From: an uncultured Bacteroidales bacterium
Lineage (GTDB): Bacteria; Bacteroidota; Bacteroidia; Bacteroidales; UBA932
Assembly (NCBI GenBank): GCA_947630665.1
Contig: CANRID010000019.1
Span: 1 to 39,760 of the forward strand
Reading direction: 5' to 3'
DNA length: 39,760 bases
This document shows, piece by piece, positions 1 through 39,760 of this stretch. The position numbers and the translations under genes are program-made. Below the pieces are notes generated by a model. That model saw only the letters and a list, made by a program, of their open reading frames with translations, was not told the DNA's origin and did no database searches. Within the stretch, counting starts at the first letter, position 1. Each line of letters opens with the position of its first letter.

Positions 1-1105
1 CCTCGCGATCGACGGTCACCATCTCGGTATGAATCGTATATACCGAGGAGAAAAGCCGTTTGCGCCAATCGCATTTCGCCCGCAGAACATACTGGATATA
101 GTTCAGGCAACTCCGATCGCCCTGCTGTCTGTATCCTACGACAAAAGCAATCTTCTGGGGATTGAAGCGCAGGCCCGCCGGTTTCTTTTGCAGGACGGCA
201 CGGATGGCCAGCTCCTTGTCGGTCAAATCCATCTCGAACTCCGCACGCACGAAGGCCAACCGTTCCCGATCGATGAAAAGCCGGCCCGCAAAAAGCGGAT
301 AGTGCGCTTTTCTCTGCGGACGGAAAGCGATGATGTACTGCATTCGGCCGTCGATTTCGGTTGTACCTTCCATCTCGAACAGATAATCATCCAAATAGTC
401 CGGGTCTAACAGCGCATCCGGATTCTTGGCTATGTCTATAATTATGGCCAAATTCGGGCCACCCGCCATCTTCACCGACAGCGTATCCTGAGGGCGTTGG
501 CTCATCAACTGCCGGCCCTTGAGTACCTTCACCCGATCGTCGTATATCGCACGATTCGCATAGGAGGTCTTGAAAAGTTCCATCATCGCCTCCGAAACGC
601 CGACATAACGGCGGCCTTTCTGCACGGTCTCACGATAAAACAGCGTCAGCATATTCGCTTCCGACGGATAATTCTGTGCGACTTTGTCAAGCGCCTCCGA
701 GACGATCTGACGCGGATTCGCGCCATAAATGACCACCTCCGAAAGCATCGTCTCGGCCGGTTCCAACCAAACGGTCAACGCATCGCCGACCTTACCCGGA
801 TAGAGATAGCCCGAAACATAACCGATGTGCGAAAACTTTACGCGCCGGAAATCGACCGTCGGGAAACGTAATTCGAACATACCCTCGGCATTGCTCACCG
901 TGCCGATATTCGTTCCTTCAAGCGTGATATTGACATGCGAAAGATAGCGGCGGCTCTGCCGGTCTTTCACCACGCCGTGAATGACCGTCTCGCTCTCCGA
1001 GCCGGAAGCGGCGGACAAGGCGACCGGTTGGGCCGTCGCAATTCCGCCTCCGAACAGACCGAACAGGGCGACAAGCAGCAATACGAATTTCAAATTGGTT
1101 TTCAT
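1..1105 (-). CDS. Carboxypeptidase-regulatory-like domain protein, secreted (3' end outside window)
   Basis: The minus strand is open from an ATG at 1105 to the window edge, so about 368 codons are visible and the C-terminus is missing. The product starts with a clear signal peptide (MKTNLKFVLLLVALFGLFG, cleavage probably after IATA). A carboxypeptidase-regulatory-like beta-sandwich follows at roughly residues 45-125, recognisable from VIHGVVKD, VNITLEGTNIGTVSNAEG and the SHIGY motif. This domain is the usual N-terminal module of Bacteroidota outer-membrane proteins, but no TonB plug is seen after it, so the family is the short non-receptor type of unknown function. An alternative in-frame ATG lies at 1111. 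The stop of the AraC-type regulator is about 20 bases upstream, so the two genes probably form one transcript. Codon choice (many TCG, GCG, CGT) seems richer in G+C than in the genes after 2045. Confidence 0.8.
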   Translation of the reverse strand, partial: MKTNLKFVLLLVALFGLFGGGIATAQPVALSAASGSESETVIHGVVKDRQSRRYLSHVNITLEGTNIGTVSNAEGMFELRFPTVDFRRVKFSHIGYVSGYLYPGKVGDALTVWLEPAETMLSEVVIYGANPRQIVSEALDKVAQNYPSEANMLTLFYRETVQKGRRYVGVSEAMMELFKTSYANRAIYDDRVKVLKGRQLMSQRPQDTLSVKMAGGPNLAIIIDIAKNPDALLDPDYLDDYLFEMEGTTEIDGRMQYIIAFRPQRKAHYPLFAGRLFIDRERLAFVRAEFEMDLTDKELAIRAVLQKKPAGLRFNPQKIAFVVGYRQQGDRSCLNYIQYVLRAKCDWRKRLFSSVYTIHTEMVTVDRE

Positions 1106-1126
1106 GGTCATAACCTCACTAAAAAT

Positions 1127-1933
1127 CTATTCCCTGTAATCCGACGGATTTACGCCCAAATTCTGTTGCACATAGCGACTGAAATAGGCGGGCGACGAGA
1201 AGCCGAACATATCGGAAATCTGCACGAACGAGAGCGATTTGTTTCGTAACAGGCGAGAAATGTCGAGAATCGTATGACGGTTGATCCAATAGTTGGCGCC
1301 GTATCCGCTGACCTTTTTCGACACCTCCGACAGGTATTTCGGAGTGATGCACAGACAATCTGCATAGTAGGATACCTCCCGATGTTCACGGTACGCTCCC
1401 TCTTCCAACATTTTCAGGAAACGGTTCATGATGGAGGCGTTCTGTGTAGAAATGTCGCTCTGGCCGTACAGGGCAGCATGGAAATCGAAGAAATCGAGAA
1501 TGGCCGCCTGCATGGCATTGATGAGCGTTTCCCGATAAAAACGGTGCTGCGTATCGGCGATGCGGGCTTCCAGCAGTTCGAAATCCCGACGGCAGACGAT
1601 TTGCTGTTCCGGCGTGAGGTGCATTACGGGATTGAGGAACAGGGCCAGCGCCCCTTTCATGCCGTAATTGCTTTGCGGCGTAGATAATTCGATGAACTCG
1701 GGTGCGGCATAAATGATCTTGCATCGGAAATCCTCCGAAGCATGTACCTTATCAATCATTTTCCGTTTGCGGACAATCGACAAATCCCCGGCATGCAGTT
1801 CAAAATCCCGCTCGTTGAAACGGTAACGGCACGTCCCTCCCAAGCAGAGCAGATGCGCCAGGTATTCCTCCTCGGAATCCATGCTCACCATGCCCAACCG
1901 GTCGGTAACGATAATATCTTTTTTGCATTCCAT
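1127..1933 (-). CDS. AraC-family transcriptional regulator
   Basis: This 268-residue protein has a C-terminal AraC-type double helix-turn-helix at about residues 170-268. The segments MNRFLKMLEEG, LCITPKYLSEVSKKVSG and SLSFVQISDMFGFSSPAYFSRYVQ followed by NPSDYRE match the two recognition helices and the conserved second-helix signature. The N-terminal half resembles the cupin-like sensing domain of the family but shows no residue that identifies a ligand. I chose the start at 1933 (MECKKDI) because the open frame upstream of it, to 2044, translates to sequence that does not resemble the family and overlaps a possible promoter. It lies directly upstream of the carboxypeptidase-regulatory-like gene, which it may control; that target is inferred only from adjacency. 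Confidence 0.88.
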   Translation of the reverse strand: MECKKDIIVTDRLGMVSMDSEEEYLAHLLCLGGTCRYRFNERDFELHAGDLSIVRKRKMIDKVHASEDFRCKIIYAAPEFIELSTPQSNYGMKGALALFLNPVMHLTPEQQIVCRRDFELLEARIADTQHRFYRETLINAMQAAILDFFDFHAALYGQSDISTQNASIMNRFLKMLEEGAYREHREVSYYADCLCITPKYLSEVSKKVSGYGANYWINRHTILDISRLLRNKSLSFVQISDMFGFSSPAYFSRYVQQNLGVNPSDYRE

Positions 1934-1958
1934 GCCGCAACCGCTTGATTCCCGACTG

Positions 1959-1966
1959 TAAATATA
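1959..1966 (-). promoter_or_regulatory. Possible -7 element for the AraC-type gene
   Basis: TATATTTA on the minus strand differs from TAnnTTTG at one base and sits about 25 bases before the chosen start at 1933. No convincing TTTG lies about 20 bases further upstream. Confidence 0.3.
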
Positions 1967-2044
1967 CAAAAAAACCGTATAAGTTGAAAGACAAGGTAAT
2001 ATTTGCATCGGAAGCCGGTGCTGCACTGAAAAACAGAGCCGCAC

Positions 2045-3508
2045 TCATGCCCGGTTTATATCCATCCGGATGCGCCGGGCAGCAGGATACAGATTATTGG
2101 AACGGTTTCCTATATTCTTCACGAATCCCAACCCGGCTCCCCGATAAGCCAACAGCACGTATCCTGCAGGCGCCTCAGGAAAATGCAGCGTCTCCCGCGA
2201 AAGAAATTTCAATGCGTCCTCCCGAGAGACTTCCACCGTAAAGAACGCCTCCTGACGGAGCGCCCGGGAAAATGCCAGATCGGGATGCGGTACATAATCC
2301 TTCCCTTTAATCTGCGCGACTGCGACACCCGAATAAATACAATTCAGCCGGCTCTCCAAAAATTTCATTTCCTCCGCCTGTCCCGACGGGTAAGCTTTCA
2401 GCAGATCTCCGGCCGTAACCAACATATATCCGGGCGACACATACGGACACTCTGCCACCGCATATTTGTTTTTTCTTTTCCCGCACGGCCCTCTTTCTTT
2501 TACTCCATCCGCACGGCCCCCTTTCTCCGAAGGTTTGCGCAGCAATGCGAAAAACTGGCCTTCCCCTTCTACAAGCCCGGGAACAAACTGGTATCCTCCG
2601 CGTTCCGTACGGACGATGCCGTATGCCGGCTCCTGCGAAGGAAAAACTTCCAACAACTCCGCCCCCAGTTCCTTTTCTAAAAAATCCAAAGCGCCGTCGT
2701 TCTCCAACCGATTGAACGTACAGGTAGAATAGACAAAATAACCGCCCGGTTTAAGAGCCCCCCATATATCCGAGAGAATACGCTGCTGCCGGCCAGCGCA
2801 GAGCTTTACATTCTCAAGGCTCCATTCCCCGCAGGCTCCGGAATCCTTGCGGAACATCCCCTCCCCGGAACAGGGAGCATCCGCCAGAATCAAATCGAAA
2901 TATTCTCCCAGTACGGAAAAGTCCCGGGGATCGTTGTCAGTTACCAGCACATTCGGATTCCCCCAGCGAGCCATATTCTCTGCTAATATGCCCGCCCGGC
3001 TTCTGATGACTTCATTGCACACCAATATTCCTTCCGGTCCCATAAAACCGGCCAGCTGGGTGGATTTTCCGCCGGGCGCCGCGCATAAATCCAGCAACCG
3101 CAACGGACGCGACCAAAACGATTTTTCATACCGTTCCACCGCTTCCCGGATCAACTCTAAAAACATGGATGAAGCGTCCTGCACATAATAAGCGCCTGCA
3201 TGAAACAGCGGATCGAGTGTGAAAACGGGTCGTCCCGACAAATAAAAACCTTCCCCGCACCACGGCACCCGCCGCAGGGCCCGGTCGGGGAAAAAAGACT
3301 GCGCCGCACTCATGATACCGGAAGAGTCTCCTTCGTCTGCGTTCCCGGCAATCCGTGCGGCTTTCCAGCCGTTCACACGAATACTCACAACCGGAATCCC
3401 TTCCGACAAAGTCCTTATCAATACCTCCGCGTTTTCCTCTCCCAAGCTTTCCCGGGCCAGATCCGCGAACTTCTCCGGGACAGGAGTATCTTTTATCTCC
3501 CGGTTCAT
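2045..3508 (-). CDS. RsmF-like rRNA (cytosine-C5)-methyltransferase, NOL1/NOP2/Sun family
   Basis: The 487-residue protein is a SAM-dependent RNA m5C methyltransferase. Motif I is DLCAAPGGKST (about residues 140-150), motif IV is DAPCSGEGMF with Cys213, and motif VI is STCTFN with Cys263; the two cysteines are those needed for covalent catalysis and product release in this family. The C-terminal part (about 350-487) looks like the RsmF-type PUA-like RNA-binding extension, with PHPDLAFSRAL and a final GLGFVKN segment. By analogy with RsmF the target would be a 16S rRNA cytosine, but the exact site cannot be read from sequence. Its ATG overlaps the stop of the upstream hexosaminidase gene by four bases (ATGA at 3505-3508), so translation is probably coupled. 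Confidence 0.9.
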   Translation of the reverse strand: MNREIKDTPVPEKFADLARESLGEENAEVLIRTLSEGIPVVSIRVNGWKAARIAGNADEGDSSGIMSAAQSFFPDRALRRVPWCGEGFYLSGRPVFTLDPLFHAGAYYVQDASSMFLELIREAVERYEKSFWSRPLRLLDLCAAPGGKSTQLAGFMGPEGILVCNEVIRSRAGILAENMARWGNPNVLVTDNDPRDFSVLGEYFDLILADAPCSGEGMFRKDSGACGEWSLENVKLCAGRQQRILSDIWGALKPGGYFVYSTCTFNRLENDGALDFLEKELGAELLEVFPSQEPAYGIVRTERGGYQFVPGLVEGEGQFFALLRKPSEKGGRADGVKERGPCGKRKNKYAVAECPYVSPGYMLVTAGDLLKAYPSGQAEEMKFLESRLNCIYSGVAVAQIKGKDYVPHPDLAFSRALRQEAFFTVEVSREDALKFLSRETLHFPEAPAGYVLLAYRGAGLGFVKNIGNRSNNLYPAARRIRMDINRA

Positions 3509-5235
3509 TGGCTATCAGAACGTTTTTCTTCGAAAATCCAGGTGCAATAATTGGCTCCCCACAGATCGTACCGGGCAAACTGGGACGGCAGCTTTTGCAA
3601 AAACCGATGCCAGTCCCGTGCTTTCCGGTCGCTCCAATATACTTCGGCGATAGCGGACATCCGCGGGAAAAGCCCGTATTCCAACCGTTCCTTATGCGGA
3701 AAATATTCGGTCCACATACATCCCTCCCCTCCCATCAACAACGACGGGTCGGCTACGGAAATACTGTCGGGAAGCGGCTCGAAACCATACACTTTTTCCA
3801 AAGATACCGTCCGGGACTTATGACACAGGGTGTCTTCTTTCTCTTTCTGCTTTATATTCAGGTAGCTGTAAGCCGCCGGAGCCATAATCGCCCGGTGGCC
3901 CTGTTTCATCGCCCGGTAAGCTCCTTTCTCATTCCGCCAGCTCATTACCACCGCCCCATCCACCAGTCCGTTATCCACCATTTCGTCCCAGCCGATTACC
4001 GTCCGGCCCCTTGCGGTAACGACATCCGATACCCGGCGGGCAAAATATTCCTGCAACTGTTTCGTATCTTTCAGCCCGTGTTCCTCCATGAACCGCTGCG
4101 TAGCCGCGCTCTCCTCCCACCACCGGTGAGCGCATTCGTCCGCTCCGATATGGATATACTCTCCCGGAAACACATCCATCAGCTCGTTGAATACATCTTC
4201 CAAAAAACGGAACACTTTTTCTCCGGGCGCAAGCACATTGTTCTGCCGGTTATAAATTCCCCAGGTAACGGCCGGCTTCACCGGTTTGTCCGGCTCGGTC
4301 CCGAACTCAGGATAGGCGGCCAGCACCGCCATGCAATGCCCCGGCACATCGATTTCCGGCACTACGGTAATATAACGGCGGGCCGCATAATCTACGATTT
4401 CCTTCATCTGCTCTATCGTATAGAATCCGCCGTAACGGGTAGAATCGATTCCCTTGCCGGGAAACAGGCCTATAATGGTTCCCTCCCGGTACGCCCCCAA
4501 TTCGTTCAGGCGCGGATGAGAGCGGGATTCCATGCGCCATCCCTGATCGTCCGTCAGATGCCAGTGGAAATAATTCATTTTATGCAACGCTATATAATCT
4601 ATATATTGCTTGATATAGCTTACAGGAAAAATATGCCGCACCACATCCAAATGCATGCCCCGGTACTCAAACCGGGGAGCATCCTTCAGCCGGACACAGG
4701 GGATCTGCAGGACAGGGGCCGTCGCATCGGACGCCGTATCTCCGCCGGCTGCCGCACCGCTCTTGCAAACCGGCAGCAATTGCAGCAAAGACTGCACCCC
4801 GTAAAAAAGACCTTCCTCATTATAACCGGTAATCTCTATATATTCAGGCGACACCTTCAGTTCATAAGCGCCTTTCGGAGCCTGAGGTTTCTCGCTGATA
4901 TTCAAGGTAATAGCAGATCGGTGCGGAGCGGACCGTCTCTCCTGAAGGGCCAGCCCGTAATATTGCCGGAGATAATTTTTCAGGAACGCGACGGAATTTT
5001 CGGCCCCCGCATCCCGGTAAGAAACAATAACCCCGTCCGACAAAGGAAAAGAACCCTTTGTCCTCTTCATTTCCAAAGGCTGGGGAATAATAGCAACATC
5101 ATTTTCCATAGTATCAGGGCTTTGTACACGATCCGGCCCCATACCTGCGGCTCCGCAGACAACCATGCAGAGTGTCAGGCACAAATATTTTATATAGCAA
5201 TCACCAATCATCGGAAAGCCGTATCCGGATATCAA
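3505..5235 (-). CDS. Secreted GH20 beta-N-acetylhexosaminidase
   Basis: This 576-residue enzyme belongs to glycoside hydrolase family 20, which removes terminal GlcNAc or GalNAc by substrate-assisted catalysis. The N-terminus carries a hydrophobic export signal (YLCLTLCMVVCGAAG); the cysteine could serve as a lipoprotein attachment site, although the lipobox is imperfect. A GH20b accessory domain covers about residues 45-175, and the TIM barrel starts at RGMHLDVVRHIFP, followed by MNYFHWHLTDDQGWR. The catalytic Asp-Glu pair is Asp366-Glu367 in HIGADECAHRWW. Both ends overlap neighbours by ATGA (5232-5235 and 3505-3508), which places a periplasmic or outer-membrane glycosidase inside a pyrimidine/RNA-modification operon. 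Natural substrates could be host mucin glycans or recycled peptidoglycan sugars. Confidence 0.93.
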   Translation of the reverse strand: MISGYGFPMIGDCYIKYLCLTLCMVVCGAAGMGPDRVQSPDTMENDVAIIPQPLEMKRTKGSFPLSDGVIVSYRDAGAENSVAFLKNYLRQYYGLALQERRSAPHRSAITLNISEKPQAPKGAYELKVSPEYIEITGYNEEGLFYGVQSLLQLLPVCKSGAAAGGDTASDATAPVLQIPCVRLKDAPRFEYRGMHLDVVRHIFPVSYIKQYIDYIALHKMNYFHWHLTDDQGWRMESRSHPRLNELGAYREGTIIGLFPGKGIDSTRYGGFYTIEQMKEIVDYAARRYITVVPEIDVPGHCMAVLAAYPEFGTEPDKPVKPAVTWGIYNRQNNVLAPGEKVFRFLEDVFNELMDVFPGEYIHIGADECAHRWWEESAATQRFMEEHGLKDTKQLQEYFARRVSDVVTARGRTVIGWDEMVDNGLVDGAVVMSWRNEKGAYRAMKQGHRAIMAPAAYSYLNIKQKEKEDTLCHKSRTVSLEKVYGFEPLPDSISVADPSLLMGGEGCMWTEYFPHKERLEYGLFPRMSAIAEVYWSDRKARDWHRFLQKLPSQFARYDLWGANYCTWIFEEKRSDSQ

Positions 5236-5690
5236 TTATAACGGGTTATATCATTCAAATCAAAATCGGCCGGAGAGATCTTGCCGGCAAATGCCAGCCC
5301 TAACTGATCCGTCAGCCGGTCCACCGCTTCCTGGAGCTTATTGCCCAGCATCATCTTGATCATAAAGGTCAGCTCCGCCTCTATCTCGATATGGAAATCG
5401 GTTTTGGCCACATCCGTCGCCTCGAAAAACACCTTTATCCTGAACGGGAAAGGAGATTGTCCGTACTGGGTATAGACTACCGATGAAAACGGATTCCGCT
5501 CCGCTATCTGCAATCCCATCCTGAACCCTTTCACCTCTCCTTCTATGGTATCTTCCGTGGCCGTAACCCCCTCTCTCTTATCCTCAGGCAGATTCCTCAC
5601 AAAATTCCTCATATCCGAAAACCCCGAATATAATATATAAGCCGGCTGATCCACCGTTATCACTTTTCCTTTTATTTCCGTTTTATCCAT
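5232..5690 (-). CDS. SRPBCC-superfamily protein linked to pyrE
   Basis: I place the start at 5690 (MDKTEIKGKV), 152 residues, preceded on the minus strand by a GAAAGAG ribosome-binding-like stretch; the longer frame from 5810 would overlap pyrE and gives unrelated sequence. The protein has the pattern of a small helix-grip (START/polyketide-cyclase) fold: an N-terminal beta strand, YILYSGFSDMRNF, a run of strands, then the long C-terminal helix MIKMMLGNKLQEAVDRLTDQLGL. In Bacteroides relatives a protein of this type commonly follows pyrE. Its ligand and role are unknown. The stop overlaps the hexosaminidase start by four bases. Confidence 0.8.
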   Translation of the reverse strand: MDKTEIKGKVITVDQPAYILYSGFSDMRNFVRNLPEDKREGVTATEDTIEGEVKGFRMGLQIAERNPFSSVVYTQYGQSPFPFRIKVFFEATDVAKTDFHIEIEAELTFMIKMMLGNKLQEAVDRLTDQLGLAFAGKISPADFDLNDITRYN

Positions 5691-5710
5691 CTCTTTCAAT
5701 ATTATTTTTA

Positions 5711-5719
5711 TCCCGACAG
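5711..5719 (+). repeat. TCCCGACAG copy between pyrE and the SRPBCC gene
   Basis: An exact copy of the overrepresented motif lies in the 44-base gap between the pyrE stop and the SRPBCC start. Confidence 0.6.
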
Positions 5720-5734
5720 CCTCTTTCCCGACGG

Positions 5735-6367
5735 TTATTTTCCCCAACTTTCCGGGTTGATGCGCCATTGCCGCAGCATTTCCAGATCTTCTTTCCTGAT
5801 ATAATTGCACTCGAGAGCCTGTTCCAGCAATACCTCATAATGGCTCAAAGTATATAACTCCACATTGGCATATTCGAATGCCCTTCTGGATTTGATAAAA
5901 TTATAAGTGAAAATCGCGACCATTCCCAAAACAACGGCTCCGCTTTTTTGAAGACAATCTACAGCCGACAGACTGCTGCCTCCGGTGGAAATCAGATCTT
6001 CCACCACCACTACGCGGGCTCCTTTGGGAAGATTGCCCTCGATCTGCGCTCCCGTACCGTGATCCTTGGGTTTGGGACGTACATACACGAATGGCTTGCC
6101 CATGGCTTCCGCCACCAATATCCCGTAGGCGATCGCTCCGGTAGCCACGCCGGCGATTACATCCACCTCTTTAAAATGCTCCTGAATGATTTTTACGAAA
6201 GCCTCGTAAACGATCTTACGGGCTTCGGGATATGACAAGATTTTCCTGTTATCACAATATATAGGGGACTTCCACCCGGATGCCCACGTAAAAGGATGCT
6301 CAGCATCCAATTTGACAGCGTTTACATCCAACAACTGTTTAGCTACGATTTTTTCAATAGGTTCCAT
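5735..6367 (-). CDS. pyrE: Orotate phosphoribosyltransferase
   Basis: The 210-residue protein catalyses conversion of orotate and PRPP to OMP in de novo pyrimidine synthesis. The PRPP-binding signature VVEDLISTGGSS is at residues 121-132, the FTWASGWKSPIYCDNR segment near residues 26-41 is typical of PyrE, and KPKDHGTGAQIEG corresponds to the flexible catalytic loop. Length is normal for the family. It is the first gene of a minus-strand unit (pyrE, SRPBCC, GH20, RsmF-like), and a TAGATTTG element lies 21 bases upstream. Confidence 0.96.
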   Translation of the reverse strand: MEPIEKIVAKQLLDVNAVKLDAEHPFTWASGWKSPIYCDNRKILSYPEARKIVYEAFVKIIQEHFKEVDVIAGVATGAIAYGILVAEAMGKPFVYVRPKPKDHGTGAQIEGNLPKGARVVVVEDLISTGGSSLSAVDCLQKSGAVVLGMVAIFTYNFIKSRRAFEYANVELYTLSHYEVLLEQALECNYIRKEDLEMLRQWRINPESWGK

Positions 6368-6388
6368 AATTTACAATATCATCTTTTG

Positions 6389-6396
6389 CAAATCTA
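6389..6396 (-). promoter_or_regulatory. -7 element of the pyrE promoter
   Basis: TAGATTTG on the minus strand matches TAnnTTTG exactly and ends 21 bases before the pyrE ATG. A clear TTTG at -33 is not seen. Confidence 0.5.
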
Positions 6397-6530
6397 CATA
6401 AAAAAGGCGTGATTTCTATACCGATAGAATAAAAAGATAAAGGCAACCACAAATTATCTGTCATTGCAGTGGCCCTTGATGCACACAAAGATATCATATT
6501 TTTGTGTATCAACGGAAGAAAAATAAACCC

Positions 6531-6538
6531 TATCTTTG
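6531..6538 (+). promoter_or_regulatory. -7 element of the Nudix gene promoter
   Basis: TATCTTTG is an exact TAnnTTTG match, 32 bases before the ATG at 6571. The nearest TTTG (6501-6504) is 26 bases upstream, longer than the usual spacing. The element overlaps a TGTCGGGA motif copy, so that motif would fall near the transcription start. Confidence 0.5.
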
Positions 6539-6544
6539 TCGGGA
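6537..6544 (-). repeat. TCCCGACA copy at the Nudix transcription start region
   Basis: The motif reads TGTCGGGA on the plus strand and shares its first two bases with the -7 element TATCTTTG. Confidence 0.6.
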
Positions 6545-6570
6545 CGAAAATAAAACCGGATTCAAATTCT

Positions 6571-7191
6571 ATGTACAATATATATTTTGAAAACAGAGTG
6601 CTGGAAGTGTGCGATATGCCGGAGGTCCCCGCGTATGGGCCGGATGCCGTAGTGTATCATTTTCCAGAACTGGCGGATCTGGATGCTTTGCCGGAATTAT
6701 TTGCCGCTTCCCCCAAAATCGGACACCTGATCGTTCCCGTTCCCGACGGACGAATGGAAGAAGGATTCCAACGGATCTGCAAAGCGTACAAACAGATCAA
6801 CGCCGGCGGAGGATTGGTTTCCAACGCAAAGGGAGAATATCTGCTGATTTTCCGCAACGGATATTGGGATCTGCCCAAAGGGAAACAGGAACCGGGAGAA
6901 GATATAAAAACGACCGCCCTGCGGGAAGTAGGGGAAGAATGCGGTCTATCCGATATAAAGGCGCAGGAACTGATTTGCATTACACGCCATTGCTACCGGC
7001 AGGACGGAGTGCTGATTCTCAAACATACTCACTGGTATCGGATGTTCTGTCCGGACGCTGCAATTCCCGTTCCTCAACGGGAAGAGAACATACAGCAGGC
7101 CGTCTGGATTGCAAAAGAGAAACTGTCTTTTTATACAGACCGTACTTATCCCTCTATCCGGGAAGTATTCGAAAAAGCCGGGTTGCTCTAA
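6571..7191 (+). CDS. Nudix hydrolase
   Basis: The 206-residue protein contains a complete Nudix box (G-x5-E-x7-REVGEECGL) beginning at GKQEPGED near residue 111, the metal-binding pyrophosphohydrolase signature. The start at 6571 (MYNIYFEN) is preferred over the longer frame at 6469 because the upstream stretch contains the promoter-like TATCTTTG and its translation does not resemble the family. The N-terminal 90 residues precede the Nudix fold and are of a kind seen in Bacteroidota homologues, with no assigned function. Substrate cannot be predicted. It is divergent from pyrE and convergent with the LolA-like gene. Confidence 0.9.
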   Translation: MYNIYFENRVLEVCDMPEVPAYGPDAVVYHFPELADLDALPELFAASPKIGHLIVPVPDGRMEEGFQRICKAYKQINAGGGLVSNAKGEYLLIFRNGYWDLPKGKQEPGEDIKTTALREVGEECGLSDIKAQELICITRHCYRQDGVLILKHTHWYRMFCPDAAIPVPQREENIQQAVWIAKEKLSFYTDRTYPSIREVFEKAGLL

Positions 7192-7264
7192 TCGCTGATC
7201 CAAGCCGCAGACCGGGCCGGATCCCGGATACCGATACGGAGGGAGCCTCAACACTGCGGAAACG

Positions 7265-7900
7265 TTACCTCAAATCCGTAACTACGGCATCGGGATATTT
7301 CTCCGGATCCAACCTGAACAGAACCGGGGATTTATCGGTCAGGGGCCGGAAAGAACGGATAGAAGCGGTATATTGTGAACCGTCTATCGAAAGGAATTCT
7401 ATCCTTACGGGAATATTTTTATCCTTTTCTATTAAAATATCGATCCGGACATAATTGTTTTCGGCTTCCCGGGGAGTCAGCGTCACCTTTTTTACCCCCT
7501 TGCCGCCAATTATTTTCACTTCTGTCCCGACAGTTACATTATAAAACCGGTCCGTCTGTTCTAATATCGAGAACGGATTTTCCAGTACATCCTGTTCCTT
7601 CGTATTATTCTCGGCGATTATCAATTCTTCCTCGCCGGGTTTATAGATCCATTTCACCACTCCGTCGGACACTACTATCAAATCGTCAGGAATCTCCATC
7701 CGGAATTTGTCGCCCCATACGCTTACCGTTCCCCTCTCTTCATATATCTTCTTCCCCTGGCCGTCCGTTGCCGAGAAATCGAACCCGATCACCGTTCCGG
7801 CTTTTATATTCCCGGCCGCAGCCGCCAGAATATCCGTTTTCCCCTGGCCGTACGCCGAGGAACACACCACGAGAAGTATCGATAACCAAATTTTTTTCAT
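7265..7900 (-). CDS. LolA-like outer-membrane lipoprotein carrier protein
   Basis: The 211-residue protein has a signal peptide (MKKIWLSILLVVCSSAYGQ) and then the LolA/LolB-like pattern of antiparallel strands: GTVIGFDFSATDGQGK, GTVSVWGDKFRMEIPDDLIVVSDG, then VVKWIYKPGEEELIIAENN. In the Lol pathway such proteins carry lipoproteins across the periplasm in an incomplete barrel. It follows ftsK on the same strand with a 49-base gap, an arrangement also common for Bacteroides. A four-codon-longer start at 7912 is possible. Confidence 0.8.
   Translation of the reverse strand: MKKIWLSILLVVCSSAYGQGKTDILAAAAGNIKAGTVIGFDFSATDGQGKKIYEERGTVSVWGDKFRMEIPDDLIVVSDGVVKWIYKPGEEELIIAENNTKEQDVLENPFSILEQTDRFYNVTVGTEVKIIGGKGVKKVTLTPREAENNYVRIDILIEKDKNIPVRIEFLSIDGSQYTASIRSFRPLTDKSPVLFRLDPEKYPDAVVTDLR
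7525..7533 (+). repeat. TCCCGACAG copy inside the palindrome-like CTGTC-CC-GACAG
   Basis: This copy lies inside the LolA-like gene and, with the preceding bases, forms a five-base inverted repeat around CC. The same arrangement recurs at 24071-24081. Confidence 0.5.
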
Positions 7901-7924
7901 TTCACATCGCAATTTTCAGAAGTA

Positions 7925-7933
7925 TCCCGACAG
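7925..7933 (+). repeat. TCCCGACAG copy between ftsK and the LolA-like gene
   Basis: It occupies the 49-base intergenic gap, 17 bases after the ftsK stop in the transcribed direction. Confidence 0.6.
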
Positions 7934-7949
7934 ACAATTCCGGAACGGT

Positions 7950-10559
7950 CTAACCGTAAATATCCTTAATATTGGCCAGCCGCTGATCCAATTCGGACAG
8001 ATCCCCCACTAACACCTGCCGGGCCTTGCTGCCTTCGAAAGGTCCTACGATGCCTGCTATTTCCAGCTGGTCCATAATCCGGCCAGCCCGGTTGTATCCT
8101 AAATTCATTTTTCTCTGGATCAAAGAAGTAGATCCCTGCTGATGCATGACCACAAGTCTGGCGGCTTCCTCAAAAAGACTGTCTCTCCTATTCAGGTCCG
8201 GCGTTCCGACCGAACCATTCCCCTCACCGTCCTTTTCTTCTCCGGTATATTCCGGAAGATAATAAGCCGTACTGTACCCCCGCTGATTCCCGATGAAATC
8301 CACGATCCGTTCCACTTCCTTAGTATCTATAAAAGCGCATTGCACGCGGGTGAGTTCCCCTCCCGTAGAGATCAGCATATCTCCGCGACCGATCAGCTGA
8401 TTGGCTCCCACTTCGTCTAAAATGGTCCTGGAATCGATGCTGGAACGAACCATAAAGGCGATCCGCGCCGGGAAATTGGCTTTGATATTACCCGTAATCA
8501 CACTGGTGGTAGGACGCTGCGTAGCGATTACTAAATGAATCCCGATAGCCCGGGCCAATTGCGCCAAACGTGCGATTGGTTCCTCTATCTCCCGGCCCGC
8601 CGTCATCAGCAGGTCGGCGAATTCATCTATTACCACCACTATATAAGGCAGATAATGGTGTCCCTTAAGCGGATTGAGCTTCCGCTGGAGAAACTTTTCA
8701 TTATAATCCTTTATATTTCTCACATAAGCCATCTTCAGCAAGTCGTATCGGCTATCCATCTCCTTGCACAAAGACTTGAGCGTATAAACCACTTTCTGCG
8801 TATCGGTAATAACCGGATCATCCGCATCCGGCAACTGGGCCAGAAAATGCTTCTCCAATTTGGAATAAAGCGACAACTCCACTTTCTTGGGATCTACCAG
8901 AACAAGTTTCAGCTCCGACGGATGTTTCCTGTAAAGCAAAGAAGCCAGAATCGCGTTCAATCCCACAGACTTACCCTGTCCCGTAGCTCCAGCTACCAGC
9001 AAATGGGGCATTTTGGCCAAATCGAACGATTTCACTTCGTTGGTGATGGTCTTGCCCAACGCTACCGGCAAATCGTAATCCGCCTCCTTGAATTTTGGAT
9101 CATCCAATACGGAAAGCATGGAAACCGTACTCGGCTTTTCATTCGCCACCTCGATACCCACCGCATTGGTTCCGGGAAGCGTTACCACACGAACTCCTTT
9201 TGCAGCCAATGACAACTGGATATCCTCTTCCAGCCGCTTGATCTGGGACACCCTTACTCCCGGTGCCGGCACTATCTCATACAAAGTAACCGTAGGGCCT
9301 ATACGCGCCGAGATTTTCGACACTCCTATTTTATAATTCGCCAAAGTCTTGACGATTTGCCGGTTGTTTTTCTCCAACTCATCCCGGGATACTTCGAACC
9401 ATTTGCCTTTGTAATCCTCCAGCAAAGAAAGAGGAGGAAACTGGTAAGAGGAAAGATCCAGCCGGGGATCGAAAAACATGGAAAGTTCTTCCTCGGACAA
9501 ATCCTTCAGGAAATCTTCGTCCTCTTTCTCTTTCTGCTGTCCCGTCTGCGGACCCGCATCCTCTTCCGTTCCCGCTCCCGAAACGACCGGACTGTCGGGA
9601 GCCGACAGTATTTCTAATTGCGGTCCCTCGCCCGGCAGGGAAGAATCGCCGGACCCGGTACTTTCCGTCCCTTCCGGATTCTTTTCTTCATCCGAATTTC
9701 CCGACAGCGGGTTCCCGTCATCGATAACATTTCCGTTTTCGTCTCTGTAAATTACCTCAAAAGGAACCATTTCATCTCCGGTACGCACGTCCGCTACCTC
9801 TCCCGTCTCCGTTTTTACCCTTTCCTCCGCTCCGGCATCCTCCGTTACCGCCTCGGATCCGGTATTCCCTTCAACCTCAACATCCTCCAGATTTTCCTCC
9901 GGCGTTTTCCGTTTTTCCTTCTTAGGACGGGGAGCCGTTATTTTATCGATCCAGCGGTTGAATTTCGCCACTAATTTATTGTCTATAATAATGATCCAGA
10001 TAATCAGGGCAATAAACAGAAGAAACCCGGTACCCAGACTCCCGATCATATTTTTCAGCCATTCATTGATATAATGCCCGTAAGATCCGCCCGTCCCGGA
10101 GCCGAACCAACTGTCGAATTTCGTAAATGAGAAAATAAAGGAAAAGGTAACCGATATCAGGATGCACCCGAAAAGAGAAAGAAAGAACAAGCGGATCAAT
10201 CTTACTTTTCTGATTTTCAGACAAAACAAGGCAACTCCCCCAAAGAAGAACGGAATAATGAATGCACCTAAACCGAATAATTTGGATATCAGTAAATTAG
10301 ACCAATACAAACCGACACGGCCCCCTCCATTTTCGACATCCAGAAACGAATTCAAGACCCCTTCGCTCTCCAACAGGCTCTGATCCTGCGCCCACGTAAA
10401 TAAATAGGAAATCAAAGAGACCAGCGTATAAACGGCCAAAGCCAAGGCGGCCAGTCCGCAGACCAAATACAATCCGTCCTTTCTTTTGGGAACCGCAGTT
10501 TCGGCCCGGGCCGTCTCTTTCTCCAATTTGGTTAGCTTCTGTTTTTCTTGTTTAGCCAT
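7950..10559 (-). CDS. ftsK: DNA translocase FtsK/SpoIIIE family
   Basis: The 869-residue protein is a septal DNA translocase that moves chromosome termini during division. The N-terminal 230 residues contain four hydrophobic segments (for example LYLVCGLAALALAVYTLV and FLLFIALIIWIIII). A low-complexity acidic/proline linker spans about residues 220-370. The motor follows: Walker A GATGQGKS with Lys530, and Walker B YIVVVIDEFADLL. The C-terminal gamma winged helix starts near LFEEAARLVV and includes QRKMNLGYNRAGRIMDQLE, which reads polar DNA sequences in characterised FtsK proteins. Start chosen at 10559 (MAKQEKQ); an ATG four codons upstream is possible. It lies between DUF4290 and the LolA-like gene. 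Confidence 0.96.
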   Translation of the reverse strand: MAKQEKQKLTKLEKETARAETAVPKRKDGLYLVCGLAALALAVYTLVSLISYLFTWAQDQSLLESEGVLNSFLDVENGGGRVGLYWSNLLISKLFGLGAFIIPFFFGGVALFCLKIRKVRLIRLFFLSLFGCILISVTFSFIFSFTKFDSWFGSGTGGSYGHYINEWLKNMIGSLGTGFLLFIALIIWIIIIDNKLVAKFNRWIDKITAPRPKKEKRKTPEENLEDVEVEGNTGSEAVTEDAGAEERVKTETGEVADVRTGDEMVPFEVIYRDENGNVIDDGNPLSGNSDEEKNPEGTESTGSGDSSLPGEGPQLEILSAPDSPVVSGAGTEEDAGPQTGQQKEKEDEDFLKDLSEEELSMFFDPRLDLSSYQFPPLSLLEDYKGKWFEVSRDELEKNNRQIVKTLANYKIGVSKISARIGPTVTLYEIVPAPGVRVSQIKRLEEDIQLSLAAKGVRVVTLPGTNAVGIEVANEKPSTVSMLSVLDDPKFKEADYDLPVALGKTITNEVKSFDLAKMPHLLVAGATGQGKSVGLNAILASLLYRKHPSELKLVLVDPKKVELSLYSKLEKHFLAQLPDADDPVITDTQKVVYTLKSLCKEMDSRYDLLKMAYVRNIKDYNEKFLQRKLNPLKGHHYLPYIVVVIDEFADLLMTAGREIEEPIARLAQLARAIGIHLVIATQRPTTSVITGNIKANFPARIAFMVRSSIDSRTILDEVGANQLIGRGDMLISTGGELTRVQCAFIDTKEVERIVDFIGNQRGYSTAYYLPEYTGEEKDGEGNGSVGTPDLNRRDSLFEEAARLVVMHQQGSTSLIQRKMNLGYNRAGRIMDQLEIAGIVGPFEGSKARQVLVGDLSELDQRLANIKDIYG

Positions 10560-10603
10560 CGTAAGTCGCATTTCCGGACGGATCCGTATGACCGATTCCG
10601 CGC

Positions 10604-11257
10604 CTATCTGTTATTATTTTTCCACCGTTTGTTATTATTGTTATTATTGTTTTTCCCTTTACGGAAATTAAGGTTCCGGTTCTGGTTATTATTCCTCGGA
10701 TGCACGTGCATTTCCGTCTGGCCGGTACCGATATGGACATCTTCCGGTACGGTAATCCTGCCGTCGGAAAGCCGGTAGATATCCTTGAAGATCGTCTCTT
10801 CCGATACGGAATCCTTATTCCAGATCAGATATTGCTGTTTCATATAGGAAGCGAGGGTTTTGATCATATAAGTTTTCACCTCATCATCTTCCCGGGCCGC
10901 GATTACCTCTATCATATTCTGGATATTCCTGCCGTAATGCGCCGCCTTGATCGGACTTTTCTGCAACGGGATGGGATCAGGCCGGGTATGGAGAGTCTCC
11001 TTGGTAGGGGTAGGATAAGGAGAATCGATATCTATCTGGAAATCGGATATGATCTGCACATGGTCCCACAATTTATGCTTGAAATCGTTAATGTCTCTCA
11101 ATTGGGGATTCAAGGTACCCATTACGGCCACCACCGCCTGAATTTGTTCATTCCGTTTCTCTTTATCCGGCAGATTCTTGACATAGTTGATCATTTCCTG
11201 AACATGCCTTCCGTATTCGGGCATCATCAACTTTTCTCTTTGCGTATTATAATCCAT
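10604..11257 (-). CDS. DUF4290 family protein with Asn-rich tail
   Basis: The 217-residue protein matches the Bacteroidota-specific DUF4290 family, with the typical start MDYNTQREKLMMPEYGRHVQ and a second conserved block HYGRNIQNMI. No catalytic motif or membrane segment is visible and function is unknown. The last 25 residues are almost only Asn, Lys and Arg, encoded by a run of AAT/AAC triplets. It is the first gene of a unit with ftsK, 44 bases upstream of it. Confidence 0.85.
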   Translation of the reverse strand: MDYNTQREKLMMPEYGRHVQEMINYVKNLPDKEKRNEQIQAVVAVMGTLNPQLRDINDFKHKLWDHVQIISDFQIDIDSPYPTPTKETLHTRPDPIPLQKSPIKAAHYGRNIQNMIEVIAAREDDEVKTYMIKTLASYMKQQYLIWNKDSVSEETIFKDIYRLSDGRITVPEDVHIGTGQTEMHVHPRNNNQNRNLNFRKGKNNNNNNNKRWKNNNR

Positions 11258-11277
11258 GTTACCTATAAAATTTTATA

Positions 11278-11285
11278 CAAAGGTA
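11278..11285 (-). promoter_or_regulatory. -7 element of the DUF4290-ftsK promoter
   Basis: TACCTTTG on the minus strand is an exact TAnnTTTG match ending 20 bases before the ATG at 11257. The -33 region has only a TTTC. Confidence 0.5.
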
Positions 11286-11294
11286 ACAATATCT

Positions 11295-11328
11295 ATTGGA
11301 AATTATGTCTCATTATAAATTATCTTTG
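11295..11328 (+). promoter_or_regulatory. Promoter of rfbD
   Basis: A -33-like ATTG (11295-11298) is followed after 22 bases by TATCTTTG (11321-11328), an exact TAnnTTTG match. The ATG is at 11350. Confidence 0.55.
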
Positions 11329-11349
11329 CAAGATAAACCGTAGAAATTC

Positions 11350-12267
11350 ATGAAGAGCGATTATAAAAATATCCTTGTTACCGGAGGACGGGGGCAGCTG
11401 GCATCGGAACTGGAACGGATAGTAAAAAGCCAGGGCCTTTATGCGCAATCCTCCGGAATATGCGGGGAGAAAGGCTTGCGGGAGAGCGACTTTATCTTTG
11501 CCGGCAAATCCGATCTGGACATTTGCGATGCAAAAGCTGTCGGGACCTGCATAGAGAAAAACGATATCGGCCTTATCATCAATTGCGCGGCTTATACGGC
11601 CGTAGATAAAGCGGAAGAGGAACCGGAAGCCGCCCGCAGAATCAACGCTACGGGTCCCGGAGTGCTGGCACGTCAGACCGCCCGGTACGGAATCCCGCTG
11701 ATTCATATTTCAACGGATTATGTTTTCGACGGAAAGAACTGCCGTCCCTATACGGAAGAAGATCCGGCGCATCCCGTTTCCGTCTATGGAAAAACCAAGC
11801 TCGCAGGAGAGAAAGCGGTCATAAGAAGCGGATGCAAAGGCGTGATCATCCGTACCGCCTGGCTTTATTCCCTGCATGGAAAAAATTTCATGAATACGAT
11901 TACCCGCATAGCGAAAGAGAAAAAAACGCTGGGGGTCGTGGCGGATCAGACCGGCACCCCTACCAATGCCGCGGATTTAGCGAAAGCCATTCTGAAGATA
12001 ACAGAAGCCGGAGTAAGCGGGTATGCGGGAGAAATTTTCCATTATTCCGGAGAGGGAATATGTTCCTGGTATGATTTCGCCCGTAAAATCATCCGGCTGC
12101 AAAACCTGCCGTGCGAACCGTATCCTATCCGCACCGGCGAATATCCCGCCGCAGCGCCCCGCCCTTTTTATTCCGTTCTGGATAAAGACAAAATAAAGAA
12201 AGCCTTTTCCTTGGAGATTCCTCATTGGGAGGATTCTCTGGAAAACCTGCTGAAAGAGAACAAATAA
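11350..12267 (+). CDS. rfbD: dTDP-4-dehydrorhamnose reductase
   Basis: The 305-residue enzyme catalyses the last step of dTDP-L-rhamnose synthesis, the NAD(P)H reduction of dTDP-4-dehydrorhamnose. The Rossmann motif TGGRGQLA is at residues 11-18, ISTDYVFDG marks the catalytic Thr/Ser region, and the YxxxK pair is Tyr146-Lys150 in VYGKTKLAGE. It converges with rfbC, seven bases away. rfbA and rfbB are not in the window, so the pathway is split across the genome. Confidence 0.94.
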   Translation: MKSDYKNILVTGGRGQLASELERIVKSQGLYAQSSGICGEKGLRESDFIFAGKSDLDICDAKAVGTCIEKNDIGLIINCAAYTAVDKAEEEPEAARRINATGPGVLARQTARYGIPLIHISTDYVFDGKNCRPYTEEDPAHPVSVYGKTKLAGEKAVIRSGCKGVIIRTAWLYSLHGKNFMNTITRIAKEKKTLGVVADQTGTPTNAADLAKAILKITEAGVSGYAGEIFHYSGEGICSWYDFARKIIRLQNLPCEPYPIRTGEYPAAAPRPFYSVLDKDKIKKAFSLEIPHWEDSLENLLKENK

Positions 12268-12274
12268 GCGGATT

Positions 12275-12850
12275 TTAAGATGAAAGAGAGAACGGGTCGT
12301 TTTCCAGTTCCTTCTTTATCTCGCATAAAAGAGGAGCGTTCCGGTCCTTGTCCGAAAGGATGATTTCCCCGGCGGGCATTTTCCAATCGATTCCTATGGA
12401 AGGATCGCACCATAACAGAGAACCCGCGGAAGAAGGCTCGTAAAATTCATCGCATTTGTATTGGAACACCGTATGGTCTTCCATAACCAAATAGCCGTGC
12501 GCGAATCCTTTCGGAATAAAGAACATCCGTTTATTATCACCGCTAAGTATTTCGGCATGGTACCGGCCGAAAGTAGGCGAGGAAGGTCTCAAATCCACAG
12601 CCACATCCAGCACCTTGCCTACGGGAACCCGCACTAATTTGGCCTGGGAATATCTGCCTTTCTGAAAATGAAGTCCGCGTAAAACGCCTTTGGCGGAACC
12701 CGATTCATTATCCTGAACGAAATGCACGCCGGGAACGATTTTTTCAAAATCCCGGGCGGTGTACATTTCGAAAAAATATCCCCTGTTGTCTTTGAAAACG
12801 ACCGGTTCCAATATCAGCAGACCTTCTAACTCCGTTTTTATTACGTTCAT
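12275..12850 (-). CDS. rfbC: dTDP-4-dehydrorhamnose 3,5-epimerase
   Basis: The 191-residue cupin-fold enzyme catalyses double epimerisation of dTDP-4-keto-6-deoxyglucose. Conserved segments are DNRGYFFEMY near residue 21, the active-site RGLHFQ with His61, KLVRVPVGKVLDVAVDLR, and FIPKGFAHGY. Length is typical. It is transcribed toward rfbD and together they supply rhamnose donors for surface polysaccharides. Confidence 0.95.
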   Translation of the reverse strand: MNVIKTELEGLLILEPVVFKDNRGYFFEMYTARDFEKIVPGVHFVQDNESGSAKGVLRGLHFQKGRYSQAKLVRVPVGKVLDVAVDLRPSSPTFGRYHAEILSGDNKRMFFIPKGFAHGYLVMEDHTVFQYKCDEFYEPSSAGSLLWCDPSIGIDWKMPAGEIILSDKDRNAPLLCEIKKELENDPFSLSS

Positions 12851-12876
12851 CCTTCCTGTTTTTAAATCAATTACCG

Positions 12877-12884
12877 CAAAGGTA
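12877..12884 (-). promoter_or_regulatory. -7 element of rfbC
   Basis: TACCTTTG on the minus strand matches TAnnTTTG and lies 26 bases before the rfbC ATG. The repeat array at 12920-12979 begins about 36 bases further upstream. Confidence 0.5.
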
Positions 12885-12919
12885 TAAAAAAAGGCATAAT
12901 ATTACAGATGATACGGCTC

Positions 12920-12979
12920 GCCAAATTGCCAAACAAAATCGTGCCAAATTGCCAAACGATTTTGCGCCAAATTGCCAAA
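12920..12979 (+). repeat. Three exact copies of GCCAAATTGCCAAA at 23-base spacing
   Basis: Copies are at 12920-12933, 12943-12956 and 12966-12979. Each is itself a tandem of two GCCAAA half-sites eight bases apart, giving six half-sites. The two nine-base spacers are nearly reverse complements (CAAAATCG and CGATTTTG), so the middle copy is bracketed by an eight-base inverted repeat. The array lies between the divergent rfbC and AAA-ATPase promoters and looks like a binding-site array rather than a CRISPR. Confidence 0.85.
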
Positions 12980-13017
12980 TTAATATTGTGATTTATATGA
13001 TTTACAAATAATTTCGC

Positions 13018-13025
13018 TATATTTG
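13018..13025 (+). promoter_or_regulatory. -7 element of the AAA-ATPase gene
   Basis: TATATTTG matches the consensus exactly, 15 bases before the ATG at 13041, giving a very short leader. No TTTG lies at the standard distance; the repeat array ends 38 bases upstream. Confidence 0.5.
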
Positions 13026-13040
13026 CAAAAACTACTATTA

Positions 13041-14315
13041 ATGGAATACAAGAATCGAATAGCAGATAAATTATTGCGCGACAAATTAGAAGCAATGGGA
13101 GCTGTCTTAATAGAAGGTCCAAAGGCTTGTGGTAAAACGACTACAGCTGAACAACAGGCTAAAAGCACTATTTATATGGATGACCCAAGCAAACAAGAGC
13201 AATATAAACAAATGGCACAGACCAACATCCGTTTTTTGCTTCAAGGAGAAACTCCGCGCCTGATTGATGAATGGCAACAAGTTCCTCAATTTTGGGATGC
13301 CATTCGATTTGAGGTGGATCACAGAGACGAAGACGGACAATTCATGCTTACAGGGTCGGCCGTACCTGTAGATACCAAAGAAATACATCATACAGGAACC
13401 GGAAGATACGGATGGCTTACCATGCGCCCCATGAGCCTGTGGGAATCAGGTGAATCTACTGGCGAAATCAGTTTGTCAGATTTGTTTCTTGCACCGGACA
13501 AAATAGGAGCTTCAAATAAACTCACATTACCGATGCTTGCATTTCTCGCTTGTCGTGGCGGATGGCCTAAATCCTTGCAAAAAAAATCGGAAAAAGCTGC
13601 ATTATTGCAAGCGACAGAATACTATAAAGCCATTACAAGTAGTGATATATCGCGAGTTGATAACGTGAAAAGAGACGAGGGACGCGCAAAGAGAATTATG
13701 CGTTCATATGCCAGACATCAAGGCTCTCAAGCAAGCATTGCAACAATTCTTGCTGATATATCAACAAATGAAACGAAAGATGTCAGCGATGAGACAGTAG
13801 GAACATACCTTGCTGCTTTGCGAAAAATATTCGTGATAGAAGATATGCCTGCATGGAACCCTAACCTGAGAAGCAAAACAGCGGTACGCACATCCGACAC
13901 CAGATATTATGTAGATCCTTCAATAGGAGTAGCAGCCTTAGGACTCGGGCCTAATGATCTGATCAATGATTTGAATACATTCGGATTGTTCTTTGAAACG
14001 ATGTGTATCCGGGATCTTCGTGTTTATGCCGATGCTTTGGATGGCTCGGTCTATCATTATAGGGATAAAAATGATTTGGAATGTGATGCCGTGGTGCATT
14101 TACGTAATGGGGCTTATGGTCTTGTTGAAATAAAATTAGGCGGAGAAAAACCAATTGAAGATGGGGCAAAGACATTAACTGCACTTGCCAATATTATTGA
14201 TACCTCTCGAATGAAAGCACCGGCATTTTGTATGGTATTGACGGGTATCGGCGACTTTGCTTACAGGAGGACAGATGGAGTCTATGTTGTTCCTGTCGGA
14301 TGTTTGAAAGATTAA
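13041..14315 (+). CDS. AAA-family ATPase with DUF4143 C-terminal domain
   Basis: The 424-residue protein has a Walker A motif GPKACGKT (residues 26-33, Lys32), a Walker B-like RLIDEWQQVP, and a sensor-like FMLTGSA, matching the AAA_14 family. The C-terminal DUF4143 domain spans about 200-390, with TVGTYLAALRKIFVIED followed by LECDAVVHLRNGAYGLVEIKLGG; the D...E-x-K spacing resembles the PD-(D/E)xK nuclease fold. Start at 13041 (MEYKNRIADK) is preferred over 13023. The gene is visibly richer in A+T than its neighbours and stands alone between rfbC and tRNA-Ala, which suggests lateral acquisition. The biological role of this large family is not established. Confidence 0.9.
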   Translation: MEYKNRIADKLLRDKLEAMGAVLIEGPKACGKTTTAEQQAKSTIYMDDPSKQEQYKQMAQTNIRFLLQGETPRLIDEWQQVPQFWDAIRFEVDHRDEDGQFMLTGSAVPVDTKEIHHTGTGRYGWLTMRPMSLWESGESTGEISLSDLFLAPDKIGASNKLTLPMLAFLACRGGWPKSLQKKSEKAALLQATEYYKAITSSDISRVDNVKRDEGRAKRIMRSYARHQGSQASIATILADISTNETKDVSDETVGTYLAALRKIFVIEDMPAWNPNLRSKTAVRTSDTRYYVDPSIGVAALGLGPNDLINDLNTFGLFFETMCIRDLRVYADALDGSVYHYRDKNDLECDAVVHLRNGAYGLVEIKLGGEKPIEDGAKTLTALANIIDTSRMKAPAFCMVLTGIGDFAYRRTDGVYVVPVGCLKD

Positions 14316-14369
14316 TATGGATATTGGCCCATCAGCCCGCTTTAACACTTACCCGATTAAGAATACATA

Positions 14370-14398
14370 AAAACACCCGATTTCGACCGTTTCGGGTG
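14370..14398 (-). terminator. Rho-independent terminator of tRNA-Ala
   Basis: On the minus strand CACCCGA and TCGGGTG (seven-base stem, 11-base loop) are followed by TTTTTATG. It lies about 48 bases beyond the tRNA-Ala 3' end. Further ACCCGATT/AATCGGGTG copies at 14351-14358 and 14401-14409 could form alternative pairings. Confidence 0.6.
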
Positions 14399-14445
14399 CA
14401 AATCGGGTGCTATGCTTGCAAATTATTGATTATCAGTACAAGTTG

Positions 14446-14518
14446 TGGAGTATAGCGGACTCGAACCGCTTACCTCAACACTGCCAGTGTTGCGCTCTAC
14501 CAGATGAGCTAATACCCC
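14446..14518 (-). tRNA. tRNA-Ala (anticodon GGC)
   Basis: The minus strand folds as a 73-base cloverleaf: acceptor GGGGTAT/ATACTCC including the G3:U70 pair that identifies alanine tRNA, D arm GCTC/GAGC, anticodon stem CAACA/TGTTG with loop CTGGCAG, and T arm AGCGG/CCGCT with loop TTCGAGT. The anticodon is complementary to 14483-14485. Discriminator is A; CCA is not encoded. Confidence 0.96.
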
Positions 14519-14528
14519 ATTGGGACTG

Positions 14529-14559
14529 CAAATATATAATTTTTTCTTTATTCCGCAAA
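14529..14559 (-). promoter_or_regulatory. Promoter of tRNA-Ala
   Basis: On the minus strand TTTG (14559-14556) is followed after 19 bases by TATATTTG (14536-14529), a full match to the Bacteroidales promoter. The tRNA begins 11 bases downstream. Confidence 0.75.
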
Positions 14560-14590
14560 TTTATCCGGCTTTTCCGAATTTTGTTAAAAC

Positions 14591-14620
14591 AAAAAGGCAA
14601 CCCTTCCGAATTGCCTTTTT
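14591..14620 (-). terminator. Terminator of initiator tRNA
   Basis: AAAAAGGCAA (14591-14600) and TTGCCTTTTT (14611-14620) form a perfect ten-base stem with a ten-base loop, with U-runs in both directions. It begins three bases after the tRNA-fMet 3' end. Confidence 0.8.
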
Positions 14621-14622
14621 AG

Positions 14623-14695
<73 letters not shown>

Positions 14696-14706
14696 ATATA
14701 TTTCCG

Positions 14707-14723
14707 ACCTTTGAAACAAAGGT
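14707..14723. other. Hairpin in the pre-tRNA-fMet leader
   Basis: ACCTTTG-AAA-CAAAGGT is a perfect seven-base inverted repeat with a three-base loop, between the promoter and the mature 5' end. It may help 5' processing. Confidence 0.45.
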
Positions 14724-14742
14724 GCTTTTTCAAATGGAATTA

Positions 14743-14774
14743 CAAATGTATAAACTTTTATTGAACCATGCAAA
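14743..14774 (-). promoter_or_regulatory. Promoter of initiator tRNA
   Basis: On the minus strand TTTG (14774-14771) is followed after exactly 20 bases by TACATTTG (14750-14743), a full consensus match, about 48 bases before the mature tRNA. Confidence 0.75.
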
Positions 14775-14874
14775 TTTTTCTGCATATTTTCCGTTTTTTT
14801 TCCGCATCCGATTCCATTATGGCCGCATTTCGGGATGTTCCACGCGCCGTTTTTCTTTCAAAGCACAGGCGGAA

Positions 14875-16230
14875 CTATTTCAGTACGCCGGCCATTTCCT
14901 CCTTCCCGACAGTCTGCTGCTCGCCCGTCGCCAGATTCTTCAGACTGACCGTTCCCCGCGCCATCTCATCGCCGCCTACGATAGCCAAATAAGGGATTCC
15001 CTTTTTAGCGGCATAATCGAACTGCTTTTTCAACTTTACATTATCGGGATAAATCTCGCAATTTATCCCCGCCGCACGCAATTCCCGCATTACAGGCAAA
15101 GAATAGGCGGCCTCCTGCGGCCCCATATTGGAAAACAGGACTTTCGTCCCTTCTATGGCATCCTTAGGGAATTTGTCTAATCCCGACAATACATCGTATA
15201 TCCGGTCGGCTCCGAACGAGATTCCTACGCCGGACATATCCGGCAATCCGAAAATACCCGTCAGATCATCGTACCGTCCGCCTCCGCAAATACTTCCGAT
15301 GGCAAAATCCAACGCCTTCACCTCGAAAATAGCCCCCGTATAATAATTCAAGCCCCTGGCGAGCGACAAATCGATCTCTACCTGCTGCCGGATGCCTGCG
15401 GTTCCGATCAGGCCGATCAATTCCTCCAGCTCAGCCACGCCTTTCATCCCCGTAGAAGAATCCTTCAGCACCGTCCGGATAGCATCCAGTTTCTCCTCTG
15501 CCGATCCTTTCAACAAAAGCACGGGCTCGACAACGGAAATTCCCTTTTCATCGATACCCCTTTCCCGCAACTCCGCCTTCACGGCATCCAATCCCACTTT
15601 TTCGATCTTGTCGATAGCCACCGTCAGATCCGTCAATTTGTCGGGATGACCTATCGCCTCCGCCAATCCCGAGAGGACTTTACGGTTATTGATCTTTATA
15701 CATACGTTTATTCCCAATTTTCCGAACACCTCGTCCGCAATTTGCACTAACTCCAGTTCATTCAACAGGGAACGGCTTCCGATCACATCCACATCGCACT
15801 GGTAAAACTCCCGATACCTTCCTTTCTGCGGCCGGTCCGCCCTCCACACAGGCTGAATCTGATATCTTTTAAACGGAAACACCAACTCATTCTGATGCTG
15901 TACCACATACCGGGCGAAAGGGACCGTCAGATCGTAACGCAAGCCTTTTTCACACACGTTCAGAGCCAGGGCGTTGCTGTTCCCCTGCAAAGAAAGATCC
16001 ACGCCGGCAAAAGCGTCCCCGGAATTAAGGATCTTAAACAATAACTTATCCCCCTCTTCCCCGTATTTGCCGAGCAAGGTGGAAAGATTCTCCATCGCAG
16101 GAGTCTCTAAGGGACTATATCCGTATTTTCTGAAAACGCTGCGGATCGTATCGAATATATAATTCCGGCCGGCCATTTCCACCGGACCGAAGTCTCTGGT
16201 TCCCTTGGGAATACTTGGTTTCTGAGCCAT
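14875..16230 (-). CDS. hisS: Histidyl-tRNA synthetase
   Basis: The 451-residue class II synthetase charges tRNA-His. Motif 1 lies in the N-terminal [15 protein letters not shown] region, motif 2 is in [13 protein letters not shown] with the invariant Arg, and the histidine-binding loop appears as [14 protein letters not shown] followed by GGGRYDDL. The C-terminal anticodon-binding domain covers about residues 355-451. Sixteen bases separate it from the nfnB stop, so it is likely cotranscribed with nfnAB. Confidence 0.96.
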
Positions 16231-16246
16231 AACAAACGATAAAATG

Positions 16247-17653
16247 TCATATTAATTCTGCGGAGCCGTATTTTCCGCGAAGATATTTGTCTATCGAGCG
16301 AGCCGCCCTGCGTCCCGCACCCATTGCCAGAATCACAGTAGCCGCGCCGGTAACCGCATCCCCCCCTGCGAACACTCCCTCCCGGGAAGTCGTTCCTTCC
16401 TCATCCGCCACGAGACCGCCCCGGCGAGTTCTCTCTAATCCGGATGTCGTGGAAGCGATCAGCGGATTGGGAGACGTACCCAAAGCCATGATCACTACAT
16501 CCGCTTCCATGTCGAATTCCGAACCCGGAACGGGAACCGGAGCCCGGCGACCGCTTTCATCGGGATCCCCCAATTTCATGGATTCGCACCGGATTCCCTT
16601 CACCCAACCGCGCCCGTCGTCCAATATTTCCACGGGATTGACTAACATCCGGAATTCTATCCCCTCCTCCCGCGCATGATGCACCTCCTCTTTCCGCGCG
16701 GGCAACTCCTTTTCCGTCCTCCGGTAAACCACCGTCACATGCGCTCCTAAACGCAAAGCCGTACGGGCCGCATCCATCGCCACATTGCCTCCCCCCACTA
16801 CACACACTTTCCGGCCCACATAAATAGGCGTATCGGAATCCTCCTTGTAAGCATTCATCAAATTATTGCGGGTCAGGAATTCATTGGCCGAAAATACCCC
16901 GTTCAGGTTCTCGCCCGGTATTCCCATGAATCTGGGAAGCCCGGCCCCCGATCCTATGAAAACGGCTTTAAAACCTTCCTTCTCGAACAGATCGTCCACC
17001 GAAAGCGTACGTCCTATTACCACATTGGTCTCTATCGTCACCCCCAATGCCCGTACATTATCCACTTCGCTTTTCACCACTTTCTCTTTGGGAAGCCTGA
17101 ATTCGGGAATTCCGTATTCCAGCACGCCGCCCGGTTTATGCAATGCCTCGAAAATGGTTACCTCGTACCCCGTTTTCGCCAGATCCGCCGCACAAGCCAA
17201 ACCGCTCGGCCCGCTCCCGATTACCGCCACCTTTATCCCGTTGGAACTTTTTCTTTCCGTAAAACGCACTCCGTTCTCCCGGCTCCAGTCCGCCACGAAT
17301 CTTTCGAGCTTCCCGATAGCAACCGGCTCGTTCCGGATTCCCAGCACGCAGGCGCCCTCACATTGATTTTCCTGCGGACATACTCTTCCGCACACGGCAG
17401 GCAAAGAACTGTCGATAGCGATAATGCGTGCCGCCTCCCTGAAATCCCCCTTTAGAACTTCCTGTATAAAAAACGGAATTTTCACCGCCACCGGACAGGC
17501 GTTCATACAAGCCGGCTTTTTACAATTCAGGCACCGCGACGCCTCCAAAACGGCCTCCCGCTCGTCATATCCGTAACTGACTTCCTCGAAATTCCCCCTC
17601 CTTGCAGCCGGATCCTGTTCCCTTGCCTGTACCCTTGGTATTTTATTACTCAT
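16247..17653 (-). CDS. nfnB: NfnB-like / glutamate-synthase small-subunit-like NADPH oxidoreductase
   Basis: The 468-residue flavoprotein has an N-terminal module for two [4Fe-4S] clusters ([14 protein letters not shown] near residue 41 and [15 protein letters not shown] near residue 88). The FAD site is [15 protein letters not shown] and the NADPH site is [16 protein letters not shown]. The same fold serves as GltD in glutamate synthase, but no large subunit is nearby. The immediately upstream gene encodes the NfnA partner, so this is better read as the large subunit of the NADH-dependent ferredoxin:NADP+ oxidoreductase, which couples ferredoxin, NADH and NADPH pools by flavin-based electron bifurcation. 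A short name gltA/sudA is often used for the same family. Confidence 0.87.
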
Positions 17654-17678
17654 TCTTCTTCCTTTTTATTTTTGCATT

Positions 17679-17687
17679 TCCCGACAG
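17679..17687 (+). repeat. TCCCGACAG copy between nfnA and nfnB
   Basis: The copy lies in the 59-base gap separating two subunit genes that otherwise belong to one operon. Confidence 0.6.
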
Positions 17688-17712
17688 CCATTTCCTGCCC
17701 CGGAACGCCGCT

Positions 17713-18567
17713 TTACCGGCCGAGTCCGATCCGGCACTTATGGTCGGATTCCACCTCCTGATCTTTATACATTCCCTGCCTGCGCATCGCCTCATCGAAA
17801 TCCACCTCATAGGCATTGAATTCCGGACCATCTACACAGGCGAACATGGTTTTGCCCCCCACGCTCACCCGGCAAGCCCCGCACATACCCGTACCGTCCA
17901 CCATCAAAGTATTAAGGCTTACGATTAAAGGCAGATCATATTTCTTTGCCGTCAACGTCACGAATTTCATCATGATCATAGGACCTATCGCCACGGCCCT
18001 GTCATATACGCGGCCTTCTCCCATCAACCGGTCCAGCACGCCCGTCACCAGCCCTTTTTCTCCCTTGGAACCGTCATCCGTACAAATATGCAACCCGTCG
18101 CATACGGCTTCCATCTCCTTTTCCATAATCAGCATGCCGGCCGTTTTCGCTCCTGCGATCACCTCCACCCGCGCGCCTCTTGCATGCAAATATTTAACCT
18201 GAGGATAAACAGGCGCTATTCCCAATCCTCCGGCAATAAACAAGAATCTCTTGCCCCGAAGCTCTTCCTCTCTCTCATTCACGAATTCGGAAGGCTGTCC
18301 CAAAGGACCCGCCACATCCATCAGTTCATCTCCCTCTTCCAGGTGGCAGATCTTCCGGCTGGATGCGCCCACTACCTGCGTAACGATCGTAACGGTCCCT
18401 TTCTCCCTATCATAATCGCAAACAGTCAAAGGAATCCGCTCTCCCTTCTCATCCGCCCTGACAATCAGGAACTGTCCCGGCATAGCCGCCTGTGCCACTC
18501 TGGGAGCCTCCACCTCCATCAGACATATCTGCGGCGCCAACTCTTTCTTCTTAACAATCTTATACAT
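17713..18567 (-). CDS. nfnA: NfnA-like FAD/NAD-binding subunit (sulfide dehydrogenase beta-like)
   Basis: The 284-residue protein resembles dihydroorotate dehydrogenase electron-transfer subunits and NfnA. It has a ferredoxin-reductase-like FAD domain (MPGQFLIVR, IPLTVCDYD), a nucleotide-binding domain (FIAGGLGIAPVYPQVKYL) and a C-terminal [2Fe-2S] segment DGTGMCGACRVSVGGKTMFACVDGPEF whose first part is typical for this subgroup. It precedes nfnB with a 59-base gap. There is no pyrD-type gene adjacent, supporting Nfn over a dihydroorotate dehydrogenase role. Confidence 0.88.
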   Translation of the reverse strand: MYKIVKKKELAPQICLMEVEAPRVAQAAMPGQFLIVRADEKGERIPLTVCDYDREKGTVTIVTQVVGASSRKICHLEEGDELMDVAGPLGQPSEFVNEREEELRGKRFLFIAGGLGIAPVYPQVKYLHARGARVEVIAGAKTAGMLIMEKEMEAVCDGLHICTDDGSKGEKGLVTGVLDRLMGEGRVYDRAVAIGPMIMMKFVTLTAKKYDLPLIVSLNTLMVDGTGMCGACRVSVGGKTMFACVDGPEFNAYEVDFDEAMRRQGMYKDQEVESDHKCRIGLGR

Positions 18568-18599
18568 TACCCGATTAATTTCTTTTTCGATTATCCAAA

Positions 18600-18632
18600 T
18601 TCAACCGGCGCGAACCCGTGCCGGATGCCGGC
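18600..18632. other. GC-rich inverted-repeat segment between nfnA and the GH9 gene
   Basis: The 88-base gap contains overlapping GCCGG/CCGGC inverted repeats (for example GCCGG-ATG-CCGGC). It could attenuate read-through from the GH9 gene, but no U-run follows, so I do not call a terminator. Confidence 0.35.
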
Positions 18633-18655
18633 GCCCTGTCTTTTACCTCTTGCTA

Positions 18656-21142
18656 TTAAAGCGGCGCTTCCTCCAGCGATTTGAAGGAATATCCTTTCTT
18701 CTTGAGGTACTGCACGATCTCTCCCAAACGATTATACAATTTATCGCTCCGCTCGTCCTCCACTCCCGGATGAATGAGAATCAAGGCCCCGTCGAGACCG
18801 TATGCCTGCTCATAGGAATACAACTTATTGATCAGCTTTTGCGACGGCTGGTAAGACGTCATGGACGGTACGGTATAATCCGCCGGAGTAGCGGTCCCCG
18901 GAGTATAATTGACCACCCGATATCCCATATTCTCTATGATATTCACACTCTCGCGGTTATAATATTCATAAGGGGGCAGAAACCATACGGATTTTTCTTT
19001 CGGAATCCCCAATTTTTCCAGCTCCCGTGCATTTTTTATGATATCCGCCTCTATCTCTTCCCGACTGACTAACATGGAATCCCGGTTCCCCCACGGAGCA
19101 TACAACAAATGACCGTCCGAATGACCGCCCACATAATGCCCGTTGCGGATGATATCGCGGATCAGGCCGGAATGTTCCGCCATACGCATACAATTGCCCG
19201 TAAGGAAAAACGAACCTTTGATGTTTTCCTTTTTCAGCGTCTTCAATATTTTCTGTCCGCCCTGGAACATGGAATCGGCGGTAAAAACCAGATAAATAGT
19301 TTTTTGGGAAGGATCCATCCTTATCACCGCTCCGTAATCGTCCTTAACCGTCAGGGGTTTCTTTTCCTCCCGGCCCATATTTTCCAAAGCCGCAAAATAA
19401 TACGCCAGACCGGCCGTACCGTCCATCGTCGGTTCGTTGCTGGCATAATCCCCTATATCGTCATGATATACGGCGATTCCGTTATTGAAGACCTCATATA
19501 AATCTTTTTTCCTGAGAGAATGGCCCGCCCGTTCCATAAAAACCGTACGATACACCGGACCGTCCACCAGACCGCCGGGAGTCAGATCCCCTTTTACCAC
19601 CGTATAGGAAGAATGAGGCTGGGACGGATAGTCCCCTCCTAAAGGATATCCCACGATCATGGAAGTTCCCCACGGATTGCATCCCAACAACCAGTCGCGC
19701 AAAGCCATTTCCATCTCCACAAAAGCGGTATCTCCCGTTACCTTATTATAAAGCCGGGCCTGCGTAACGGCCGCCGATACCAAATTATTGGAACACCAGA
19801 TATACGGAATCCCGTTCATGAAAGGATCCTCCGCCGCCCGGTTCCGCAACACTTCCAAACCGGAACGCATAAACGCCGCATATTTTTCCCGTCTGGCCTG
19901 ATCGGACGATTTGGCCAGATAATAATGCCCCAGATTTATGAACGGATAGTACTGATAATGCCGTCCGCGCCCCAGTTCCATCCAAGGTGAAACGGGTTCC
20001 AGCTCTCCCCAATAATCGGCTTTCTTGCCCCAGGTTTCATCTCCCGTAAAATCATAGATCGTAGCGGCGGCCAACTCTATATCGTCCGTATAGGTATCTT
20101 CCTCATAAAAATACGGAGAAACCAGGCAGGCGGTTTGAGTATTCCCCGGCTGCTCTTCCGCAAAACGGTAAGCCTGTTCCGACTTCATCTGCATGATTCC
20201 CGCCATTTTGGGATCTATATCCTTAAATACCCTGGCACCCAAGGCGAAAGCGGAAGCGAACTTGCCGGCGGTAGAAGCCACTCCCGTAGTCCGGTTGATC
20301 CATTTTCCCAATCCCTGAGGTTTCCCCGTCACAAAATAAACGGGACGCCCCTCTCCTTTTCCCCAACCATAATCTACACTGTCCCGATAGGGAAGCCTGA
20401 ACCCGGCATGGTCGCGGTCGTCCGCTATTTGATTGAACATCACCTTATCCTCGGGATTCATCTTTATAAGCCATTCCAACCCCCACTTCGCCTCGTCCAA
20501 TATATCGGGAATGCCATTCGCCTTCTTCTTTCCACTGGCATCGTAACGGTCCTTAAACACCGATTTATCCTCCTGCTCCATATACGCGAACAACAATTGA
20601 TAAACCGCCGTAGCGGAAGTAGGAACATATTGAAGATAATCGGTAGCATCGTGCCACCCTCCCGTCACATCTATTTTTTCTCCGTTGCGCGAAGGATGAT
20701 CCACGATATAGCCGTCATGCTGATGACACACCGTATCATTGTAAGGATTATATCCGCAACGCTGCTGCCTCATATAGACCAACAGGAAATCCGCCAGATT
20801 ATCATACACATCGGAACCGATCCGGAAATTAGGAGATTTTCCTCCCCCGCACACGATATAATATCCCCCTTCCTTTTTCAGAGAAGAAAAATCCAATCTG
20901 AAAGCTCCTTCCATTCCCCATTTCTTACCGTCAGCCGGTTTCCCGACGCCTTTGAACACGGTTTCACCCGTTACGGCATCATGGACCGTAAACTCGCCGT
21001 TGCCCGGATTTGACACGGCAATATACACCGCAATCTTTTTGTCTTCCGGCAAATATCCGGCCTGATTGATCCGCACCCATTCCCGGGCCGGGAGCGATGC
21101 CGCAATCACACAAAAAACAAAGCTCAAAATAAATTTTTTCAT
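18656..21142 (-). CDS. Secreted GH9-type hydrolase fused to a polysaccharide deacetylase domain
   Basis: The 828-residue protein begins with a signal peptide (MKKFILSFVFCVIAASLPA). An immunoglobulin-like GH9 N-domain follows at about 20-105 (VRINQAGYLPEDKKIA). The GH9 catalytic domain spans about 110-585, with GGWHDATDY near residue 164 carrying the conserved Asp pair and YASNEPTMDG near residue 569 carrying the expected catalytic Glu. A NodB/CE4-like deacetylase domain occupies about 605-828. Its metal-binding HSDGH motif (near residue 675) is intact, but the usual TFDDG motif reads VFTADS, losing the catalytic Asp. GH9 includes endoglucanases and exo-glucosaminidases, so the substrate may be a beta-glucan or an amino-sugar polymer. 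No SusCD pair or other glycosidase sits beside it. Confidence 0.9.
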   Translation of the reverse strand: MKKFILSFVFCVIAASLPAREWVRINQAGYLPEDKKIAVYIAVSNPGNGEFTVHDAVTGETVFKGVGKPADGKKWGMEGAFRLDFSSLKKEGGYYIVCGGGKSPNFRIGSDVYDNLADFLLVYMRQQRCGYNPYNDTVCHQHDGYIVDHPSRNGEKIDVTGGWHDATDYLQYVPTSATAVYQLLFAYMEQEDKSVFKDRYDASGKKKANGIPDILDEAKWGLEWLIKMNPEDKVMFNQIADDRDHAGFRLPYRDSVDYGWGKGEGRPVYFVTGKPQGLGKWINRTTGVASTAGKFASAFALGARVFKDIDPKMAGIMQMKSEQAYRFAEEQPGNTQTACLVSPYFYEEDTYTDDIELAAATIYDFTGDETWGKKADYWGELEPVSPWMELGRGRHYQYYPFINLGHYYLAKSSDQARREKYAAFMRSGLEVLRNRAAEDPFMNGIPYIWCSNNLVSAAVTQARLYNKVTGDTAFVEMEMALRDWLLGCNPWGTSMIVGYPLGGDYPSQPHSSYTVVKGDLTPGGLVDGPVYRTVFMERAGHSLRKKDLYEVFNNGIAVYHDDIGDYASNEPTMDGTAGLAYYFAALENMGREEKKPLTVKDDYGAVIRMDPSQKTIYLVFTADSMFQGGQKILKTLKKENIKGSFFLTGNCMRMAEHSGLIRDIIRNGHYVGGHSDGHLLYAPWGNRDSMLVSREEIEADIIKNARELEKLGIPKEKSVWFLPPYEYYNRESVNIIENMGYRVVNYTPGTATPADYTVPSMTSYQPSQKLINKLYSYEQAYGLDGALILIHPGVEDERSDKLYNRLGEIVQYLKKKGYSFKSLEEAPL

Positions 21143-21202
21143 ATTGCAGTCCTTTTAAATTTCATACCGGTTTCCGGAAAATCATCATCTCCGGGGATGG
21201 GG

Positions 21203-21237
21203 CGAATTTACGATTTTTTTTCATATTCCAGGCCAAA
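21203..21237 (-). promoter_or_regulatory. Possible promoter of the GH9-CE4 gene
   Basis: On the minus strand TTTG (21237-21234) is followed after 23 bases by TAAATTCG, one mismatch from TAnnTTTG. The leader would be about 55 bases. Confidence 0.35.
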
Positions 21238-21244
21238 AGACCGT

Positions 21245-21565
21245 TTACTTCCCGGCTGCGGGAACAATCTCCTCTGCCGTGAATCCCTGTTTCTCAATTT
21301 CCTCTTTCAATTGCTCCTTGGTCACTTTCTCGGGAAGATACTTGAACCATACGGTCCGGGTATCCAAATCCACTTTCAGGTCCTTTACGCCCTTGATATA
21401 CGGCAGCATGGCATCCAATCTCTTTTTACAATTAGCGCAATCGATGGAAACGGAATAAGTGACTTCTGCCTCTTGCGCCTTTTTCTTGACATCCTGCGCG
21501 ACAGAGGAAAATGACACGGTCAAAGCCGCGATCAGCATTGCTGTAAAAATCTTGAACGGTTTCAT
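21245..21565 (-). CDS. Periplasmic heavy-metal-associated (HMA) domain protein
   Basis: The 106-residue protein has a signal peptide (MKPFKIFTAMLIAALTVSFS, ending SVAQ) and one HMA domain. The metal-binding CxxC is Cys43-Cys46 in SIDCANCKKRLD, followed by the usual second half VTKEQLKEEIEKQGFTAEE. Soluble HMA proteins bind Cu(I), Zn or similar soft metals. It lies 77 bases downstream of a TonB receptor on the same strand, so it probably accepts or buffers the metal imported by that receptor. The start at 21565 is preferred over 21601 because it gives a clean signal peptide. Confidence 0.87.
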   Translation of the reverse strand: MKPFKIFTAMLIAALTVSFSSVAQDVKKKAQEAEVTYSVSIDCANCKKRLDAMLPYIKGVKDLKVDLDTRTVWFKYLPEKVTKEQLKEEIEKQGFTAEEIVPAAGK

Positions 21566-21642
21566 AACGATAAATTTTATTATTGTTCTATAAATGTTCA
21601 TTTGCGTAATCCGGCACTTTATCTGTCCGGATCATATAAAAA

Positions 21643-23919
21643 TCATTTCCACACGGATACCCGTATGCCGGCATATACCATCGCTCCCATCAGCGGGCCC
21701 CATATCATGGATGAATTGAATTTAACGGAAAAAGGATCGTCGGCATGCAAAATCGGATTTTTCTGCATATAATCCGTAAGGTTCTCCCCTCCCACATAAA
21801 TATCTATTCCCTTGAATTTCCGGGTAACCTGCGCATACAGCATAGGATATACGGGCGACTGGCCGCCTCCCATAAACCGGGGCAATGCGCAAGGGCCGTT
21901 CAACTGCAGGGTAGCGTCGAAAATCCACTTGCTCATAGGCGTAGCGTACTGCAAATTCAGAACTCCCTTGTATTTGCTCATCAACGGACGGTCCGTCACC
22001 CCTTGGCCGTCCATCTCCACTTTGGCATTCGTATAACGGAAAGTGGCAAGAATAGTAAAGCGTTCTATCGGTTCCAAGGATAAATCGATCTGGTAAGTAT
22101 CCGTAAATGAACGCCCGTGACTATTGTAAAAGCGGACGCTCGACAAATCGGGATCTTTATCCCAGTCCACGATCAATTGACTGTTAAAGCTCGTGCGGAA
22201 ATAATCGAAACCGATATAGGAATTTTCTCCGCTTCCCAAAGGAAAATACCGGGTCAGACTGCTGCCGAATGTCCATGCATCTTCCATTTTCTGTTTTTCC
22301 TCCATGACTATTTTCCGGCCGGAGGACAACACTCCCAGATTATCCGCAATCACATTCGGCATCCTGTATCCTCTTCCGGCGGTAAGACGGAAAATCAGAT
22401 CCGGAGAGAAAGAATATTTAATATTGGCCCGGGGTGCGAACATCCAGCCGTATCCCGTATGATAATCTAACCGGAGTCCCGCCACGATGCTGATCTTCTC
22501 TTCCAAAGAATAAGTATATTCTCCATAGACGCCTAAAGACTTCTCGATGCGGCTCAGCGGAATAAGGTTCTCATCCGGCATTCCGTCCACTATGATGCGG
22601 TCCAGCACATTCTCGTTGAAATGATCGTACTGGCCGCTGATTCCCAACGTATATCGGTGGGCATCATTTATCCGGCTCTGGAACATTCCGTTAAAAAACA
22701 CCATATCCTGATGGCCGTCGTAATTTTTAATTCCGAAGCTGGATTCCGTTTTATAATAGGAATAATCCGTTACGAACGCGACATTGGTAGATCCGTCTCC
22801 GTTCAGCGGAACCCCCACTTTCACGAATCCGTCTATACCGGTATTGTCTATCTGCGAACCCCATATATTTTTATGATAGGCCTCCAGATTATCGTTCATT
22901 CCCTTCTCAAAATCCATTTGCCCGCCGATTCTTCTGTCATTCACGGCTTTTATCCCGAATCTCACCTGCGCACCGCCCGGCGAGAAATAAAGCCACCGGT
23001 TATCTATATTAAACTGCCGGGTAAGCGGATCATTCCGGAAAGAATCGTGATTGGAATCGTACTTTTTCGTATCCGCCGAAACATGCCCGAGTATGACCGT
23101 ACTCCATTTTTGATTCAACTGTAACGAAGACGCCACATTGGCCTCCGTTCTCAAATTGCTGTTTACAAATAAATTCAGGAAAAAAGGAATTTCATCCGTA
23201 GGCTTGCGGTGTTCTATGTTAATCTGGCCGGTAAGGGCTTCCAGCCCGTTAATGACGGACGAGGGGCCTTTGGATATCTGGATGCTTTGCAGCCATTGTC
23301 CGGGAATATAGGAAAGCCCGAATGGGGAAGACAGGCCGCGCATTACGGGCCGGTTTTCGTCCAACATCTGGGTATAGCTTCCCGACAGGCCCAGCAAACG
23401 TATCTGCCTGGCTCCCGTTATCGCATCGGAATACCCGACGCTCACGCTGGCGGAATTCTCAAAACTTTCCGCCAGACTGCAACAGGCCATTTTATAAAGC
23501 CCGGCGGAAGTGATTACTTCCGTTTTGACCGGCGTGCCCTTGGCTATGTAATTCGCTTCACTGCGTCCGGCTACCACCAAGGCGTCCAACTGATTTTCAT
23601 CTGTCAGATTGAATTCCGCATAATCCTGACCGGGCGAAAGGACGACCGTATCCTTAGAATAACCTATAAAAGAAGCTATCAGGGTAATCTTTTCCCCGCT
23701 CAATTTTTTCAACACGAATTCGCCGCGTTCGTCCGCCGTAACGCCGCTCTTTCCTTCTACCCAAGAAACGGTTGCAAACGCTACCGGTTTTTTCTCCCCG
23801 CCGGACGCATCGGTATAAAATACCTTTCCCCTTACCTCCTGCGCAAAAGCCGCGGTGCCTGCAGCAACGAATACCGCCAGCAATCCACACAACAATATGA
23901 TTTTATTTCTTATTCCCAT
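21643..23919 (-). CDS. TonB-dependent outer-membrane receptor, probable metal (copper-type) uptake
   Basis: The 758-residue protein has a signal peptide (IILLCGLLAVFVAAGTAAFAQ), a carboxypeptidase-regulatory-like domain (EVRGKVFYTD to about residue 105), a plug domain (about 120-240) and a 22-strand-type barrel ending in an aromatic-rich C-terminus (GIRVSVWK). The plug contains YKMACCSLAESFENSASV and ITGARQIRLLGLSGSYTQ, a signature I associate with Bacteroidota NosA-like receptors linked to copper or other soft metals; the paired cysteines would fit a metal ligand. The HMA-protein gene directly downstream supports this. The start at 23919 was chosen for the signal peptide; the longer frame from 24051 covers the probable leader. 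Confidence 0.9.
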   Translation of the reverse strand: MGIRNKIILLCGLLAVFVAAGTAAFAQEVRGKVFYTDASGGEKKPVAFATVSWVEGKSGVTADERGEFVLKKLSGEKITLIASFIGYSKDTVVLSPGQDYAEFNLTDENQLDALVVAGRSEANYIAKGTPVKTEVITSAGLYKMACCSLAESFENSASVSVGYSDAITGARQIRLLGLSGSYTQMLDENRPVMRGLSSPFGLSYIPGQWLQSIQISKGPSSVINGLEALTGQINIEHRKPTDEIPFFLNLFVNSNLRTEANVASSLQLNQKWSTVILGHVSADTKKYDSNHDSFRNDPLTRQFNIDNRWLYFSPGGAQVRFGIKAVNDRRIGGQMDFEKGMNDNLEAYHKNIWGSQIDNTGIDGFVKVGVPLNGDGSTNVAFVTDYSYYKTESSFGIKNYDGHQDMVFFNGMFQSRINDAHRYTLGISGQYDHFNENVLDRIIVDGMPDENLIPLSRIEKSLGVYGEYTYSLEEKISIVAGLRLDYHTGYGWMFAPRANIKYSFSPDLIFRLTAGRGYRMPNVIADNLGVLSSGRKIVMEEKQKMEDAWTFGSSLTRYFPLGSGENSYIGFDYFRTSFNSQLIVDWDKDPDLSSVRFYNSHGRSFTDTYQIDLSLEPIERFTILATFRYTNAKVEMDGQGVTDRPLMSKYKGVLNLQYATPMSKWIFDATLQLNGPCALPRFMGGGQSPVYPMLYAQVTRKFKGIDIYVGGENLTDYMQKNPILHADDPFSVKFNSSMIWGPLMGAMVYAGIRVSVWK

Positions 23920-23947
23920 TTTCAAACAAGATTTGAGAACCGGTAAT

Positions 23948-23955
23948 TGTCGGGA
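23948..23955 (-). repeat. TCCCGACA copy in the TonB-receptor leader
   Basis: It reads TGTCGGGA on the plus strand, 28 bases upstream of the receptor ATG, and faces the copy at 24073. Confidence 0.55.
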
Positions 23956-24039
23956 TGCTCCATATTCCATAGCAGAAACCGGATACGATATACCTGAACA
24001 TAAGGTCGAAATTATGTAATGTCCCCTGTTCATCCGATA

Positions 24040-24067
24040 CAAAAATATCATATTTTTCTTACATTTG
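24040..24067. promoter_or_regulatory. Two back-to-back -7 elements for the TonB receptor and sppA
   Basis: TATTTTTG on the minus strand (24047-24040) and TACATTTG on the plus strand (24060-24067) both match TAnnTTTG and are only 12 bases apart. Each would have its -33 region on or beyond the other promoter. Leaders would be about 115 and 71 bases. Confidence 0.5.
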
Positions 24068-24072
24068 TCCTG

Positions 24073-24081
24073 TCCCGACAG
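24073..24081 (+). repeat. TCCCGACAG copy at the probable sppA transcription start
   Basis: It lies six bases after the TACATTTG element and is part of CTGTC-CC-GACAG. Confidence 0.6.
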
Positions 24082-24144
24082 AAAAACGCAAAAAAATAAT
24101 ACTTTTACGATAAGTCCGTTGAATATAAAAATTTTAACATCTAT

Positions 24145-25908
24145 ATGAAAAGTTTTCTGAAAACCCTGCTCGCCGCATTCGTCGGTTCCTTAGCAGCCCT
24201 GTTCGTTTGCGGATTCTTCTTTTTCATCATAATCGGTTCCCTTGCCGTGCTGACAGACGAAAAAACGCCTGTCGTACCATCATCCGCCATATTGAAAATC
24301 GATTTTTCCCAGCCGATTACGGAACAAAGCACCGATGACCCGCTGGCAGGATTTTCGTTAGTAAATCCACAGATAGCGTCCAGAACACTGGGTATTCTCC
24401 CGGTAATCCAGGCTATCGAGAGAGCCGCCACAGACCCGGCCATCCGGTTTATTTATCTGAATCCCCAAAATATGAATATAGGGATGGCGCAACTTGAAGA
24501 AATGCGGAATGCATTGCTGGAATTCAGAAAATCCGGAAAACCGGTCATCGCCTACAGCGACAACTATTCTCAGGGAAGCTATTACTTGGCATCCGCCGCC
24601 GATAAAGTGTATATAAACAAAGACGGCACCGTCCTTATGTCCGGGTTAGGAAGCAATATAATGTTTTTCAAAGATCTGTTGGATAAATTAGGAATTCAGG
24701 TACAACTGATCCGGCACGGAAAATTCAAGGCGGCTGCGGAGCAATTCATAGCCTCTACCATCAGCAAGGAAAACCGGGAGCAGAACCAGGCCATGCTGGA
24801 TGCTATCTGGGGAACATGGCTCTCCGACATCGGTGAAAGCCGGGACATCGATCCGGCGCATCTGAACGAACTGATCGACGACCTGCAGCTGGGCATGACG
24901 CCGAGTCTCATACAGAACGGCCTCGTAGATCAGGCGTTTACCCGTGAAGAAATGATCGGGCAGCTTTGCACGCTGTTCGAAGTGGAAAAAGAAAAGGATC
25001 TGCGGGCGATAGCCCTTGCCGATTATATCAAGGCCACGGCCACGACCGACCTCAAGACAAAGGACAAAATCGCCGTCATATATGCCACCGGCGAGATTAC
25101 CATGGAGGGGAACGAGCTGTCGGCCAAGAAATATGCTCCCCTGATAGCCCAGGTACGGAAAGATTCTACCATTAAGGGAGTAGTGTTGAGGGTAAATTCT
25201 CCGGGAGGAGACACTCAGGCGGCCGAAATTATCGATAACGAACTGCAATTGCTGCGGGCCGTGAAACCTTTGATCGTAAGTTTCGGAGACTACGCCGCCT
25301 CAGGCGGGTACTGGATTTCCGCCCAAGGCGACCGGATTTTTACGGACAAAACCACGCTGACCGGTTCCATCGGCGTATTCAGTCTGTTCCTCAACTACGG
25401 GAAAGGGCTGAAAGAGCATCTGGATATCAACAGTGTGAGCATCACCACCAACCAGCACACGGACATGTTCAGCGGCCTGCGTCCGCTGGACGAAAAAGAG
25501 CAGGACTACATGAAAAATTTTGTAGAAACGATATACGGACGCTTTACGGAACTGGTTTCCGCCGGACGGGATCTGCCTTTGGCATACGTGGATTCCATTG
25601 GACAGGGAAGAGTATGGACCGGATCGGACGCCCTCAAAATCAAGTTGGCGGATCAAGCGGGCGGACTCCGGGACGCAATCCTCTATACGGCCGCGCGACT
25701 GAATCTGGAAAAGTTCCGCTTATTAGAATTTCCCGTACAAAAGACCTACATGGAAAAACTTCTTTCCTCCTTGAGCGACGCGGGAAGCAATGTACGGACG
25801 CTGACCGATCCCGCCGCCATGCTGGAAAAGACATATTCGGAACTCAAACAGTTCAACGGACTGAAGACATTCGCCCGGTTACCGTATATATACGATTTCC
25901 AATACTAA
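24145..25908 (+). CDS. sppA: Signal peptide peptidase SppA, 67-kDa type
   Basis: The 587-residue membrane-anchored serine protease degrades signal peptides left after secretion. A single N-terminal transmembrane segment (FVGSLAALFVCGFFFFIIIGSLAVL) is followed by tandem SppA domains. The expected catalytic Lys is Lys154 in YYLASAADKVYI, and the nucleophile is Ser386 in YAASGGYWIS; both are present. RVNSPGGDTQAAE marks the second ClpP-like domain. Length fits the duplicated form. It is transcribed divergently from the TonB receptor. Confidence 0.95.
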   Translation: MKSFLKTLLAAFVGSLAALFVCGFFFFIIIGSLAVLTDEKTPVVPSSAILKIDFSQPITEQSTDDPLAGFSLVNPQIASRTLGILPVIQAIERAATDPAIRFIYLNPQNMNIGMAQLEEMRNALLEFRKSGKPVIAYSDNYSQGSYYLASAADKVYINKDGTVLMSGLGSNIMFFKDLLDKLGIQVQLIRHGKFKAAAEQFIASTISKENREQNQAMLDAIWGTWLSDIGESRDIDPAHLNELIDDLQLGMTPSLIQNGLVDQAFTREEMIGQLCTLFEVEKEKDLRAIALADYIKATATTDLKTKDKIAVIYATGEITMEGNELSAKKYAPLIAQVRKDSTIKGVVLRVNSPGGDTQAAEIIDNELQLLRAVKPLIVSFGDYAASGGYWISAQGDRIFTDKTTLTGSIGVFSLFLNYGKGLKEHLDINSVSITTNQHTDMFSGLRPLDEKEQDYMKNFVETIYGRFTELVSAGRDLPLAYVDSIGQGRVWTGSDALKIKLADQAGGLRDAILYTAARLNLEKFRLLEFPVQKTYMEKLLSSLSDAGSNVRTLTDPAAMLEKTYSELKQFNGLKTFARLPYIYDFQY

Positions 25909-25949
25909 AATTATACGGAATAAACAGACCGCACCGGTGAACTCCGGGG

Positions 25950-27347
25950 CTAAAGAACGGATACTTCTATTTTCAGCGCCCTCCGGGTGGAAGCGTCGAT
26001 TTTATAATCTTCGCTGATACCCAGACCGGCCAAACAGAAAATATCGCTTCCGTTTCCGCAAGCAAGCAGTACGGGAACGAGGGAGCGGACCGCATAGGGC
26101 ACCTTTTTGTCTGTCAGATAATCGGATACTTTTTTTCTGCCCCGCATACCGTACGGCCTGAACCGGTCTCCCGGACGGAACGGACGGCACAATAGCGGGA
26201 AACGGAGGCGATCCGCAGAAACATACAAGATTCGGGGGCTGTCCCTCAAAATCTCCGCCTTATCCGGAAACGAATCCGTAAGCGAAAGCCGCACCAGCAG
26301 CTTCCCGAACCGGAATTCGGCAACCAGCGCCTCATTTTCAGAAAACATTTCTTCTTCTCGGACAGTCACTGGAGGAATTTCCCGCATTACCTCCGCCGGA
26401 TAAATCTTAATGAATCCTCTCTCCTTCACCGCCATATAGGATCCCGACAAATACTGTTTCACCGGAACTTCCGCCGCAGCAACCGCCATCCGGTCGATCT
26501 GGGAAGCGCTGAAACCGTAAGGAGACATTATTTCATACAGCCAGTAAGGATAAAACTCCTCCTGCAACAACCGGGAGATATCGATCCGGGAAACCCCATA
26601 AATATCGGAGGCTTCCGGTTCTTCCTCCAACAACATCCTCTTTTCCTCAGCCAGACGGGACAAAATGCGGTTGCCCATATCGAAATACCGCATATCGCGG
26701 TTAAGAGTACGCACTACCGAAGGGTTTATTTTCTTCAATTGCCCGAATACTTCGTTTCGGATACGATTGCGGGCATAATCCGATTCCAGATTGGTTTTAT
26801 CCGTCCTGTACGATATTCCGTTCTCCTGATCGTATCTTTCTATTTCCTCCCGCGTAAATTCCAGCAGCGGACGGATAATCCGGCCTCTGACCTGCCGCAT
26901 GCCGCAAAGCCCTTTCATGCCTGTCCCCCGCACTATATTAAGCAGCAGGGTCTCGGCATTATCGTCCGCATGATGGGCTACCGCCAGATAATCGAATCCG
27001 TATTCCTCCATCAATTCTTCGAACCATCCGTACCTGAGTTCGCGGGCCGCCATCTCGATAGAGAAACCGCGCTCCCGGGAATAGGCCATCGTATCCACAC
27101 ATTTTGTAAAAAGCCTCAGAGAGTTATTTTTACACCATTCCTCCACATACGCCTGATCCGCCCGGCTGTCTGCACCGCGCAAACAAAAATTCATGTGGGC
27201 GACCGATACTTCCGGAGCTAAAGAGCTGTTGCACAACAAATGCAGCAGACACATGGAATCGGCTCCCCCGCTCACCGCAGCCAATATGCGCAAATTCCCG
27301 TCGGGAATCAGTTCTTTCAACTTCCTGTCGAATCTATCCTGCATCAT
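25950..27347 (-). CDS. tilS: tRNA(Ile)-lysidine synthetase
   Basis: The 465-residue enzyme modifies C34 of tRNA-Ile(CAU) to lysidine so that it reads AUA. The ATP pyrophosphatase P-loop SGGADS is at residues 26-31; VAHHADDNAETLLLNIVRGTG and YARNRIRNEV are family signatures. The C-terminal TilS substrate-binding domain follows from about 385 (RPFRPGDRFRPYGMRGRKKVSDYL). It is the last gene of the proS unit and converges with sppA. Confidence 0.95.
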   Translation of the reverse strand: MMQDRFDRKLKELIPDGNLRILAAVSGGADSMCLLHLLCNSSLAPEVSVAHMNFCLRGADSRADQAYVEEWCKNNSLRLFTKCVDTMAYSRERGFSIEMAARELRYGWFEELMEEYGFDYLAVAHHADDNAETLLLNIVRGTGMKGLCGMRQVRGRIIRPLLEFTREEIERYDQENGISYRTDKTNLESDYARNRIRNEVFGQLKKINPSVVRTLNRDMRYFDMGNRILSRLAEEKRMLLEEEPEASDIYGVSRIDISRLLQEEFYPYWLYEIMSPYGFSASQIDRMAVAAAEVPVKQYLSGSYMAVKERGFIKIYPAEVMREIPPVTVREEEMFSENEALVAEFRFGKLLVRLSLTDSFPDKAEILRDSPRILYVSADRLRFPLLCRPFRPGDRFRPYGMRGRKKVSDYLTDKKVPYAVRSLVPVLLACGNGSDIFCLAGLGISEDYKIDASTRRALKIEVSVL

Positions 27348-27365
27348 TTTATTTCATTATTATTT

Positions 27366-27374
27366 TCCCGACAG
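27366..27374 (+). repeat. TCCCGACAG copy between the DUF3078 gene and tilS
   Basis: It occupies the 45-base gap, 19 bases before the tilS start in the transcribed direction. Confidence 0.6.
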
Positions 27375-27392
27375 GGGTTCCGGGGGCATCAT

Positions 27393-28394
27393 TTATTTCT
27401 TGAAATTCCCGAAAGTATAGGAAAAGTTCAGGCTGAAAACTTCCTTGAACTGAACCCGGGGGGCCTGATTTCCGGCTTTATCCGCTATCAAGACATTATT
27501 ATCGTATACAAGGTTCGTTCTCAAACCGGCAGAAAGGAATTTATTGACCTTGAAATCCGCTTGCAAATCCCAGTTGATCTGAATATTCTGCGGCTGATTC
27601 AGGTAATCGGAAAACAGGGTCAGCGTAGAATTGACCTTACAGTTTTTAAAGACTTCCATTTTGAAATCCCCCTTCAACTGCGCTCCCAACTCGAGCCTCA
27701 CCGGCTCATCGGCTTCGTTACCGTATTTCTCCCGCAGGGACTCTACCGTTACGATCACCAAGCTGGCGGTTACCGGAGAAAAGTTAACGGAGAAAACATT
27801 CCCTTTCCCGGGCTTATAGTCCAATCCAAGCCCCAAAGAGGTGTAGGCCGGAGCCAGAAATTGCGAAATTCTCCGGGGTCCCGAAGAAGGATATTCGAAA
27901 CCGGGCGAAAATTGCGATTTGAAATTATAAATAGCCGAAAAATAGAACTTGTCGAATGCATTGTATCCGAACTTGCTGTCCAGAATCACCTTGTCATCGC
28001 TTTTGCGGTAGCCGTCCTTAAAGGACTGGATAAAACCGTAGGCGAACTGGCCCCGGTTCTCCCAATACATATTCCCTTTGGCATAATTGATATGCATATT
28101 CAGATATGCGTTCATAGCGATCGACCCCGAACCTCCGGCCGCCCAATTCGTCAGGGATACCTGGGAAAAGCCCAGTTCGGTCAGCATTCCCTTGGTCCAG
28201 TACTTGGGAGGTTCCACCGGCTCGTAACTGATTACAGGCACCGGGATTCTGGAACCGATGGCCCGGATCAAAGCCTGGGAACCGCTCAACCGGAGCAGAG
28301 TATCCTGCAATACCTGTCCGTTCTGGGAAAAAACGCACGCAGGAAAAAGCATGGACAACAGCAGGAATATTTTTTTAACAGCAGGCGCCACCAT
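27393..28394 (-). CDS. DUF3078 outer-membrane beta-barrel protein
   Basis: The 333-residue protein starts with a signal peptide (KKIFLLLSMLFPACVFSQ) and continues as alternating amphipathic strands ending with an aromatic strand (FSLNFSYTFGNFKK), typical of a beta-barrel. The WTKGMLTELGFSQVSLTNWAAGGSGSIAMN segment is characteristic of DUF3078, a Bacteroidota family without known function. An ATG 12 codons upstream (28430) would also be open, but 28394 gives the better signal peptide. Confidence 0.85.
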   Translation of the reverse strand: MVAPAVKKIFLLLSMLFPACVFSQNGQVLQDTLLRLSGSQALIRAIGSRIPVPVISYEPVEPPKYWTKGMLTELGFSQVSLTNWAAGGSGSIAMNAYLNMHINYAKGNMYWENRGQFAYGFIQSFKDGYRKSDDKVILDSKFGYNAFDKFYFSAIYNFKSQFSPGFEYPSSGPRRISQFLAPAYTSLGLGLDYKPGKGNVFSVNFSPVTASLVIVTVESLREKYGNEADEPVRLELGAQLKGDFKMEVFKNCKVNSTLTLFSDYLNQPQNIQINWDLQADFKVNKFLSAGLRTNLVYDNNVLIADKAGNQAPRVQFKEVFSLNFSYTFGNFKK

Positions 28395-28432
28395 CGTTGA
28401 AACAGTAATTAAAGCAAGTTCCGGATTCAAAA

Positions 28433-29134
28433 TTATTCGTTATTCAAGACATCGTCCGAATTATACTTGTAGCCCATCCGTTTGCCGGTACGCATTTTGG
28501 CGCTTTCTATTTTGGCATTGATCTGTTCCACGCTGGCCACTTTTACCAGATCGAACGGAGGCACCAACAAATCGAAAGACAACGTATAAAGCATGGCGGA
28601 TTCCACAAAATTCATAAGTTCTTCCCTGCACAAGACGATCTTTCCGAAATTGGAAATTTTCTGACGGCTTTGCCGTTTTCCTTCCACGAAGAAGAATTTA
28701 TCTTTATTGACAAACATCCGGGCCACAAGATAGCCTAAATCCTCCACCCGATTGAATTTCAAGGAATCGGACAGAAAATTATACACGCTTATCACCCCGC
28801 AGTAAGTATTGTAAGGGCCTTCTTTCGCATAAGGATTTTTCCATACGGCATGATCCCGGTCGAATTGGAAAATATCCGTGTGCATGCTGAATATCAGCAC
28901 ATCGTCCGCAAATTTCAACTCCGCCTCGAACTTTCCGCGATCCCGGTACTCCAGCCGTATCCGCCTATCGTTGGTGGTTTCCAGCATTTCGTTCAGATCG
29001 TTGCTGATCTCTCCCAAAATCTCTTTCAGCTGATTGAATATCTCTAAAGACTGGTCGTAAACCTTCGCCTTGATTTGGGCCTTGTCGTTAAGTCCCGACA
29101 GTATTTTCTGTTGTGCCGAGGAACCTGCTGCCAT
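28433..29134 (-). CDS. Conserved hypothetical protein between proS and the DUF3078 gene
   Basis: The 233-residue protein has no signal peptide or membrane segment. The first 70 residues look helical and may form a coiled coil (QSLEIFNQLKEILGEISNDLNEML). The remainder mixes strands and helices, with LVARMFVNKDKFFFVEGKRQ as a conspicuous basic/aromatic stretch. I do not recognise a functional family. The start at 29134 avoids a larger overlap with proS; a start at 29179 would overlap the proS end by 11 bases. Confidence 0.75.
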   Translation of the reverse strand: MAAGSSAQQKILSGLNDKAQIKAKVYDQSLEIFNQLKEILGEISNDLNEMLETTNDRRIRLEYRDRGKFEAELKFADDVLIFSMHTDIFQFDRDHAVWKNPYAKEGPYNTYCGVISVYNFLSDSLKFNRVEDLGYLVARMFVNKDKFFFVEGKRQSRQKISNFGKIVLCREELMNFVESAMLYTLSFDLLVPPFDLVKVASVEQINAKIESAKMRTGKRMGYKYNSDDVLNNE

Positions 29135-29168
29135 AATGAATTTTTTTAAAGTTTTATATTTTATCGAA

Positions 29169-30647
29169 TCAGTAAGCACGGGCGAAAATCACGCGCTGTC
29201 GGGAAGGCCGTCCGGAATAAATACATTTGCCCTCTTCCATGATTACGTCCGTATCCGTAGGAATACAGCGGATGGTCGCCTTGGTCTCCTCCTTGATTTT
29301 TTCCTCCGTCTCCCGGGTGCCGTCCCAATGGCAGAGCAGGAAACCGCCCTCCTCGATTCTTTTCTTGAATTCCTCATACGTATCCACTTTATAGGTATGG
29401 GATTCCCGGAATGCCAGCGCCTTTTTATAAATATTCTCCTGTATATCGTCCATCAGCGCCACGATATGCTGCGCAAGACCCTCCAAAGGCATCGATTCCT
29501 TGGACAATGTATCCCTGCGCACCACTTCCGCCGTATCGTTCTGCAAGTCTTTCGGTCCCATGGCCACTCTCACAGGAACGCCTTTAAGCTCCCATTCAGC
29601 GAATTTGAAACCGCTCCGCACATTGTCGCGGTCATCTATCCTTACGGTCAGCCCGGCCTTTTCCAGCCGGTCTTTCAAATCCTCCATCCGTCCGATTACC
29701 GCCGCATGTTCCTCTTCCGTCTTGAAAATAGGAACCATCGCCACATGCACAGGAGCCAGCCGGGGAGGAAGCACCAATCCGTTATTATCTCCGTGAGCCA
29801 TTATCAACGCTCCCATCAGCCGGGTGGATACCCCCCAGGAAGTAGCCCAGACATAATCCAGTTTCCCCTCCCTGTTGGCGAATTTCACATCGAACGCACG
29901 GGCGAAATTCTGACCCAGAAAATGGGAAGTCCCCGCCTGCAGGGCTTTTCCGTCCTGCATCATCGCCTCTATACATAAAGTGTCCACCGCTCCGGCGAAC
30001 CGTTCGCTTTCCGTCTTGTGCCCCACTACTACCGGCAACGCCATAAACTCCCTCGCGAAGCGGGCATATACGTTCACCATCCTGTTGGCTTCCTCTATGG
30101 CTTCCTGTTCCGTAGCATGGGCGGTATGGCCCTCCTGCCACAAGAATTCGGCCGTACGCAAAAACAGCCGCGTACGCATTTCCCAGCGCACGACATTCGC
30201 CCATTGGTTGCATAAGACAGGCAGATCCCTGTATGAGGTAATCCAGTTTTTATAAGTATTCCATATAATGGTTTCGGAAGTAGGCCGCACGATAAGCTCT
30301 TCTTCCAGTTTTGCATCCGGATCGACAATCACTCCGGGACCATCCGGATTTACCATCAGCCGATGGTGGGTAACTACGGCACACTCTTTCGCGAACCCTT
30401 CTACATGCTCGGCCTCCTTACTTAGAAAAGATTTGGGGATGAACAAGGGGAAATATGCATTCTGATGTCCGGTTTCCTTGAACATCTTGTCTAACTGGTG
30501 CTGCATTTTCTCCCATATCGCATATCCGTAAGGTTTAATAACCATGCAACCCCTCACCGCCGAATTCTCGGCCAGATCGGCTTTAACTACCAGGTTATTG
30601 TACCATTGGGAATAATTATCTTCTCTGTTCGTTACCTCTTTTGCCAT
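29169..30647 (-). CDS. proS: Prolyl-tRNA synthetase, archaeal/eukaryotic type
   Basis: The 492-residue class II synthetase is of the short type without the bacterial editing insertion. Motifs include [17 protein letters not shown] near the N-terminus, the motif-2 region [34 protein letters not shown], and [19 protein letters not shown]. The zinc-binding-like C-terminal domain ends in ARAY. This type is normal for Bacteroidota. It leads a four-gene unit with a hypothetical, DUF3078 and tilS. Confidence 0.95.
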
Positions 30648-30711
30648 TTTTTTGTTAATTAATAGATTAGATTTATCGATTCAAAAAGGTTATTTATGGA
30701 ATAATTTTTGA

Positions 30712-30719
30712 TATATTTG
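30712..30719 (+). promoter_or_regulatory. -7 element of the Trp-rich lipoprotein gene
   Basis: TATATTTG is an exact consensus match, 52 bases before the ATG. A TTTG directly next to it (30707-30710) is too close to act as its -33 element. Confidence 0.5.
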
Positions 30720-30760
30720 CATTAACTAAGCCACAAAAATACAAAATAAATTAAATTACA

Positions 30761-30766
30761 AGGAGG
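30761..30766 (+). promoter_or_regulatory. Strong Shine-Dalgarno sequence AGGAGG
   Basis: AGGAGG lies five bases before the ATG at 30772. Such a full match is unusual beside the other starts in this window and fixes the lipoprotein start. Confidence 0.7.
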
Positions 30767-30771
30767 TAAAA

Positions 30772-32025
30772 ATGAAAAACAACATCTTATTTCTTTTAGC
30801 TGCGGGTATTTTCGCCTTCTCCTCTTGTGGCACCTCTAACCGCGCTTCGTATGCCGGACTGGAATACCAGAACGGTATTTATTATACTCCCGACACCCGG
30901 GTGGAACAGGCTTACGCACAATCTCAGACAGAACTGTCAGATTTGCAGCAACAGACCCGCCAGACCATCGGCAACGGGAACCGCGCGGCCGGGTATAATG
31001 CCGATAACGGCGTGAAAACCATTTTTGTAGGAGATACCAATCGAGTAGATATCGATTATAATCCCGATATTACCTATTCTATCGTGGACGATGACGAAAG
31101 CTACGAAGCCCGTCTGAGAAAATTCGACAGCCCTTCCTATACGATCAATATCGATATGAGAACGGGATACGGGTGGGATGATCCGTGGTTCAATCCCTGG
31201 TGGGGGCCTTATTACAGTTGGTACCGCCCTTACAGCATCGCCTGGAGAACCGGATGGTATAACCCGTGGTGGGATTCGTATTATTCATGGTACGGACCGG
31301 GATGGGGATATTCCTGGTGGAACTCGGGATGGTACGACCCTTGGTGGGGATGGCACGGATGGTACGGCTGGTACGATCCTTGGCGGAGCCCGTGGTGGTA
31401 CGATTACGGATGGGGCCCGGGTCCGGGTCCGGCTCATCACCATGGAGCGGATATCTATTACGGCAGACGCACTCCCGCTACCGGAGGATCTACTTATTCC
31501 ACTGCAAACAGGCCGAACACCGCAGGAAGCACTTACAGGAGAAATCCTAACCTGAGCCAGATCCGCGGCAATACATACAATAGCGCAGGAAGACCGGCCG
31601 GACAGCCCGCCGCCAATACGAATAGCGGAGGAAGCATATATCGCAGAGGCGGCAACAACGGCATTCACAACGGGGCCGTTTACAATAACTCCGCCGCCGA
31701 TAAAGGACAGGCCGGAACTGCCGCAAGATCGAACTACGGGACTTCCCAGAAAAACGGTTCATCTTCGCAAAGCAGCATGTACAGGCGGTCCGCAACTCCG
31801 GCAAGAAATAATTCGGGCACTACCGGAACGACAGTACGCAGCAACTCCGGAAGCACCTATTCCACCCCTGCACGATCCAATACCGGCACTTCATATAACA
31901 GAAGCGCTTCTCCGGTATATAACAGCGGCACTTACAGCACCGGAAGCAGCACCGGAAGGAGTTCAAGCTCCAGCACCGGCAGTTCGACGGTACGCTCCAG
32001 CGGGTCTTCATACAGAAGGAGATAA
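30772..32025 (+). CDS. Tryptophan/tyrosine/glycine-rich lipoprotein
   Basis: The 417-residue protein has a lipoprotein signal with lipobox FSSC (Cys19). Residues 20-125 form an ordinary mixed region (VKTIFVGDTNRVDIDYN). Residues about 130-222 are extremely rich in Trp, Tyr, Gly and Pro in PWW, GWY and SWY units, ending in a His-rich GPAHHHGAD. From about 235 to the C-terminus the protein is Ser/Thr/Arg/Asn-rich with loose repeats such as STYSTxARxNT and YRR. No catalytic domain is recognised. The gene precedes a FadL/OmpP1-like porin on the same strand; the pair may be functionally linked. Confidence 0.88.
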   Translation: MKNNILFLLAAGIFAFSSCGTSNRASYAGLEYQNGIYYTPDTRVEQAYAQSQTELSDLQQQTRQTIGNGNRAAGYNADNGVKTIFVGDTNRVDIDYNPDITYSIVDDDESYEARLRKFDSPSYTINIDMRTGYGWDDPWFNPWWGPYYSWYRPYSIAWRTGWYNPWWDSYYSWYGPGWGYSWWNSGWYDPWWGWHGWYGWYDPWRSPWWYDYGWGPGPGPAHHHGADIYYGRRTPATGGSTYSTANRPNTAGSTYRRNPNLSQIRGNTYNSAGRPAGQPAANTNSGGSIYRRGGNNGIHNGAVYNNSAADKGQAGTAARSNYGTSQKNGSSSQSSMYRRSATPARNNSGTTGTTVRSNSGSTYSTPARSNTGTSYNRSASPVYNSGTYSTGSSTGRSSSSSTGSSTVRSSGSSYRRR

Positions 32026-32053
32026 TACGTTTTCCGGATGAATTTCAAGAAAT

Positions 32054-32067
32054 TTCTCTTAAGAGAA
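32054..32067. other. Perfect 14-base palindrome TTCTCTTAAGAGAA
   Basis: It lies between the lipoprotein and porin genes, about 50 bases before the porin ATG. It could be a regulator site or a small hairpin; no U-run follows. Confidence 0.5.
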
Positions 32068-32117
32068 TATTCCCGGCTGACTGACTGATTATCGGGATAC
32101 CTTAAAAATAAAAAAGC

Positions 32118-33698
32118 ATGAAAAAAATATTAACGTATTCGATGATAACGATGCTGGCCTTTTCGGGGGGCAGCATGTATGCACAAGATATAAACGACGC
32201 CCTGCGTTATTCGCAGCAATATAATGACGGAACCGCACGCAGCGTTTCCATGGGAAATGCGATGGTGGCTTTGGGAGGCGATCCGGGAGCGTTGTCCATC
32301 AACCCCGCTTCCTCCGGAGTCTATCGGTACTCCGAGTTGGTCTTTACCCCTTCCATGACTTTTACCGACAGCAAAGCGGATTATCTGGGTACCCGGACTT
32401 CCGACAACCGGTCCCGCTTCGGCGTATCCAATTTCGGATACGTAGGATCATTCGCCACCGGCCGGAAAAATTCAGGGCTGATCAACTGGAATATCGCGAT
32501 AGCTTTCAACCGCATCAACAACTTCACCTCCAGGATGTCCGCCACCGGCCGGACAGCGCAGTCGAGCTGGCTGGCCAGCTTGGCGCAAAGCACTGCGGGA
32601 ATTTACGGCCAGTCCTTGGATATTAACAGCCAAAGAGATCCTTTTGCACAGAATCTGCCATGGAACTCCATTTTGGGATGGAATACCTCCCTTTTGGATA
32701 CATTGCCGGATTCGGGATACGATTATATGGGGGCGACCGAAAATCTCGAAGGGTACAATATCGTTATCGGAGGGGAACTGGACCAGCGGTTCTCGCGGGA
32801 GAGCACCGGAAACGTTTCCGAGGCGATACTCAATTTCGGAGGCAACATTTCCAACAAGCTGTTCTTCGGAATCAATATCGGAATCCAGAGCATCTGGTAC
32901 GAGTATAACGAATATTATTCCGAGACGGCCGTAAATCCTGCGGATTTCAACAGTAAATTCCGCCACTTTTCCCATTCGTATCACCAAAGCACTTCGGGAA
33001 CCGGAGTCAACCTGAAAGCGGGCATCATATATCTTCCCGTCAAAGGTCTCAGGTTAGGCGCCAGCATTTCCACCCCTACCTGGACATATCTGTATCAAAA
33101 ATGGGAAACGCGTATGACGTCCGATTTTACGGACGGATACAACCAGGATCTGCTTTCGCCTTTGGGAACCTACAATTACCGGGTAAATACCCCGTTCCGC
33201 TGGAATGCGGGCGCGGCTTACACATTCGGAAAAATAGGAGTGCTGAGCGCCGATTACGAGCGCGTGAACTATTCCAAAATGAAAATGTTCGACCGGGATG
33301 ATAATGATTTCGTTTTCAATGAAGAGAATCAGCATATTGCAAATTCCTTCAAGGCATCCAATATCCTGAGGGCCGGAGCGGAGATCCGCGTTCATCCGCA
33401 GTTCTCCATACGGGCCGGATACCAGCTTTATAACGACACTTTCCGGGACATTGCGGCAATAGACGAAAATACCAGACCGGTTTATCAAGACCGGAAAATC
33501 AATACCAACATAGGGTCCTTAGGAATAGGCTATGCTTCGGAGAGCGGTTTCTTTGCGGATCTGGCCTACCAGCAGCAAATGAAAAAGAGCGATGACAAGT
33601 TTTATCTGTACGATGATACTCCCGCCCAGCCGGCACCGGAAGGAGTGAATAAGTCCGGTTACTGGAAACTGCTGCTTTCGTTGGGATTCCGGTTTTAG
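32118..33698 (+). CDS. OmpP1/FadL-family outer-membrane transporter
   Basis: The 526-residue protein has a signal peptide (ILTYSMITMLAFSGGSMYAQ). The segment ARSVSMGNAMVALGGDPGALSINPASSGVY near residues 40-70 is the conserved N-terminal hatch signature of FadL/OmpP1 proteins. The rest alternates in amphipathic strands and ends in an aromatic strand (KLLLSLGFRF). Such porins admit hydrophobic compounds; the annotation 'hemin receptor' used in some Bacteroidota genomes is not supported by anything visible. It follows the lipoprotein gene with a 92-base gap. Confidence 0.88.
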   Translation: MKKILTYSMITMLAFSGGSMYAQDINDALRYSQQYNDGTARSVSMGNAMVALGGDPGALSINPASSGVYRYSELVFTPSMTFTDSKADYLGTRTSDNRSRFGVSNFGYVGSFATGRKNSGLINWNIAIAFNRINNFTSRMSATGRTAQSSWLASLAQSTAGIYGQSLDINSQRDPFAQNLPWNSILGWNTSLLDTLPDSGYDYMGATENLEGYNIVIGGELDQRFSRESTGNVSEAILNFGGNISNKLFFGINIGIQSIWYEYNEYYSETAVNPADFNSKFRHFSHSYHQSTSGTGVNLKAGIIYLPVKGLRLGASISTPTWTYLYQKWETRMTSDFTDGYNQDLLSPLGTYNYRVNTPFRWNAGAAYTFGKIGVLSADYERVNYSKMKMFDRDDNDFVFNEENQHIANSFKASNILRAGAEIRVHPQFSIRAGYQLYNDTFRDIAAIDENTRPVYQDRKINTNIGSLGIGYASESGFFADLAYQQQMKKSDDKFYLYDDTPAQPAPEGVNKSGYWKLLLSLGFRF

Positions 33699-33709
33699 GA
33701 CACGGAAAA

Positions 33710-34405
33710 TCACGGCATTTTTAAATAGGAAATACTGTCGGGACCTTCGTTAAACAAAAGGTCCAGCACGGATAAATTGGGAAGAAAACCCTGCTTGCCG
33801 GAAAATACCTGGTAGTAGGGTTTTTCCATATTGCATTCCTGCAAAAATGTCTTCTCCTTATTTTTGGGATGGATCCTATCGCGCAAATCGGGGATTCCGG
33901 CAGGATAGGTTTCCCGATAGGATTCCGTTCCCGACAAACATACGGAAATTCCTGTCAGTTCCGCCAGCAATTCTGTCAGGCCGGTATTCAGATCCAGCAG
34001 ATACTTCTCCTTGCGGTCCAGCAGCCCGAAAATATCATCCATATAATATTCGAAAAACGGAGACGATTGGTAGGCGGCCTCCAACGCCCGCTTATGCTGT
34101 TGCAGCCATGGCTTGGTATAATCGATCCGGATATCTTTTATATACGCCTTATGGGTTTTTACGTTCATCTGCGCATACTCCTGATATCCGGGAACCGGTT
34201 CCTCGGGAACGGTCCGCAGCACGGGCAAAGTAAGAACAAGCAACCCGTTGGCACTGTAAATATGGCAACGGGTTCTGTAAGATTGCTTCTGGTATATTTC
34301 ACATTGTTCGATAACCGCTTTTTCCGAATTCGCCAGCGCGACGAAATACTCGACGGGAGGAAAATAGGCGGTACTGAGAATGCACTCTGAAAATCTATTA
34401 TTCAT
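33710..34405 (-). CDS. WbqC-family protein
   Basis: The 231-residue protein matches the WbqC family: LSTAYFPPVEYFVALANS at the N-terminus, the EQCEIYQKQSYRTRC segment with conserved Glu/Tyr/Lys/Arg, and DYTKPWLQQHKRALEAAYQSSPFFEYY. WbqC genes occur in surface polysaccharide clusters but the reaction is not established. It overlaps the lpxA end by eight bases and is the last gene of the lipid A unit. Confidence 0.88.
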   Translation of the reverse strand: MNNRFSECILSTAYFPPVEYFVALANSEKAVIEQCEIYQKQSYRTRCHIYSANGLLVLTLPVLRTVPEEPVPGYQEYAQMNVKTHKAYIKDIRIDYTKPWLQQHKRALEAAYQSSPFFEYYMDDIFGLLDRKEKYLLDLNTGLTELLAELTGISVCLSGTESYRETYPAGIPDLRDRIHPKNKEKTFLQECNMEKPYYQVFSGKQGFLPNLSVLDLLFNEGPDSISYLKMP

Positions 34406-35192
34406 CGGCGGCCACAGTAGGATTATACCGGATGATCCCCCGCTTGGAAGAAGCGATAAAGTCCAGAATCACTCTCTTTTCCGGAGTTTCCTCGAATTCT
34501 TCCTCTATTTTCTTGCAGGCATCGGACACATTCAATCCGCTATGATAGATCACCCTGTAAATATCGCGGATCCGCTCGATCTGTTCATTGGTGTAGCCGC
34601 GGCGTCTGAGTCCTATCACATTCACCCCCTCGAAAGAGAGCGGACGCTTGCCGGCCAGCACATAAGGCGGAACATCTTTTCCTACCAGCGATCCTCCCGA
34701 CAACATGGCATGTTGTCCTATTTTGGAAAACTGGTGCGCTGCGGAATGCCCCCCGATGATCGCATAATCATCCACATCGGTTTCTCCCGCCAATCCTACA
34801 TAGCTTACTAATATTACATTGTCCCCGATAACGCAATCATGGGCGACATGGGCGTAAGCCATCACGAAAGTATGGTTCCCGATAATCGTCTTTCCCTTCC
34901 CGCTGGCAGCGGTCCCCCTGTGAATGGTCGCACATTCGCGGATGATCGTGTCATCTCCGATTTCCACATACGATACTTCCCCCGCAAACTTCAGATCCTG
35001 AGGGATGGCTCCGATAACGGCCCCCGGAAATATTTTACAGTTTTTCCCGATTTTCACATAGTCGAAAATCGTAACATTGGGGCCAATCCAGGTACCTTCC
35101 CCAATCTCCACATTCTCCGCTATCCAGCAGAACGGGCCCACCGCCACATTCCTACCGATTTTTGCATTTGGGTGTATCACCGAATTCTCCAT
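34398..35192 (-). CDS. lpxA: UDP-N-acetylglucosamine acyltransferase
   Basis: The 264-residue enzyme adds the first 3-hydroxyacyl chain to UDP-GlcNAc in lipid A synthesis. The N-terminal two thirds are hexapeptide repeats of a left-handed beta helix (IGEGTWIGPNVTIFDYVKIG and others). The catalytic His lies in YAHVAHDCVIGDNV, and GHSAAHQFSKIG is also family-typical. The helical C-terminus follows GLRRRGYTNEQIERIRDIYR. It is in the order lpxD-lpxC-fabZ-lpxA normal for Bacteroidota. Confidence 0.96.
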   Translation of the reverse strand: MENSVIHPNAKIGRNVAVGPFCWIAENVEIGEGTWIGPNVTIFDYVKIGKNCKIFPGAVIGAIPQDLKFAGEVSYVEIGDDTIIRECATIHRGTAASGKGKTIIGNHTFVMAYAHVAHDCVIGDNVILVSYVGLAGETDVDDYAIIGGHSAAHQFSKIGQHAMLSGGSLVGKDVPPYVLAGKRPLSFEGVNVIGLRRRGYTNEQIERIRDIYRVIYHSGLNVSDACKKIEEEFEETPEKRVILDFIASSKRGIIRYNPTVAADE

Positions 35193-35276
35193 ATAATTTT
35201 CGATTTTTAAGTATATAATTAAGCCCTCCCGCCTTTATCCTTCAGTAGTCCTTTGTTTTTATTTATTGTTTTTCTA

Positions 35277-35756
35277 TCAATCCTTGTTTTTGATTACCTG
35301 GGCCACCATATCGCCTTCGCACACCAGCGCATCCCCCACATAGGCCTTTCCGTTCATACATACGATCGACCGGCGGAGCGGTTGGGTAATGGTAAGTTTG
35401 AACACCAGCACATCGCCCGGCACTACTTTCCTCTTGAATTTCACATTATCGATCCTGGCGAAATAAGTAGAATATTTTTTCGGTTCGTCCACTCCTTTGA
35501 GCACCAATATGCCTCCTACCTGCGCCATCGCCTCGATGATAAGGACGCCCGGCATTACCGGTTCCTCCGGAAAATGTCCGATAAAAAACCCTTCGTTTAC
35601 ACCTACGGTCTTTATGCCCACTACGTAATCTTCCCCTATTTCGGTAATACGGTCTACCATAAGAAACGGGGGACGGTGAGGCAACAATTCCTTTATACCG
35701 TTGATATCCACTACGGGAACGGCATTGGGATCATAATGCGGTACATTCGTTTCCAT
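35277..35756 (-). CDS. fabZ: 3-hydroxyacyl-ACP dehydratase FabZ, separate from LpxC
   Basis: The 159-residue hot-dog-fold enzyme dehydrates 3-hydroxyacyl-ACP. LLPHRPPFLMVDRI, the catalytic GHFPEEPVMPG with His61, and Glu75 in LIIEAMAQVGG are intact. In most Bacteroidota this domain is the C-terminal half of an LpxC-FabZ fusion. Here it starts at its own ATG two bases after the lpxC stop region (TAAAATG), in a different frame. The N-terminal METNVPHYDPNAVPVVDI still resembles the linker of fused relatives. Confidence 0.94.
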   Translation of the reverse strand: METNVPHYDPNAVPVVDINGIKELLPHRPPFLMVDRITEIGEDYVVGIKTVGVNEGFFIGHFPEEPVMPGVLIIEAMAQVGGILVLKGVDEPKKYSTYFARIDNVKFKRKVVPGDVLVFKLTITQPLRRSIVCMNGKAYVGDALVCEGDMVAQVIKNKD

Positions 35757-35757
35757 T

Positions 35758-36687
35758 TTATTTAAATTTTAAATATGTTTTAGCAATTTCCCTGAGCTGT
35801 CGGGCCACCTTCGTATTTATCTTATGCCCCGACTTGTGGGCGATTACCTTGGCCTTTAAAGGATATCCCACCAAAGAAAAATCCCCCATGATATCCAACA
35901 GCTTATGCCGGGCGCATTCGTTGGGGAACCTCAGCTCCAGATGATTCAGGTATCCTTCCGGAGCCCTCTCCAGCTTTTCGGTTTTAAATATATCCGCCAG
36001 CCTGTCTAATTCCGGCTGGGGTACCGGATGCTCTACGATTACGATGGCATTATCCAGATCCCCTCCCTTGATAAGATTGTTTTTAAAAAGAGGTTCCAGT
36101 TCGTGAAAAAAGACGAACGTGCGGCAGGGAGCGATCTCGGAGGCGAAGTCCGTATCTTCATCCAGCCGCGCATACTGGTTGCCCAACACCTTGGAATTAT
36201 AGTCGATCATCAGATCCACGGAAAAATGGTCGTCCGGCATAATCGTGATTTCCGAACCCGTCTCCGGATCTTTGTAACGGATTTTTTCTTTCGGTTCTAT
36301 ATAAATCCTGGCCGCATCCTGTTCCCGGAGACCGTCTTTGCAGAACTCCTTGACAAAAGGCCGGGAACTGCCGTCCAGAATGGGAACTTCCGGAGCATCC
36401 AAAGAAACTAAGGCATTATCTACTCCCAACCCGTACAAGGCCGCCATCAGGTGCTCCAAGGTGGAAACCTTGACTTCGCCTTTCTCCAAAGTCGTTCCTC
36501 TGGCCGTAGTGGTTACATAATCCACCAGCGCCTCTATTACCGCATCTTCCCCCAAATCCGTTCTTTTGAATCTGATACCGGCATTTTCCGGAGCGGGCTC
36601 CACGGTCAGATTTACCGTTTTACCCGTATGAAGCCCTTTTCCCCTGAATGAATATTTGTTTTTTAAAGTATGCTGATTAATATACAT
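35758..36687 (-). CDS. lpxC: UDP-3-O-acyl-N-acetylglucosamine deacetylase
   Basis: The 309-residue zinc amidase catalyses the committed step of lipid A synthesis. Zinc ligands are His79 (STLEHLMAAL), His261 and Asp265 (HKLLDIMGDF), and the catalytic-region His288 lies in AHKSGH. GKGLHTGK and LDGSSRPFVK are further signatures. The frame stops with TAA immediately before fabZ rather than continuing into it; the intergenic spacing is one base, so translation is likely coupled. Confidence 0.95.
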   Translation of the reverse strand: MYINQHTLKNKYSFRGKGLHTGKTVNLTVEPAPENAGIRFKRTDLGEDAVIEALVDYVTTTARGTTLEKGEVKVSTLEHLMAALYGLGVDNALVSLDAPEVPILDGSSRPFVKEFCKDGLREQDAARIYIEPKEKIRYKDPETGSEITIMPDDHFSVDLMIDYNSKVLGNQYARLDEDTDFASEIAPCRTFVFFHELEPLFKNNLIKGGDLDNAIVIVEHPVPQPELDRLADIFKTEKLERAPEGYLNHLELRFPNECARHKLLDIMGDFSLVGYPLKAKVIAHKSGHKINTKVARQLREIAKTYLKFK

Positions 36688-36715
36688 ATTTTCTTTTGAA
36701 TCCGTTATCGACTTG

Positions 36716-36723
36716 CAAAGATA
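36716..36723 (-). promoter_or_regulatory. Possible internal -7 element before lpxC
   Basis: TATCTTTG on the minus strand matches the consensus, 28 bases before the lpxC ATG in the 41-base gap after lpxD. No TTTG was found at -33. Confidence 0.4.
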
Positions 36724-36728
36724 TAAAT

Positions 36729-37721
36729 TTATCTCGATTTAGGAAGTTTTCTGAATACGGCATACGCTTTAAGATATTCCTTATAATCAATCGCCGGCGT
36801 TCCCAACAACGCTTCGCCCTCTTTCCTGACATTGCCCAATACCCCGGCCTGTGCGCCCACGCTGGTCTTATCCGCAATAACGATATGGCCGGCCACCCCT
36901 ACCTGACCGCCGAACTGGCATTGTTTTCCTATTTTGGCCGAACCGGCGATTCCCGTTTGGGCGGCTATTACCGTATTGTCGCCGATTTCCACATTATGGG
37001 CCACCTGTATGAGGTTATCCAACTTCACTCCTTTCCGGATTACGGTAGAGCCCATCGTCGCGCGGTCTATTACCGTATTGGCCCCTATTTCCACATCGTC
37101 CTCTATCACAACGTTGCCGGTCTGGGGAATTTTTTTGTAGGAACCGTCCTGCGTGGGGGCGAACCCGAATCCGTCGGAACCGATCACCACATTGGAATGC
37201 AAAATGCAATTGGCTCCGATCCGGCATCCGTCATATATTTTCACACCCGGATAGAGTACGGTATTTTCACCGATTACCACATCGTGTCCGATATATACCT
37301 GGGCATATATCTGGGCGCCTTTTCCTATCACGCTCTTTTTCCCTACATAGGAAAAATCGCCGATATACGCGCCCCGCCCTATCCGGCTGCTCCAGGCCCG
37401 CCTCGAAAAAAACGAGCGCCCGCTCCGGCGGCTGCGTTTGAGGGAATTCAGCAGATCCAGCAGAGAAGCTACCGCCTCATACGCATTATCTACTACAATC
37501 AGGGTGGGAGCTATCGGTTCCTTGGGTTTGAATTCCTTATTTATGATAATGATACCGGCTTTGCAGGTATAAAGATAATGTTCGTATTTCGGATTGGCCA
37601 GAAAACATATATTTCCGGGTTTTCCGCTCTCTATCTTTGCGACCGAAGACACTTTTACCTGTGGATCTCCTATGATCTCCCCGTTAAAATGCCGCGCAAT
37701 CACTTCTGCAGATACTTCCAT
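36729..37721 (-). CDS. lpxD: UDP-3-O-(3-hydroxyacyl)glucosamine N-acyltransferase
   Basis: The 330-residue enzyme adds the N-linked acyl chain in lipid A synthesis. The N-terminal uridine-binding domain (about 1-95) precedes a hexapeptide-repeat beta helix ([36 protein letters not shown]). The catalytic His is in [16 protein letters not shown]. An Arg/Ser-rich stretch at about residues 95-112 joins the domains and is unusually basic. It is the first gene of the lipid A unit. Confidence 0.95.
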
Positions 37722-37744
37722 GGTCTGATATTGGTATTAAAATA

Positions 37745-37752
37745 CAAATTTA
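37745..37752 (-). promoter_or_regulatory. -7 element of lpxD
   Basis: TAAATTTG on the minus strand matches TAnnTTTG, 23 bases before the lpxD ATG. Confidence 0.5.
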
Positions 37753-37799
37753 GTAAATATCCGTCAATTGTCCTATTTTACGCAAATTTGCAATAAAAA

Positions 37800-37831
37800 T
37801 TTGGATATCATGGAAATAATACTTATATTTG
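37800..37831 (+). promoter_or_regulatory. Promoter of rimP-nusA
   Basis: TTTG (37800-37803) and TATATTTG (37824-37831) are separated by exactly 20 bases, a full match to the Bacteroidales promoter. The leader to the rimP ATG is about 85 bases. Confidence 0.75.
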
Positions 37832-37849
37832 CGCGGATTTGAGACAAGG

Positions 37850-37875
37850 GATAAGGGGACGGGAGTCCCCTTATC
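37850..37875 (+). other. Strong leader hairpin with GGGA tetraloop before rimP
   Basis: GATAAGGGGAC and GTCCCCTTATC pair perfectly over 11 bases around a GGGA loop of GNRA type. It begins about a dozen bases after the expected transcription start. A small CCGC-AA-GCGG hairpin follows near 37891. No U-run follows, so it is a leader element rather than a terminator. Confidence 0.75.
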
Positions 37876-37921
37876 GCATAATTGGGGGAACCGCAAGCGG
37901 GCAAAACACCATTACAGCAAT

Positions 37922-38392
37922 ATGATACGGAAAGAAGAGATAGAAAAGGCCGTCTCGGACTATCTGACAAAAGAAGGACTCTTTATGGTCGATATCGGGA
38001 TCTCGGGCGATAACGATATTACGATTACCGTGGAATCGGAACAGGGAACGGTCTCCATAGACCATTGCGTAGATATTACGAGAATCGTGGAAGAGACATT
38101 CGACCGCGATCAGGAAGATTATTCCCTGACCGTCACTTCGGCGGGTCTGGACCAGCCATTCAAAGTGCTGGGACAATACAGGAAATTTGTCGGGAAAGAG
38201 GTGGAAATCGTTTTGAAAGAAGGGGGGAAAATCAAGGGAATCCTCTCGGGAGCGGATGAGGAGAAAATAGAAATCGTCTCCTCCAAAATGGTAAAAGAGG
38301 AGGGGAAGAAAAAGAAAGTGATCGTGGAAACGCATACGGAGTATCCTTACGGGAGCCTCAAATCTTGCAAACCGGTAATCAAGTTCAAGTAA
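37922..38392 (+). CDS. rimP: Ribosome maturation factor RimP
   Basis: The 156-residue protein assists 30S subunit assembly. The N-terminal domain contains FMVDIGISGDNDITITVESEQG and the conserved DHCVDITRIVEE; the RimP signature TSAGLDQPFKVLGQYRKFVGKEV follows, then an Sm-like C-terminal domain. The start at 37922 is chosen because the longer frame from 37829 reads through the leader hairpin. nusA follows after 25 bases. Confidence 0.93.
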   Translation: MIRKEEIEKAVSDYLTKEGLFMVDIGISGDNDITITVESEQGTVSIDHCVDITRIVEETFDRDQEDYSLTVTSAGLDQPFKVLGQYRKFVGKEVEIVLKEGGKIKGILSGADEEKIEIVSSKMVKEEGKKKKVIVETHTEYPYGSLKSCKPVIKFK

Positions 38393-38417
38393 AAAATTCA
38401 AAAAATTAATCAGATAT

Positions 38418-39656
38418 ATGGAAGGACTGAATTTAATAAGCACATTTGCAGAATTTAAAGAGCTGAAAAACATCGATCGTCCTACAATGATGAGCGTGCT
38501 GGAAGACGTTTTCCGGACACAGCTTGCCAAGATGTACGGAACGGCGGATAATTTCGATATCATCATCAATATCGATAAGGGAGACTTCGAGATATGGAAG
38601 AACCGGACCGTGGTGGAAACGGTGGAAGATCCCAACACGCAGATCTCGCTGGAAGAGGTGAAAAAAATAGACGATTCTTACGAAATCGGAGAGGAATTCG
38701 CGGAAGAGGTGAAACTGAGCAGCTTCGGCAGAAGAGGCATTCTGAATCTGCGGCAAAACCTGTCGGGAAGAATCATGGATATAGAAAAAGCGAATCTGTA
38801 CAATACTTATCGGGACAAAATAGGAGAGATTCTGGTGGGAGAGGTTTATCAGGCCTGGAAAAAAGAGGTGCTGGTCATGGATGAGGACGGCAATGAGCTG
38901 CTGCTTCCCAAATCAGAACAGATCCCTTCCGACTTTTTCAGAAAGGGAGATTCCGTAAGGGCGGTGGTATCCAAAGTGGAGATGAGGAATAACTCTCCGG
39001 TTATCATCCTGTCCCGTACCGCGCCGGTTTTCTTAGAAAGATTATTCGAGCAGGAAGTTCCCGAGATTTTCGACGGGCTGATCACCATTAAGAAAATCGT
39101 AAGGATCCCGGGCGAAAGGGCGAAAGTGGCGGTGGAATCCTACGATGACAGAATCGACCCGGTAGGAGCGTGCGTGGGGGTAAAAGGCTCCCGCATCCAC
39201 GGAATCGTGAGAGAACTCAAAAACGAAAATATCGATATCATCAACTGGACCAACAACACCCAGCTGCTGATCCAAAGGGCTTTAAGTCCCGCCAAAATAT
39301 CATCCATCAAAATCAGCGAGGAAGACGGGAAGATATACGTTTCGCTGAAACCGTCGGAGGTTTCGCTGGCCATCGGGAAAGGCGGAAGCAACATCAAGTT
39401 AGCCAGTATGCTGGCAGGCATGGAGATAGAGGTATTCCGCGAGTTGGAGGAAGAGGAGGAGGATGTGCTGCTGAGCAAATTCAGCGATGAGATCGAAGAA
39501 TGGATTATCGACGCCCTCCGCTCTATCGGATGCGATACCGCCAAGAGCGTACTCGCCCTTCCGGTATCGGATATTATGAAAAGAGCCGATCTGGAAGAAG
39601 AGACCGTTGTGGAAGTGCAGCGGATCCTGAGGTCGGAATTCGAAGATGAAAAATAG
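38418..39656 (+). CDS. nusA: Transcription termination/antitermination factor NusA
   Basis: The 412-residue protein binds RNA polymerase and controls pausing and termination. The N-terminal polymerase-binding domain covers about 1-130, the S1 domain about 133-205 (ILVGEVYQAWKKEVLVMDEDGNELLLP), and KH domains about 210-345 (GACVGVKGSRIHGIVRELK, LAIGKGGSNIKLASML). The C-terminal segment from about 350 is acidic and shorter than the repeats of the E. coli protein. Downstream, infB, the usual third gene, does not begin within the remaining 104 bases. Confidence 0.95.
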   Translation: MEGLNLISTFAEFKELKNIDRPTMMSVLEDVFRTQLAKMYGTADNFDIIINIDKGDFEIWKNRTVVETVEDPNTQISLEEVKKIDDSYEIGEEFAEEVKLSSFGRRGILNLRQNLSGRIMDIEKANLYNTYRDKIGEILVGEVYQAWKKEVLVMDEDGNELLLPKSEQIPSDFFRKGDSVRAVVSKVEMRNNSPVIILSRTAPVFLERLFEQEVPEIFDGLITIKKIVRIPGERAKVAVESYDDRIDPVGACVGVKGSRIHGIVRELKNENIDIINWTNNTQLLIQRALSPAKISSIKISEEDGKIYVSLKPSEVSLAIGKGGSNIKLASMLAGMEIEVFRELEEEEEDVLLSKFSDEIEEWIIDALRSIGCDTAKSVLALPVSDIMKRADLEEETVVEVQRILRSEFEDEK

Positions 39657-39760
39657 GTTTCGTCTTTTCGTTTATTTTTAGGTCGACCTCAAATCCGCAA
39701 CTTCCCTCACGAAGTGCTACAGACTGAAGAGAAATGTTCTTTTGATTAGAAATCCACCCA
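39657..39760. other. Unassigned segment after nusA
   Basis: No start for infB and no terminator hairpin is seen. A minus-strand frame is open from the window edge (reading ISNQKNISLQSVALREGSCG) into nusA, ending near 39576; it may be the tail of an unidentified gene or chance. Confidence 0.3.

Follow-up and report, generated by a model that had tools for sequence, protein, structure and literature searches.

The 39,760-nucleotide stretch analysed here (the window; contig CANRID010000019.1 of assembly GCA_947630665.1, from an uncultured Bacteroidales bacterium) includes an FtsK-like gene and a prolyl-tRNA synthetase (ProRS) gene, and its most frequent 8-mer is an octamer present in 26 exact copies, 16 as forward TCCCGACA and 10 as reverse TGTCGGGA. 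With the following base included, forward TCCCGACAA lies at 3233..3241, 15181..15189, 26442..26450, 33929..33937 and 34695..34703, and forward TCCCGACAG at 5711..5719 (a near-copy, TCCCGACGG, begins 15 bp further), 7525..7533, 7925..7933, 9699..9707 (within the FtsK-like gene), 14904..14912, 17679..17687, 23380..23388, 24073..24081, 27366..27374 and 29093..29101. On the reverse strand, TCCCGACAG is found at 3764..3772, 9592..9600 (also within the FtsK-like gene), 11537..11545, 29196..29204 (within the ProRS gene), 33735..33743 and 38760..38768, and TCCCGACAA at 6536..6544, 15638..15646, 23947..23955 and 38187..38195. An earlier note made from the sequence had listed 25 of these copies in mixed orientation (15 to 10), each followed by a purine, with none in 1-3232. 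The recount reproduced all the coordinates and the empty segment, and added one forward copy at 30888..30895, TCCCGACA followed by C, so that a purine comes next in 25 of 26 copies.

Seven of the copies had been described as intergenic, a number that was not reproduced, while the presence of some intergenic copies was, as mechanical ORF calls placed 3 of the 25 TCCCGACAR copies outside genes and inspection by eye placed four in short gaps between listed ORFs. The copy at 7925 lies between the minus-strand ORFs 7265-7912 and 7950-10571, and a 192-aa ORF on the opposite strand also spans it. The one at 17679 falls in the gap 17654-17712 and is overlapped by a 108-aa ORF, the one at 27366 falls in the gap 27348-27392 with a minus-strand ORF on each side and is overlapped by a plus-strand ORF of 386 aa, and the one at 24073 is intergenic with no covering ORF of 100 aa.

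The recurrence extends to the whole genome of the window (G000), in which TCCCGACAR, with the other-strand form [CT][TC][GA]TCGGGA, occurs 922 times, or roughly once every 2.4 kb, and is divided 449/473 between the strands; the reversed pattern is present only 28 times. In a 440-kb sample made up of the window and 20 stretches of 20 kb, 196 copies were observed, and Markov models of order 1, 2, 3 and 4 expect 15.6, 14.5, 19.5 and 40, respectively. Order 5 expects 112 and order 6 expects 176; these two orders, which the earlier note had proposed, were set aside as a test because the motif was taken to inflate its own 6- and 7-mers.

Such a word might simply result from mutation bias or from preferred codons or dipeptides, for instance Leu-Ser-Gly written as CTG TCG GGA, and the uneven reading frames of the genic copies are in keeping with this. 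However, 30 synonymous-codon shuffles left a mean of 13.1 genic copies (maximum 25) in G000, where 172 were observed, and 6.8 in the single-contig relative G025, where 207 were observed. The excess also holds between genes: 13 intergenic copies were observed versus 0.8 expected in G000 and 53 versus 1.1 in G025, the density in G025 being higher in intergenic DNA (0.80 per kb) than in genes (0.28). In addition, the word is almost missing from some sister species. Coding bias, suggested earlier as part of the explanation, is thus retained for a small share of the genic copies but not for the bulk, and a mere by-product is considered highly improbable. Orientation relative to the gene strand is neutral, with 77 copies in the same and 95 in the opposite direction in G000, and 101/106 in G025.

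Whole-genome word counts in 39 genomes of the genus revealed several dialects. TCCCGACA is the word of 13 genomes (two weakly), which hold 229-985 copies of it and at most 34 of CTCRGCGAT; CTCRGCGAT is the word of 11 genomes, with 274-817 copies and at most 77 of TCCCGACA, which is under its reversed control in all 11; and CYATCGGGA is the word of six genomes, with 128-216 copies. No strong word was found in 9 of the 39. The words are not fully exclusive, since the CYATCGGGA genomes also have a moderate excess of CTCRGCGAT, with G033, for instance, at 88 vs 19. All share the inner part RTCG plus 1-2 bases plus GA, and the spacer between the halves is one base longer in dialect B (CTCRGCGAT) than in dialect A. 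Genomes with the same dialect group together on a tree of ProRS, on which the dialects require 8 changes compared with a shuffled mean of 20.9; this tree represents one gene from 38 of the 39 genomes, G014 with its split ProRS being left out. Several first-contig samples of 2-4 kb were excluded from motif discovery as too short. G016 and G022, taken as motif-free from samples of 40-60 kb, were regrouped with G018 by the whole-genome count. Motif-free genomes showed some different words in excess, among them ATTACAAGG in G034 (13 vs 0.8).

The individual sites turn over. Conservation of position between strains, another check proposed in the earlier note, was not observed, as only 1 site is common among the 16 and 14 present in 65 kb aligned between G000 and G025. 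Identity at sites versus flanks was 0.59 versus 0.66 in this pair, 0.78 versus 0.77 in G009/G031 and 0.70 versus 0.73 in G003/G005, and the contrary direction was seen in G023/G030 (0.94 versus 0.84; three sites in each). Regulatory sites were ruled out, because most copies are genic and their positions are hardly more conserved than the flanks, G023/G030 being the contrary pair.

In G025 the motif is followed by an A-rich tract, which spans 3-9 bases after the core at about one helical turn and is also present in coding sites alone (peak 73% A, n = 204). A is likewise raised 3 to 6 bases past GA when dialect B is pooled as well as in G025, and the tract is weak in G000. Exact pairs under 100 bp apart are inverted and hairpin-like in 5 of 5 cases in G025 and inverted in 1 of 3 in G000, and pairs of the degenerate motif (within 60 bp) are inverted in 44 of 46 and 2 of 9, respectively. 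Inverted pairs that form terminator-like hairpins are a trait of DNA uptake sequences. Palindromic variants also occur, ATCGCGAT in G003, G030 and G031, and CTGTCGCGACAG with close forms in G025. The A-tract together with the inverted and palindromic pairs of G025 suggests recognition of the duplex.

A methylase, whether of a restriction-modification system or not, could keep its recognition word frequent, as in the parallel of HIP1, a frequent word of cyanobacteria, and the CG-rich core and the palindromic variants would suit this explanation. The main words are, however, asymmetric 9-mers with a distal A-tract, and restriction sites are normally avoided in genomes rather than enriched, which makes a methylase word very unlikely.

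Sites in G025 tend to keep apart, with 16 neighbours closer than 500 bp where 38 (sd 5) were expected. In G000 the spacing matches chance (35 below 500 bp, 34 expected), with the degenerate motif clustered, and it is likewise random in four dialect-B samples. Counts per 20 kb in G025 (mean 6.5, variance 6.0) are no more variable than Poisson. The even coverage and duplex-type flanks of G025 and the occurrence of sites both in and outside genes would fit a protein that organises or partitions the whole chromosome, such as a nucleoid protein, an SMC loader or a division protein. The same counts reveal no macrodomain in the G025 sample, and an essential organiser would not normally be expected to change its word so fast or to leave lineages wordless; such a protein is accordingly regarded as rather improbable.

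The main rival is a Chi site, a single-strand word read by an AddAB/RecBCD-type helicase-nuclease that protects chromosomal ends and starts recombination. Chi sites are short, G-rich, frequent and position-independent, usually but not universally in excess on the leading strand, and the motif resembles them in being short, G-rich (4 G of 8), frequent and position-independent. Moreover, a PDDEXK_1 (AddB-type) domain was detected in frames of 937-1097 aa in all eight genomes tested, the AddB identity being putative, and drifting recognition could yield dialects too. On the other hand, the AddB-type frames are also present in the motif-free G001 and G034, and an A-tract outside the core with inverted pairs points to a duplex rather than a single-strand reader. 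Polarity was analysed in 40 stretches of 20 kb of G025, with the origin placed from GC skew only. The G-rich strand was on the presumed leading strand at 147 of 261 sites (0.563), within the range of 36 control 8-mers of similar composition (mean 0.572, sd 0.063), and the degenerate motif was there at 330 of 651, so that no replication polarity beyond composition was seen for either set in G025. A Chi function is therefore judged unlikely. KOPS and AIMS-type octamers are also dispersed but strongly polar from origin to terminus, different from the non-polar motif here, and neither KOPS nor Chi polarity was seen on G025.

The excess outside coding constraint, the dialects and the A-tract speak for a dispersed motif read as duplex, whether of the uptake type or of another, and these features with the lack of polarity bear out the preference in the earlier note for an uptake-type or protein-binding motif over a polar FtsK or Chi sequence. 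Of such functions, we infer, with slightly better than even confidence, a genomic DNA uptake sequence of the DUS/USS kind. A cell-surface or periplasmic receptor would prefer duplex CTGTCGGGA with the following A-rich tract, DNA of close kin would be preferentially taken up and recombined, and this bias would seed and maintain about one copy per 2.4 kb genome-wide. Drift of receptor specificity within a lineage would then shift the word across the genome among CTGTCGGGA, CYATCGGGA and ATCGCYGAG (= CTCRGCGAT), and sites would decay once specificity or competence was lost. In this scheme the receptor, the act of uptake, the drive that spreads the sites and their later decay are all presumed, and no reports of uptake or transformation in these organisms were found.

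The genes expected for uptake are widespread: ComEC and DprA were each matched in all but one of the 39 genomes and HHH_3 in every one, motif-free genomes included, and none of ComEC, DprA or the helix-hairpin-helix genes separates motif-bearing from motif-free genomes among the 39. G017 (without ComEC) and G010 (without DprA) are both motif-bearing, and both are fragmented drafts. At the two loci that were read, the ComEC protein is short, with 396 and 373 aa. A reading of ComEC copies as pseudogenes was dropped and no inference was drawn from their internal stop codons, because the compared matches extend beyond about profile position 237, where most others end. The T2SSE pilus/secretion ATPase exceeded the cut-off in none of eight genomes tested, with weak partial matches in five, making a ComP-type pilin of a normal type IV pilus unlikely as the receptor.

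In the G025 sample, the four longest stretches devoid of sites hold three defence loci (Cas9/Cas1, an OLD/UvrD pair and a type I restriction-modification operon) and an rRNA operon. The non-rRNA stretches are AT-rich (GC 0.336-0.364), which by itself lowers motif counts. Scarcity in horizontally acquired DNA is a further trait of uptake sequences, and a genomic island of Pasteurellaceae holds few USS (PMC7811141).

To our knowledge, descriptions of self-recognition tags for DNA uptake are so far limited to two other bacterial families. Both use a type IV pilus machine, although a functional definition of the tags does not require one. The USS known from Pasteurellaceae, AAGTGCGGT in the Hin type and ACAAGCGGT in the Apl type, have, like the motif here, a 9-bp core that varies by subclade and, roughly one helical turn downstream of it, an AT-rich segment (PMC1626085, PMC12616744). 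They differ in their unrelated word and phylum; in the present system no clear second AT segment was seen, and none of eight genomes has an ATPase of the type IV pilus that passes the cut-off. The DUS of Neisseriaceae likewise form several related words that track phylogeny around a common inner core (PMC3630211), and the minor pilin ComP binds their core CTG (PMC12616744); the core here is another one, no pilus ATPase passes the cut-off and the spacer changes length between dialects.

It is conceivable, though we hold it at somewhat below even confidence, that Bacteroidota have evolved, independently, a third code for the uptake of self DNA, which works with no type IV pilus. Its dialects, at least three in one genus, would differ in word and in spacer length and would thereby limit gene flow from one sister species to another. 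If so, the Bacteroidales system would be an independent case with much of the known signature and would imply a receptor other than ordinary type IV pili. Related species with different words, and others without a strong word, would constitute a natural experiment in which a co-varying receptor gene could be mapped, and the words would predict which DNA is acceptable to these bacteria.

Beyond the genus, 21 named relatives were too short or too distant for judgement. The nearest of them, L029 (a MAG from water-deer rectum, FtsK 75% identical), has four TCCCGACA in 22.5 kb, and counts of the degenerate forms there do not clearly exceed the reversed controls (5 vs 2 and 4 vs 4). A weaker surplus of TCCCGACAR was observed in two other genera, with 124-257 copies vs 20-61 reversed in g19 and 77-155 vs 7-34 in g20.

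All 25 octamer positions that the earlier note had listed in the window were present, and a further exact copy at 30888 brought the total of TCCCGACA to 26 (16 forward, 10 reverse); a purine follows 25 of the 26, the exception being the added copy at 30888. In the window's own genome (G000, a 2.24 Mb assembly of 60 contigs, the window being contig 19), TCCCGACAR occurs 922 times (449 forward, 473 reverse), compared with 28 for the pattern read backwards. A 440-kb sample contained 196 copies of TCCCGACA against 19.5 expected from an order-3 Markov model, a tenfold excess, and 121 copies of TCCCGACAG against 5.3. The higher-order check proposed in the earlier note reduced the surplus, with 112 copies expected at order 5 and 176 at order 6 for the 196 observed, and these high expectations are put down to inflation of the sub-word counts by the motif itself. 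With mechanical, uncurated ORF choices as gene calls, genic copies in G000 numbered 172 against a mean of 13.1 and a maximum of 25 in 30 synonymous-codon shuffles within each called gene, and intergenic DNA held 13 copies against 0.8 expected. The corresponding values for the single-contig relative G025 were 207 against 6.8 within genes and 53 against 1.1 between genes.

On the G-rich strand, the single-letter variants that are tolerated give [CT][TC][GA]TCGGGA for G000; for G025 they give C[T>C][G>A]TCG[G>C>T>A]GA. The core in G025 is followed by an A-rich tract that extends from 3 to 9 bases beyond it and peaks at 75% A six bases after GA, a peak also found in coding sites alone (73%, n=204), and A reaches 64% two bases before the core. 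The tract is weak in G000, with 51% A at the same place for YTGTCGGGA and 43% in coding sites of a wider set.

Across the 39 genomes of the genus searched, including G000, TCCCGACA reached 229-985 copies in 13 (dialect A: G000, G006, G007, G008, G010, G011, G013, G017, G019, G020, G021, G025 and G027), being weakest in G021 (245 vs 113 reversed) and G017 (229 vs 31). When k-mers were counted de novo in sampled DNA of genomes poor in this octamer, the related words ATCGCYGAG/CTCRGCGAT, ATCGCGAT and CTATCGGGA emerged. Whole-genome counts of CTCRGCGAT were 274-817 in 11 genomes (dialect B: G003, G009, G012, G014, G015, G023, G024, G028, G030, G031 and G032) and at most 34 in every TCCCGACA genome. 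The palindrome ATCGCGAT was strongly enriched beside the dialect-B word in samples of G003 (15 vs 0.6), G030 (13 vs 0.7) and G031 (16 vs 0.4). CYATCGGGA has 128-216 copies in six further genomes (dialect A2: G016, G018, G022, G033, G036 and G037), which also contain some CTCRGCGAT (21-88, reversed 2-19), and it serves as a secondary word in G000 (390), G025 (249), G027 (127) and G032 (98). All three main words fit a frame of RTCG and GA, separated by a single base in A and A2 and by two in B; pooled dialect-B sites show A raised 3-6 bases after GA, like G025.

By whole-genome counts, no strong word of the motif family was found in the other nine genomes (G001, G002, G004, G005, G026, G029, G034, G035 and G038), with weak surpluses of TCCCGACA in G026 (154 vs 38) and G038 (145 vs 68) and of CTCRGCGAT in G005 (74 vs 17) and G001 (32 vs 5). 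Samples of 78-100 kb from G001, G026, G034 and G038 contained no dispersed word matching the strength seen in G000 and several moderate ones, such as ATTACAAGG in G034 (13 vs 0.8). A G038 stretch, L109, carries the overlapping words GCATCTGAA and CATCTGAAC 29 times in 14 kb as a local repeat.

More than 260 copies of TCCCGACAR were found in this genus only, among 249 genomes of the family, which comprises 25 genera or more. Weaker surpluses occur in two other genera of the family, g19 (124-257 vs 20-61 reversed) and g20 (77-155 vs 7-34), in places as high as in G021 of the focal genus (219 vs 58), and this mild enrichment perhaps reflects a weak or related word. Among 159 genomes, RTCGCNGAG exceeded its control 9- to 15-fold in the five that are of dialect B and by at most ~2.4-fold elsewhere.

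When placed on a tree of 38 genomes built from prolyl-tRNA synthetase (ProRS), the four dialect labels need 8 changes, compared with a mean of 20.9 for shuffled labels, none of 200 shuffles being as low. Since dialect A falls into two separated clades with motif-free neighbours, the word has probably been changed or lost more than once in the genus, as judged from this one gene.

In 65 kb aligned at 68% identity, G000 and G025 have 16 and 14 sites with one in common, and identity at sites is no higher than in the flanks. The dialect-B pair G009 and G031 (76% identity) has 30 and 17 sites, of which nine are common and conserved barely above flanks; in the small set from G023 and G030 (three sites each), sites are better conserved than flanks. 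Site density is thus kept while positions change, as expected for a location-independent function.

Chromosome layout was studied in G025 (one contig of 2,229,011 bp, sampled by 40 evenly spread stretches), where GC skew by itself suggests an origin at ~0.65 Mb and a terminus at ~1.9 Mb. The G-rich strand is leading at 147 of 261 exact sites, similar to 36 8-mers of like composition, and at 330 of 651 degenerate sites, which bears out the earlier description of the motif as not strictly polar. Site counts per 20 kb vary no more than Poisson. Neighbours less than 500 bp apart are rare (16 vs 38 expected, sd 5); all five exact pairs within 100 bp are inverted, offset by 15-29 bp, and degenerate pairs within 60 bp comprise 44 inverted and 2 direct, 22 of the 44 being CTGTCGCGACAG-type palindromes. 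Neither feature recurred in G000, with 35 neighbours within 500 bp against 34 expected, a slightly clustered degenerate motif and 2 of 9 close degenerate pairs inverted, and spacing in four dialect-B samples was as random as in G000. Binding of a chromosome-organising protein to such dispersed sites is an improbable account of the motif.

The four longest site-free gaps of the G025 sample, those whose contents were read (the next two being L131 and L132), are AT-rich except for the rRNA operon in L128. L127 (1953-11761) encodes Cas9 (1372 aa, HNH and RuvC_III) and Cas1 and, by eye, an adjoining CRISPR array; L119 (751-6707) holds a type I restriction-modification operon (hsdM, hsdS and hsdR-like), both stretches lacking even the degenerate motif. 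L143 (8656-13678) carries an AAA_14/DUF4143 protein followed by an OLD-TOPRIM ATPase adjoining a UvrD helicase, a pair that presumably resembles Gabija.

ComEC (PF03772) matched in 38 of the 39 genomes (none in G017), DprA (PF02481) in 38 (none in G010) and HHH_3 (PF12836, a helix-hairpin-helix found in ComEA-type proteins among others) in all 39, and their presence did not separate motif-bearing from motif-free genomes. The ComEC-family frames at two loci, L201 and L203, are short (396 and 373 aa); at both, a diacylglycerol-kinase-like gene, recognized by eye, adjoins on the opposite strand. In a test set of six motif-bearing (G000, G025, G009, G018, G028 and G020) and two motif-free genomes (G001 and G034), no T2SSE ATPase scored above cut-off, with weak partial matches in five, and the AddB-type PDDEXK_1 domain occurred in all eight. 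Chi words vary between species, and because AddB-type genes are present as well, a Chi site retains some weight as an explanation, an unlikely one that we still place ahead of a chromosome-organising role.

Non-polar, location-free sites with duplex-type flanks, words bound to lineages yet sharing one core, and lineages that lack a strong word together make up the combination of uptake sequences, by analogy with which the motif's function is putatively assigned; defence loci in the longest G025 gaps would belong to the same combination. Uptake signal sequences (USS) are described as having a 9-bp core that is specific to the subclade and flanks rich in AT, spaced at roughly a helical turn (PMC1626085), dialects are stated to track phylogeny (PMC3630211), and individual accounts mention a USS-poor genomic island (PMC7811141) and absent orientation bias (PMC1939737). 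According to one source, such use of uptake sequences is known from two families only (PMC12616744). Titles and abstract openings of open-licence literature, on topics including Bacteroidota uptake sequences, Porphyromonas gingivalis competence and Bacteroides Chi, yielded no earlier description of the motif (word CTGTCGGGA).

The window itself encodes ProRS and SppA, both above curated cut-offs, an FtsK-like protein whose strong match falls short of the equivalog cut-off, and a protein that matches the PorV family weakly. Named records contained 21 relatives of the FtsK-like protein, 13 with names within Bacteroidales, the nearest being from a Bacteroidales MAG of water-deer rectum (75% identity).
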